Of a stretch of 40,183 bases of DNA, positions 1 to 40,183 are shown one piece after another. Numbering within the stretch: position 1 is the stretch's first letter; each line of letters starts with the position of its first letter. The position numbers and the translations under genes are program-made. This DNA comes from a virus: IMG/VR virus record IMGVR_UViG_3300006737_000066, positions 1 through 40,183 of that record, one strand, 5' to 3'. The notes under the pieces are model-generated. The model was not told the origin of the DNA, ran no database searches, and was given only the letters and a program-made list of their open reading frames with translations.

Positions 1-206
1 CGAGTCTTTTCAACTTCGATTCCGATTCTGAATCGCGCTTCATTGCTGTTGTTTACGATTGAAGACTTTGACTCACGGCATCGAAGACCTTTGATGTCGA
101 TGTTTTCACCTTTGGTTTTAAACACAGGAGCAGGGCTTCCGTGATACGATTGAAGACGATTTCTTCCGTATTCGCCGTCGTTAGTAAATTGTGTTCCGTT
201 TCTCAT
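1..206 (-). CDS. N-terminal fragment of an unknown protein, possibly amidoligase-like
   Basis: A leftward reading frame starts with ATG at 206 and runs off the left edge without a stop (68 complete codons visible). The visible part is polar and ends in R-I-G-I-E-V-E-K-T. A hydrophobic-G-hydrophobic-E-hydrophobic-E strand of this kind opens the catalytic domain of amidoligase-like proteins (glutamine-synthetase/ATP-grasp-like fold), which occur in Bacteroidetes phages. That assignment rests on a very short motif and is an inference; the catalytic core is outside the window. The gene lies downstream of the 219-aa leftward gene, separated by about 100 bases containing a hairpin, and probably belongs to the same leftward transcription unit. 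Confidence 0.5.
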   Translation of the reverse strand, partial: MRNGTQFTNDGEYGRNRLQSYHGSPAPVFKTKGENIDIKGLRCRESKSSIVNNSNEARFRIGIEVEKT

Positions 207-274
207 TTTTTTGTAAGTTTTAAATTTCCGTTTCGCTCTTTTGAGCTCATCAGCGAAGACACTCATCTTCGGAC

Positions 275-304
275 GGAGCAGTGTCGTTGAAGACACTGCG
301 CTCC
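275..304. repeat. Hairpin built on palindrome copy 1 (280-297)
   Basis: AGTGTC-GTTGAA-GACACT at 280-297 is copy 1 of the recurring 18-bp palindrome. Flanking GGAGC (275-279) and GCTCC (300-304) extend the stem past a short bulge. It sits between two leftward genes. The rightward reading is followed by TTTT; the leftward reading has no U-run, so it would be a weak leftward terminator. A half-copy (GAAGACACT) lies just beside it at 255-263. Confidence 0.75.
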
Positions 305-306
305 TT

Positions 307-966
307 TTAATCTTGCATCGTTTGTAATGGGTGCATTTGAGTTAAAACTCTACCTGCAATATCACATAACTCACGAATACTTCCGTCGGACTGAATTACA
401 TTTCCGTCGGCATCTATTCTAATTGTTGCACCTGCATTTCCGTTGATTGCTTTCATTGAAATGGTGATGTACGTTTCAGGGTCTTCCGATTGGTTTTCTT
501 CGCTTTCGGCTTCTTCTGTTTCTTCGCTTTCGGTTTCTTCAGATTCTCTTACTTCAGCTTCGCCACTTGTACAGAATTTGTTGAATGCTTCGATGTTCCT
601 CTTTGGGCTTTCGCCGTTTTCTTCAGCTTCATCACAAGCAGTTACAAATTCGTTTATCGCATTCTCATTAGCATCTACATTGTTAGCCGCTTTGATTAGC
701 TTGTAGCATACTGATTTCTTTCGTCCACCTGCGATTGATTGAAAGAATTCGCAAATGTCATTATAAGTTATTCCTGCATCATCCATTTGGTTTTTTGCGT
801 CTTCGCTGTTGTACCATTCTTTCGCTGTTCGCAATTCCTTGCCTAATTCCACCTGTAGTTCAATGGACTTTTTGTGCTGTCTTCCAAGTCTTCTAATCAC
901 TCCTGTGATTGTGCTTGGACTGAATCCTGTTACATTGTTATAAAAACTTCTTTCTTGTGTATTCAT
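307..966 (-). CDS. Hypothetical 219-aa protein with acidic linker, possible DUF3102-like N-terminal part
   Basis: I do not recognise a clear family. Residues about 15-95 are predicted helical and basic/amphipathic. The order 'ELGKELRTAKEW', then a short helix ending 'FFQSIAGGRKKSVCYKLIKAA', recalls phage DUF3102/replication-associated proteins that pair a long helix with a helix-turn-helix-like segment; this is weak. Residues about 137-165 are an extremely acidic E/S-rich linker. The C-terminal 50 residues look like a small beta domain. The start is ATG at 966, whose A is shared with the stop codon of an upstream 38-aa ORF (TAATG), supporting translational coupling. It heads the leftward block facing the rightward structural genes, where early or regulatory functions are often found. 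Confidence 0.75.
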   Translation of the reverse strand: MNTQERSFYNNVTGFSPSTITGVIRRLGRQHKKSIELQVELGKELRTAKEWYNSEDAKNQMDDAGITYNDICEFFQSIAGGRKKSVCYKLIKAANNVDANENAINEFVTACDEAEENGESPKRNIEAFNKFCTSGEAEVRESEETESEETEEAESEENQSEDPETYITISMKAINGNAGATIRIDADGNVIQSDGSIRELCDIAGRVLTQMHPLQTMQD

Positions 967-1082
967 TATATATTATTTATTTGGTTACTTATTAATACTT
1001 GGAAAACCTTGTCTTGAATTGTCTCAAATGACTGATTATCAGTCAGTTGCGTGTTCAATGTGTCGTTTTCTCGTCGTTTCAT
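966..1082 (-). CDS. 38-aa leader ORF coupled to the 219-aa gene
   Basis: An ATG at 1082 (leftward) opens a 38-codon frame, beginning M-K-R-R-E-N-D and ending Q-I-N-N-I, whose TAA overlaps the ATG of the next gene as TAATG. The same junction is used by confident gene pairs here (for example at 6499 and 7448), which supports real translation. A candidate promoter ends only a few bases before its ATG, so the message could be nearly leaderless. The reading frame also contains the palindrome at 1029-1045. It has no recognisable domain and could instead be a 5' leader of the downstream gene. Confidence 0.4.
   Translation of the reverse strand: MKRRENDTLNTQLTDNQSFETIQDKVFQVLISNQINNI
1029..1045. promoter_or_regulatory. 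Perfect inverted repeat, operator candidate
   Basis: TGACTGA-TTA-TCAGTCA is a perfect 7-bp inverted repeat with a 3-base centre, lying just downstream of the candidate leftward promoter and inside the 38-aa ORF. Its size suits a dimeric helix-turn-helix repressor. No second copy was seen, so operator function is an inference. Confidence 0.35.
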
Positions 1083-1086
1083 ATAG

Positions 1087-1116
1087 CTAATATAGTTCTT
1101 TTATACGGATTGACAA
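1087..1116 (-). promoter_or_regulatory. Candidate leftward promoter
   Basis: Read leftward, TTG (1116-1114) is followed after 19 bases by TATATTAG (1094-1087), one mismatch from the Bacteroidetes -7 box TAnnTTTG. The groEL promoter shows the same 19-base spacing. It would drive the 38-aa and 219-aa leftward genes. Its start site would fall at or next to the ATG at 1082. Confidence 0.4.
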
Positions 1117-1208
1117 TGGCTTTGTTGCATTTTCTTTCAATTCCCTCAATTTTGTTTATGCGATTGAAATGGGGTGCAGGGGTTAACGGACTCCTCTTTA
1201 TGTCCGTT

Positions 1209-1226
1209 AGTGTCTTTGAGGACACT
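1209..1226. repeat. 18-bp palindrome copy 2
   Basis: AGTGTC-TTTGAG-GACACT, intergenic in the divergent control region. It has the same arms and 6-base spacing as the other copies. Confidence 0.85.
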
Positions 1227-1345
1227 ATTTGAGGGAAGGTATTCGATATGGACGTTCACCTGGAAAACATCACGTTTATTCATCAATCTTCTGTAATGTA
1301 GTACAGGCAAGGGATACAGACCTTTGAGAACTAATCTCTATTCGT

Positions 1346-1375
1346 GGGGGGAGCAGGGGAGCAGGGGAGTAGGGG
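1346..1375 (+). other. Four-tract G-quadruplex motif
   Basis: Four runs of at least four G (1346-1351, 1356-1359, 1364-1367, 1372-1375) are separated by three 4-base loops (AGCA, AGCA, AGTA). This satisfies the canonical intramolecular G4 rule with G4 tracts, which is very rare in AT-rich DNA. It can also be read as a tandem 8-bp repeat. It lies in the non-coding divergent region. Confidence 0.85.
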
Positions 1376-1608
1376 AGCGAATAACAGCTACAGCAGGACA
1401 GCGCGAACGTCTACAGCCCACGTATATAGAGGAATGTAGACTCATATATCTACAGCTACAGGACAACCCCAAACAAATCGCCAAAAAATCACACCTGCAC
1501 CGATGAAAACATCACCCCCCCCATCGACGAACGAGGCGTTTCCGGACGAGCCCGGCGTGCGTGCCGCCCTATATAACCCAAAGACTACATACATCTAAAA
1601 AAAATTTG

Positions 1609-1616
1609 TACCTTTG
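1609..1616 (+). promoter_or_regulatory. TAnnTTTG promoter for the 67-aa gene
   Basis: TACCTTTG matches the Bacteroidetes -7 box. It lies 27 bases before the ATG at 1644. It overlaps an in-frame TTG at 1614, which argues against that upstream start. Confidence 0.6.
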
Positions 1617-1643
1617 ACAAATAAACCTTATATTAGCAGAACA

Positions 1644-1847
1644 ATGATGAAGACGTATCAAGACTTAATGAACAGTGAGTACACTATCAAGAATGGTAGA
1701 TTAATTAATAATGCACCACCACTCGAGATGGGTATTTCAAAAGCGGCAAGACTTCGTAGAGAGGTTCACCGTAGCAAGAAGATTGCAAAGATTGCTGATG
1801 GCATAGAGATGGCTGAAGCAAGACAGCAAATGAGAAAATTATTTTAG
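1644..1847 (+). CDS. Hypothetical 67-aa basic protein
   Basis: First rightward gene after the control region. I choose ATG 1644 rather than the in-frame TTG at 1614, because the latter lies inside the promoter -7 box and the transcript would begin after it. The protein starts M-M-K-T-Y-Q-D-L and has a basic helical C-terminal half (about residues 30-67) rich in K, R and A, ending in R-K-L-F. It has no recognised domain. A terminator-like hairpin follows at 1900, so it is probably a single-gene unit, perhaps early-expressed. Confidence 0.65.
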   Translation: MMKTYQDLMNSEYTIKNGRLINNAPPLEMGISKAARLRREVHRSKKIAKIADGIEMAEARQQMRKLF

Positions 1848-1899
1848 GTGTTAGTGTTTGATAAGTAGGGTGCACACACACCCGAAAATACCTAAGTTT

Positions 1900-1930
1900 A
1901 AAGAGGGCTCTCCTACAGTCCTCTTTTTTT
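1900..1930 (+). terminator. Intrinsic terminator after the 67-aa gene
   Basis: AAAGAGG (1900-1906) pairs with CCTCTTT (1920-1926) around a 13-base loop, and the T-run continues to 1930. It ends the upstream one-gene unit. Confidence 0.65.
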
Positions 1931-1966
1931 ATGCTCTAAATTTTATATTAAGTGATAAGATAATGT

Positions 1967-1974
1967 TAACTTTG
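1967..1974 (+). promoter_or_regulatory. TAnnTTTG box, possible second groEL promoter
   Basis: TAACTTTG about 200 bases upstream of groEL. It matches the -7 consensus, but with no gene nearby its role is uncertain. Confidence 0.35.
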
Positions 1975-2058
1975 TGTTGACTTTAAATAGCTAACTAATT
2001 GATACTCAATACTAAATGTCAAGATGTTAACTTTTTTTCTATACAGACAAGCGTTTAA

Positions 2059-2086
2059 ATAATAATAATAAAAGAGAGAGAGAGAG
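2059..2086. repeat. AAT and GA simple repeats
   Basis: Consecutive AAT units (about 2059-2070) are followed by a GA-dinucleotide run (about 2073-2086), immediately upstream of the groEL promoter. Such tracts can vary in length by slippage. Confidence 0.7.
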
Positions 2087-2119
2087 TATAGAGAAAAAAA
2101 TTTGACATTTGAGCACAGC

Positions 2120-2149
2120 TTGTTTTATTCTCTTTTATTTATATCTTTG
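2120..2149 (+). promoter_or_regulatory. groEL promoter (TTG-N19-TATCTTTG)
   Basis: TTG at 2120-2122, a 19-base spacer, then TATCTTTG at 2142-2149. Both elements and the spacing match the Bacteroidetes housekeeping promoter. It lies 20 bases before the groEL ATG. Confidence 0.7.
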
Positions 2150-2169
2150 TGTAAATTAAATCAAATACA

Positions 2170-3750
2170 ATGAATCAAGGATATTCACCAAAGGACTTAG
2201 AGTTCGGCACAGAGGGGAGAGACAAGCTCATCTCCGGAATCACAAAAATTTCTAAAGCAGTTAAGAGCACTCTCGGTCCGAGAGGTAATACTGTTCTTAT
2301 AGAATCCCCGGAGCATACTCACGGAATAACGGTAACGAAAGATGGAGTTACTGTAGCTAAGTCTATTAGTCTAATGGACCCCATCGAGAACCTTGCGGTT
2401 CGTATGGTAAAGGAAGCTGCTGACAGGACTGCGACATCGGCGGGTGATGGAACAACTACAGCTATAGTATTAACGGAAGCACTTGTTAAAGCAGGTACTA
2501 AGCGTATGAAAGATTCTAACAGGACGGAAGTTTTGCGTATGCTTGTAGAGAAAACGAAAGAGATAGTAAAGGACCTTAAGAAGCAGTCAAAGAAGGTAGA
2601 CTCTAAGACGCTAAAGGATGTGGCTATTATATCAGCGAACAACGATAAAGTTATCGGAGAGATAATCTCTTCTGTATATGAGAAGGTCGGTAAGGACGGT
2701 GTGGTTACTGTAGAAAGGTCACAGTCATCGGAGACATACTTCGAGTCTACCAATGGTATTAAAGTTGACCGTGGGTATATGTCTCCCTTGTTTGTCAATG
2801 ACCAAAAGAGAGACGAGTGTATACTTGATGACACTTATGTATTGGTATCAGATGCAGAGATAAGCAACATACTACAGGTGGAGAAAATATTGAAACCAAT
2901 TATTACAGGAGGCAAAAGACTATTGATTATTGCTCCTTGCTCCACGCAGGTTATAAATACCTTGGCGGCTAACGTAATGAAAAACAACTTGAAGGTGTGT
3001 ACTATACCACCTCCCAACTTCGGTTACAAGCAGCACGAGCTGATGCAGGATATTGCGCTTAGTGTTGGAGCAACTTATTTCTCTGAGAAGACAGGAGACG
3101 ACCTCAGCATAATGGAGTTTGAGGACTTGGGTCACTGTGCTAAGGTTATAGTTAATAGAGACTCTACTGTAATACTTAAGGATAGTGATGACAGTAACAG
3201 CGAGGAGATAAAGAAGAGGGTATCAGAACTTACCGATGCGCTCAGTATAACATCAAAGAAAGCGGATAAGGAATTTATACTTTCGCGAATCGCCTCCCTG
3301 ACGGGAGGGATTGGGGTTATTTACGTTGGCGGTAACACAGACCTTGAGCAGAAAGAATTGTATGACCGAGTAGATGATGCTGTGTGTGCAGTACGCTCAG
3401 CATTGGAAGAGGGAATACTTCCGGGTGGAGGGATTGCTTTATATAAACAAGCATTATCTCAAGATGACACTGTTGCGGGAATGATGTTAGCTGATTGTCT
3501 TAGTGAACCTCTTTGGCAAATTTGGAAAAACGCAAGTTTAAATAACAAAATGTTTTACAAAGTTAACGAGGGTAATTCAACCTATGGCTTAAACGTGAAG
3601 ACAGGAGATTGGGGAGATATGTACAAGATGGGTATCATTGACCCGCTGAAGGTAACCCGTAGTGCGTTACAGAATGCAGTCAGTGTAGCGGTTACTATTT
3701 TATCAACCGACGCTATAGTCACTATGGCAAGAGCATACGAGAAAGAATGA
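2170..3750 (+). CDS. groEL: Phage-encoded chaperonin GroEL (Cpn60)
   Basis: ATP-driven protein-folding chamber subunit. It aligns along its whole length with group I chaperonins: L-G-P-R-G-N-T-V near residues 35-42, T-K-D-G-V-T-V-A-K with the catalytic Asp at D58 (E. coli D52), A-G-D-G-T-T-T with D93 (E. coli D87), and R-V-D-D-A followed by A-L-E-E-G-I-L-P-G-G-G, where D403 corresponds to E. coli D398. The C-terminal equatorial part (G-I-I-D-P-L-K-V-T-R-S-A-L-Q-N) is intact. The apical domain occupies roughly residues 195-380. At 526 residues it is shorter than host GroEL (about 548); the Gly-Gly-Met tail is missing and the segment after G-G-G is shorter. A GroES-like gene follows almost directly, so the phage carries a matched pair, probably to fold its own large virion proteins. 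Catalytic residues are intact, so ATPase activity is expected. Confidence 0.96.
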   Translation: MNQGYSPKDLEFGTEGRDKLISGITKISKAVKSTLGPRGNTVLIESPEHTHGITVTKDGVTVAKSISLMDPIENLAVRMVKEAADRTATSAGDGTTTAIVLTEALVKAGTKRMKDSNRTEVLRMLVEKTKEIVKDLKKQSKKVDSKTLKDVAIISANNDKVIGEIISSVYEKVGKDGVVTVERSQSSETYFESTNGIKVDRGYMSPLFVNDQKRDECILDDTYVLVSDAEISNILQVEKILKPIITGGKRLLIIAPCSTQVINTLAANVMKNNLKVCTIPPPNFGYKQHELMQDIALSVGATYFSEKTGDDLSIMEFEDLGHCAKVIVNRDSTVILKDSDDSNSEEIKKRVSELTDALSITSKKADKEFILSRIASLTGGIGVIYVGGNTDLEQKELYDRVDDAVCAVRSALEEGILPGGGIALYKQALSQDDTVAGMMLADCLSEPLWQIWKNASLNNKMFYKVNEGNSTYGLNVKTGDWGDMYKMGIIDPLKVTRSALQNAVSVAVTILSTDAIVTMARAYEKE

Positions 3751-3905
3751 AAGAGTTAATGTTAATTGCTTTGGCAAAAAGATTCTCCAATGACGCTGAC
3801 TTGGGAAAAGAGATAAGAAAGATTGCAAACAAAATAGAGAAATATTATGAAACCGATAGGCAAGCATATAGTAGTGAGACTGATAGAGGAAGAAGTAAAA
3901 ACTGA
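3747..3905 (+). CDS. 52-aa ORF linking groEL and the groES-like gene
   Basis: An ATG at 3747 overlaps the groEL stop as ATGA and opens 52 codons (M-K-E-L-M-L-I-A-L-A-K-R-F and onward), ending 59 bases inside the groES-like gene. The ATGA junction is the same coupling used at the amidase/holin and terminase/portal junctions. The first 35 residues look like an amphipathic helix; the tail, which overlaps groES in another frame, is low complexity. It could be a real small coupled protein or simply a device that hands ribosomes to groES. No homology is recognised. Confidence 0.4.
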   Translation: MKELMLIALAKRFSNDADLGKEIRKIANKIEKYYETDRQAYSSETDRGRSKN

Positions 3906-4104
3906 TTCAGGACTTTTACTGTCAGCACAAGACGCAAGTGCATTTAGATATCAGATGGCTGATGTTGTAAAGCCGGGTACTGATGTAAGTGTTATTGACG
4001 AAGGTGATAGGATATATTTTGACAAGAGACAGTCTTATACCATAATGATTAATGGAGAGCAGTATACTGTTATTCAGGAGCGCGATGTTGTGGTAGTTCT
4101 GTAA
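3847..4104 (+). CDS. groES: Co-chaperonin GroES-like (Cpn10)
   Basis: Heptameric lid partner of GroEL. The 85 residues start K-P-I-G-K-H-I-V-V-R (compare R-P-L-H-D-R-V-I-V-K in bacterial GroES), then a mobile loop about residues 16-32 with the hydrophobic contact triplet L-L-L at 23-25, then D-E-G-D-R-I-Y-F at 51-58 (the family's V-G-D-x-V-x-F strand) and a C-terminal strand E-R-D-V-V-V-V-L. It is about 10 residues shorter than typical GroES (about 97), mainly where the roof beta-hairpin should be, so the dome opening may be wider, as in other short phage co-chaperonins. It follows groEL, with the 52-aa ORF bridging the gap. Confidence 0.85.
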   Translation: MKPIGKHIVVRLIEEEVKTDSGLLLSAQDASAFRYQMADVVKPGTDVSVIDEGDRIYFDKRQSYTIMINGEQYTVIQERDVVVVL

Positions 4105-4116
4105 AATTATTTCTAC

Positions 4117-4124
4117 TATCTTTG
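4117..4124 (+). promoter_or_regulatory. TAnnTTTG promoter for the EF-hand-like gene
   Basis: TATCTTTG lies 12 bases before the ATG at 4137 and 12 bases after the groES stop. It starts a separate unit after the chaperonins. Confidence 0.6.
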
Positions 4125-4136
4125 TAAAAAGAAACA

Positions 4137-4433
4137 ATGGCAAAAAGAAACGGAAACGGAAACGGCAAAGAAAACAGAAGCCCAAAAAGAAAAAATAAAT
4201 TAGCACGTAGAGATAGACCTCTACCATCAACATTACCTGCAGACCTTAAGCCTTACGACACAAACAATGATGGTGTACTTTCTCAAGCAGAGAGATTGGC
4301 AATGGCAAGAGCAAAGGCAAAAGAGAGAAGTAAGGAGGACTTAAAGCCGAAAAGAAAAGTACCTATGGATAGAAAAGGACTTATGGATAAAAGGAAAGGC
4401 TTAAATCCAACGGTAAAAACATCTTATCCCTAA
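4137..4433 (+). CDS. Small basic protein with a single EF-hand-type loop
   Basis: 98-aa protein, rich in K/R at both ends (an N-G repeat then K-R-K at residues 5-20; K/R-rich 58-90). The centre contains D-T-N-N-D-G-V-L-S-Q-A-E at residues 41-52, which fits the calcium-binding EF-hand/dockerin loop D-x-[DN]-x-[DN]-G-x-[ILV]-x-x-x-E at every ligand position and is followed by a helix as in EF-hands. The start is the ATG 12 bases after a TATCTTTG box. It is the first member of the basic-protein cluster; whether it binds calcium is an inference. It converges with the next, leftward gene. Confidence 0.75.
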   Translation: MAKRNGNGNGKENRSPKRKNKLARRDRPLPSTLPADLKPYDTNNDGVLSQAERLAMARAKAKERSKEDLKPKRKVPMDRKGLMDKRKGLNPTVKTSYP

Positions 4434-4440
4434 GAGGGAT
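4426..4440. terminator. Hairpin between convergent genes
   Basis: ATCCC-TAAGA-GGGAT, a 5-bp stem overlapping the stop codon of the rightward gene and just before the end of the leftward regulator gene. It could act in both directions, but there is no good T-run, so termination is uncertain. Confidence 0.3.
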
Positions 4441-4447
4441 TACATAA

Positions 4448-4876
4448 CTATTCGTGACGCTGCTGTCTTATAGACGCATTCATCTCTTTAATCATATTCC
4501 TGTATACCTTGTCTGAGTAGGATACATTCTTTTTAAACATAGGATTCTTTGAAGGAGAGGTCGGCATTGCTTCACCCTGTAACTTTTCATATAGAGACGT
4601 AAGCATCCTTTGGGATTTAAATGACAGTTGATATATTGCTTTCTTTTTACCGGCTCTCTTTCTGAACACCTCAATCCATCCATCACGTTTTAGTTTATCG
4701 AATCTGTTAACATTCCAAGATAGTAGTTCATCGAACTCTTTGAATCGGTCCTTTGAAAAAAATCTTTCTGTTCTAAGAAACAGAAGCATATCTAACTCCG
4801 CTTGTGTGATATTGTATTTTGCTTTTATGAAGTATCGTATCACTCTCCAATACTTTAGGTAGTCATCTAAAGCCAT
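4448..4876 (-). CDS. Winged-helix DNA-binding regulator, MarR-like
   Basis: 142-aa protein and the only leftward gene right of position 1100. Helices at about residues 22-38 and 41-50 are followed by L-L-S-W-N-V-N-R-F-D-K-L-K-R-D-G-W-I, the recognition-helix region, then a basic wing (R-K-R-A-G-K-K-K) and a strand (A-I-Y-Q-L-S), the usual order in MarR/PadR-type winged-helix proteins. The C-terminal third is helical and polar. The start is ATG 4876, 24 bases after a leftward TATCTTTG that forms an inverted repeat with the rightward promoter of the basic-protein operon. This arrangement suggests it regulates its own gene and the divergent cluster. Its exact family is unassigned. Confidence 0.75.
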   Translation of the reverse strand: MALDDYLKYWRVIRYFIKAKYNITQAELDMLLFLRTERFFSKDRFKEFDELLSWNVNRFDKLKRDGWIEVFRKRAGKKKAIYQLSFKSQRMLTSLYEKLQGEAMPTSPSKNPMFKKNVSYSDKVYRNMIKEMNASIRQQRHE

Positions 4877-4888
4877 AAATTAAATTCT

Positions 4889-4907
4889 TATCTTTGTATC
4901 AAAGATA
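4889..4907. promoter_or_regulatory. Palindromic divergent promoter pair
   Basis: TATCTTTG-TAT-CAAAGATA is a perfect inverted repeat made of two TAnnTTTG -7 boxes, one per strand: 4889-4896 rightward (ATG at 4913) and 4907-4900 leftward (ATG at 4876). The two start sites would be about 10 bases apart, so the polymerases should exclude each other. Confidence 0.65.
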
Positions 4908-4912
4908 TAAAA

Positions 4913-5128
4913 ATGGCTGACAAAAAAGAAAAGCTAAGCAAGAAAGAATTGGAGACCATTGCGTTCAGGGATTCCGTTACAAGGAGATTAAAGAAGCTTG
5001 ATGAAACTGATTCGGCTACTCGAAAAAAAGAGAGGAAAGCTTTACGAGAAGCAAATCGACAAAGGAGAAGAGCTAAAAGAAGAATTACTCTTCAAGGCTT
5101 AAAAAAGTTTAAAGGATTTAGTAGTTGA
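4913..5128 (+). CDS. Small basic helical protein, 71 aa
   Basis: Starts M-A-D-K-K-E-K-L-S-K-K and is almost entirely charged helix, with the arginine-rich run R-Q-R-R-R-A-K-R-R at about residues 49-57. It looks like a nucleic-acid-binding peptide; no family is recognised. It is the first gene of the rightward basic-protein operon, 17 bases after a TATCTTTG box, and ends one base before the next ATG (stop 5126-5128, ATG 5130), so the pair is very likely co-translated. Confidence 0.7.
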   Translation: MADKKEKLSKKELETIAFRDSVTRRLKKLDETDSATRKKERKALREANRQRRRAKRRITLQGLKKFKGFSS

Positions 5129-5129
5129 T

Positions 5130-5507
5130 ATGGCAAAGAAAGATGCTTGCTATAGAAAGATTATGCGACGATACAAGAAGTGGTCGGCTCGAGCAGCTCA
5201 GGCTACAGCTAAGTGTCGTAAGAAAAAAGGCATTGTTCGCAAAACCAAAGCGGGCAGAAACCTAAAGAGATGGGGTAAGGAGAAATGGATTGATACTCGA
5301 ACAGGTAAATCTTGTGGTACCGGTAAGAGAAGTGAATACTGTAGACCATCAATAAGAGTGTCGTCAAAGACACCCGTTACTAAGTCAGAAATGTCTAAGT
5401 CAACTTTAAGAAAAAAGCAGGCTGAAAAAAAACGAATAGGAAAACAAGGAGCGGGAGGCAAAAAGGTTTCCGCTGTTAGAAGAAATCGCTATGGCAGAAA
5501 AAAGTAG
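5130..5507 (+). CDS. Basic protein with DUF5872-like domain
   Basis: 125 aa. Residues about 45-85 show the pattern L-K-R-W-x-K-E-K-W-I-D-T-R-T-G-K-S-C-G, then Y-C-R-P-S-I-R-V-S-S-K-T-P-V-T, which I recognise as the DUF5872 signature known from phages and algal giant viruses; its function is unknown. The N-terminus (K-K-D-A-C-Y-R-K-I-M-R-R-Y) is another basic helix with cysteines, and the tail is K/R/G-rich. Conserved Cys and Trp residues hint at a metal- or nucleic-acid-binding mini-domain. Palindrome copy 3 (5357-5374) lies inside the domain, encoding V-S-S-K-T-P. The last 17 bases overlap the next gene. Confidence 0.8.
   Translation: MAKKDACYRKIMRRYKKWSARAAQATAKCRKKKGIVRKTKAGRNLKRWGKEKWIDTRTGKSCGTGKRSEYCRPSIRVSSKTPVTKSEMSKSTLRKKQAEKKRIGKQGAGGKKVSAVRRNRYGRKK
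5357..5374. repeat. 18-bp palindrome copy 3, inside a gene
   Basis: AGTGTC-GTCAAA-GACACC within the DUF5872-like gene. The palindrome begins at the third codon position. Confidence 0.85.
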
Positions 5508-5781
5508 AATGAAATGCAATAGGGTTACCGCATCGGATAGACCCGGCAAGAAGAAGATGGTTAAAGCCTGTGAGGGTGGCAAAGAGAAGTTGATTCACTT
5601 TGGTGCTAAGGGTTATGGTCATAACTATTCTGCTGCTGCTCGTAAATCATTCAAGGCACGCCACAAGTGTGGCACTGCAAAGTCTAAACTAACTGCACGG
5701 TATTGGTCGTGTAAGAATTTATGGGCAGGCAAAGGTGGAAGCACGAAGTCATCACCAAAAAATCGTCAAGGAAAATATTAG
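5491..5781 (+). CDS. Small basic Cys-containing protein of a phage/giant-virus family
   Basis: 96 aa with a strongly patterned sequence: M-K-C-N-R-V near the start, R-P-G-K-K-K-M-V-K-A-C, then H-F-G-A-K-G-Y-G-H-N-Y-S, R-K-S-F-K-A-R-H-K-C, and A-R-Y-W-S-C-K-N-L-W. The H-F-G, R-K-S-F-x-A-R-H-x-C and R-Y-W-x-C blocks recur in small proteins of marine phages and algal giant viruses; I believe a Pfam DUF covers them but am not certain of its number. Paired Cys/His suggest zinc binding. It overlaps the preceding gene by 17 bases, so it is translationally coupled in the same operon. Confidence 0.8.
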   Translation: MAEKSRMKCNRVTASDRPGKKKMVKACEGGKEKLIHFGAKGYGHNYSAAARKSFKARHKCGTAKSKLTARYWSCKNLWAGKGGSTKSSPKNRQGKY

Positions 5782-5789
5782 TATATTTG
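5782..5789 (+). promoter_or_regulatory. TAnnTTTG promoter for the tagged basic proteins
   Basis: TATATTTG directly after the stop of the preceding gene and 16 bases before the ATG at 5806. It could restart transcription for the tagged-protein run. Confidence 0.55.
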
Positions 5790-5805
5790 TAAAAAGAATT
5801 TAACA

Positions 5806-6267
5806 ATGGCATATAAAAGAGATTTAGCAAACCCCTTAGCGGTATCTATAAACCCGGGAGATAAGCCTAAGAAAAAAAAGGCAAAAAGAAAAGTTTCAAA
5901 TAACTATAGAGGTAAAGGCGATATAAAACGCCTAAAGAAAGTTACCCGAAAAGATGGAACAACCGTAACAAAATATAAAGGAACGGGGAAAGCAAAAGTA
6001 AAATCAAGAGAGGTTCGAAATGACGAGGGCACGCTTTTAAAGTATAAAAGGAAAACTAAGACGAAAAAACCTTATAGAGAAACTACTACCAAGGTAAAGT
6101 ACAACCCTATGAAGAAAAGCGGAGCTGTTGTAACTAAGAAATCAAAACAACTTACAGGTCCATACAAAGGGAAAAAATCTAAAAGCAAGTTTGAGAGCAC
6201 TATTCCTTTTGGAGCAAAACAGTCAGTTAGAAAAGATATAGCTCGAAATCGCAAGAAAAAATCTTAA
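5806..6267 (+). CDS. Tagged basic protein 1 (RDLANPLA)
   Basis: 153 aa and among the most lysine-rich proteins here. The N-terminus is M-A-Y-K-R-D-L-A-N-P-L-A-V-S, the first of five copies of the shared tag. The tag is followed by a poly-basic patch (K-P-K-K-K-K-A-K-R-K) and then strand-like repeats of the type K-D-G-T-T-V-T-K-Y and N-D-E-G-T-L-L-K-Y-K-R-K, which recur in the other tagged proteins. There is no enzymatic motif. A role in binding or condensing DNA, or as an internal virion protein delivered by the tag, is an inference from composition and from the conserved tag on variable bodies. Confidence 0.8.
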   Translation: MAYKRDLANPLAVSINPGDKPKKKKAKRKVSNNYRGKGDIKRLKKVTRKDGTTVTKYKGTGKAKVKSREVRNDEGTLLKYKRKTKTKKPYRETTTKVKYNPMKKSGAVVTKKSKQLTGPYKGKKSKSKFESTIPFGAKQSVRKDIARNRKKKS

Positions 6268-6280
6268 TAAACAATAAATT

Positions 6281-6499
6281 ATGAAACAAGGATACAACGC
6301 AAGACTCGATGAGTCATTAGGAATGAAGCACAAGGGTGCTCACAAACAGTCTATGAAATCTCGTAGAAACGAGTCTAAGGCAATGTCTAAGAAAGACTAC
6401 GGTCACGCTTACGGTGGAGACCACTCAATGTCTTACGAGCACAAGTGCATCAAGGACGGAAAAGTTAAGGAGCACTTAACCAAGTTAATTCGTAAGTAA
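6281..6499 (+). CDS. Small conserved phage protein, 72 aa
   Basis: Starts M-K-Q-G-Y-N-A-R-L-D-E-S-L-G-M-K-H and is rich in H, K, S and G, with Y-G-H-A-Y-G-G-D-H and Y-E-H-K-C in the C-terminal half. It resembles small proteins I associate with marine flavophages and related viruses, function unknown. Its TAA overlaps the ATG of the next gene (TAATG at 6497-6501). Although in the same operon, it lacks the shared tag. Confidence 0.75.
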   Translation: MKQGYNARLDESLGMKHKGAHKQSMKSRRNESKAMSKKDYGHAYGGDHSMSYEHKCIKDGKVKEHLTKLIRK

Positions 6500-6696
6500 T
6501 GGCTACGAAGGGCAGGACAAAGTTCCCTGAAATAAAAAAGTCTCGTCAAGGGGCTTTTACTAAGTGGGCTAAGTCTAATGGCTTTAAGGATGCCTGTAGT
6601 GCAGCTTCTTCTGTTATGAAAAATACTGATAAGTATTCTGATAAGGTAGTGAAGATGGCGAACTACGCTAATAACTTTGGGTGTAAAACAAAATAA
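6499..6696 (+). CDS. Small conserved phage protein, 65 aa
   Basis: The sequence has the distinctive blocks K-K-S-R-Q-G-A-F-T-K-W-A-K, A-C-S-A-A-S-S-V-M and K-V-V-K-M-A-N-Y-A-N-N-F-G-C. I recognise the same pattern in other phage-encoded small proteins, but no function is established. Predicted fold is compact and helical, with two cysteines. TAATG overlap with the gene before it and only two bases before the next ATG, so it is part of a tight co-translated series. Confidence 0.75.
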   Translation: MATKGRTKFPEIKKSRQGAFTKWAKSNGFKDACSAASSVMKNTDKYSDKVVKMANYANNFGCKTK

Positions 6697-6698
6697 CT

Positions 6699-6806
6699 AT
6701 GGGAAAGGCTTTAGTATGGTTAGGAAATAAAATCATCGCATTTGGATTGTGGTGTAAGAGAACTTGGAATAAGTTTATTAGTAAACTAATGTTCAAAAAC
6801 GTATAA
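6699..6806 (+). CDS. 35-aa cationic amphipathic microprotein
   Basis: Short frame starting M-G-K-A-L-V-W-L-G-N-K-I-I-A-F-G and ending K-L-M-F-K-N-V. Hydrophobic residues (L, I, V, W, F) alternate with Lys/Arg at helical spacing, giving an amphipathic cationic helix that could lie on a membrane. The case for translation is the packing: it begins two bases after one stop and ends three bases before the next ATG, filling a gap of about 110 bases in a gene-dense operon. It differs from its neighbours in being hydrophobic. Membrane disruption, host takeover or virion-associated roles are all possible; none is shown. Confidence 0.6.
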   Translation: MGKALVWLGNKIIAFGLWCKRTWNKFISKLMFKNV

Positions 6807-6809
6807 CCA

Positions 6810-7124
6810 ATGGCACGAAAAAGAGATTTATCAAGCCCATTAGCTGCATCTGAGTTCGATGATAACAAGCCTGAAATCAGAAGAGATACTACCGGGCGGG
6901 GAAAGAAACGGTCTGTTAAAGTAACAGGACGAGGAGAGGACAAGGTAAAAGAGGTATACAAAAAAGGTAAGCTTGTAAGAAGAAAAAAGGGAACAGTTAT
7001 ATCTAATGTTCAAAAGGAACGAAAGAGAATACAAGAAAGAAGATTAGAGTCTCTCGAAGCTAAAGATAAAGCCATTCAAAAAAGAAAGACAATTCAAAAA
7101 AGAAAGAAAAACGAAAAAGTATAA
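6810..7124 (+). CDS. Tagged basic protein 2 (RDLSSPLAASEFD)
   Basis: 104 aa. The N-terminus M-A-R-K-R-D-L-S-S-P-L-A-A-S-E-F-D is nearly identical to that of tagged protein 5 (8018) at the protein level, although half of those codons differ synonymously. The body has a basic patch (G-R-G-K-K-R-S), a K-K-G-K-L-V-R-R-K-K-G-T strand repeat and a long charged helix with the repeat Q-K-R-K-T-I/K-Q-K-R-K at the end. Short spacing on both sides places it in the same operon. Function unknown; DNA-binding or internal virion protein is the working guess. Confidence 0.78.
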   Translation: MARKRDLSSPLAASEFDDNKPEIRRDTTGRGKKRSVKVTGRGEDKVKEVYKKGKLVRRKKGTVISNVQKERKRIQERRLESLEAKDKAIQKRKTIQKRKKNEKV

Positions 7125-7127
7125 CCA

Positions 7128-7448
7128 ATGGCGATGAGAAATTTATCAACACCTCTTGCGTCGACTTTTGGCGATGAAAAGAAGGCTACTACAAAAAAGA
7201 ATAAGGCAGGTACGACTCAGATAGACCCCAAGACAAGAAAGACAAGTCTCACGGGAAAGGACTATACTAATCAAGATTATTCAAGTAGTAATGAAGCTTT
7301 AAAAAGAGGCAAGTCTGCTGCAAAGAGATATGGTAAACAAACCACGGTTTGTAACTTCAATAAATCAAAAACTAAAAAAAGCTGTACTACTTACAATAAA
7401 AACGGTAAGGTTATAAGCAGAAAAATAGTTGACGTAAAAAAAGGATAA
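7128..7448 (+). CDS. Tagged basic protein 3 (RNLSTPLA)
   Basis: 106 aa. The tag is M-A-M-R-N-L-S-T-P-L-A-S-T-F-G-D, then a K/T-rich segment. The C-terminal half contains two cysteines (V-C-N-F-N-K-S-K and K-S-C-T-T-Y-N-K-N-G-K-V-I), where the Y-N-K-N-G-K-V-I-S-R-K strand resembles the D-G-T/N-G-K repeats in its paralogues. Its TAA overlaps the ATG of the next gene (TAATG at 7446-7450). Function not recognised. Confidence 0.75.
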   Translation: MAMRNLSTPLASTFGDEKKATTKKNKAGTTQIDPKTRKTSLTGKDYTNQDYSSSNEALKRGKSAAKRYGKQTTVCNFNKSKTKKSCTTYNKNGKVISRKIVDVKKG

Positions 7449-8005
7449 TGGCATTTAAAAGAAATTTAGCTTTCCCATTAGCACCTACAGTTGGGGATGA
7501 CAAGAAGAAAAAGAAAAAGAAAAAGAAAACCGTTAAAAATCCTGACGGAACTATAACTACATACCGTACTCGAAGAAGTGGTGATATAGTTAAAAAAACT
7601 ACAACGCCAAGTACAAAAAGTACAACGCCCCCTTCTAAACCTGAGCCTAAAAGAACAAGAGCAGAGAAGAAAAAAGATAAAGCTCAGTCAGAAGCCATTA
7701 ACAAAAAGTTTGGCTTTGGTAAGTATGAAGACCCTGAAAAGAGAAAAGCTCGTAAAGAGTCTATGAAGGCATACGACAAGCAAAATAGAAAAAGAAGAAG
7801 AACAGCAAGAAAAACAGAAAGGGAAGTAATCAAAGCTGAAAAGTCTAATGCAAGGTATATTAAAAAAGTAAAAAAAGGAAAGTCCCCTAAGGTAAAACTA
7901 AAAGGAAAAAGGGGAGCATATAAAGGCAAAGGTGGAAGTGAAGTGAAATTCTGTAAGCCGGGTGCTTCAGGAAAAAGAAAAGCGTGTAAACATAATGTTG
8001 GATAA
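7448..8005 (+). CDS. Tagged basic protein 4 (RNLAFPLA) with poly-Lys tract
   Basis: 185 aa. The tag M-A-F-K-R-N-L-A-F-P-L-A-P-T-V-G-D-D is followed immediately by nine consecutive lysines (about residues 19-27). Then come a N-P-D-G-T-I-T-T-Y strand repeat, a P/S/T linker, a long K/R/E helix with K-A-R-K-E-S and R-K-R-R-R-T-A-R-K, and a glycine/lysine tail with two Cys (F-C-K-P-G-A-S-G-K-R-K-A-C-K). Composition resembles histone-tail-like or protamine-like proteins. It starts in a TAATG overlap. Binding to the phage genome or to host nucleic acid is inferred from charge only. Confidence 0.78.
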   Translation: MAFKRNLAFPLAPTVGDDKKKKKKKKKTVKNPDGTITTYRTRRSGDIVKKTTTPSTKSTTPPSKPEPKRTRAEKKKDKAQSEAINKKFGFGKYEDPEKRKARKESMKAYDKQNRKRRRTARKTEREVIKAEKSNARYIKKVKKGKSPKVKLKGKRGAYKGKGGSEVKFCKPGASGKRKACKHNVG

Positions 8006-8017
8006 ATAAAAAAAGAA

Positions 8018-8668
8018 ATGGCAACAAGAAAAAGAAATCTGTCAAGTCCATTGGCAGCCTCGGAGTTTGATATCGTAGTAACTCCTATGAAGAAAAAGAA
8101 AAAGAAAAGAAGTGTTCAAGTAACCGATGATAAAAAAACAGGAAGTAGAACACTTACCGTTAAGAAGCGTAGTGGTGCTAAAAGAGCTGTTACTATTAGT
8201 AAGGATGGTACAAAAACAACAAGAACTAAGACCAACCGAAAAGGAGAACAGGTAAGAAAGAAAACTACACAACTTAATCTAAGTAAAAAACCGGGGAAGA
8301 GCACTGCAACTACTACTTTAGAGAAAAAAGGCAAGCCAACAAAAACTCGTACTGCTAAAGAGATGACAGCAAGGCAGGCATATATGGTTGCCACGCAAGC
8401 TGATGATTTCAAAGCAGATGCACAGAAAAATGTTAAAAAGAAAAAGAGACTTTACCGCAGAGACGACGATGTAAAAGCGCAGCGTAAACAAAATAATAAA
8501 GACTACAGGGAGAGAAAAAGACAAGCTAACAAGAAATATAAACCCGCGAAGAAAAAGAAAAACAAAAAATTAAAAAGTTTTAAACAAATACGCATAGATA
8601 TTAAAGAGGCTTGCAAAGGGAAGCGTAAAGGCACTAAGAAATGTGCTTCAGCGAGAAAAAGATTTTAA
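8018..8668 (+). CDS. Tagged basic protein 5 (RNLSSPLAASEFD)
   Basis: 216 aa, the largest of the tagged set. The tag M-A-T-R-K-R-N-L-S-S-P-L-A-A-S-E-F-D is followed by K-K-K-K-K-K-R-S, several strand repeats (T-I-S-K-D-G-T-K-T-T-R-T-K and N-R-K-G-E-Q-V-R-K-K-T), a short less basic helix (A-R-Q-A-Y-M-V-A-T-Q-A-D-D-F) and a strongly basic tail ending A-C-K-G-K-R-K-G-T-K-K-C-A-S-A-R-K-R-F. Tag and body arrangement matches the other four, indicating duplication from one ancestor followed by divergence of the bodies. Confidence 0.78.
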   Translation: MATRKRNLSSPLAASEFDIVVTPMKKKKKKRSVQVTDDKKTGSRTLTVKKRSGAKRAVTISKDGTKTTRTKTNRKGEQVRKKTTQLNLSKKPGKSTATTTLEKKGKPTKTRTAKEMTARQAYMVATQADDFKADAQKNVKKKKRLYRRDDDVKAQRKQNNKDYRERKRQANKKYKPAKKKKNKKLKSFKQIRIDIKEACKGKRKGTKKCASARKRF

Positions 8669-8670
8669 TA

Positions 8671-8859
8671 ATGGCTTACAAACAAAAACCAACATTCAAT
8701 CAACCGAGCAGAGGTCTTGGTGATAGTATTGAGAAGTTCACTAAAGCTACCGGTATCAAGTCGGTAGTCAATAAAGTTTCCAATGCTATAGGAAAAGATT
8801 GCGGCTGTGGAGAAAGAAGAGATTCTTTAAATCGAGTATTCCCATATAAAAAAAAATAA
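8671..8859 (+). CDS. Small conserved phage protein with C-G-C-G motif, 62 aa
   Basis: I choose ATG 8671 (M-A-Y-K-Q-K-P-T-F-N) instead of the ATG at 8641, which lies inside the previous gene and would add ten residues unlike the neighbours' Met-Ala starts. The C-terminus K-D-C-G-C-G-E-R-R-D-S-L-N-R-V-F-P-Y-K-K-K matches a motif (D-C-G-C-x-x-R-x-x-x-L-N-x-x-F-P-Y) I recognise from many Bacteroidetes phages, function unknown; the close cysteines suggest metal binding. It is the last gene of the basic-protein cluster, with a new promoter downstream. Confidence 0.8.
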   Translation: MAYKQKPTFNQPSRGLGDSIEKFTKATGIKSVVNKVSNAIGKDCGCGERRDSLNRVFPYKKK

Positions 8860-8920
8860 GATGATACAGATTTCTATATCCATAGCAGTAAAGTAGTTTA
8901 AAACAATATTTAAAAAATAC

Positions 8921-8928
8921 TATCTTTG
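8921..8928 (+). promoter_or_regulatory. TAnnTTTG promoter for the surface/lysis module
   Basis: TATCTTTG lies 20 bases before the ATG at 8949, after a 60-base AT-rich gap. Confidence 0.65.
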
Positions 8929-8948
8929 TAGTAATAAAAGAAAAACAA

Positions 8949-9563
8949 ATGGCAACACCACCAAGCAATGAACAATTTGTAGGAATCAACGCCTCGCAAG
9001 ACTTAACTGAAAGGTCATCAGGATTAATAAACGATAAGAGACAGATATATACTTATGCTGACTTAATCGGAGGAGCACACGGAACTTCACAATTAGAAGC
9101 TTCAGGTACTACTACGGGTCTTTTTGCAGGTGTTTCAAAATACGGATACACTATGAGTCTCGGTACATTTGTGTATGATGTTTACAACTTTAGAGCTATG
9201 GTGCCCTTAAGACCTGAGGCTACAAACTTTATTTCTACATTGGGAGTTATACAGGTATCTGTAGGTGAAAATATATTTTTTATTAACAATAGAACAAACA
9301 TAGAGGCTGTAGACTTTGACGGACTTGGCGGCTACACTAATAACCCTATAAATTTAGGAGCAATGGTTGATGACTCTACAAATATAGCGAGACCTATAAA
9401 CGTAGAGTGTTATGTAAACCAAGACAATGACTTTGGATTTCCGCCTGAATATAATGGTATGTATGTAGTAGCAGAAGACTCGGCGGCATTTGAGTGTGAT
9501 GTATATGTAGATATGGATTTTATTATTCCTACAGGTTCGTCAGTAGAATTTACAATAGCTTAA
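8949..9563 (+). CDS. Putative virion structural protein, beta-rich, 204 aa
   Basis: No family recognised with confidence. The sequence is acidic to neutral and beta-rich, with aromatic and Gly/Asn turns, lacks Cys-rich or enzymatic motifs, and ends in alternating strands (D-V-Y-V-D-M-D-F-I-I-P-T-G-S-S-V-E-F-T-I). This composition is typical of capsid decoration, spike or fibre proteins and contrasts sharply with the lysine-rich genes upstream. It heads the unit that also carries a head-fibre-like protein and the lysis genes, which supports a virion role. Confidence 0.6.
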   Translation: MATPPSNEQFVGINASQDLTERSSGLINDKRQIYTYADLIGGAHGTSQLEASGTTTGLFAGVSKYGYTMSLGTFVYDVYNFRAMVPLRPEATNFISTLGVIQVSVGENIFFINNRTNIEAVDFDGLGGYTNNPINLGAMVDDSTNIARPINVECYVNQDNDFGFPPEYNGMYVVAEDSAAFECDVYVDMDFIIPTGSSVEFTIA

Positions 9564-9573
9564 AAATATAAAT

Positions 9574-9993
9574 ATGGAAGAGACTGCAAGATTGTTAACA
9601 GTAAAAGACGAGAGGGGAACACTTCTAAAACCTATAAACGCAACATTTGAAGTAGATTATAAGTATACAGGAGAAGCCCAAGCAGAGACAGTATTGTCAG
9701 GAGACGTATCAAGAGGAGAGGTTCGTGGCACTGAATTTCCTGCTCCAACCGCAGGAAAAGATTTAGAATATTCAGAAGTAAAAGTTACACCTAAGGCAAC
9801 TCCTTGGGAGGCTTACTCTGCAAAAGTTCGTAGATTTAATGCAGAGACTCCGAAAAAAGATTCCGAAAAAGATGGAGTAGATATGGAGCTTCCATATACA
9901 GGACCCACTAACCCAACCAAAGAAGAAATTAGAGAGGCTCTTAATAAAAAGGCAGATTGGAAGAGAAGTAAGATAAAAGAAAAATCTAAATAA
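9574..9993 (+). CDS. Hypothetical 139-aa protein
   Basis: Residues 1-80 look like short strands with acidic linkers; the last 60 are a charged region with P-T-N-P-T-K-E-E-I-R-E-A-L-N-K-K and a basic end. No domain recognised. It is spaced 10 bases from the gene before and 2 bases from the next, so it probably belongs to the virion-surface operon. Confidence 0.6.
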   Translation: MEETARLLTVKDERGTLLKPINATFEVDYKYTGEAQAETVLSGDVSRGEVRGTEFPAPTAGKDLEYSEVKVTPKATPWEAYSAKVRRFNAETPKKDSEKDGVDMELPYTGPTNPTKEEIREALNKKADWKRSKIKEKSK

Positions 9994-9995
9994 AA

Positions 9996-10460
9996 ATGGC
10001 ATATCAAAAATTACAACCAAGCAGAGCATTAGCAGTCATCAAGAGTGACGATGTAGATATTCCAAATCCCTCAATGTTGGTGGCAGATAGTGTATCAACA
10101 TTAACTGTAGGTAATAAATTAGTTGATTCAACTCAGGATTTTATTGCTGCAGGTGTAAGGGTAGGCGATATAGTTTATTCAGGAACCAATGCTGTAACAG
10201 TCAAAGCTGTCGATAGTGCAACTCAACTTGACACTGCTCCTGTAACAATAGCATCAGGTAGCACATATCAGTTGTACAGTCAGAACACACCAAGTAATGG
10301 ATGTGTATTATATGTAGGTACCGGAGGTGATTTGGAAGTAATTACAGCGGCAGGAGACACCGTTACTTTTTCCAATATGGCGAATGGCACATTTTTACCT
10401 GTTCAGGCTCTAAGAGTTTTGGCAACAGGAGCTACTGTTGATATTATTGCACTGTGGTAG
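9996..10460 (+). CDS. Head-fibre/decoration-like protein
   Basis: 154 aa. The C-terminal 60 residues read G-D-L-E-V-I-T-A-A-G-D-T-V-T-F, then G-T-F-L-P-V-Q-A-L-R-V-L-A-T-G-A-T, then D-I-I-A-L-W at the end. This 'GDTVTF ... G-x-F-x-P-V-Q-x-x-R-V-x-A-T-G-x-T ... D-I-x-A-L-W' pattern is common in small phage virion proteins annotated as head fibre, spike-base or decoration proteins. The middle (residues about 30-90) is another strand-rich repeat. The start is M-A-Y-Q-K-L-Q-P-S-R-A-L-A-V. The assignment to virion surface is likely; the exact location is not determinable. Confidence 0.65.
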   Translation: MAYQKLQPSRALAVIKSDDVDIPNPSMLVADSVSTLTVGNKLVDSTQDFIAAGVRVGDIVYSGTNAVTVKAVDSATQLDTAPVTIASGSTYQLYSQNTPSNGCVLYVGTGGDLEVITAAGDTVTFSNMANGTFLPVQALRVLATGATVDIIALW

Positions 10461-10515
10461 AATTTTACTCAACATATACACACAAGGTTAAAGTAAAGTA
10501 TGTAAACAAATAAAG

Positions 10516-10779
10516 ATGTCACAGATAAACGAAAAAACCAAGATTAATTTATCACCAAGAAATTTATTATTTATCATTGGTCTTGTGGCAACATTTGTTA
10601 GTATGTACTTCAAACTCCACGCAGAGGTGGAGGATGCCAAGCGTTTACCTGCAAGAGACGGTCAGGTTGATGCGGCAATAATAAAGACATCCAATGAGAT
10701 TGAGTTCATAAAATCTGAGATTGCAGAAATCAAAGGACAGCTTCAGACTATGGAACAACGTCTCTATGAACTTCAATAA
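10516..10779 (+). CDS. Membrane-anchored coiled-coil protein next to the endolysin
   Basis: 87 aa with one membrane segment (about residues 15-33, N-L-L-F-I-I-G-L-V-A-T-F-V-S-M), followed by a heptad-patterned helix to the end (I-E-F-I-K-S-E-I-A-E-I-K-G-Q-L). Seven bases upstream of the amidase gene. Size, topology and position fit a lysis accessory such as a spanin-like or second holin-like protein. There is no lipobox, so an o-spanin is unlikely. Function is inferred from context. Confidence 0.7.
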   Translation: MSQINEKTKINLSPRNLLFIIGLVATFVSMYFKLHAEVEDAKRLPARDGQVDAAIIKTSNEIEFIKSEIAEIKGQLQTMEQRLYELQ

Positions 10780-10785
10780 TAGATT

Positions 10786-11445
10786 ATGGGAAAATTATGT
10801 CCGTGCTGCAAGCAGCCGTTACAGAGTAACTCTAAATACGTTTGGATTCTCGATAATGGTCACGGCGGTATTATTGACGGCGTGTATCAGACAGCCGGAA
10901 AACGTAGTCCTATTTGGGATGATGGTACTCAGCTTTTTGAAGGCGAGTTTAATCGCGCTGTAGTAAAACGAATTGCTAAGTATTGCGAGAAAAACAAAAT
11001 AGATTACATAAACTTGGTAGACACCAATGAGGATGTACCTCTATCCACAAGAGTAAAAATGGCTAACGAGGTTTATCGTGAGTCAGAGAAGCCTTGTATA
11101 TACATAAGCATACACGCAAATGGATTTAGCGACGAGTCCGCAAACGGTTGGGAGGTGTTTACATCTCCGGGAGAGACTCAGTCAGACTCTATAGCAACAG
11201 CGTTATATGCTGAGGCAGAAAAAGAGTTTCCAAGATATAAGATGCGTAAGGACACAACAGATGGCGACGTAGACAAGGAGTCAAGCTTCTATGTTCTAAT
11301 TCACACTGCTATGCCTGCTGTACTGTCTGAGAACTTTTTTATGACCAACGAGAAGGAATGCAAGAATATTCTTCTAAGCGAGGAAGGAAGAGACAGAGTG
11401 GCAAAGATTCACACTGAAATGATAAATAAAATAGAAAGCAAATGA
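10786..11445 (+). CDS. Endolysin: N-acetylmuramoyl-L-alanine amidase (Amidase_3)
   Basis: Zinc amidase that cleaves the bond between N-acetylmuramic acid and the stem peptide of peptidoglycan. Ligand motifs are all present: D-N-G-H-G-G with H26, L-F-E-G-E-F-N with E54, S-I-H-A-N-G with H110, and the catalytic Glu in L-S-E-N-F-F (E182). An N-terminal C-P-C-C cluster (residues 5-8) is unusual for this family and could be a metal or disulfide feature. No signal peptide, so release depends on the holin. It is followed by an ATGA overlap with the holin gene, and preceded by the membrane coiled-coil gene. Confidence 0.93.
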   Translation: MGKLCPCCKQPLQSNSKYVWILDNGHGGIIDGVYQTAGKRSPIWDDGTQLFEGEFNRAVVKRIAKYCEKNKIDYINLVDTNEDVPLSTRVKMANEVYRESEKPCIYISIHANGFSDESANGWEVFTSPGETQSDSIATALYAEAEKEFPRYKMRKDTTDGDVDKESSFYVLIHTAMPAVLSENFFMTNEKECKNILLSEEGRDRVAKIHTEMINKIESK

Positions 11446-11837
11446 AAGAGATTTTAATGAGACTGTTCGGTAAAGGAACAGATGTAGCCGGAAAGGTTGG
11501 AGGATTGGTAGACCGATTCGTAAGAACTAAAGATGAGAAGGCAGAGTTTGAGAAGGAGATGACAAAGATTCTAATAGACGCTGAGGCTGATATGCAGAAG
11601 AACGTCACAGAGAGATGGAGAGCAGATATGAACTCTGACTCTTGGCTATCTAAGAATGTACGACCATTGGTCTTGATGTTCTTGATTTTCAACACTATGC
11701 TGTTGATATTTATTGATGCAGGATATATTGAGTTTAAGGTTGAAGCGAATTGGGTAGACTTACTTCAGGTGCTTTTACTTACTGTTATTGCTGCATATTT
11801 TGGCGGTAGAACAGTCGAGAAGACAAGAAAGAAATAA
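11442..11837 (+). CDS. Holin, GTA_holin_3TM type
   Basis: 131 aa. An amphipathic N-terminal helix and a charged linker are followed by the family's signature R-W-R-A-D-M-N-S-D-S-W-L-S-K-N-V-R-P-L (about 58-76), then membrane segments about 75-92 and 104-121 and a short basic tail. These proteins open the inner membrane to release the endolysin. The ATG overlaps the amidase stop (ATGA), so the two are translated together. With the upstream coiled-coil protein this forms the lysis cassette. Confidence 0.88.
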   Translation: MKEILMRLFGKGTDVAGKVGGLVDRFVRTKDEKAEFEKEMTKILIDAEADMQKNVTERWRADMNSDSWLSKNVRPLVLMFLIFNTMLLIFIDAGYIEFKVEANWVDLLQVLLLTVIAAYFGGRTVEKTRKK

Positions 11838-11841
11838 TTCC

Positions 11842-11849
11842 TATCTTTG
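11842..11849 (+). promoter_or_regulatory. TAnnTTTG promoter after the holin
   Basis: TATCTTTG starts four bases after the holin stop and lies 21 bases before the ATG at 11871. Confidence 0.65.
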
Positions 11850-11870
11850 TAAGAAATAAAATATAGTACA

Positions 11871-12098
11871 ATGAAACTTGATGAAAAAGAATTAAAAGAG
11901 CTTCAGGATATTCAGGAAGCCTTTGGAAAGTTGAAAGCTGCGTTAGGAGATATAGAACTCCATAAGCACGAAACATTAAAAAGGATAGACCGTCTTAAAG
12001 CTGTTTTACAAAGTAACGAACAGAAACTTATAGAAAAATATGGTAAGGACTCTGTGGTCAATATAGAGACAGGAATAATTACCAAAGAAAAAAAATAA
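11871..12098 (+). CDS. Small coiled-coil protein, 75 aa
   Basis: Almost entirely helical: K-E-L-K-E-L-Q-D-I-Q-E-A-F then K-H-E-T-L-K-R-I-D-R-L-K-A-V-L, ending Y-G-K-D-S-V-V-N-I-E-T-G-I-I-T. The two-helix plus strand layout resembles short prefoldin-like proteins I associate with marine and gut Bacteroidetes phages, where they are unassigned. It is three bases upstream of the fibre-like gene and could be a fibre chaperone or a virion component, but this is only positional. Confidence 0.7.
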   Translation: MKLDEKELKELQDIQEAFGKLKAALGDIELHKHETLKRIDRLKAVLQSNEQKLIEKYGKDSVVNIETGIITKEKK

Positions 12099-12101
12099 AA
12101 G

Positions 12102-13160
12102 ATGGCAAGAATAAGTACATACGATAATGCAACACCGGTTAGCTTAACTGACAAAGTTATTGGAACAAATGTTACAGGTAGTCCTTCAAACGTAACCAAG
12201 AACTTTTTAATTTCTGACCTGTTGGCTTTATTTCAAGACAACATAACACTTCAAAATGTACTTGATGCCGGAAACACAGCCACAGAAGATATCAACCTTA
12301 CAGGAAATATTTCCCTTGATGGAGGAGACCTTACGTTGGACGCAACCGCTGCTTTATATGTAGGCGGTCTTTTAATAGACTCCACAGGAGCGACAGGAGC
12401 TTTGGGTCAGACCCTTACTTCTGATGCAAGTGGTAACCCTGTTTGGGGTGCCGGAGGAGGTGGAAGCCAAAACTTGGAGCAAGTTCTTACTGTTGGGAAT
12501 ACAGCTACGAATGACATTAATCTTACAGGAGATATTACTCAGACGGGTGATTACGGACTCACAGGAGACATCACGCAAGTAGGTGACGTTGGTCTTACAG
12601 GAAACATTACTCAGGGAGGAAATTACAGAATCACAGGAGACATTACTCATATTGGAGGTTACGGACTTAGCACAGGGGACTTTGTAATGGATGCTACAAG
12701 TGCGATGACATTAAATGGAGCATTAACCTGTAATAGTTCAATTAGCTTAACAGGTACTGTAAAAGATTTTACAGATACATTAGGAGGAGATGGAGATGCT
12801 CTTATATCAGATGCAAGCGGACAAGTAACTTGGCAAGATGTCACAAAGCTTCCTTCTGTAGTGAGGTTTTCAAATGCAACTTCATTTACTTTGGGTCTTG
12901 TGAATCAGGGCGGCGTTTTAATTATGACTAATGCTGCAGCAACCACTGTTACTATACCAAATGATGCAACCCTTAACTTTCCTGTAGGAACTAAAGCAAC
13001 TATAATTCAGGAAGGGACAGGGCAAATTACTCTCACGCCAAGTTTAGGCGTTACCGTAAATAGTGCGGTTGGACTTAAATTTGCATCAACAAATTCTGTT
13101 GCTGAAATAGTAAAGGTAGATTCTGATAAGTGGTATGCGTATGGAGATTTGACTCCGTAA
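12102..13160 (+). CDS. Tail-fibre/spike-like protein with 12-residue repeats
   Basis: 352 aa. Residues about 50-250 contain beta-solenoid-like repeats: two longer copies of V-L-x-x-G-N-T-A-T-x-D-I-N-L-T-G (about residues 50 and 127), and four consecutive 12-residue units of the form L-T-G-D-I-T-Q-x-G-D-Y-G encoded at 12522-12665. The C-terminal part is strand-rich with G-T-K-A-T-I-I-Q-E-G-T-G-Q-I-T-L and ends W-Y-A-Y-G-D-L, typical of phage fibre and spike tips. There are no catalytic residues that I can identify. Host-binding fibre is the likely role; it could equally be a capsid fibre. Repeat number may vary between strains. Confidence 0.75.
   Translation: MARISTYDNATPVSLTDKVIGTNVTGSPSNVTKNFLISDLLALFQDNITLQNVLDAGNTATEDINLTGNISLDGGDLTLDATAALYVGGLLIDSTGATGALGQTLTSDASGNPVWGAGGGGSQNLEQVLTVGNTATNDINLTGDITQTGDYGLTGDITQVGDVGLTGNITQGGNYRITGDITHIGGYGLSTGDFVMDATSAMTLNGALTCNSSISLTGTVKDFTDTLGGDGDALISDASGQVTWQDVTKLPSVVRFSNATSFTLGLVNQGGVLIMTNAAATTVTIPNDATLNFPVGTKATIIQEGTGQITLTPSLGVTVNSAVGLKFASTNSVAEIVKVDSDKWYAYGDLTP
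12522..12665 (+). repeat. 36-bp tandem repeat, four copies, in the fibre gene
   Basis: Four in-frame 36-bp units encode L-T-G-D-I-T-Q-T-G-D-Y-G and variants. Copies have diverged in sequence but keep unit length, as expected for a beta-solenoid. Confidence 0.8.
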
Positions 13161-13170
13161 ATTTAATTAA

Positions 13171-13398
13171 ATGGATGTTAGAAAAATATCAATAGGAACA
13201 GATTTCAAAACTGCAATGCACTACCTTGTAGGTCAAAGTGTATTGGGAGACTCCTATGTGATACACCTGATAAAGTATAACCCAAAAAACTCTTCTTACA
13301 AACTTTATATAGAAGAAGTGGATGGAGATGTGGTTGTTCTTTGGAAGGAGTTTAACTCTAACCTTCCTATAACAATAGAATATAATATAAACTTTTGA
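13171..13398 (+). CDS. Conserved small protein upstream of the terminase module, 75 aa
   Basis: Starts M-D-V-R-K-I-S-I-G-T-D-F-K-T-A-M-H-Y and ends E-Y-N-I-N-F. I have seen a similar M-D-V-R-K-I-S-I-G start in Bacteroidetes phages near terminase genes, without known function. Its stop overlaps the TTG start of the next gene (TTGA at 13395-13398), so translation is coupled. Confidence 0.7.
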   Translation: MDVRKISIGTDFKTAMHYLVGQSVLGDSYVIHLIKYNPKNSSYKLYIEEVDGDVVVLWKEFNSNLPITIEYNINF

Positions 13399-13958
13399 GG
13401 TCACCAAGTCAATTTATAGTAACACCACATACAGGTAAAAGATACAATAACACAAAGAAACTCGGAGGGGTTGATTTAATAGTAAGCACATCAGAAGAAG
13501 ACCACAGGTTTTCCAATAGGTACGCTACAGTTATCGCATTACCTTTATCTTATAAAGGAGGCGCGAAGGTTGGGGACACACTTTTAGTTCACCACAATGT
13601 TTTTAAATTTTACAACGATATGAAAGGCAATCGTCAAAGCGGAAAAAGTTTTTTAAAAGAAGACTTGTTTCTAATAGATGATGACCAATTCTATATGTAT
13701 AAAAATAAAAACGGATGGAATACTCACGACAGATATTGCTTTGTTAAACCGAGTCCTGTAGAGGAGTCTTATATATTTAAACCATTTAGTGAAGAACCAT
13801 TGGTAGGTGTGATGAAGTACCCAAACAAATACTTAACAGACAAAGGTGTTAGGACGGGTGACAAGGTGAGCTTTAAACCGGAGAGTGAATATGAATTTAT
13901 TGTAGACGGGGAGAAGCTGTATAGAATGTACGACCATCAAATCACAATGACATTATGA
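13395..13958 (+). CDS. Tandem GroES-like (two-Cpn10) protein
   Basis: 187 aa beginning at TTG 13395, overlapping the previous stop as TTGA; no ATG lies before the conserved R-Y-N-N-T-K-K-L-G-G region, so TTG is preferred. Two GroES-type units can be seen. Unit 1 (about 43-104) has A-T-V-I-A-L-P, then A-K-V-G-D-T-L-L-V-H-H-N-V-F, then D-D-D-Q-F-Y-M-Y. Unit 2 (about 136-187) has L-V-G-V-M-K-Y-P, R-T-G-D-K-V-S-F-K-P, then E-F-I-V-D-G-E-K-L-Y-R-M and I-T-M-T-L. Each matches the G-x-V-x-x-V-G / V-G-D-x-V-x-F / E-x-L-I-M order of Cpn10. No clear mobile loop is present, so it may not bind GroEL and could act as a virion or assembly protein. Confidence 0.6.
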   Translation: MRSPSQFIVTPHTGKRYNNTKKLGGVDLIVSTSEEDHRFSNRYATVIALPLSYKGGAKVGDTLLVHHNVFKFYNDMKGNRQSGKSFLKEDLFLIDDDQFYMYKNKNGWNTHDRYCFVKPSPVEESYIFKPFSEEPLVGVMKYPNKYLTDKGVRTGDKVSFKPESEYEFIVDGEKLYRMYDHQITMTL

Positions 13959-14227
13959 CACATCAAGAATTAAAACAAAATATAATTACTGCAGGTAGGA
14001 GAGCTGTAGAGCAATTAATCAAAGTTGCTAAAGAAGAGATTATCAAACCCGACCCTGAAGACGAATTAGCAGCAGACAGATTAAAGAATGCTGCCGCTAC
14101 AAAAAAATTAGCCATCTTCGATGCTTTTGAAATTTTAAATAGAATCGAGACTGAAGAAGAAAAGCTCAACGAAGAGCCGGCGGAAAATAAAACAAAGCAA
14201 GGGTTTGCCGAACGAAGGTCAAAATAG
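13955..14227 (+). CDS. Small helical protein before TerL, small-terminase candidate
   Basis: 90 aa, all helical and highly charged, with the block D-P-E-D-E-L-A-A-D-R-L-K-N-A-A-A-T-K-K-L-A-I-F-D-A-F-E-I-L conserved in phages of this type directly before the large terminase. Overlaps the previous gene by ATGA (13955-13958) and overlaps the TerL start by 23 bases. Position and size fit a small terminase subunit, but no helix-turn-helix is evident, so this is an inference. Confidence 0.6.
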   Translation: MTHQELKQNIITAGRRAVEQLIKVAKEEIIKPDPEDELAADRLKNAAATKKLAIFDAFEILNRIETEEEKLNEEPAENKTKQGFAERRSK

Positions 14228-16451
14228 TTTATACAAGGTATTAAAAGATTACATACCTAAATCCGTACTTACCAATAAAAATAAAAATAAAAGTTGGGAG
14301 TATGGATATGACGAGAAGTATGACCTTGTAGTAATATCTAAAACAGGACAGATAGGAGATGTTGTAGATATTCAAGGTTTGCAAGTAGGGCTACCCAAAG
14401 CTCCTAAAGAGTGTCGTCAAAGACACTTAAAAAAAACAGAACAGTATTGGGAGAGGGAAGATATACCTAAACAGCTTTCAAGAATTAAATCTATATTCCA
14501 ATGGAATGAGATGACATCAACCTTCAAGGACAAGTGGGTGGATTATATTGAGTCAGAATTCGACAGGAGGGAATATGGCTATTGGTTTATGAATAATGGT
14601 GTGCCCACTTATATTACAGGAGCTCACTATATGTATCTTCAATGGACGAGTATAGATGTTGGATACCCTGATTTTAGAGAAGCAAACAGAATTTTGTTTC
14701 TCTATTGGGAGGCTTGTAAAGCAGACAAAAGAAGCTTTGGTATGACATACCTGAAGATTAGGCGTTCAGGATTTTCTTTTATGAGTTCATCAGAATGCGT
14801 TAACATTGCTACTTTGGCTCGCGACTCTCGAATAGGAATATTATCAAAGACGGGTAGTGATGCTAAGAAGATGTTTACAGATAAGGTTGTTCCTATATCA
14901 CAAAGGCTTCCGTTCTTTTTCAAACCCATACAGGACGGTATGGACAAGCCAAAGACTGAATTAGCATTTAGAATACCCGCGTCTAAGATTACAAAAAAGA
15001 ATATGCACGAGGTTGCTAATAATGATATGGATGGTCTCGACACCACAATAGATTGGAAGAACACAGATGACAACTCCTATGACGGTGAGAAACTCCTAAT
15101 GTTAGCGCACGATGAAAGTGGCAAGTGGTTAAAACCAAATAATATACAAAATAATTGGCGTGTTACTAAAACCTGTTTAAGGTTAGGTAGTAAAATTATT
15201 GGCAAGTGTATGATGGGCTCAACCGTTAACTCAAAAAGCAAAGGAGGGGGAGCGTTCAAATCTTTATATGAAGACTCTAATCTCAATACTCGAAATGCTA
15301 ACGGTCAAACCAAAAGCGGATTGTACAGTCTGTTTGTTCCAATGGAATGGAATATGGAGGGGTTTATTGATGTGTATGGAATGCCCGTATTTAGAAAACC
15401 TCCTATCCCCGTGTTAGGTGTTGATGGTGAGATGATTAAAAACGGGGCTATTGATTATTGGGAGGCGGAAGTGGACTCTCTAAAAAATGACCCTGATGCT
15501 TTGAATGAGTTTTACAGACAGTTTCCTCGAACAGAGTCTCACGCATTTAGAGATGAAAGTAATCAGTCTTTGTTTAACCTTACCAAGATATACCAACAGA
15601 TTGATTATAATGATGCGATGATAAAAGAGCACTATATTACTCGAGGTTCTTTTCATTGGAAGAACGGAGTTAAAGATACTGAGGTTGTATGGAGTCCGGA
15701 CAAGCGAGGTAGATTTAATGTCTCTTGGACACCAAAGAAGGGGATGAATAACAAGGTTGAAACTCGCGGCGGTATAAAGTATCCGGGCAATGAACACATA
15801 GGGGCGTTCGGATGTGACTCTTATGATATATCCGGAACGGTTGGAGGAGGAGGTTCTAACGGAGCTCTTCACGGTCTTACTAAGTTTAGTATGGATGAAG
15901 CACCAAGTAATGAGTTTTTTTTGGAGTACGTGGCTCGACCTCAAACTGCAGAGATATTTTTTGAAGAAGTATTAATGGCTTGTGTGTTTTATGGAATGCC
16001 CATACTTATAGAGAACAATAAGCCGAGGCTTTTATATCATTTTAAAAACAGAGGGTATAGAGGGTTCTGTATGAATAGACCCGACAAACAGTATACCAAG
16101 CTTTCAAAAGCGGAGAGAGAACTTGGGGGTATACCTAACACAAGCGAAGATGTCAAACAGGCTCACGCAGCAGCAATAGAGTCTTATATTGAAAAGCATA
16201 TAGGTATGGATACGGAAGGCACTTTTAGGGATAGCGACGTTATGGGTACTATGCCTTTTGAACGAACCCTTGAAGATTGGGCGCGATTCGATATATCTAA
16301 TAGAACAAAATTTGATGCGTCTATAAGCTCAGGTCTTGCCATAATGGCGTGTCAAAAACATTTATATACCCCGCAGAAAAAAGAGTCAAAAATAAAGATT
16401 AACTTTGCAAGGTATACTAACAAAGGAACATTAAGTGAAATAATCAGATGA
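14205..16451 (+). CDS. terL: Terminase large subunit (packaging ATPase and nuclease)
   Basis: Motor that drives DNA into the procapsid and cuts it. TTG at 14205 is chosen: the next upstream in-frame stop is at 14136 with only a CTG between, and no in-frame ATG occurs until well into the protein. It overlaps the upstream gene by 23 bases. Landmarks: a Walker-A-like R-R-S-G-F-S-F at 186-192, Walker B L-L-M-L-A-H-D-E with D303/E304, the nuclease Asp in A-F-G-C-D-S at D538, an L-I-E-N-N element and the C-terminal F-D-A-S acidic residue. At 748 residues it is at the long end, as in crAss-like phages. Palindrome copy 4 lies at codons about 69-75. Overlaps the portal gene as ATGA. Confidence 0.92.
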   Translation: MPNEGQNSLYKVLKDYIPKSVLTNKNKNKSWEYGYDEKYDLVVISKTGQIGDVVDIQGLQVGLPKAPKECRQRHLKKTEQYWEREDIPKQLSRIKSIFQWNEMTSTFKDKWVDYIESEFDRREYGYWFMNNGVPTYITGAHYMYLQWTSIDVGYPDFREANRILFLYWEACKADKRSFGMTYLKIRRSGFSFMSSSECVNIATLARDSRIGILSKTGSDAKKMFTDKVVPISQRLPFFFKPIQDGMDKPKTELAFRIPASKITKKNMHEVANNDMDGLDTTIDWKNTDDNSYDGEKLLMLAHDESGKWLKPNNIQNNWRVTKTCLRLGSKIIGKCMMGSTVNSKSKGGGAFKSLYEDSNLNTRNANGQTKSGLYSLFVPMEWNMEGFIDVYGMPVFRKPPIPVLGVDGEMIKNGAIDYWEAEVDSLKNDPDALNEFYRQFPRTESHAFRDESNQSLFNLTKIYQQIDYNDAMIKEHYITRGSFHWKNGVKDTEVVWSPDKRGRFNVSWTPKKGMNNKVETRGGIKYPGNEHIGAFGCDSYDISGTVGGGGSNGALHGLTKFSMDEAPSNEFFLEYVARPQTAEIFFEEVLMACVFYGMPILIENNKPRLLYHFKNRGYRGFCMNRPDKQYTKLSKAERELGGIPNTSEDVKQAHAAAIESYIEKHIGMDTEGTFRDSDVMGTMPFERTLEDWARFDISNRTKFDASISSGLAIMACQKHLYTPQKKESKIKINFARYTNKGTLSEIIR
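14410..14427. repeat. 18-bp palindrome copy 4, inside terL
   Basis: AGTGTC-GTCAAA-GACACT, identical to copy 3 except the last base, in the N-terminal part of the terminase gene. It begins at the second codon position and encodes C-R-Q-R-H, so the reading phase differs from copy 3. Confidence 0.85.
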
Positions 16452-18892
16452 GAGACGTAAAAATAAACATTTCATCTGCGGGTTTCCCAAGTCAATTCGT
16501 GTCAGATGCTGAGAAAGCAACTGACGAATTTGGATTACAGATTGGTCAAGCTATTCAATACGAGTGGTTTAAAAAGGATGGGAACCAATGCAGGTACTAT
16601 AGCCAATGGAGAGACTTCCATAAACTTAGATTATACGCCCGCGGAGAGCAGTCCGTTGCAAAATATAAAAACGAACTTGCTGTTGATGGTGACCTTTCAT
16701 ACTTAAATCTTGATTGGACACCTGTTCCCGTAATACCTAAGTTTGTGGACATAGTAGTTAACGGAATGGCAGATAGACTGTTTCAAGTTAAAGCTTATGC
16801 ACAGGATGCTTTGTCTCAACAAAACAGAAACAAGTATCAGGATATGGTTCAGGGGCAAATGGTAGCTAAAGATACTTTAGAGATTATTCAAGAAAAAACA
16901 GGCGCGAATCCATTTATAATGGAACCTGAAGAACTTCCAACAACAGATGAGGAGTTGTCATTGTATATGCAACTAAATTATAAACCTGCTATTGAAATAG
17001 CAGAGGAAGAAGCTATTAATACTATATTTGAGGAAAACCATTATGTAGACTTAAGAAAGAGATATGACTACGACTTAATGACTCTTGGCATATCTGTCGC
17101 TAAACACGAGTTCCTTGATGGTTCAGGCGTAAAGGTTTCTTATGTTGACCCTGCTAATGTAGTATACAGTTATACAGAGGACCCACATTTTAAAGATTGT
17201 TTTTATTGGGGAGAGATTAAAACCCTACCAATAACAGAGCTTTTAAAAATAGACCCAACGCTTACTAATGATGATTTAGAAGAGATTAGCAAATACAGTC
17301 AGAGTTGGTACAACTATTATAACGTAGCACAATATTACGAGAATGATATTTTTTATAGGGATACAGTTACAGTAATGTACTTTAACTACAAGACCACAAA
17401 GAAGATGGTCTATAAGAAAAAGATTCTTGAGACCGGTGGTTCTAAAGTCGTAGCTAAAGACGATACGTTCAATCCACCTCAAGAAATGATGGAGGAAGGA
17501 AGATTTGAAAAGTTCGAGAAGACTATTGATGTTTGGTACGATGGCGTTATGGTTATGGGAACAAACATTATACTTAAGTGGGAGCTTGCTCATAATATGG
17601 TAAGACCAAAATCTGCAAGTCAGCACGCTTTACCAAACTATGTTGCAGTAGCACCACGAATGTATAAAGGAGTGATTGAGTCATTAGTTAGAAGGATGAT
17701 TCCTTTTGCTGATTTAATTCAAATAACCCACCTTAAGTTACAGCAAGTTATATCACGGGTAGTACCTGATGGTGTGTATATAGATGCAGATGGATTAAAC
17801 GAAGTAGACTTAGGCACAGGTCAAGCCTATAATCCGGAGGATGCTTTACGTCTTTATTTTCAAACCGGTAGTGTTGTAGGTAGAAGCTACACTCAGGATG
17901 GAGATTACAACCAAGGTAAGGTTCCTATTAAGGAGCTTCAGTCTTCTTCCGGTGGTTCTAAGACTCAGATGCTGATAGCTAATTACAATCACTACTTGAA
18001 TATGATTAGGACTGTAACAGGACTAAACGAAGCGAGAGACGCTTCAACCCCTGACCCTAACTCTTTGGTAGGTATTCAGAAGCTTGCAGCTTTAAATTCA
18101 AATACAGCAACTCGACATATACTCGACGCAAGTCTTTATGTTTATAGAAGTTTAGCCGAAGCGTTAACATATAGAGTGGCTGATATTTTAGAGTATTCTG
18201 ATTTTAAAGATGACTTTGTAAACAAGATTGGAAAGTACAATGTAAGTATACTTAACGATATATCTGACCTTTACATTTATGACTTTGGAGTATTTATAGA
18301 TGTCGCACCTGACGAAGAGCAAAAGGCTTTGCTTGAACAAAACATTCAGATGGCATTACAGAAGCAAGACATTAATCTTGAGGACGCTATTGATATTAGA
18401 GAGGTTAAGAATATTAAGTTAGCAACTCAACTTTTAAAAGTAAAACGTAAACAAAAGCAAGACAGGGACAAAAAGGCTGAACAAGAGAAACAAGCATTCC
18501 AAGCTCAGTTAAATATGCAGTCTCAACAGCAGGCAGCACAGAATGCAATGCAGAAACAGCAGGCTGAGTTAAATGCTAAAATGCAACTTAAGCAAGCTGA
18601 GATAGCATTCGAGCTTGAGAAACTTAAAGGAGAAGCTGAACTTAAGAGTCAACTTATGGCTGAAGAATTTGATTACAATATGAAACTTCGAGATATTTCT
18701 GAGAACTCTCTAAAGAGCAGAGAAACTCAGAGAGAGCAGGCTAAGTCTGCACGAATCAGTAAACAAAACACACAGCAGTCTAAGTTAATTGACCAACGGA
18801 AAAACAATCTACCCCCTCAAAACTTTGAGACGTTTGAATCAAACGAGGATAGTTTAGATGGATTTGATTTAGCAGAATTTTCGCCAAGATAA
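16448..18892 (+). CDS. Portal protein
   Basis: 814 aa, twelve-fold vertex ring through which DNA passes. Assignment rests on position directly after terL (ATGA overlap), size, and portal-like features: an N-terminal region with W-T-P-V-P-V-I-P-K-F-V-D-I-V-V-N-G-M, a central beta/alpha core with V-D-P-A-N-V-V-Y-S-Y, long helices including Y-N-H-Y-L-N-M-I-R-T-V-T-G-L-N-E-A-R-D (a region common to portals of this group), and a long Q/K/E-rich coiled coil at about 655-765. The C-terminal glutamine-rich segment is low complexity. The crAss-like portal family is the best match I can name. Confidence 0.88.
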   Translation: MRDVKINISSAGFPSQFVSDAEKATDEFGLQIGQAIQYEWFKKDGNQCRYYSQWRDFHKLRLYARGEQSVAKYKNELAVDGDLSYLNLDWTPVPVIPKFVDIVVNGMADRLFQVKAYAQDALSQQNRNKYQDMVQGQMVAKDTLEIIQEKTGANPFIMEPEELPTTDEELSLYMQLNYKPAIEIAEEEAINTIFEENHYVDLRKRYDYDLMTLGISVAKHEFLDGSGVKVSYVDPANVVYSYTEDPHFKDCFYWGEIKTLPITELLKIDPTLTNDDLEEISKYSQSWYNYYNVAQYYENDIFYRDTVTVMYFNYKTTKKMVYKKKILETGGSKVVAKDDTFNPPQEMMEEGRFEKFEKTIDVWYDGVMVMGTNIILKWELAHNMVRPKSASQHALPNYVAVAPRMYKGVIESLVRRMIPFADLIQITHLKLQQVISRVVPDGVYIDADGLNEVDLGTGQAYNPEDALRLYFQTGSVVGRSYTQDGDYNQGKVPIKELQSSSGGSKTQMLIANYNHYLNMIRTVTGLNEARDASTPDPNSLVGIQKLAALNSNTATRHILDASLYVYRSLAEALTYRVADILEYSDFKDDFVNKIGKYNVSILNDISDLYIYDFGVFIDVAPDEEQKALLEQNIQMALQKQDINLEDAIDIREVKNIKLATQLLKVKRKQKQDRDKKAEQEKQAFQAQLNMQSQQQAAQNAMQKQQAELNAKMQLKQAEIAFELEKLKGEAELKSQLMAEEFDYNMKLRDISENSLKSRETQREQAKSARISKQNTQQSKLIDQRKNNLPPQNFETFESNEDSLDGFDLAEFSPR

Positions 18893-18920
18893 CTAAATAA
18901 AAACAACAAAAATTTATTAC

Positions 18921-18928
18921 TAACTTTG
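18921..18928 (+). promoter_or_regulatory. TAnnTTTG promoter for scaffold and capsid
   Basis: TAACTTTG lies 15 bases before the ATG at 18944. It starts the high-demand scaffold and capsid unit, which ends at the terminator after the capsid gene. Confidence 0.65.
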
Positions 18929-18943
18929 TACAAATTAAATTAA

Positions 18944-20080
18944 ATGGAAATTAAAGTAAGAGAAGTTGGTGGTTCTGAAGAGAAATCACGGGCTCAAGTT
19001 GAGCAAGAATTATTAGACAAGGCTGAGAAAGATAATTTTGGAGAGGAAAATAGCAACACCGAGGAAGCGGAAATAAACACTGAGAGTGAACCCGCCACGG
19101 AAGAGCAAGAGACTCTACAGCCGCAAGAAGAAATACAAGCTCAATCCTCAGAGCTAAACGAGGAAGACGTTCTTTCATATATTAAGAATAGGTACGATAA
19201 GCAGATAGACTCTGTGGGTCAGTTGTTTGAGGAAAGAGAATCAAACGAAGAACTACCCGAAGATGTTGCTGCTTATTTTGAGTACAAAAAAAATACAGGT
19301 CGTGGAATCTCAGACTATGCTAAACTACAGCAAGACTTTGATTCTATGGACGAAGATACTTTGCTAAAAAATTATCTGTTAACAACTGAAGAAGGATTAG
19401 ATTCTGAGGATGTAGATGTATTAATGTCAGACTATAAGTATGATGAAGACATTGATGACGAATCGGATATTAAGAAGATTAAAATAGCAAAGAAAAAAGC
19501 GATTGGAAAAGCCAAGAGATTTTTTAATGAGCAGAAAGAGAAGTATCACAAGCCCCTTGAGTCAAGTACGGCTAAGCTCTCTGAAAGTGATTCTAAAAAA
19601 CTTGAGGAATATGCCCAATATATGCAGAAGGCGACAAGCTTTGAAGAGGAGCAAAAGCGGAGACGCGATTGGTTCGTGGAAAAGACAAACGAGGTGTTCT
19701 CAGATTTCAAAGGTTTTGATTTCAAAGTAGGAGAAGACATTGTTTTAAATTACAAACCCACAAATGCTGAGGAATTAAAAAATACAAACTTAGACACAAA
19801 CAACTTTATGAAGAAGTTTGTGGATGACAATGGATTGATTAAGGACGCAGCAGGATTTCATAAGGCTTTAGCTATTGCAGCGAACGCCGACAGATATGCC
19901 CGGTTCTTTTATGAGCAAGGTTTATCAGCGGGAACTGAGGATGTGACGAAGAAGATGAAAAACATAAAGATGTCTGAGCGTCAAGCACCGGAGGCGACTT
20001 CTAAAGGAGGCGTTCAAATAAGGTCTCTAAGCCCTGACAGTGGTCGAGGTTTAAAGATAAAGAAAATAAAAAAAGTATAA
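18944..20080 (+). CDS. Putative scaffolding protein
   Basis: 378 aa between portal and major capsid genes, the usual scaffold position. The N-terminal 75 residues are extremely acidic (E-E-N-S-N-T-E-E-A-E and onward), the middle is helical and charged, and the C-terminus is a basic tail (G-L-K-I-K-K-I-K-K-V). An acidic head with a basic helical tail that contacts the capsid shell is typical of phage scaffolds. No protease motif was seen, so a separate prohead protease is not evident in this window. Confidence 0.7.
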   Translation: MEIKVREVGGSEEKSRAQVEQELLDKAEKDNFGEENSNTEEAEINTESEPATEEQETLQPQEEIQAQSSELNEEDVLSYIKNRYDKQIDSVGQLFEERESNEELPEDVAAYFEYKKNTGRGISDYAKLQQDFDSMDEDTLLKNYLLTTEEGLDSEDVDVLMSDYKYDEDIDDESDIKKIKIAKKKAIGKAKRFFNEQKEKYHKPLESSTAKLSESDSKKLEEYAQYMQKATSFEEEQKRRRDWFVEKTNEVFSDFKGFDFKVGEDIVLNYKPTNAEELKNTNLDTNNFMKKFVDDNGLIKDAAGFHKALAIAANADRYARFFYEQGLSAGTEDVTKKMKNIKMSERQAPEATSKGGVQIRSLSPDSGRGLKIKKIKKV

Positions 20081-20103
20081 ACAAATTTTAAAAATTAGAA
20101 ATT

Positions 20104-21546
20104 ATGGCAGTAGATGCTACTCCCGGTTTTGATTTGCAGCCGTCGGCACAACAAGTACCAACGTCAACAAATTATATAACAAATTTTGATTTCTTGAATC
20201 AGTATCTTCCTGATACTTACGAGAAAGAATTCGAGCGATATGGGAATCGCACAATTAGTTCCTTCCTACGATTGGTTGGAGCAGAAATGCCTTCTAACTC
20301 TGACTTAGTAAAATGGGCAGAGCAAGGAAGACTTCACACGAAGTATACATCAGTAGGTTCAGCAGCAGCAGCGGCTGCTACTACGGCAATTTTACAGGTT
20401 AATGACGCAGGTGTTCCTGCTTTTACAGCAACTAATGGAATTGCTATTCGTGAAGGACAAACAGTTATGATTGTAGATAACGGCGGAGGCGGAAGTAACA
20501 AGGCTCTTGTTACAAATGTTGACCTTGCTAACGACAGGTTCACTGTTGCTTTTTACGAGAATACAGGTCTTGCAGTAGCAGGTACAGGTTTGGGTAATGA
20601 TGACTATACTGTATTTATCTATGGTTCTGAATTCAAGAAAGGAACAGACGGTATGGAAGGTTCTTTAGAAGCTGATGACATCTTCTTTGAGAACTCTCCA
20701 ATTATTTTAAAAGATAAATACTCGGTATCAGGTTCTGATATGGCGCAGATTGGATGGGTTGAGGTAACAACTGAGAACGGTGCTACAGGATACCTATGGT
20801 ACTTGAAGTCTGAGCACGAAACTCGTTTACGTTTCGACGACTATCTTGAAACCTCAATGATTGAAGCAGTTCCCGCTGAAGCGGCTGCAGGTCTTAACCC
20901 TGATTCAGGTGCTACGGCTGCAGGATACAAAGGTTCTGAAGGTATCTTCTATTCAGTTCAAACTCGTGGTAACGTATGGTCAGGTGGTAACCCTGTTGCT
21001 CTTGCTGACTTTGATGCAGTTATCTCAAGATTGGATAAGCAAGGAGCTATCGAGGAGAATGTCATTTTCCTTGACAGAGACTTTGGATTTGATGTTGACG
21101 ATATGTTAGCAGCTCAGAACTCTTACGGAGCAGGTGGTACATCTTATGGATTGTTTGACAATGACGAAGAGATGGCACTTAATCTTGGATTCACAGGATT
21201 CCGTAGAGGTTATGACTTCTACAAGTCTGATTGGAAATACCTAAACGACCCAACAATGCGAGGCGGTTTGCCTGCAGGTGCAGGTTCAGGACAGGTAAAT
21301 GGATTAATGGTTCCTGCAGGTTCTACATCTGTATATGACCAAATCCTTGGAAAGAACGCTAAGCGTCCATTCCTTCACGTTCGTTACCGAGCTTCAGAAA
21401 CTGAAGACCGTCGATACAAAACGTGGATTACAGGTTCAGCCGGTGGTGCGGCTACATCTTCTTTAGATGCAATGGAAGTTCACTTCCTTTCTGAAAGATG
21501 TGTATGTACTATGGGTGCAAACAACTTCTTCATTTTTGAGGACTAA
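20104..21546 (+). CDS. Major capsid protein
   Basis: 480 aa, HK97-fold type by context and composition. Landmarks are an N-terminal arm, E-K-E-F-E-R-Y-G-N-R-T-I-S-S-F-L-R-L-V-G-A-E-M-P near residues 40-60, beta-rich peripheral segments, and the C-terminal F-L-S-E-R-C-V-C-T-M-G-A-N-N-F-F-I-F-E-D. It follows the scaffold gene and is followed by the strongest terminator in the window, consistent with very high expression. Codon choice and Gly/Ala/Val richness also fit. A second insertion-type domain is suggested by the D-N-G-G-G-G-S region near residues 120-175. Confidence 0.88.
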   Translation: MAVDATPGFDLQPSAQQVPTSTNYITNFDFLNQYLPDTYEKEFERYGNRTISSFLRLVGAEMPSNSDLVKWAEQGRLHTKYTSVGSAAAAAATTAILQVNDAGVPAFTATNGIAIREGQTVMIVDNGGGGSNKALVTNVDLANDRFTVAFYENTGLAVAGTGLGNDDYTVFIYGSEFKKGTDGMEGSLEADDIFFENSPIILKDKYSVSGSDMAQIGWVEVTTENGATGYLWYLKSEHETRLRFDDYLETSMIEAVPAEAAAGLNPDSGATAAGYKGSEGIFYSVQTRGNVWSGGNPVALADFDAVISRLDKQGAIEENVIFLDRDFGFDVDDMLAAQNSYGAGGTSYGLFDNDEEMALNLGFTGFRRGYDFYKSDWKYLNDPTMRGGLPAGAGSGQVNGLMVPAGSTSVYDQILGKNAKRPFLHVRYRASETEDRRYKTWITGSAGGAATSSLDAMEVHFLSERCVCTMGANNFFIFED

Positions 21547-21564
21547 GAGTTGATACAACATAAG

Positions 21565-21594
21565 GGAGTGTCGTTAGCGACACTCCTTTTTTTT
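21565..21594 (+). terminator. Strong terminator after the capsid gene, built on palindrome copy 5
   Basis: GGAGTGTCG-TTAG-CGACACTCC followed by eight T. The core (21567-21584) is AGTGTC-GTTAGC-GACACT, copy 5 of the 18-bp palindrome. It has the best stem and T-run of all copies. Confidence 0.92.
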
Positions 21595-21616
21595 AAATTA
21601 AATTAAATTCACTATA

Positions 21617-22366
21617 ATGAAAAAACAACAACAATACGTTGACAAGACGTACAGATTAATGAGGGATGAAGCACCCTTATCTTTTATGCTTCCTGTCCGA
21701 AACTCAAGAAGAAGTCCGCTTCTTCATTTTGACGAGGACAAAGGAATTAACAGAGCACTTCGTTACGCAGTAAACCAAAAGTCACCTTTCGAGGATGAGC
21801 AGGATGGTAATGCTATTGTGGAGCCTATCATTTTCGAGGACGGTTTCTTAAGAGTGTCAAGAACTAATCAGGTTTTGCAAGAGTTCTTGCACTATCACCC
21901 TTTAAATGGAAAAAGATTTGAGGAGGTAAATGATGAGAAAGATGCTCAAGAGCAAGTTGATAGTCTTAATGCTGAGTTGGATGCCTTAATTGAGGCAAGG
22001 CAATTAAGCGTGGAGCAGCTTGAGGTATTAGGCAGAGTAATGATTGGTTCAGGGGCAGCAAGTATGACTACTGCTGAACTACGAAGAGATATGCTGATAT
22101 ATGCAAAACAAGACCCGCAGGGATTTTTAAGTGCGATATCAGACCCTGAGATGAAGCTGCAATCCGAGGTGCAAAGGTTTTTTGACGAAAAGCTTATAGG
22201 TTTTAGAAATCAACAGAAAGATGTTTACTTTAATCTCCCCGGAAACAAAAAGAGAATGATGTCTATTCCTTTTGGTGAAGACCCTATGTATGTTATAAGC
22301 TCTTACTTTCAATCAGATGAAGGTATGGAGGTATACCAATATCTTGAAAACCAAATGGAACAGTAA
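21617..22366 (+). CDS. Head-associated protein of unknown role
   Basis: 249 aa. Contains R-N-S-R-R-S-P-L-L-H-F-D-E-D-K-G-I-N-R-A-L-R-Y, then N-Q-K-S-P-F-E-D-E-Q-D-G-N, then I-F-E-D-G-F-L, blocks I associate with proteins placed next to capsid genes in Bacteroidetes phages. The C-terminal half is helical with a K-K-R-M-M-S-I-P-F-G-E-D-P turn. Function unknown; possibly head completion or assembly. It forms a one-gene interval between two terminators, with no clear promoter of its own, so it probably depends on readthrough. Confidence 0.65.
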   Translation: MKKQQQYVDKTYRLMRDEAPLSFMLPVRNSRRSPLLHFDEDKGINRALRYAVNQKSPFEDEQDGNAIVEPIIFEDGFLRVSRTNQVLQEFLHYHPLNGKRFEEVNDEKDAQEQVDSLNAELDALIEARQLSVEQLEVLGRVMIGSGAASMTTAELRRDMLIYAKQDPQGFLSAISDPEMKLQSEVQRFFDEKLIGFRNQQKDVYFNLPGNKKRMMSIPFGEDPMYVISSYFQSDEGMEVYQYLENQMEQ

Positions 22367-22372
22367 ACGGAT

Positions 22373-22401
22373 GGGGGCTTTAACGAGCCCTCTTTTTTTT
22401 T
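22373..22401 (+). terminator. Terminator before the neck operon
   Basis: GGGGGCT (22373-22379) pairs with AGCCCTC (22386-22392), one G-U pair, loop of 6, followed by nine T (22393-22401). The next -7 box begins four bases later. Confidence 0.85.
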
Positions 22402-22404
22402 GTT

Positions 22405-22412
22405 TATCTTTG
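22405..22412 (+). promoter_or_regulatory. TAnnTTTG promoter for the neck/tail operon
   Basis: TATCTTTG directly after the T-run of the terminator and 18 bases before the ATG at 22430. Confidence 0.7.
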
Positions 22413-22429
22413 TGTAAAGAAAATTGCAG

Positions 22430-23377
22430 ATGATAAACTCCGTTAGAAATACCGTTCTATCTATTCTTAACAAAAACAATTACGGGTACATATCCCCCTC
22501 AGATTTTAACTTATATGCTAAGCAAGCTCAGTTAGATATATTTGAGGATTACTTTTATCAGTACAACTATCAGATACAGAAAGAGAATGCAAGACAATCA
22601 GGTACAGGATACGCTGATATCAAGAAAGGATATGAAGAGGTTATTGAAATGTTTTCTGAAACAAAATACCTTCCGGCAAGTTCTAACAATACATTCTTTT
22701 TACCTGCCCAAATATATACGGGAGACGATTATTATTTAATCAATAAGGTATTAGGATTTGAAACAGAGGTTGCAAGCGGTACGGTAACGGCTGTATCAGC
22801 AGGACAGCTTGTTGATGGGGTAGCTACTTTTTTATCATCAGTACAGGTGGGAGACGTTGTTCTCAACCTTAGACCTACAGTACCTGTGTTTGCTACAGTA
22901 ACAAGCGTAGTAGATAATACCACGTTGAATTTGTCTTCAGGAATATTTGATGGTCTTGCAGACCTTGGAGCTGCATACGTTATATTTAAGCCTAAGCAGA
23001 ACGAACTTGAAAAGGTTACGTTAAGTAAAATAACAATGCTTAATAATTCTATGTTGACGGCTCCATCGAGAATGTTCCCTGCATATACTCAAGAAGGCGA
23101 CAAGCTTACAGCTTATCCTTCTGCTATTACATCGGGCGTGTTGTGTCAATACTTCAGATATCCAACAGACCCTAAATGGACTTACAATACATTAACCGGT
23201 GGCGAGCCTGTCTTTGATTCTACTCAAGCTGACTTTCAGGATTTTGAGCTACCCACTGATGATGAGCCGTCTTTGATAATGAAGATACTTCAGTTTGCGG
23301 GAATGTCCATAAGAGAAGTTCAGGCAGTTCAGTTTGCACAAGCACAGGACCAAGAAGACACACAAGAAGAAAGATAA
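22430..23377 (+). CDS. Head-tail connector or neck protein 1
   Basis: 315 aa if started at ATG 22430 (M-I-N-S-V-R-N-T-V-L). The alternative in-frame TTG at 22424 would add two residues and is less likely. The gene begins just downstream of the promoter, so the leader is very short. The protein is strand and helix mixed with no catalytic motif, and N-terminal residues L-N-K-N-N-Y-G-Y-I-S-P-S-D-F-N-L-Y-A-K-Q-A-Q resemble phage neck/ring proteins. Position between capsid and tail genes supports a connector role. Confidence 0.6.
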   Translation: MINSVRNTVLSILNKNNYGYISPSDFNLYAKQAQLDIFEDYFYQYNYQIQKENARQSGTGYADIKKGYEEVIEMFSETKYLPASSNNTFFLPAQIYTGDDYYLINKVLGFETEVASGTVTAVSAGQLVDGVATFLSSVQVGDVVLNLRPTVPVFATVTSVVDNTTLNLSSGIFDGLADLGAAYVIFKPKQNELEKVTLSKITMLNNSMLTAPSRMFPAYTQEGDKLTAYPSAITSGVLCQYFRYPTDPKWTYNTLTGGEPVFDSTQADFQDFELPTDDEPSLIMKILQFAGMSIREVQAVQFAQAQDQEDTQEER

Positions 23378-23380
23378 AAT

Positions 23381-24304
23381 ATGGCATATATAACAGCATA
23401 TCAATACTACGAAAATAACGGTAACAATCCTGAGAATGCAAATTGGGGTTCGTATCAATATGTATCACTCTATGACATAGTGAACAACTTTATGTTAATG
23501 TATAGTGGGAATCATAGTCTCGTTAACAATGAGGAAAGATACAAGGTATTGTTTCACGCAAAGCGTGCAATACAGGAGCTAAACTATGACGCTTTTAAAG
23601 AGATAAAAATATTAGAGCTTGATGTATGTGATTCACTTAGATTTGTTTTACCTCCCGACTTTGTAAATTGGGTTCGAGTCTCCATATATCAGAATGGGGT
23701 ATTAAGACCTTTAACAGAAAACATTCAAACAAACTATAGTGGGGCTTACCTTCAGGATAATAATTGCAGAATTTTATTTGACCAAGATGGCAACATACTA
23801 AAGCCTGAACATTCAAGCTTAGACTTTGATAGAATAACAGGTAGCAAGAAGTCAATATACTTAAATCAAAATAGTGTTTACAACAATTATGAAGGATGGA
23901 ACATTGACGGCACTTGGTATTTTGACTATAGTATAGGCGCAAGGTTTGGATTAAATACTGAGACAGCAAATATAAACCCTACATTTAAAGTAGATAAAAA
24001 GGGTGGAGTTATAAACTTCAGTTCTGATATGGCGAATCAGCAGTGTGTATTAGAATACGTTTCTGATGGTATGGAAAACGGGGACGACTCATTAGTTAGT
24101 GTAAACAAGATGTTTGAGGACTATGTTTATGCGCAGATTGAATATGCTATTCTTAGTTCTAAGGTAGGTGTTCAAGAATACATTATTGCTCGATTGAGAA
24201 AAAAATCTACAGCGTTGTTAAGAAATGCTAAAATTAGAATGAGTAATATTCATCCGGGAAGACTACTAATGAATCTTCGTGGAAGAGACAAGATGATTAA
24301 ATAA
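23381..24304 (+). CDS. Neck/ring protein 2 (crAss-like)
   Basis: 307 aa. Residues about 28-90 read Y-V-S-L-Y-D-I-V-N-N-F-M-L-M-Y and later H-A-K-R-A-I-Q-E-L-N-Y-D-A-F-K-E-I-K, then L-P-P-D-F-V-N-W-V-R-V-S-I-Y, a pattern I recognise in neck or tail-tube adaptor proteins of crAss-like and flavobacterial podophages. Starts three bases after the previous gene and ends three bases before the giant tail gene. No enzymatic function expected. Confidence 0.75.
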   Translation: MAYITAYQYYENNGNNPENANWGSYQYVSLYDIVNNFMLMYSGNHSLVNNEERYKVLFHAKRAIQELNYDAFKEIKILELDVCDSLRFVLPPDFVNWVRVSIYQNGVLRPLTENIQTNYSGAYLQDNNCRILFDQDGNILKPEHSSLDFDRITGSKKSIYLNQNSVYNNYEGWNIDGTWYFDYSIGARFGLNTETANINPTFKVDKKGGVINFSSDMANQQCVLEYVSDGMENGDDSLVSVNKMFEDYVYAQIEYAILSSKVGVQEYIIARLRKKSTALLRNAKIRMSNIHPGRLLMNLRGRDKMIK

Positions 24305-24307
24305 AGT

Positions 24308-27300
24308 ATGGCGAACTTACAAAGAAATTTTATTCAGGGGATAATGAACAAGAGTCTCGATGAGAGACTTGTGCCAAACGGTCAGTACGTTGACGCAATG
24401 AATGTTCGTCTTGGTTCTACTGAGGACTCAGAGATAGGGTCGGTAGAAAACACAAAGGGAAATACACGACTTACTACATTAGAGTTTAATGGAACAGCTT
24501 TAAGCTCAAACGCAAAGTGTATTGGAGCCTGTGAGGATTCTTCTCGAGAAACTATATATTGGTTTGTTCACGACAGGTCATTTGGTATTGGGGCAACAGG
24601 AAAGCTTGACCTCATTGTTTCGTTAGATGTAAAAGATGATGTTCTTACATATCACGTTATATCTATAGATGATGGAGGAGGTAACAATACCACACTGAAT
24701 TTTAATCCTGACTATTTAATTACGGGTGTTAATTTTATTGGTACAAACTTATTGTATTTTACAGACAACTACAATCAGCCAAGGTTTATTAATACTCAAA
24801 CCAACTACGCTGACCCTGATGCGGTAACTCTAATAGACGGATTTGATGAGGAGCAGTTGCTTGTAATAAAAAGACCTCCTGTAACATCACCAAATATAGA
24901 GACTAACACTATACCGGGGAACGATGACTTTATAAAAGAAAGGTTTTTGTGTTTTGCTTACAGGTATAGATATGCAGACAGTCAATACTCTGCTATATCT
25001 CAGTTTAGCAATCCTGCATTTAACCCTGATTTTTTTAATGTAACTATAGCCACGTTCCTAAACGAAGGGATGCAAAACTCAGACAATAATGTAAAAATAA
25101 CAATGGACACAGGCGGTCCTTTAGTAGTTGGTTTTGATTTGTTATACAAAGAGTCTACTAACTCTGTTGTTCGAGTGGTGCAGAAATTTGACAAAACCAC
25201 AGATGGTATTGCTGACAATACCACGTATACCTATGAGCTTAGTGGATATAAAATATTTACGGTATTACCTGATTCTGAAATTTTAAGAACGTATGATAAT
25301 GTACCTTTATTGGCTAAGGCTCAGACCTTGATGGGTAATCGTCTTGTATATGGAAACTATGTAGAGGGTTATGACCTGAAGGACAAGAATGGAAACAATG
25401 TAAACTTAGATTTTAATACCTCATTATTAACTGAAGAGATATCTTCAAAAGATATAACCACAAATCTTTCAGCGTCTACAATTTATAACGCGGACCCTGC
25501 TTCCTCTCCCTTTACAGCTCCTTCGGGAAGTATGTTGTTGAATTTTTTTGATATACAAGAACTAAAGGCAGGCTCCTCTATCTCTTTTGACTTTACACTT
25601 AGTCATTCAGCATTTACGAGTAATACTGTACCTGCTTTAACACAGCAACAACAGCCTGTTGAGATTACTTGGGAGTATACTCTTATCCAAGATTTTTTAA
25701 CTGACGGAACCTCTACGGCGGCATACAAACTTGCTACAGACCCTGATTTTTTAAACGCACTTGGTACGTCTATTCCGGGAGGAACAATGCTTCCTGTTTA
25801 CGATGCCGCAAATCCTACATCTTGTAGTGGGTACACTTTTACTGATGTTATAAACTGTTCTATTCAAGATATATTAGATGATGGTACCCCTCAAGCAAGA
25901 ACAAAGTTTGAATCAGGTTACAATAATATTCCTGTTAACGGCAATGAAGGTGTTGGTTCTGAGGGAGTATTTATATCAGGAACAAACTCTAATGAGATTA
26001 TAATATCGCTACCTGTAATAAGGAGGGTTGACAATGTCCTTGCGGTGGGAGCAAGCACTTACGAATACTTTAGTATTACAAATCCTTTGAATAGAATATC
26101 TACAACGGATAATCCATTAAGCTTGCATAGCAATAGAAACTACGAAATAGGTTTAATATATATGGATGATTACAACAGGGCTACAACGGCTTTGGTAAGT
26201 ACCAATAACTCCGTTCACATTCCTTGTGCTGATTCAATATTTAAGAACTCTATTCAAGTAAACATACCGCCCTCTCAGCTTGCTCCTTCATTTGCAACAA
26301 GGTACAAGTTATGTATAAAGCCTGACCAAAAGGGATACGATATTGTTTATTCCAACTTCTATGTTCAAGACCCAAGTACAGGGGACACTTACATTTTATT
26401 AGAGGGTGAGAACACACGGAAGGTAGAAGAGGGTGATACTTTAAATGTAAAGAGAGATGCCGTTGGTCCAAGGAGCACTTGTACTCAGGTAGTGATATTA
26501 GAAAAGAAAGCACAGACAGAAAACTTTTTAGACCCTGCCCCCGAAGACGACGCAGGTGATGACATTCCTTTGCCTTCGGGTACATACATCAAGTTGGCTA
26601 CAAATAGCATTAGCTTAAACCTTCCTGATGATGCTATAGTTAATCCGGGACAAAGGTATGTATACAATAACTTTAACGGCAACGACCAACCTCTTATGGC
26701 TTACACGGGTCTTGGTGATTTTTCTATTCCTGAAAGAGCAAGAATAGTTTTAAAGTTTAAGTTTGAAAGACTTGGCACAGGAGATGGTAGCAATAACTGT
26801 GAGAGAAGAATATATGAGTACGAACGAACCTTCTTTGCGAATGCTGACTATGCTGATATTGTAGATTGGTTTGAAGGGCAAGGAATAGAGGGAACATTAT
26901 CAAGCGGCGAAGAAACCACAGGAGACGGTAGTTCTATTACTAATCAATATTTACCCATTGTAGCATCAACTGCAAACAATTACGATATGGACGCCTATGC
27001 GGGAGACTTTACCAATTATTATAGGTGGTATAGAAACGGAACAGATATTCGATTTATTATGACAGGTCCGCCAAGATGTGGTAACGGTAACAGTCAAAAG
27101 AAAAGGTCGTCTATTACTTGTGAGTGGCAGGTATTTCGTTCGGAAAATCTTCTTGTATTTGAAACGCAACCTCAAGATGCTGAGCCTGACCTTTGGTATG
27201 AGTCTTCCGATTCTTACGCAATAGACCAAGCTACAGGATTTCATAGCGGTTCGATAGGGGGACAACCTCAAACCGCCGTAGACGATGCGATTGTTAAAAC

Positions 27301-28777
27301 TACTTTTGGAAACTGTTACTCGTTTGGTAACGGCGTGGAAAGTTTTAAGATATTAGATTCTATTGTAGGAAAACCAATGGAGCTTGGAGAAAGATTCTTT
27401 TCTACTTCTGCTGAAGAGTATGAGAGAGTTCACAGGTTTGCAGACTTAACGTATAGCGGTGTATTTAATGATGAGACGAACATAAATAAACTCAACGAAT
27501 TCAACTTAGGTCTTGCTAATTTTAAGCCCTTAGAAGACTCCTTTGGCACCATAGAACTTATTGATGGTAGAGAGACAGATATACTTACACTTCAAGAGGA
27601 TAAGGTTTCTTATGTGCTTGCAGGCAAGAACTTGCTTAGTGACTCAACGGGTGGGGGAAGCATTGCTTCCATACCTGAGGTATTAGGTACTCAGATTGCA
27701 CGGATTGAAAAGTACGGAATAAGTAACAACCCTGAGAGCTATGTGAAGTGGGGCTATAATAAATTCTTTACCGATGCAAAAAGAGGAGCTGTAATACAAC
27801 TTCGAGGTCAAGGTCAAGCAGAACAATTAACAGTCATATCAGAGGCAGGAATGCGTGGATGGTTTAGGGATTTGTTTATTGGTAGCGGAGACACTCAGAA
27901 ACTTGGGGCATTTGACCCTTATATGAACGAGTTTGTATTGGCTTCTAATGACGTTAAGTTACCACAAGAGGTGCAGGTTCAAAATTGCGGAGTTAAAAGA
28001 ACCCTTACAGTAAGTGCCGCTGACCCTTTTACACTTACAATTAATGTAGGTAATACCGTGGGGATATGTGATATAGACTACAATGTTATTTCTATTGACT
28101 CAGACCTTGGCTCAGGTGGAGGTATAACCATAGCTGAGGATTATCAATCTACATCGACATTTGTTAATGCACTTGGAGCAGGAACCTTTAGCTTTAATAA
28201 AGACAGTGTAGGGGATACGGAAGTTGAAGTTACACTTACCCCATTCTCACCTGCAGGAAAACAAGTTGTAGAACTTGAGATTACTGTAGGATGCCCACAG
28301 GCGCAAGAGATAACACTTACTACATTTTGTGCTACTGATGCTACTGATGCAGGAAAATTTATTCACAATCAGTATCAATGGACAGACGGCTCATTTACAT
28401 CTGCACTTCAAAGCGAGCAAGTTCAATTTGCTTCAGGAGTACCGGGACCATCTGTACCTATAATTTCCTCAACCACTGTTGTAACAGCACCTCAAGGGGG
28501 TGGTATTATTCCTAACAACGGAGATGTGTTGTCGGTGATAAGCAATGCTATTCCGCCATCGGATAACTACAAGTTTCAAGCAGGAAACAGACTGCTATTC
28601 TGTAGAAGTGCGGTTCTTCACTCACCTGACGCTGCAGGTTATGCTGCGTTGTTGGCGGACCCCGGACTACAGGTGTTACCTCAGACCGGAGCAGTTCCTA
28701 CAATCACAGGTACCTACACCTTGCCGGCGGGAGGAACGGAAGAGTATATGTATATTGTTTTTGATTACTTTAGCTAA
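24308..28777 (+). CDS. Giant tail tube/nozzle (stabilisation) protein
   Basis: 1489 aa. The N-terminus N-F-I-Q-G-I-M-N-K-S-L-D-E-R-L-V-P-N-G-Q, then Y-V-D-A-M-N-V-R, matches the opening of large short-tail proteins in Bacteroidetes podophages (nozzle or stabilisation protein, analogous to T7 gp12). A later hallmark is G-M-R-G-W-F-R-D-L-F followed by D-P-Y-M-N-E-F-V-L (about residues 1180-1220). The rest is beta-propeller and Ig-like strands with no catalytic motif. The next gene begins six bases later with sequence often fused to this protein in related phages, so the two probably assemble together. Confidence 0.82.
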   Translation: MANLQRNFIQGIMNKSLDERLVPNGQYVDAMNVRLGSTEDSEIGSVENTKGNTRLTTLEFNGTALSSNAKCIGACEDSSRETIYWFVHDRSFGIGATGKLDLIVSLDVKDDVLTYHVISIDDGGGNNTTLNFNPDYLITGVNFIGTNLLYFTDNYNQPRFINTQTNYADPDAVTLIDGFDEEQLLVIKRPPVTSPNIETNTIPGNDDFIKERFLCFAYRYRYADSQYSAISQFSNPAFNPDFFNVTIATFLNEGMQNSDNNVKITMDTGGPLVVGFDLLYKESTNSVVRVVQKFDKTTDGIADNTTYTYELSGYKIFTVLPDSEILRTYDNVPLLAKAQTLMGNRLVYGNYVEGYDLKDKNGNNVNLDFNTSLLTEEISSKDITTNLSASTIYNADPASSPFTAPSGSMLLNFFDIQELKAGSSISFDFTLSHSAFTSNTVPALTQQQQPVEITWEYTLIQDFLTDGTSTAAYKLATDPDFLNALGTSIPGGTMLPVYDAANPTSCSGYTFTDVINCSIQDILDDGTPQARTKFESGYNNIPVNGNEGVGSEGVFISGTNSNEIIISLPVIRRVDNVLAVGASTYEYFSITNPLNRISTTDNPLSLHSNRNYEIGLIYMDDYNRATTALVSTNNSVHIPCADSIFKNSIQVNIPPSQLAPSFATRYKLCIKPDQKGYDIVYSNFYVQDPSTGDTYILLEGENTRKVEEGDTLNVKRDAVGPRSTCTQVVILEKKAQTENFLDPAPEDDAGDDIPLPSGTYIKLATNSISLNLPDDAIVNPGQRYVYNNFNGNDQPLMAYTGLGDFSIPERARIVLKFKFERLGTGDGSNNCERRIYEYERTFFANADYADIVDWFEGQGIEGTLSSGEETTGDGSSITNQYLPIVASTANNYDMDAYAGDFTNYYRWYRNGTDIRFIMTGPPRCGNGNSQKKRSSITCEWQVFRSENLLVFETQPQDAEPDLWYESSDSYAIDQATGFHSGSIGGQPQTAVDDAIVKTTFGNCYSFGNGVESFKILDSIVGKPMELGERFFSTSAEEYERVHRFADLTYSGVFNDETNINKLNEFNLGLANFKPLEDSFGTIELIDGRETDILTLQEDKVSYVLAGKNLLSDSTGGGSIASIPEVLGTQIARIEKYGISNNPESYVKWGYNKFFTDAKRGAVIQLRGQGQAEQLTVISEAGMRGWFRDLFIGSGDTQKLGAFDPYMNEFVLASNDVKLPQEVQVQNCGVKRTLTVSAADPFTLTINVGNTVGICDIDYNVISIDSDLGSGGGITIAEDYQSTSTFVNALGAGTFSFNKDSVGDTEVEVTLTPFSPAGKQVVELEITVGCPQAQEITLTTFCATDATDAGKFIHNQYQWTDGSFTSALQSEQVQFASGVPGPSVPIISSTTVVTAPQGGGIIPNNGDVLSVISNAIPPSDNYKFQAGNRLLFCRSAVLHSPDAAGYAALLADPGLQVLPQTGAVPTITGTYTLPAGGTEEYMYIVFDYFS

Positions 28778-28782
28778 AAGAT

Positions 28783-29610
28783 ATGGAAGGACTAACAGGA
28801 AACTACACACTTACTTACAGCGAATCATCTAAAGGGTTCCCGTCTTTTTACTCCTACTACCCTGACTATATGATTGGTATGAATAGATATCTGTATTCAT
28901 TTAAGGGTGGTAATTTGTGGAGGCATAATACCAATGACGAACGCAATACTTTTTACGAGCAGACAGCAGTGTCGTCGACAATGACAAGTGTCTTCAACGA
29001 CACTCCGTTACAAAATAAAATATTCAAGACTCTTAATCTTGAATCTGATGACGCTTGGAAAGCCACGCTCACAAGCGATATACAAAACACGGGATTCATA
29101 GAGGCTGAGTATTTTGAAAAGAAGGAAGGTGATTGGTTTGCTTTTGTAAGAAATGCAGGAGCTTCACCTGCAGATGTAGGGGAGTACGCTTTACGTTCAT
29201 TGAATGGTATAGGTTCAAGTTCAAGTACAGATGTAGCTGTTCCTGCTGCTGTTGAGATATCCTTTGCACTCACTACAAACATTGGAAGTATTGTAAGTAT
29301 TGGTGACAACCTATATTACATAGCGTCACCTGTAGCCCCAAATGCAACTCCTGTTTTTTGTGGAAAAATAATAGACATCGAAGTAGACCTACCTGAAGGA
29401 ATAAACAAAATAATTGTCGATACATCAGTGGCAGGAGGGAGTTTGCCTCCGGGAGCTACAGACTATTTCTTATACATAAAGAATCAAGTAGCAGAATCAC
29501 ACGGAATACTTGGACATTACTGCGAGTTTACTTTAGAACTGCCAAACACTGTAACAACTAAATCAGAGTTATTTGCTGTAGAGTCTGAAGTGATGAAAAG
29601 TTTCCCTTAA
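28783..29610 (+). CDS. Tail protein, split C-terminal part of the nozzle system
   Basis: 275 aa. Starts M-E-G-L-T-G-N-Y-T-L-T-Y-S-E-S-S-K-G-F-P-S-F and continues Y-S-Y-Y-P-D-Y-M-I-G-M-N-R-Y, F-K-G-G-N-L-W-R-H-N. I recognise this as a domain of large tail proteins in related phages, here a free-standing gene. The C-terminal two thirds are strand-rich. Palindrome copy 6 and a partial copy sit at codons about 62-74. Gap to the preceding gene is six bases. Confidence 0.7.
   Translation: MEGLTGNYTLTYSESSKGFPSFYSYYPDYMIGMNRYLYSFKGGNLWRHNTNDERNTFYEQTAVSSTMTSVFNDTPLQNKIFKTLNLESDDAWKATLTSDIQNTGFIEAEYFEKKEGDWFAFVRNAGASPADVGEYALRSLNGIGSSSSTDVAVPAAVEISFALTTNIGSIVSIGDNLYYIASPVAPNATPVFCGKIIDIEVDLPEGINKIIVDTSVAGGSLPPGATDYFLYIKNQVAESHGILGHYCEFTLELPNTVTTKSELFAVESEVMKSFP
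28987..29004. repeat. 18-bp palindrome copy 6, with an adjacent half-copy
   Basis: AGTGTC-TTCAAC-GACACT in the tail gene, beginning at the first codon position and encoding S-V-F-N-D-T. A degenerate copy with a perfect left arm and centre (AGTGTC-GTCGAC) lies at 28968-28979, 19 bases upstream. Confidence 0.85.
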
Positions 29611-29617
29611 TTTTTTC

Positions 29618-29625
29618 TATCTTTG
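29618..29625 (+). promoter_or_regulatory. TAnnTTTG promoter for the cupin and internal virion operon
   Basis: TATCTTTG starts seven bases after the tail gene stop and ends seven bases before the ATG at 29633, so the leader is very short. AT-rich upstream DNA. Confidence 0.65.
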
Positions 29626-29632
29626 TAGGAGT

Positions 29633-30157
29633 ATGGAGATATTAGAAGTTTCTACAATAGAAGAGTACCAACCTGAACATATTCTTGAGTATGTTAAAAA
29701 AAATAGAGGTATTCTTTGGGAGAAAATAAAACACTTTAACGACAAGTTGCAATGTATGCAGGGTTCGGTAGTGGCTCATAGCGATGAAATGCAAGAGCAG
29801 TTTCCCTTGAAACACCATATCAAGGATGGATTATATACTCGTGAAATATTTATGCCAAAGGGGTCGTTAGTGGTTAGTTATATTCACAAGCAAAATCATC
29901 CTTCTTTTTTTATGAAAGGAGAGATGTCGGTGGTTTTAGACACGGGAGAGATTACAAAAATAAAAGCACCTATGGTGGTGCAGACAGATGTAGGAACTCA
30001 GAGAGTGGCTTATATGCACGAAGATGTAACGTGGGTTTGCGTATATAAAACAGATAAAACCACAGTTAAAGAAGCAGAAAAACAAATTTATACACAAGAC
30101 TTTACGGAGCTCCCGGAGTCTGTAATTAAAACAAAAGGATTATTATGTCGGGATTAA
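29633..30157 (+). CDS. Cupin-like protein in the tail/virion module
   Basis: 174 aa. Residues about 60-150 form a cupin-type pattern: L-Y-T-R-E-I-F-M-P-K-G-S-L-V-V-S-Y-I-H, Q-N-H-P-S-F-F-M-K-G-E-M-S-V-V, then K-A-P-M-V-V-Q-T and V-G-T-Q-R-V-A-Y-M-H, with H residues (H85 and H88 regions, H130 region) suitable for metal. Cupins of this type sit in tail regions of several phages and may be structural, sugar-binding or enzymatic. It overlaps the next gene by 13 bases, so it belongs to the internal virion operon. Confidence 0.7.
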   Translation: MEILEVSTIEEYQPEHILEYVKKNRGILWEKIKHFNDKLQCMQGSVVAHSDEMQEQFPLKHHIKDGLYTREIFMPKGSLVVSYIHKQNHPSFFMKGEMSVVLDTGEITKIKAPMVVQTDVGTQRVAYMHEDVTWVCVYKTDKTTVKEAEKQIYTQDFTELPESVIKTKGLLCRD

Positions 30158-30987
30158 TAACGGGAATAGCAGGCTTAGCAATAACAGCAGGTACAACTAC
30201 AGCCTCATTTGCACAGGCGGGAAAGCAGAAGAAACTACAAAAGCAAGCAAAAAGAGACGCAGAGAATTCTATGGAGCAGGCACGTAAAGCTCTTGGAGTA
30301 AACTACTTTGAAGACCTTGCGGTACAAAAAGAAAAGTATGAGTTAGAAAGAGATGCTACACTACAAGCTCAGGCAGGTGCAACTCAGGCAATGCGAGAGG
30401 GTGGAGCTCGGGATGTTGCGGCTAACATAGGTAGAGTAGGCTTGGCAGGTCAAAAGCAACAAGCTGCAACAAGAACCGCTATGGGTGAGGAGCTTAGTGA
30501 CTTGCAAAAGCTCACCGCTCAAGAAGACACAAGACTTAGAGACTTGGGTGTTCAGTTAGATTTGGAAGAAGCTGCAGGAGCACAGCAGGCGGCTGCTAAC
30601 GCTGCAGAGATGCGAGCTGCAAAAGTTGGAGAAGGAATTGAAGGAGCAATGAGTGTCGCGCAACAGGGACTGTCTATGGTTCCATTATACCAACAAAACA
30701 GGTCCGCTCAGAAAGCAGCGGTTGGAAGTATGCAGTTTACCCCTGAAGAGTTTGCTAAGTTTGGAAACGTAATGGGTAAAGACGGCGGAGTTTCCCGGAC
30801 TATGGGTCAGGCAGGTACCGATGGATTTACTAACTTAGACTTGGGAGCTGTAGGAGATATGACGAACAAGCAATTTAGACAATTTAAACAAGAGCTTACA
30901 CCACAACAAAGAGCACAGCTATTTAATACTCAATATTTTGAAAATTATAATAGTCAACCAAATAGAGTAAACCCTTTTCAACTATAA
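30145..30987 (+). CDS. Internal virion/ejection protein 1
   Basis: 280 aa. A hydrophobic N-terminal helix (about residues 4-25, with G-L-I-T-G-I-A-G-L-A-I-T-A-G) is followed by long Ala/Gln/Lys-rich helices (A-G-K-Q-K-K-L-Q-K-Q-A-K and onward) and a Gln/Asn-rich tail. Layout and composition match podophage ejection proteins such as T7 gp14, which leave the capsid before DNA and span the envelope. It overlaps the cupin gene by 13 bases and is followed by two further ejection-type genes. Confidence 0.72.
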   Translation: MSGLITGIAGLAITAGTTTASFAQAGKQKKLQKQAKRDAENSMEQARKALGVNYFEDLAVQKEKYELERDATLQAQAGATQAMREGGARDVAANIGRVGLAGQKQQAATRTAMGEELSDLQKLTAQEDTRLRDLGVQLDLEEAAGAQQAAANAAEMRAAKVGEGIEGAMSVAQQGLSMVPLYQQNRSAQKAAVGSMQFTPEEFAKFGNVMGKDGGVSRTMGQAGTDGFTNLDLGAVGDMTNKQFRQFKQELTPQQRAQLFNTQYFENYNSQPNRVNPFQL

Positions 30988-30993
30988 TAAACT

Positions 30994-32952
30994 ATGGCTA
31001 CTTACTATAAATATGCAGAGAGAAGTGCAGACTCAACAATAAATTGGGCTGAGGTCGGTCAGGATATGACCAATATGCTTAAAGAGGAAGCACGATTAAG
31101 AGAGGCTAAAAAAGCAGCCATTGACAAAGAGACTCGAGAGCTTGGTGAAACATTATCGAATGCGCCTATGGGCGACTTCGTTCCTGCAAAAGAATTTGCA
31201 TTAGAGTTTGCGGGCAGCGCACAAGAGACAAGGTTGATTCAAGATAAATTACTTCGTTCAGGAATGTTAAAACCAAAGGACTACGCTATAATGCGTCAGA
31301 ATCTAAACGATGGGACTAACACGATGTTTGACTTGGCTAAGAAGTATCAAGAAGAAGCAGCAAGAAAGATGGAGAGAAGTACAGCTACCGACCCCGCTCA
31401 AAGAAATCAAGAATTAGAGATGTGGTTTATGGAGCAGGCGGAAGGCTTAGGAAATCTGTCGGACGCTAAAGCTGTTATAAACCAAACTAACGGACAAGTA
31501 AGTTTAGGTAAGATGATAACCGGAGAAGACGGGGTAAGAAGACTTGACCCTAACTACAACTATACCGTCAATGAATTAAACGCAAGAATCAAGCAGGACT
31601 TTAATTATTTTGATTTAGATACTGCAATGCTTCAAGAAGAAGCAATGCTTGGAGAAGTAAAATCAATGGTTATAGATGCAGCTAAAAAATCAAATGACTT
31701 AAATACGATATATACCTTTATAGATAAAAAAAATGGAAACTATTTAACGGACTCAGAAAAGGCTTCGTTACAAGCAGCAGTTGACAATGCCACTACACCC
31801 GAAGAAAAAGCATTAGCTGAAAGAAGACAGCAGGAAGCTCTTGCGGCGAACTCTTATTTAGCAGCCGAAAACAATATTATAGAGAAGTATATGGTTAATC
31901 AATTCAATGTTTCATCTATGCTTACAGAGAATGTTAGAAATGATTTTGATTATACTTTTGTTAACACAGAAGAAGATGCATTAGACAAAAATGGTAACAG
32001 AAGAGAAGATGTTATTATAGTTAAAAGAAAGCCATCAGGAGAACTTGACTTGGATTTTACAGAGGAGCAAGAGGAAGACGTTAGAAAACTACTTAGGCTT
32101 AATCTTAGAAGTAAGATATCAACATCTGAAGAAGCTAAGAGTGCAGGGTTTAAACCTGAGACTTCTTTTGAACGAGCTTATGGAACAACAAAAGGTTCAG
32201 AGGCTGTAGATAAAGAAAAAGGACTCGGAGTTGTGACGTTATGGAATCAAATATTTACAGCAGAAGATGCTATCGCTCGTCAAGCAGCGGTAGACGCCAT
32301 AGTAGAAAACCCAATCGCACAACAGAATGGTATTGTAGATATTGACTTTTCAGGTATAGGTGAAAACCAAAATATAACTATATACAAAATGAATGAAGAC
32401 AATGAGGTGATACCCATAACAAAAGCTTATAACCCAAGCGAAATGAATCTTCTTTTGCACGCTGAGCTCGGTAATTTAGTTCACGGTATATCAGGTGTTA
32501 GCGACCTTAAGAGACAGATTGGTAAAGATGGATTTAGCACTAATAGAAAATTGAAGGGTGACCCTAATTTTGAGAGCATAAAAACGGAAAAGAGACTTAT
32601 ACAGACTTCAAAGCAAGCAAGACTTCAAGCCTTTGATAAAGAACTTATCGAGGCAGGGGATGACTATGACAAACTTGAGGCATTAGCGGAGCAAGCAGGT
32701 TTACGTTTTAGTGTGGATAGCGACGACAATAAAACTGTAGTAGATGCTAATGGAAAGGTGCTCGTAAACGCGGGTTATACGTTGGGTGCTGATGAGTTAG
32801 CAAAAGCTATTGCAGCGGGTAAGAACAGTAAGGAGGCTATAGATAATATAAACAGAAACAGAACGGAAACAGGAAGCAAGGGAAACGATAGGGAAGACAA
32901 CAATGGTGAAGCTTCAGGAGATGTTATACTGCAGGGCAATACAGGTGGGTAA
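30994..32952 (+). CDS. Internal virion/ejection protein 2
   Basis: 652 aa, predominantly helical and charged, starting M-A-T-Y-Y-K-Y-A-E-R. No enzyme motif was found. The acidic and alanine-rich helices (A-K-E-F-A-L-E-F-A-G-S, K-Y-Q-E-E-A-A-R-K-M-E-R-S) and position between ejection protein 1 and the giant protein fit an internal cargo protein analogous to T7 gp15. The C-terminus is a low-complexity polar region (N-R-T-E-T-G-S-K-G-N-D-R). Confidence 0.65.
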   Translation: MATYYKYAERSADSTINWAEVGQDMTNMLKEEARLREAKKAAIDKETRELGETLSNAPMGDFVPAKEFALEFAGSAQETRLIQDKLLRSGMLKPKDYAIMRQNLNDGTNTMFDLAKKYQEEAARKMERSTATDPAQRNQELEMWFMEQAEGLGNLSDAKAVINQTNGQVSLGKMITGEDGVRRLDPNYNYTVNELNARIKQDFNYFDLDTAMLQEEAMLGEVKSMVIDAAKKSNDLNTIYTFIDKKNGNYLTDSEKASLQAAVDNATTPEEKALAERRQQEALAANSYLAAENNIIEKYMVNQFNVSSMLTENVRNDFDYTFVNTEEDALDKNGNRREDVIIVKRKPSGELDLDFTEEQEEDVRKLLRLNLRSKISTSEEAKSAGFKPETSFERAYGTTKGSEAVDKEKGLGVVTLWNQIFTAEDAIARQAAVDAIVENPIAQQNGIVDIDFSGIGENQNITIYKMNEDNEVIPITKAYNPSEMNLLLHAELGNLVHGISGVSDLKRQIGKDGFSTNRKLKGDPNFESIKTEKRLIQTSKQARLQAFDKELIEAGDDYDKLEALAEQAGLRFSVDSDDNKTVVDANGKVLVNAGYTLGADELAKAIAAGKNSKEAIDNINRNRTETGSKGNDREDNNGEASGDVILQGNTGG

Positions 32953-32966
32953 ACAAATTAAAAATA

Positions 32967-35900
32967 ATGAACGATAAACTTCAACAACTTTACGACCTTT
33001 ATTTAGACCGAGGTCTTATTACGGAAGCTTCATCTTTTGAAATGTTTTCCAATGCCGACCCTAATCAAGTAAGAGCATTGTTTGAACTTGGTAAGGATAG
33101 AGGCTTATTTAAAACTTCGTCTTTAGACGATTTTTCATCAGCTTGGGGAGGCACTCAAGGGGTAGATATTAACTCAGAAAATAGTGGTTGGGTAAAAAAA
33201 AAAGGCGATACTCGCTCCGTTGGTCAAATTATTGGAGATTACCAAGAAAGTTTGGCATCAGGCTCGGAAGATGGTTCATCGGAATCAGCAGAGAAACCTA
33301 AGCTTACTGAAGAGCAATCTCAGTTTTTAGGAGGTCTTGCCGATGGTGCTTTTGCAGGCGAAGGGGGATTTGAGCCTCTGCAGCCTGTAGAGAATACTGT
33401 TATAGATAAGATTAAAGACCCTGACAGGTTTAAGCAAATTGAATTTGGAGGGGAGAGGATAGACCTTGAGGCTTCAGACCCTAAAGTTAGAGCAGCAAAC
33501 ATTAAGAAATACAGAGACAGTCTTGCGAGTGGTATAGACTATAGAAGAACCCAAAAGAAAGATTTACTTGACCAACTTCAGTCAAACAAAACTGATGAGG
33601 AAAAAAAGAAAATAGCGGACCAATTAAGATTAATCGACGACCTTAATCTTCAAGCGAAAGGAATCATAAACTTAGCGAACGCACCTACCGTTGAGGATTT
33701 TCTTGCAGGGCAGGAAACCGTGGCTAATGTGGATAGAGAGCTTATCTCGTCTTTAGTCAGTGAAGGAAAGAATAAAGCCGCAAAGCTTTTATATAATCAA
33801 CAGTTAAAAGCTATTCAAGACCAACAAAAGAAAAAGGCAGGATTTGTGGAGGTCAATGGTGAGTTTTATGACCCTGAGGATTTACCTACAGGATATGGTT
33901 TTAATACAGCCTTAGAAACTATAAACTACACGGCTCTTGCGGGCAGAGAAGAAGAAGGGGTAGTGGGTTCTTTAAGGGCTAAGTTCGGGCAGTTTGGTTT
34001 TAGATTTGAGGAATCAGGCGCAGGGGACAACGTAACAATCTACTCTCCTAATGGAAACAGCACGGAGATAAGTCTTGATAATTGGACAGATGCGGGAGAC
34101 GCTGAGTCAGGAAGAGATATAAAAAGATTCCTGATGACAGAGTATATTGACACAGAACTAAGCGACGAACAACGGGTTGCACAAGCAATGCTTTCTCCCG
34201 GAGATGCAAGTCAGGTGGGTATGGGTACAGAGTTTGATTACGAGGACTATTACACCGAAGCAGGATACGACACTCGTAGGGCGAGTATGATAGAAGAAGA
34301 CGCATTAGCTCTTAAAGAATTAGAAACTTCGATAGAATCCAACACGGCTGAATTTGAGCAAAAAGAAAAAGAGCTTAACGCTATAGGTGATGCTTTAAAT
34401 AAAGACGTTTTAAACACTGAGCTAAGAGCTCAATATGAAGCAAAGAGACTTGAGGTTCAAGGGTTACAGGCGAAAATTGTACAAGAACACATTCTTGGAA
34501 GCAAAGCTATAACGAACTACGAAAACGTACTTAATGAAATGAACCGCTCATTAGGTTACAGGGCTTTGAATTATGTTGAGTGGGATATCAGTAATCTGCC
34601 TGAGCTTTTTGTAGGAGAGTTTGCTCGAGGGGGCGCGGAGACAGTTGCAGGGTATATTGATATGGCAGGAGATGTAGGGAACTTATACAACTATGTTCAC
34701 GAAGGAATTACAGGCGATAAATTATTTACCGATGCTGAATTAAAAGCGTGGAAGAAAAACACTAAGGCTCCTGTAAAAATAGCAGGGGAGCTTGCTTCAG
34801 GAGTGATGTTCGGTGGCTTAGACCAATTCAGCTCAAGTGCTGCTTTCGCCGGATTGACTCCTTTAGACGGCTCAGTAGCCATAAAGGACGGTAAGGTAGA
34901 GCTTGGAGGTGATATGGTTAGTAACAAAACCGTAGCGAAGTTCAATGAACAGGGATGGTTTGCTCAGGGTCTTACGGGATTATTGCGCTCATCTCCCGCG
35001 ATGATGACGGGACCATTTAGAATAGCTTCCTTTTACGCAATGGGAGCGGAGCATATAGATGACCAATTTAATAATAATCCTGAGCTTGCAAATCTAAGCG
35101 AGGCTGAAAAGCTAAAACTAAAAATACCATTAGGGCTGACAGTGGCTGTGCTCGAAGAAGTTGGTATGAGAAATATGTTAGGGAACTCGTCTTTTGTTTC
35201 GAGTATTGTAGGTAAATCTATAGCTCAATTTACAAAAAGACCTGTTGCGCAACAGACGGCAAGAACATTCAGGGAAACAGTTATAAAGAACATAGGGAAT
35301 TCTGTTGGAGGGAAAATTGCAAAGACAGCTATACTCGCCGGTTCGTCAGGAGCCGCTGAATATGAAACAGGATTTTTACAAGAGTTGGCAGATGTATATG
35401 GTAAAGAGCTGTACGACCTCGCTAACAAAACAGACTCTTTTAAAAATGTAATAACTCTTCAGGATAAAGACGGTAGCTTTAGTTTGGATAACGCTGCTAA
35501 TATGGAACTTCTTACACAGGCTAATCACGCAGGATTAGCGGAGATGGTAGGTGGTATTGTTATGGGTATGCCAAGTGCTGTTACTCAAGCTTCACAGTCC
35601 TTTGAATTTAACGAGATTTCGGACGGTCACTTTGAGCTGTTTAAGCAGGTGTCAGAGATTGAGAATGTGGAGGACTTCGTGGTACAGCAGAGAGCAGCCT
35701 TAGACGCCGCTGTTGGTTTGGTTAACAATCCGAGTACCGGAGAACTATTAACTCAAGAGGAGGCGGATACTCAGATGAGGAACTATGAAATATTAATAGG
35801 ACTCAAGAACACTATACCAAGTGAGTTTGCTCCTGAGTATGGCAAGAAGATATTATACCTTGCCCTACAAAAGAAAGGACTACAAGAGGCAATAGATAAA

Positions 35901-38900
35901 CTTGATAAGGGCGCATCTAAAGAGCAACAGCGACAGTTAAAAATAATCGAAGAAGATATAGCAGAGCTGAGCAGGGCTGCCGAGAAAGAGCTTGCTGAAA
36001 GTACAAGAGAGTATGAAGCGCAGAAAAAATCAGGGGAAACGGATTTGAATTTCAAAGCTTGGAGATTCCAAGGGATGATGAAGGAATCAGTTAGAGAGGA
36101 TACTAAAAAAGAGGCAGAGAAAGAGGCAGAGATGGAAGACCTTTCGGGACTTACAGAGGAGGAGGCAGAGGCTCGATTGTTGGCTCAGCAATTAGGAGAT
36201 ACTACTACGCCAACAGAGACGACAACCGCAAAAGATACTACTACGCCAACAGAGACGACAACCGCAGAAGATACTACTACGCCAACAGAACAAACCGTTA
36301 GCGTGGATGAGCAAGTGTCGCCAACGACACCCGTTCAATCAACTCAAGAAATGTTGGAGGAACAGTGGAACCAAGAACTTCAGGCGAACAAAGACTCTCA
36401 ATTAAAGGCGGCTGAACAACAACTCAAAGAGGAGAAAGGTCCGGGAAGAAGAAACTTTTTAATAGGCAGAAGAAGAGCCCCTGTAATTACGCAGGAAGAA
36501 ATACTTCAGCGAGCAAAAGAAAACTTATACAAACTAAACACATCCCTACAAGAACAAGAAGTGTCGCCGACGACACCGACTCAAGAGGTTTCCCTTGTAG
36601 TAAATCCTACAAGGTCACAAGAAAAGCAGGGTAATGTTTATACCATAGAGCAAGACGGTCAAGCGGTTGGTGAGGTTATGTTTACTCAAAACAGTAAAGG
36701 AGAGATTGTAGTTCAGGACGTAGATGTTTTACCCGGCAATCAAAAACAAGGCATAGCGACCAAGGCTTATCAGGCTATTAATAATATAGTTGGAGATAGA
36801 AAAGTTGTGTCAAGCACTATGTTCGTTGAGGAGGGTGGTGTTAAGCCGGGAGAGAAACTTTGGGAGAGCTTGGTTAGAAATAACTTAGCAAGAAAAACCG
36901 ATACAGGTTTTGAAATGATTAAGCAAACTACCGATGAAGGTCAGCAGTCTTCACGTAAGCAGGATAAAGACTCTAAAATTCAAAAACGTCTAAACAAAGT
37001 AATACAAAAATATAAGAAAGCCCTACAAGAAGCAACTACTGTAAAAGACAAGGCTCAAGCAATACAGCAATATAAGAATAACAAATATGTAGCAGAGCAA
37101 AAAGGAGCTACTATCTCTAAGGAAGATGCCGCTATTTTTGAGCAGGCAGAGCAGGAATTAAATGAGCAGGGTATTGAAATTAAACCACTTTTAGGGACTA
37201 TCTTGCTTGAAGGTTCTATTATAGAGGTTGACGACACAAGAACAACCAAGGAAGCCAAAGACCTTGATACTGATTTAACGGTCAGGGAAATTTCTAACGT
37301 ATCAGTACCTGCAATTATAAAAGACGGTAAGCAAATTCAAAGAGCAAAAGTAGATGTTACAATCCGTCCTAAAACAACAGCAGAGTTAGAGGCAGGTAAA
37401 GACCCGCAGTTTAGAACTAAGCGGGCGCAAAATGAGGACTATATTATATTTGACAAAGTACCGCCTAAAGAAGTATTGTCGTCTATACTTCGCTCATTAA
37501 AATCAAGGCTTAGGGCTGAAAATATAGATTTCAATGATACTGTTGTCGATGTCTTTGAAGACTACGTCAAAGGCAATGAGGTAAATATAAATGCAGAAAA
37601 CTATCCTCTTCAGCTACAAGAAGCTTTAGAAGGTGATGATATGACGTATGGCGAGATAGCCAATATGCTACGAATTACAGGTGTATACGAAACAAATGCA
37701 GCAGCCCTAAAAGGAATTAGAGAGATAGGTACAAAAGCAGGAGTTGATATGATGCGTCAAGTTCAAGAAGAGGTGTCTCAAGATACTGAAGCAGATGTTC
37801 AAGATGTAGTTGAAAAGATGAATGAGATGGAGTCGGGTAATGTAAGTACCAACTTAGATACTACGGCTGAGGGCGTCACTATAAATACTCAAGAGCTTAA
37901 CGAGAGAACAGACCGAGAGCTTCCAACGATTACTAACCTACAGATAATAGATGGTATCCCTACTATCTTTACTATATCCGACCAACTAAGAACAGGAGAT
38001 ATTGTGAATCCTCAAACAGGAAATACAATAGACAATCTTCGAGGTGGTCTTGGATTTACAGGCACACAAGGAAATGAGAATGCGGCGTGGGCAAACACCA
38101 CTGAAAAAGAGGCAGCCGATATTTTTAATAAAGCTGTTAAGACATACGAACAAAACAAAGAAGTGTTTGAGGAGTGGTGGAAAGCAAACCCTGAGTTTGC
38201 AGGACACATTCCAATGTCTGTAGTTAAGATGGGTGAGGGCTCTATACTTTCTAACGAGGCTACGTTTAGAGTTCTTAAGGACAACCTTACAAAGATTCCT
38301 TTAAAGAACAGAAGGAATGCTGTAAAGCTTTTGAAACAATCTATCAAAGATAAAATTAAAACAAGAGAGAGGTCAATCAAAACAGGACTAAGCGAGAAGG
38401 GTGAGAAGCTAAAACCTCTTACAATAAAAAATTATCAGAAAGAGGTAACGGGACATAAAGAAACGCTAAAGACTTTAGCTAAACTAAATCCAAAAACTAT
38501 AGATGATGTTGTAAGTATTGATTTCATTCAAACATTATCTCTTCCTGCAAGAAGAGTGTTGTTAGAACAAATAACTTTTGGTCAACCAAATCGAGCGGGA
38601 GAATCTAAAGCTCCGTCGAGGTCAGACAAGGTTGTGCCTTCAGCATTGATAGAGGGTATGACAAAAGAAGCCTTGGAGCTCGTGCATCTTGGTCCTATAA
38701 CAGACCTTATTGTTGAACCTCAGCTTAAAGATGTTCCACAGCGCAATATAATTGCGCTACAAGCAATAGAGATAGGTAAGTTTAATCCACAAACAAATGA
38801 ACTTGTGGAGACCACATTAGAGGAAGCCGTTATAGATACTCAGCATCCTAACTACTCTGTAGGTACAAAGGGAAAAACAATAGGTATTGTGGAGAACCCC

Positions 38901-40183
38901 GTGTCTGTTGTAAAGGCTTACCCTCAAGCATTTGCAAACGCGATGTCGGGTCTTACTAAGGTGGAGAAAAAGCAAAAGAGAATGAGTAAGTCTAAATACA
39001 AAAGACTTACTAAAAAACAACAGGAGACAGCACCTAAACCCGGTGAGCTTGACGAAGCGAGTGTAGGTACTATACTCACTGAAACACTTGGCGTACAGAA
39101 CGGACTTCCTAATGAAGAGTTTATTGGAGCGATAGCAAGTAACAACATAACACAAGAGCAACAGTTTATCTCGTTTCTAAATCAATCCTTCCCCGGCGTG
39201 GTTCTTTCGGTTGACCAAGAGACATTCGACAACGTGATGAAGTCGGAAAAAATTAACAAGAAATTTTTAGATGGCAAGGTTGTTTATGGTGTTACTATAG
39301 ACGGTGATATATACATCAACCCTGAGGTACACAACACGCAGTCAGACTTATACAATACCGCGATTCACGAGATGGGTCACGTTTGGCAGACTTGGTTACA
39401 GACATCTGCAAAGGGAAAGAAGATATACAGTAGGGGTGTTGAGCTCGTAAAGCAAACTGAAGAATATCAAAAACAATTAGAGATTTTTGATGGCGACACA
39501 GCCAAGGCAGCTCACGAGGCTATGGCTATATTGATTGGTAATAAAGGGGAGACAATAGCAGAAGCCGCAACTCAAAGTAAATTTAAGGAATGGCTTCTTA
39601 GTATGTGGAAGTTTATTCAGTCTTCATTCCGAATGTCTAAAGATGTAAAGGTTGGTGAGCTCCAAGACATTAATCTTGATGAGTTCTTAGGGATGGCATT
39701 GGCAGATATCTTTAGCGGTCAACCGCTTAGAGGTAAAGACGCAAGGTCCTTGACCAAGTTGAAGAATCCCGAGGTAGCGTTTAGTGCATCTCAAGATATG
39801 AACCAAGTTATTGTGTACGGACGTAACAATGGTTTCTCTGATGCCGCAATAAAGATATATCTACAGCAGAAAGGATACACGGTTACAGAGATAAAGAAGG
39901 CGTTAAAAATAAACGAGGACTTATTTGATAACAGTTTCCCTCAGGCTTTTGCCAACGTACCCGGAGGAGTTAATGAGGGAATGGCAATGTATGACCGTAC
40001 TATTAAGAAGATTCGTAAGTTTATTAGAGAAACAAATCCTGACTTAGCTCAAGTGCAAGCTAAAGCTCAAGAGTTTTTGAAAAGAGACAGAACATTCAAA
40101 ACATTCAACGACACTCTTCAAAAGAATCTATTGATTGCATTGAATGCAAACCTTCAGATAAATCAAAACACAGATGTCGCCGC
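32967..40183 (+). CDS. Giant injected polyvalent-type protein, right end cut by the window
   Basis: Open frame of at least 2405 residues with no stop in the window. The N-terminus holds two similar segments (L-Y-D-L-Y-L-D-R-G-L-I and L-F-E-L-G-K-D-R-G-L-F). Residues about 545-880 are long, partly hydrophobic helices. Residues 1078-1108 are a T/P/E 12-residue tandem repeat. Around 1225-1300 is a GNAT acetyltransferase-like segment with the acetyl-CoA motif Q-K-Q-G-I-A at 1259-1264. At 2134-2138 is H-E-M-G-H, a zinc metallopeptidase motif, with E2184 in A-A-H-E-A-M-A as a candidate third ligand. Many small domains in one protein encoded in the virion-internal region is the pattern of phage polyvalent proteins, thought to enter the cell with DNA. 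Palindrome copies 7 and 8 lie in its linker. Confidence 0.85.
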   Translation, partial: MNDKLQQLYDLYLDRGLITEASSFEMFSNADPNQVRALFELGKDRGLFKTSSLDDFSSAWGGTQGVDINSENSGWVKKKGDTRSVGQIIGDYQESLASGSEDGSSESAEKPKLTEEQSQFLGGLADGAFAGEGGFEPLQPVENTVIDKIKDPDRFKQIEFGGERIDLEASDPKVRAANIKKYRDSLASGIDYRRTQKKDLLDQLQSNKTDEEKKKIADQLRLIDDLNLQAKGIINLANAPTVEDFLAGQETVANVDRELISSLVSEGKNKAAKLLYNQQLKAIQDQQKKKAGFVEVNGEFYDPEDLPTGYGFNTALETINYTALAGREEEGVVGSLRAKFGQFGFRFEESGAGDNVTIYSPNGNSTEISLDNWTDAGDAESGRDIKRFLMTEYIDTELSDEQRVAQAMLSPGDASQVGMGTEFDYEDYYTEAGYDTRRASMIEEDALALKELETSIESNTAEFEQKEKELNAIGDALNKDVLNTELRAQYEAKRLEVQGLQAKIVQEHILGSKAITNYENVLNEMNRSLGYRALNYVEWDISNLPELFVGEFARGGAETVAGYIDMAGDVGNLYNYVHEGITGDKLFTDAELKAWKKNTKAPVKIAGELASGVMFGGLDQFSSSAAFAGLTPLDGSVAIKDGKVELGGDMVSNKTVAKFNEQGWFAQGLTGLLRSSPAMMTGPFRIASFYAMGAEHIDDQFNNNPELANLSEAEKLKLKIPLGLTVAVLEEVGMRNMLGNSSFVSSIVGKSIAQFTKRPVAQQTARTFRETVIKNIGNSVGGKIAKTAILAGSSGAAEYETGFLQELADVYGKELYDLANKTDSFKNVITLQDKDGSFSLDNAANMELLTQANHAGLAEMVGGIVMGMPSAVTQASQSFEFNEISDGHFELFKQVSEIENVEDFVVQQRAALDAAVGLVNNPSTGELLTQEEADTQMRNYEILIGLKNTIPSEFAPEYGKKILYLALQKKGLQEAIDKLDKGASKEQQRQLKIIEEDIAELSRAAEKELAESTREYEAQKKSGETDLNFKAWRFQGMMKESVREDTKKEAEKEAEMEDLSGLTEEEAEARLLAQQLGDTTTPTETTTAKDTTTPTETTTAEDTTTPTEQTVSVDEQVSPTTPVQSTQEMLEEQWNQELQANKDSQLKAAEQQLKEEKGPGRRNFLIGRRRAPVITQEEILQRAKENLYKLNTSLQEQEVSPTTPTQEVSLVVNPTRSQEKQGNVYTIEQDGQAVGEVMFTQNSKGEIVVQDVDVLPGNQKQGIATKAYQAINNIVGDRKVVSSTMFVEEGGVKPGEKLWESLVRNNLARKTDTGFEMIKQTTDEGQQSSRKQDKDSKIQKRLNKVIQKYKKALQEATTVKDKAQAIQQYKNNKYVAEQKGATISKEDAAIFEQAEQELNEQGIEIKPLLGTILLEGSIIEVDDTRTTKEAKDLDTDLTVREISNVSVPAIIKDGKQIQRAKVDVTIRPKTTAELEAGKDPQFRTKRAQNEDYIIFDKVPPKEVLSSILRSLKSRLRAENIDFNDTVVDVFEDYVKGNEVNINAENYPLQLQEALEGDDMTYGEIANMLRITGVYETNAAALKGIREIGTKAGVDMMRQVQEEVSQDTEADVQDVVEKMNEMESGNVSTNLDTTAEGVTINTQELNERTDRELPTITNLQIIDGIPTIFTISDQLRTGDIVNPQTGNTIDNLRGGLGFTGTQGNENAAWANTTEKEAADIFNKAVKTYEQNKEVFEEWWKANPEFAGHIPMSVVKMGEGSILSNEATFRVLKDNLTKIPLKNRRNAVKLLKQSIKDKIKTRERSIKTGLSEKGEKLKPLTIKNYQKEVTGHKETLKTLAKLNPKTIDDVVSIDFIQTLSLPARRVLLEQITFGQPNRAGESKAPSRSDKVVPSALIEGMTKEALELVHLGPITDLIVEPQLKDVPQRNIIALQAIEIGKFNPQTNELVETTLEEAVIDTQHPNYSVGTKGKTIGIVENPVSVVKAYPQAFANAMSGLTKVEKKQKRMSKSKYKRLTKKQQETAPKPGELDEASVGTILTETLGVQNGLPNEEFIGAIASNNITQEQQFISFLNQSFPGVVLSVDQETFDNVMKSEKINKKFLDGKVVYGVTIDGDIYINPEVHNTQSDLYNTAIHEMGHVWQTWLQTSAKGKKIYSRGVELVKQTEEYQKQLEIFDGDTAKAAHEAMAILIGNKGETIAEAATQSKFKEWLLSMWKFIQSSFRMSKDVKVGELQDINLDEFLGMALADIFSGQPLRGKDARSLTKLKNPEVAFSASQDMNQVIVYGRNNGFSDAAIKIYLQQKGYTVTEIKKALKINEDLFDNSFPQAFANVPGGVNEGMAMYDRTIKKIRKFIRETNPDLAQVQAKAQEFLKRDRTFKTFNDTLQKNLLIALNANLQINQNTDVA
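36198..36290 (+). repeat. 36-bp tandem repeat in the giant gene
   Basis: About 2.6 nearly identical copies (36198-36233, 36234-36269, 36270 to about 36290) encode D-T-T-T-P-T-E-T-T-T-A-K/E. The near identity suggests a recent, unstable expansion in a linker between domains. Confidence 0.9.
36314..36331. repeat. 18-bp palindrome copy 7, in the giant gene linker
   Basis: AGTGTC-GCCAAC-GACACC; begins at the third codon position and encodes V-S-P-T-T-P. Confidence 0.85.
36560..36577. repeat. 18-bp palindrome copy 8, in the giant gene linker
   Basis: AGTGTC-GCCGAC-GACACC, 246 bases after copy 7 and in the same codon phase, again encoding V-S-P-T-T-P. The surrounding sequence is otherwise not duplicated. 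Confidence 0.85.

Follow-up and report, generated by a model that had tools for sequence, protein, structure and literature searches.

In cluster A mycobacteriophages such as L5 and TipsytheTRex, stoperators are distributed genome-wide in short intergenic spaces, and their orientation follows the direction of transcription. According to the available excerpt of that study, these sites are 13 bp long and asymmetric, and are bound by monomers of a phage repressor with a helix-turn-helix (PMC9283540). KorB, a DNA-binding protein of plasmid RK2, recognises a 16-bp operator and silences over long distances. A partial text describes it as a CTP-dependent clamp of the ParB family that functions together with KorA; the number of KorB sites on RK2, 12, is given in a title cited there (PMC11790492). 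Several hammerhead ribozymes flank prophage genes, and an excerpted account suggests a role for them in processing long transcripts (PMC3088659). Among crAss-like phages, transcription phases are known in two cultured members and early genes are read by a virion RNA polymerase; in the available part of this review, no mention of operators, repressors or palindromes was found (PMC10136315).

Here we describe a palindrome dispersed over the genomes of a group of crAss-like phages. It is probably the site of a dimeric phage protein, encoded by the first early gene, that would act mainly by blocking or silencing elongating RNA polymerase.

Dispersed palindromes in the window and in related phages

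The window is the whole 40,183-nt stretch of IMG/VR record IMGVR_UViG_3300006737_000066 and is a fragment of the genome of a crAss-like phage, a virus of bacteria. Eight exact GTGTC-N6-GACAC palindromes are present, each at the coordinates given in the first-pass annotation (Table 1), compared to 0.02 expected from arm frequencies. Simulated windows with the same dinucleotide make-up (n=200) contained a mean of 0.01 and a maximum of one exact palindrome. The five in-gene copies compare with a mean of 0.13 and a maximum of 2 in 300 synonymous shuffles of the 34 plus-strand genes, and the codon phases and encoded peptides of the genic copies agree with the earlier description.

Table 1. Palindrome copies and neighbouring features in the window (G numbers are handles of related records)
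Feature	Position	Strand	Remarks
Palindrome copy 1	280..297		between candidate gene (307-966, minus) and next early gene; abuts hammerhead ribozyme
Palindrome copy 2	1209..1226		divergent region, 243 bp upstream of candidate gene start
Palindrome copy 3	5357..5374		in ORF 5130-5507 (DUF5872), begins at codon position 3; location shared with G005
Palindrome copy 4	14410..14427		in terminase large subunit gene, codon position 2; location shared with G004 and G005
Palindrome copy 5	21567..21584		mid-stem of terminator-like hairpin (about 21562-21594) with T-run, after major capsid gene
Palindrome copy 6	28987..29004		in crAss muzzle C-terminal-domain gene 28783-29610, codon position 1; location shared with G001
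Palindrome copy 7	36314..36331		in giant ORF 32967-40183 (open at window end), codon position 3
Palindrome copy 8	36560..36577		in giant ORF 32967-40183, codon position 3
Candidate binding protein gene, 219 aa	307..966	-	first early gene; unannotated
Type III hammerhead ribozyme	225..279	-	directly after copy 1 in transcription sense; 43.4 bits, E 1.3e-7
Next early gene, past ribozyme	1..206	-	cut by window end

A search of the window with up to two mismatches, which the first-pass annotation had proposed, returned 12 matches compared to 9 expected, and up to three mismatches returned 46 compared to 40. Both counts are at chance level, and the signal is confined to exact copies. The half-copies listed earlier proved weak: AGTGTC occurs 12 times (5.8 expected), yet 8 of the 12 belong to full palindromes, and GACACT occurs 13 times (11.6 expected). 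With counts near chance, half-copies were dropped as an independent signal; one of them (255-263) falls within the hammerhead ribozyme, in stem I and the loop of that stem. Within the window, copies 4 to 7 are spaced 7.2-7.4 kb apart.

The prediction that related phages carry the sites beyond chance frequency was borne out. All 16 long records checked, of 53.7-64.9 kb and chosen among the 73 loci retrieved by the candidate protein, contain 9-18 copies, and the reversed pattern occurs in none of them. The sites are strict, with 396 exact copies compared to 13 with one mismatch (control arms, 0.125); this count covers usual-core sites alone, which are 396 of the 442 exact sites in 72 records. 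The site sequence changes as a set from phage to phage. For example, all 14 sites in W01 are identical over 16 bp, and G006 contains 12 copies in which the arms are GTCTC. G024 has four copies only, in 59 kb. In L209, L214, L215, L216 and L230, the arms are kept and the symmetry of the core is broken. G006 aside, a de novo palindrome search in the palindrome-free relatives revealed no comparable family. Searching IMG/VR with the stricter form AGTGTCGTYRACGACACT retrieved 12 stretches, one of them in a 179-kb contig and two (L089, L092) identical to G024; by our estimate, about that many may be expected by chance. Of the 30 records surveyed, G012, G014, G018, G026, G027 and G029 were read incompletely. 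G003, G013 and G021 were covered in part. Site-location counts below exclude L164, L168 and L228 (the same records as G010, G020 and G005) and the near-duplicates L182, L188, L189, L192, L206, L211 and L225.

Copies dispersed both in genes and between genes could also originate from a small inserting element of the Rickettsia palindromic element type, as had been suggested earlier. Three of the five genic copies were comparable (the giant-ORF pair has one poorly aligned orthologue), and these align gap-free with most orthologues lacking the palindrome: 14 of 18 for the terminase copy (three are short there and one has extra residues), 24 of 25 for the muzzle copy and 3 of 3 for copy 3, indicating that these copies arose by substitution. 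The G003 terminase, short by five residues exactly at the site, would fit an insertion, but no longer repeat unit was present in the flanks inspected, and such an origin is hardly credible.

A candidate binding protein encoded by the first early gene

From sequence comparison, we strongly infer that the palindrome is bound by the 219-aa product of the first early gene. Co-occurrence of the two is evident: among the 73 loci retrieved by this protein, 71 contain the palindrome. The two exceptions are L235, in which GTATC-N6-GATAC occurs three times in place of the GTGTC form, and L236, a fragment at a contig end. Thirteen records contain a neighbouring GroEL gene; seven of these have both the protein and the palindrome (G006 with GTCTC arms), and six have neither. 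Palindromes were also found in seven fragments with no candidate gene in view, from which the GroEL neighbourhood is missing as well.

Other genes were considered as the binder and rejected. A conserved 142-aa gene (4448-4876), whose counterpart in W01 is labelled repressor, occurs in palindrome-bearing and palindrome-free records alike and is thus not the binder. The gene cut at the window end has homologues in the palindrome-bearing G005, G010, G020, G024 and W01 and, via the W01 homologue, also in G022, where both the palindrome and the candidate protein are missing. A homologue of the neighbouring gamma-glutamyl cyclotransferase-like gene was likewise identified in G022.

Sites and proteins also co-vary. 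For this comparison, 12 of the 73 loci were set aside (duplicates, short fragments). A [WY]QK motif is present in the predicted helix-turn-helix of 63 of 68 proteins, and their sites are of the GTGTC form with T, C or A as the majority base 6. The five proteins without [WY]QK (those of the window, W01, G024, G006 and L235) are associated with G at base 6 or an altered arm base 3; they are among the most divergent, so the co-variation is confounded with descent. Dispersed exact sites would also suit a recognition enzyme, and the palindromes could accordingly be packaging, replication or DNA-modification sites recognised by another factor of host or phage. Nevertheless, the presence of the palindrome tracks one phage gene and its variants track the predicted recognition helix of that gene product, and this possibility appears very remote.

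Structural modelling predicts a helical domain carrying a helix-turn-helix, an acidic disordered linker and a C-terminal strand-strand-strand-helix domain. The window protein has no match in PHROGs, and its best Pfam match is sub-threshold (E 0.061). PHROGs and Pfam searches over 59 family members gave scattered weak matches in one or two members. A PDB sequence search returned a single match (E 0.37), and Foldseek comparison of the first model against PDB gave nothing below E 2.4. Four unnamed homologues were identified in a viral structure library (E 4.9e-14 to 2.4e-10), with nothing significant beyond them. VIA-align of the first model ranked Spo0J-parS first (Z 5.6), SopB third (4.4) and P1 ParB thirteenth (3.7); for the second, more confident model, no ParB entry was among the 50 matches listed.

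These results bear on whether the palindromes are parS-like or condensation sites, at which a ParB-type protein without a nucleotide-binding domain would bridge or spread to hold, segregate or compact genomes. The strict 16-bp palindromes are consistent with this, as is the top-ranked match of the first model, whose C-terminal domain has the topology of ParB and SopB as given in an excerpt of PMC5016525. However, the best Z score is modest and ParB drops out of the matches listed for the second model, the Pfam ParB domain was detected in none of the 59 members at E 0.01, and ParA (PF13614) was above the cut-off in none of 23 records, some of them partial. The only sub-threshold PF13614 match lies in a giant ORF, and controls were positive in 14 of 14 cases. 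In addition, the sites track gene gaps genome-wide rather than one locus. We consider a parS-like role improbable.

Placement of the sites and adjacent hammerhead ribozymes

A total of 271 of the 454 sites lie between genes, though intergenic sequence makes up only about 8% of the total, and 183 lie within genes. Among 245 same-strand intergenic copies, 171 are located within 20 nt past a stop codon, and in gaps longer than 100 nt, 85 sites are closer to the stop and 25 closer to the next start. The sense core TTCAAA outnumbers TTTGAA in 42 records, with the opposite in 10 and a tie in 12 (189 vs 67 by site). A copy is present 193-307 bp upstream of the candidate-gene match in 56 of 73 loci. 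TAnnTTTG is the Bacteroidetes promoter motif; where present downstream of this upstream copy, it is mostly 140-200 bp away, and the exact motif is absent from several loci, including the window. The upstream copy is far from the putative early promoter, so that simple repression at a promoter is not an obvious reading.

As most sites are located within transcription units, past stops or in genes, the binding protein would act mainly as an elongation block or silencer. In the mechanism that we favour, the product of the first early-operon gene would bind as a dimer to some 4 to 18 near-identical sites spread among both early and late genes. One of these would usually lie upstream of its own gene and another often just past it. 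The bound protein would obstruct or silence elongating RNA polymerase and would feed back on its own operon. Such a stoperator-like network might dampen early transcription and insulate genes. The first-pass annotation had listed an operator or silencer role among several. Its binding part is well supported at the sequence level, since the sites are near-exact, vary as a set, track one gene and co-vary with the recognition helix; the silencing part we infer.

The hammerhead in the window has the conserved core, three stems and NUH before the cut expected of type III, with a score under the Rfam gathering score of 48.5. One hammerhead in G010 and one in L174 score above it, and matches at E up to 0.001 number 12, in five loci. 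Within 60 nt downstream of the 442 palindromes, 87 hammerhead cores were found where 1.9 are expected, and stems I and III were seen in 83 of the 87. The palindrome-linked hammerheads would cleave, and the palindrome, directly preceding the ribozyme, would then give the cut RNA a 3'-terminal stem-loop. This adjacency suggests genome-wide stopping and cutting of viral messages.

The same adjacency raises the question of whether the palindrome acts mainly in RNA, as a 3'-end stem-loop that protects or matures mRNA and is perhaps protein-bound as RNA. An RNA-hairpin role had been proposed earlier, and the terminator-like stem at copy 5 and the many copies before hammerheads agree with it. So do the frequent position just past stop codons, the favoured sense orientation, the palindrome right after the capsid gene in 17 of 80 relatives, and the pairing of intergenic flanks, which exceeds all shuffles at 4 of 6 positions. 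The remaining evidence points the other way. Genic copies, 40% of the sites, show no flank pairing above shuffles. None of the 13 one-mismatch copies resembles two-sided G-U drift, as judged without their strand, and the almost invariant arms give no sign of compensating stem changes in GTGTC records. The five records with asymmetric cores retain the arms, and the altered sites follow the predicted helix-turn-helix. A role mainly in RNA therefore seems unlikely. We tentatively put forward, with some doubt, a two-level element: a DNA operator for a global regulator of a new family that is also the 3'-end stem-loop of the hammerhead-cut message. If true, one element would set both the stop points and the cut points of phage transcripts.

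Comparison with known systems

Like L5-type stoperators, the sites described here are many and near-identical, are spread over the phage genome and favour intergenic spaces. They differ in being 16-bp palindromes, compared to the asymmetric, monomer-bound 13-bp stoperators of the excerpted account, and their orientation bias is partial. Stoperator phages, as portrayed there, carry immunity repressors. The integrase type searched for here, PF00589, was detected in none of 23 records, some of them partial.

The resemblance to KorB, as far as the partial text describes it, lies in a 16-bp site of a (candidate) DNA-binding protein with a proposed silencer function. KorB also works with the ParA-like IncC; unlike that system, neither a ParB domain nor ParA above the cut-off was detected in the family members and records searched. 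As in P1 ParB and SopB, a helix-turn-helix domain, a flexible linker and a C-terminal strand-strand-strand-helix domain are predicted, the comparison being with the excerpt cited above. Unlike them, the candidate protein is without a matching N-terminal domain and a partner ATPase was not found in the 23 records; the fold resemblance appears in one of two models only.

In the literature searched, no precedent was found for a palindromic putative protein site directly preceding a hammerhead. Unlike the prophage hammerheads of the excerpt consulted, those identified here directly follow such a palindrome, in crAss-like phages, and would link processing by ribozymes with a DNA site. The finding supplies a specific candidate protein together with exact sites, naturally occurring variants in specificity and neighbouring ribozymes; the protein-site pairs offer a natural series from which helix-turn-helix specificity could be read. 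Collectively, this would be a dispersed-operator system beyond those of mycobacteriophages and plasmids.

Gene layout of the window

By PHROGs and Pfam matches, the plus strand at ~14-30 kb carries genes for the terminase, the portal, a virion structural protein in the capsid position and the muzzle. The muzzle domain is named crAss_MUZ_C, and the window is thus called a crAss-like phage. The closest annotated record is MW202828.1 (W01; 60,850 bp), with 78.7% identity in the terminase and 68.8% in the capsid. Flavobacterium elemo phages and Cellulophaga phages are remoter relatives. The window is a 40-kb fragment and its closest full relative is 60.9 kb. Two minus-strand early genes lie within positions 1-966. 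The GroEL and GroES genes are common to palindrome-bearing and palindrome-free records. The W01 counterpart of the conserved 142-aa gene is annotated as a repressor. Near the gene that comes after the ribozyme, an early gene was found to encode a gamma-glutamyl cyclotransferase (AIG2-like) domain (W01, 47708-48925; search locus L107, 7846-8925). The giant ORF has no PHROG match, and its position suggests a virion-borne protein.

Features of the window
Feature	Position	Strand	Remarks
Type III hammerhead	225-279	minus	Found by sensitive search (43.4 bits, E 1.3e-7); immediately follows palindrome copy 1
Palindrome copies 1 and 2	280-297, 1209-1226		
Other palindrome copies (start)	5357, 14410, 21567, 28987, 36314, 36560		14410 in terminase gene, 21567 after capsid gene, 28987 in muzzle gene, last two in giant ORF
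Candidate binding protein gene	307-966	minus	219 aa; first early gene
Phage GroEL/GroES pair	2170-4104		PHROGs/Pfam matches
Conserved 142-aa gene	4448-4876	minus	Read against late genes; matches only phrog_17028 (unknown function)
Giant ORF	32967-40183		>2405 aa; 3859 aa in W01; weak acetyltransferase-like stretch

The palindrome and its placement

Eight exact copies of the palindrome GTGTC-N6-GACAC occur where the first-pass annotation had located them, against a chance expectation of ~0.01-0.02. Mismatched copies show no excess over chance in the window, and the half-copies are unconvincing, the one at 255-263 being part of the ribozyme. Successive copies at 14410, 21567, 28987 and 36314 are 7157, 7420 and 7327 bp apart; this ~7.2-7.4 kb spacing may be a coincidence of gene layout.

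Five genic copies were observed versus 0.13 in synonymous-codon shuffles, and protein motifs alone do not account for them. The muzzle peptide SVFN is widely conserved without the palindrome. The terminase site aligns without gaps in 14 of 18 orthologues (residues are missing in the related records G003, G019 and G022 and extra in elemoE), and the palindrome occupies the same codons in 3 of 19 aligned sequences, window counted. For the giant-ORF copies, the comparison is with a single, poorly aligned orthologue. By eye, a terminator-like hairpin follows the capsid gene in most of 83 sequences. The palindrome stands at the capsid-gene 3' end in 17 of 80 relatives, and GTCTC arms were found after this gene in four loci (L020, L029, L031 and L066). 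The stem sequence of the hairpin varies widely among relatives, in some with a partial form, e.g., GTGTCTTAGGGCAC.

Among 30 related records, the exact motif was present in 12 (1 to 14 copies) and absent from 18, and the reversed-pattern control matched in one record. One of the GTGTC-free records, G006 (L133-L135), carries 12 copies of GTCTC-N6-GAGAC instead, and locus L235 has three copies with GTATC arms in place of GTGTC, in both cases within the sequence covered. All 14 copies in W01 are identical across 16 bp; by its annotation, seven are intergenic (six of them ~3-10 nt past a stop) and seven genic. Each of 16 long records read whole, picked from candidate-protein loci, contains 9-18 copies. 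Across 72 records, there are 13 one-mismatch sites versus 396 exact ones with the usual core (control arms, 0.125), and 7 two-mismatch sites versus 4.6 for control arms.

Simple ORF calling across 75 records assigns 92% of the sequence to coding regions, yet 271 of the 454 sites fall between genes. Same-strand intergenic sites for which both neighbours are present number 245, of which 171 lie ≤20 nt past a stop and 126 lie ≤40 nt ahead of the next start; in gaps >100 nt (n=110), 85 sites are closer to the stop and 25 to the start. Read in the transcription sense, the central 6-bp core is TTCAAA at 189 sites versus TTTGAA at 67, the former commoner in 42 records and the latter in 10, with 12 tied. 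Flank pairing exceeds shuffles at 4 of 6 positions in intergenic copies (terminators included) and at none in genic copies.

Hammerhead ribozymes beside the palindromes

Rfam at the gathering score gave no match in the window. At that score, six slices taken from G005, G010 and G020 yielded one match (in G010) and nine loci likewise one (in L174); a looser limit yielded 12 matches at E ≤0.001 in five loci. Most hammerheads tested against Rfam score just under that threshold and are therefore overlooked by default annotation. A custom finder returned 87 hammerheads, whereas reversed sequence gave none. Of the 87, 58 begin ≤20 nt past a palindrome, another 27 lie farther away or have no palindrome upstream (at least one looks false), and two are in palindrome-free records. 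Type III hammerheads are common in the spaces separating early genes in these crAss-like phages, this finder giving up to four per record.

A core-only search in which pairing was not required found 87 cores ≤60 nt downstream of 442 palindromes, where 1.9 were expected, and 104 cores elsewhere. Stem II of the palindrome-linked cores has four of four pairs in 63 (nine types) and three of four in 23; stems I and III are present in 83, and GUC or GUA precedes the cut site in 80. In the window, the palindrome stem reaches bases that adjoin ribozyme stem III and in part belong to it, so that these structures may compete.

A candidate binding protein and a proposed mechanism

Among 26 records compared, the candidate early gene was confined to palindrome-bearing ones. 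Homologues of its protein were identified in G005, G010, G020, G024, W01 and G006, and a profile search returned the same seven records (window included) and no further ones. With the GroEL neighbour gene as a proxy for locus presence, gene and palindromes are both found in 7 of 13 GroEL-containing records and neither in 6; the 13 records without GroEL were treated as fragments, and 7 of these have palindromes with the gene not in view. A separate protein-based search retrieved 73 loci, 71 with the palindrome; the exceptions are L235 (GTATC arms) and L236 (a fragment). On the upstream side of the gene match, a copy ends at a distance of 193-307 bp in 56 loci; past the match, one lies within 60 bp in 46. 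Of 122 candidate stretches from a bacterial/archaeal genome collection, one (L237) is a partial relative, on a contig labelled Aliivibrio MAG that may be a misbinned phage contig.

The motif [WY]QK occurs in the predicted helix-turn-helix of 63 of 68 members, all with GTGTC sites whose majority base 6 (first core base) is T, C or, in L215, A. The other five have altered sites: base 6 is G in the window, W01 and G024, and arm base 3 is C in G006 and A in L235; these counts ignore relatedness, and the five proteins are among the most divergent.

AlphaFold2 models of the window protein (mean pLDDT 82.5) and of a typical relative (87.9) predict three parts: a helical domain, in which a helix-turn-helix is suggested; a disordered, acidic linker; and a C-terminal domain built from strands plus a helix, with three strands in the window-protein model and two long ones plus a bridge in the relative's. 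Foldseek against PDB gave no match under E 2.4 for the window-protein model. VIA-align ranked Spo0J-parS first (Z 5.6, rmsd 5.5, 99 residues), SopB third (Z 4.4) and P1 ParB thirteenth (Z 3.7) for this model, Z values of a size that often arises by chance; all three were absent among the matches listed for the relative's model (best Z 4.3, unrelated). In its C-terminal topology, the window-protein model agrees with ParB/SopB as described in PMC5016525. ParA above cut-off and the PF00589 integrase were each found in 0 of 23 records.

We infer that the palindromes are operators of a phage global regulator, and likewise infer the steps of regulation, block and ribozyme processing. The sites lie within transcription units, which favours elongation block or silencing over simple promoter control. 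The bound regulator would block or silence elongating transcription, as at L5 stoperators (PMC9283540); alternatively, it might silence at a distance, like KorB (PMC11790492). The ribozymes would cut long early transcripts to gene-size pieces, as proposed for hammerheads of prophages (PMC3088659), with the palindrome serving as a cap for the newly made 3' end. Among cultured crAss-like phages, the early genes of crAss001 include a transcriptional regulator, and a virion RNA polymerase transcribes those of phi14:2 (PMC10136315), so the polymerase concerned may be the phage's own.

In the accessible parts of the open-access literature on crAss-like phages and phage hammerheads, we found no account of this system; the palindromic repeats described in PMC12118408 are located at invertible host promoters and are not phage sites. 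Dispersed phage operators are already known as a kind; the novelty here lies in the family of the protein, in the site being a palindrome and in its coupling to ribozymes.

Follow-up and report, generated by a model that had tools for sequence, protein, structure and literature searches.

A conserved short peptide on swappable small basic proteins in a clade of aquatic Bacteroidota phages: a putative head-loading signal

Signals that package internal head proteins have been demonstrated in only a handful of phages, including T4 and P1. The T4 internal proteins (IPs) are basic and diverse and have only the capsid-targeting sequence (CTS) in common; the first 10 residues of IPIII suffice, and the IPs co-purify with the scaffold protein gp22 (PMC9026906, PMC3012670). 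In P1, an N-terminal stretch of 9–30 residues sends DarB into the head and also works on a reporter, and the Dar proteins have no common N-terminal consensus by BLAST (PMC9024508). According to the part of the crAss001 report cited here, this Bacteroidota phage stores proteins in its head and tail, the cargo is large (60–277 kDa), and no common small tag is mentioned (PMC10172136).

Here we describe a conserved peptide of 10–14 residues, the tag, which is modular, almost always N-terminal, located outside the predicted fold of its protein, restricted to one phage clade, and present in dialects that follow lineage. Like the CTS of T4 IPI, IPII, IPIII, and Alt, the tag is a short N-terminal peptide on divergent small basic proteins. 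Comparison with the T4 system revealed that (i) the tag peptide is different and belongs to a podovirus-like lineage with Bacteroidota hosts; (ii) the tag has two dialects, an occasional C-terminal copy, and far more body types; and (iii) the head module is not homologous to that of T4 (gp20–gp24), with a terminase of PHROG 6681 and a portal of PHROG 6547 and P22_portal. A prohead protease was sought among the head proteins scanned, a subset of which several match no family, and no protease family match was found. On account of its different sequence and head module, and with cleavage only conjectural, the tag is placed outside the T4 CTS family, and the likeness is one of logic only. The tag would resemble the P1 DarB signal as an N-terminal stretch directing head packaging; DarB is a 250 kDa protein, whereas the tagged proteins comprise only 47–216 residues. 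By analogy only, the tag is also like the cargo-loading peptides of encapsulins, short peptides that dock cargo inside an HK97-fold shell. Encapsulins are cellular compartments, their cargo peptides are mostly C-terminal, and we know of no sequence match between these peptides and the tag. The crAss001 cargo, at the sizes given in the cited part of that report, also differs from the tagged proteins in scale.

The window, that is, the whole stretch of 40,183 nucleotides analysed (IMG/VR virus record IMGVR_UViG_3300006737_000066), encodes a terminase (PHROG 6681), a portal, head proteins, and GroEL. The terminase shows ~79% identity to that of MW202828 (an uncultured podovirus) and ~47% identity to those of Flavobacterium elemo phages; Cellulophaga phages are also related by terminase, and the relatives of the window are podoviral flavophages. 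The 12 small genes that follow GroES, up to the first acidic virion-type gene, form a block (4137–8859; Table 1); all of them encode proteins with a pI of at least 9.9, and together they have a net charge of ~+315. Five of these 12 genes carry the tag, and the other seven are equally basic. The tagged block has late virion genes as its neighbourhood. The CEGGKE domain of the 5491 gene also occurs inside PHROG 220, annotated as "minor head protein and DNA pilot". The start codon of the 7448 gene overlaps the stop of the preceding gene.

Table 1. Coordinates of the tagged genes, the other genes of the basic block, and their landmarks in the window
Feature	Coordinates	Strand	Details
Phage GroEL and GroES	2170..4104	+	Left edge of the block in relatives
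Untagged basic block genes, 4137-4433 and 4913-5128	within 4137..5128	+	
Conserved opposite-strand gene, winged-helix-like by eye	4448..4876	-	Homologue of phi38:1 gp078; synteny anchor
DUF5872-family basic protein, untagged, in block	5130..5507	+	PF19197, E 2e-12
CEGGKE-domain basic protein, untagged, in block	5491..5781	+	E 8e-16
Tagged basic protein 1	5806..6267	+	153 aa, pI 10.8, net +43; tag MAYKRDLANPLAVSINPGD at 5806-5862
Two conserved untagged basic block genes, 6281-6499 and 6499-6696	6281..6696	+	
Tagged basic protein 2	6810..7124	+	104 aa, net +22; tag MARKRDLSSPLAASEFDD at 6810-6863
Tagged basic protein 3	7128..7448	+	106 aa, net +19; tag MAMRNLSTPLASTFGD at 7128-7175
Tagged basic protein 4	7448..8005	+	185 aa, net +48; tag MAFKRNLAFPLAPTVGDD at 7448-7501
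Tagged basic protein 5	8018..8668	+	216 aa, net +58; tag MATRKRNLSSPLAASEFD at 8018-8071
Conserved GLGD...CGC...FPY gene	8671..8859	+	Usual end of the block
Head module: terminase, portal, acidic scaffold candidate (18944-20080), major capsid candidate	14205..21546	+	

The five tagged ORFs were found where an earlier note on this DNA had placed them, with the N-termini that it had described: MAYKRDLANPLAVS (5806), MARKRDLSSPLAAS (6810), MAMRNLSTPLAST (7128), MAFKRNLAFPLAPT (7448), and MATRKRNLSSPLAAS (8018). Their consensus is R-[DN]-L-x-x-P-L-A-x-[ST], a motif found at the start of 5 of the window's 98 ORFs and never in 2000 shuffles. The likeness among the five proteins is limited to approximately the first 15–18 residues: alignments of the first 20 residues gave z values of 4.2–15.4 against shuffles, and body-to-body alignments gave −1.2 to 1.4, except for the 7448/8018 pair (4.2). 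Several bodies are composed of basic β-hairpin repeats such as x-DGT-x followed by long basic helices. The term "paralogues", which the note had applied to the five, finds some support in this crude common architecture and is doubtful because the bodies have no significant similarity outside the tag. Its codon comparison between the 6810 and 8018 genes was exact (over 14 codons, one residue differs, D/N, and seven codons differ synonymously). Over all ten gene pairs, the codon differences in the ten-codon core number 32 (synonymous) and 36 (non-synonymous); those that alter the residue fall at the x positions, [DN], [AS], and [ST]. This conservation at the peptide level with synonymous codon variation counts in favour of a targeting peptide. 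The 40 bases upstream of the five genes are not alike. Two further candidates were dropped. The gene at 4137–4433, which has a weak EF-hand-like loop, did not qualify as a sixth member with a degenerate tag (z = 2.2, not significant), and another putative tag, of the PTFN type, was seen in only three cases among neighbouring genes.

In an AlphaFold (AF2) model of the 8018 protein, which was built from a single sequence and needs care, residues 1–21, which include the tag, are largely disordered, and the tag lies outside the folded body; the body includes a confident seven-strand meander (residues 32–116) and a long helix (residues 118–198). A Foldseek search of this model against viral structures gave nothing below E 0.02, PDB sequence searches with the 5491 protein, the capsid candidate, and the 8018 protein gave no useful match, and no Pfam or PHROGs profile matched any tagged protein scanned below E 0.01. 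The model of the capsid candidate (mean pLDDT 35) was set aside.

The tag was located on other contigs by scanning IMG/VR with degenerate DNA patterns. These scans yielded 49 distinct proteins with the window form of the tag (tag 1). Since a variant was seen in locus L065, a second dialect was sought and found, R-[PR]-D-T-P-L-A-x-T-P-D (tag 2), with 22 more proteins; matches to the tag-2 pattern in L167, L168, L172, L193, L195, and L198 were judged to be chance. The final set, collected with a K/R filter, has pI values of 9.2–11.9 and spans ~37 body types, an upper bound because the clustering (BLASTP with SEG) may miss distant homology among low-complexity bodies. The full conservation at some motif positions is partly circular because the scan patterns fix those positions; no such circularity affects the flanking residues or the tags of co-resident genes missed by every scan. 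Most tags begin within 10 residues of the first Met (range, 2 to 26 codons from the start), and patterns without a start codon still gave N-terminal positions. Apart from three C-terminal copies, all in tag-1 proteins, the tags are at or near the N-terminus. In L108 the tag is near the C-terminus, and L111 and L115 each have a second, C-terminal copy that may stem from gene fusion; these copies argue against a translation-start effect. A scan of cellular genomes (257 Gb) with a pattern of this type gave 18 DNA matches, 4 of them in frame and none N-terminal on a basic protein, and this result and the shuffles contradict an origin of the tag by chance. The search of phage sequences for the tag on non-homologous proteins, which the earlier note had suggested, thus found it at the N-termini of many such proteins in related phages.

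The tag and the bodies behave as separate modules. In orthologous families the tag is conserved better than the body; in the largest, family A, the tag identity is 0.96 compared with 0.67 for the body, and the tag codons contain 150 synonymous versus 18 non-synonymous differences. In family B, approximately the first 38 residues are common to L030 and to L028 and its relatives, after which L030 continues into another body. One body family, with a C-x-x-C ending, is joined to tag 1 in L185 and to tag 2 in L173, L178, L183, and L189 (E 6e-9 to 6e-8). Its gene belongs to the basic block in L173 and to the lysis region in L185; L189 and L197 have it between portal and scaffold, and L183 has it after the portal, where the contig ends. 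Overall, tagged genes occupy the block from GroES to the 8671-type gene, the lysis region, or the portal–scaffold gap, and in almost all relatives the tagged block comes directly after GroEL/GroES. Distinct bodies include those with a short hydrophobic segment, an EF-hand-like loop, or a Cys-rich C-terminus and the YTWDR family, and the sequences already suggest unrelated folds among them. Apart from fragments, the fetched loci yielded no relative without a tag for any of the 46 tag-1 bodies tested.

All carriers long enough to judge belong to one GroEL-encoding podovirus-like clade, that of aquatic Bacteroidota phages. The same terminase (71–82% identity) is present in 26 of the 32 tag-1 IMG/VR records, the other two of the 28 terminase matches being reference phages, and the six records without it may be fragments. 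The tag type clusters on the terminase tree (5 changes compared with 11.3 in shuffles; 0 of 200 shuffles as low). Such tracking is as expected if the docking partner of the tag is phage-encoded, and it is also expected from simple inheritance. Neither dialect is seen in some clade members whose block is complete (L008, L013, L050, L059, and L082), and no isolate carrying the tag was found in the phage collection.

A link to the virion is provided by Cellulophaga phage phi40:1 (Callevirus, Pervagoviridae), whose portal, capsid, scaffold, and amidase are homologous to those of the window. Two small basic proteins of this phage, gp069 and gp080, are annotated as "structural protein, experimental MS/MS proteomics", and their copies in phi38:1 are K/R-rich (0.28 and 0.31). 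The gp080 gene sits between homologues of the 4448 gene and the amidase of the window, which places it in the interval that holds the tagged block. Both proteins are thus like the tagged proteins in size and composition and come from a related phage, and they differ in having no tag; nor have they any sequence similarity to the tagged bodies. Their presence in virions means that basic proteins from this block can enter the particle with no tag. It therefore supports the statement that basic proteins from this region are found in virions and not the statement that the tag packages them.

We read the tag as a loading signal because it is a short peptide on exchangeable basic bodies encoded by late, head-proximal genes and its dialect is linked to lineage. 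Judged from these sequence features, it is just probable that the tag is a head-loading signal for swappable small basic internal proteins that docks on a phage-encoded head component; that it works like a CTS has about an even chance. As a short linear targeting signal, it would dock on a phage-encoded component of head assembly, which could be the acidic scaffold, the capsid interior, or the portal, and so bring a variable set of very basic small proteins into the growing head. The scaffold and major capsid candidates are both acidic (net charges −25 and −28). The leading candidate receptor is the acidic scaffold. The basic bodies would end up with the packaged DNA, which they would contact, and may enter the next host along with it. 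The capsid-targeting tag proposed in the earlier note is partly upheld, namely in its conserved short peptide on swappable basic bodies, its position outside the fold, and its late, head-proximal genes; tag-directed packaging and the condensing of DNA or injection by the tagged proteins, as proposed there, are conjectural. Against head loading count the untagged basic proteins in phi40:1 virions, the seven untagged basic genes of the window, and the clade members with a complete block and neither dialect.

Several of these observations can be read otherwise. A conserved short disordered peptide on varied bodies would suit any hub, and the tag could be an in-cell localisation or partner peptide through which basic proteins that bind DNA or RNA gather at a hub such as the replication complex, the GroEL of the phage, or a host protein. 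The position of the block directly after GroEL/GroES in almost all relatives is in line with this explanation, but the block is surrounded by late virion genes, the portal–scaffold gap holds a tagged gene in L189 and L197, a tagged gene adjoins the portal in L183, and basic proteins of the matching interval are found in phi40:1 virions; we consider it unlikely. It is also unlikely that the proteins enter heads through their basic bodies, by way of the DNA or the acidic scaffold, with the tag acting against aggregation, in chaperone binding, or as a release or cleavage trigger. The untagged proteins of phi40:1 virions and of the window block would fit such entry, which nevertheless fails to explain the retention of a single exact peptide across so many bodies, or why the tag is tied to lineage and not to body type.

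Plain paralogy, in which a single family has fast-diverging bodies and the N-terminus is merely its slowest part with no signal function, could draw on the hairpin-plus-helix architecture of several window bodies and on the z value of the 7448/8018 bodies. It is nonetheless improbable, given the clearly different bodies on tagged proteins, the body switch after a near-identical start in L028/L030, and the C-terminal copies; moreover, such strong retention of the peptide requires a function anyway. An element acting at the nucleic-acid level at gene starts, such as a translation enhancer, a recombination site, or an RNA structure, would account for a motif that is nearly always near the start codon. 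We rejected a translation-start or DNA-level reading, which we regard as highly improbable, because synonymous positions vary freely, the upstream DNA is not in common, the distance from start to motif is variable, and C-terminal copies exist.

Beyond the head-loading signal itself, a broader reading is possible, though doubtful: a clade-wide packaging code with two dialects that evolved independently of T4 and through which a rapidly exchanged basic arsenal would be delivered with the DNA. If this were true, sequence alone could reveal, through the tag, which proteins of uncultured Bacteroidota phages are injected effectors. If the tag is a packaging signal, it would represent convergent evolution with T4, offer a sequence handle for predicting virion cargo in a large group of uncultured aquatic Bacteroidota phages, and be a candidate tool for putting proteins into heads of this kind; dozens of tiny basic genes that now have no annotation would become a testable class.

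The tagged genes at position 5830 of the related IMG/VR phage locus L099 and position 2454 of locus L139 form one family, in which a short hydrophobic segment, GLASIGMLIFGNKIG, is followed by a basic tail; this segment is possibly membrane-active. A further tagged family, drawn from five related loci, terminates in C-x-x-C (CKTC, CKSC, CRNC, and CHSC), which is preceded by a conserved GSREIT segment. Both tag dialects (R-[DN]-L-x-x-P-L-A-x-[ST] and R-x-D-T-P-L-A-x-T-P-D) and three genome positions are represented within this C-x-x-C family.

Features of the window and of related phage loci
Feature	Position or loci	Description
Tagged C-x-x-C family	L173, L178, L183, L185, L189	proteins of 172–178 aa
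Phage-encoded GroEL and GroES	2170–4104	immediately upstream of the basic block
Giant ORF	32967–40181	> 2405 aa, open at the window end

The gene order from GroEL/GroES to the basic block is kept in most relatives, and nearly all relatives having the block carry a counterpart of the small gene 8671–8859, whose product has the pattern GLGD...CGC...LNRxFPY and had no above-threshold match to protein families. The giant ORF occupies the genome position of the giant last structural genes of the Flavobacterium elemo and Cellulophaga phi38:1 phages. Its match to GNAT acetyltransferase is weak (E 0.0036). A zinc-protease-like HEMGH motif was spotted in it by eye.

The untagged basic genes 5130–5507 and 5491–5781, taken as a pair, matched DUF5872 (E 2e-12) and, weakly and under the curated cut-off, a DUF5754-like family (E 5e-4). 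The domain of 5491–5781 was also found in Roseobacter, Pelagibacter, and Aeromonas phages. DUF5872 and DUF5754 are both listed for an algal virus, Chrysochromulina parva virus BQ1 (PMC12085832), which raises the possibility that these phages and eukaryotic DNA viruses have families of small basic proteins in common.
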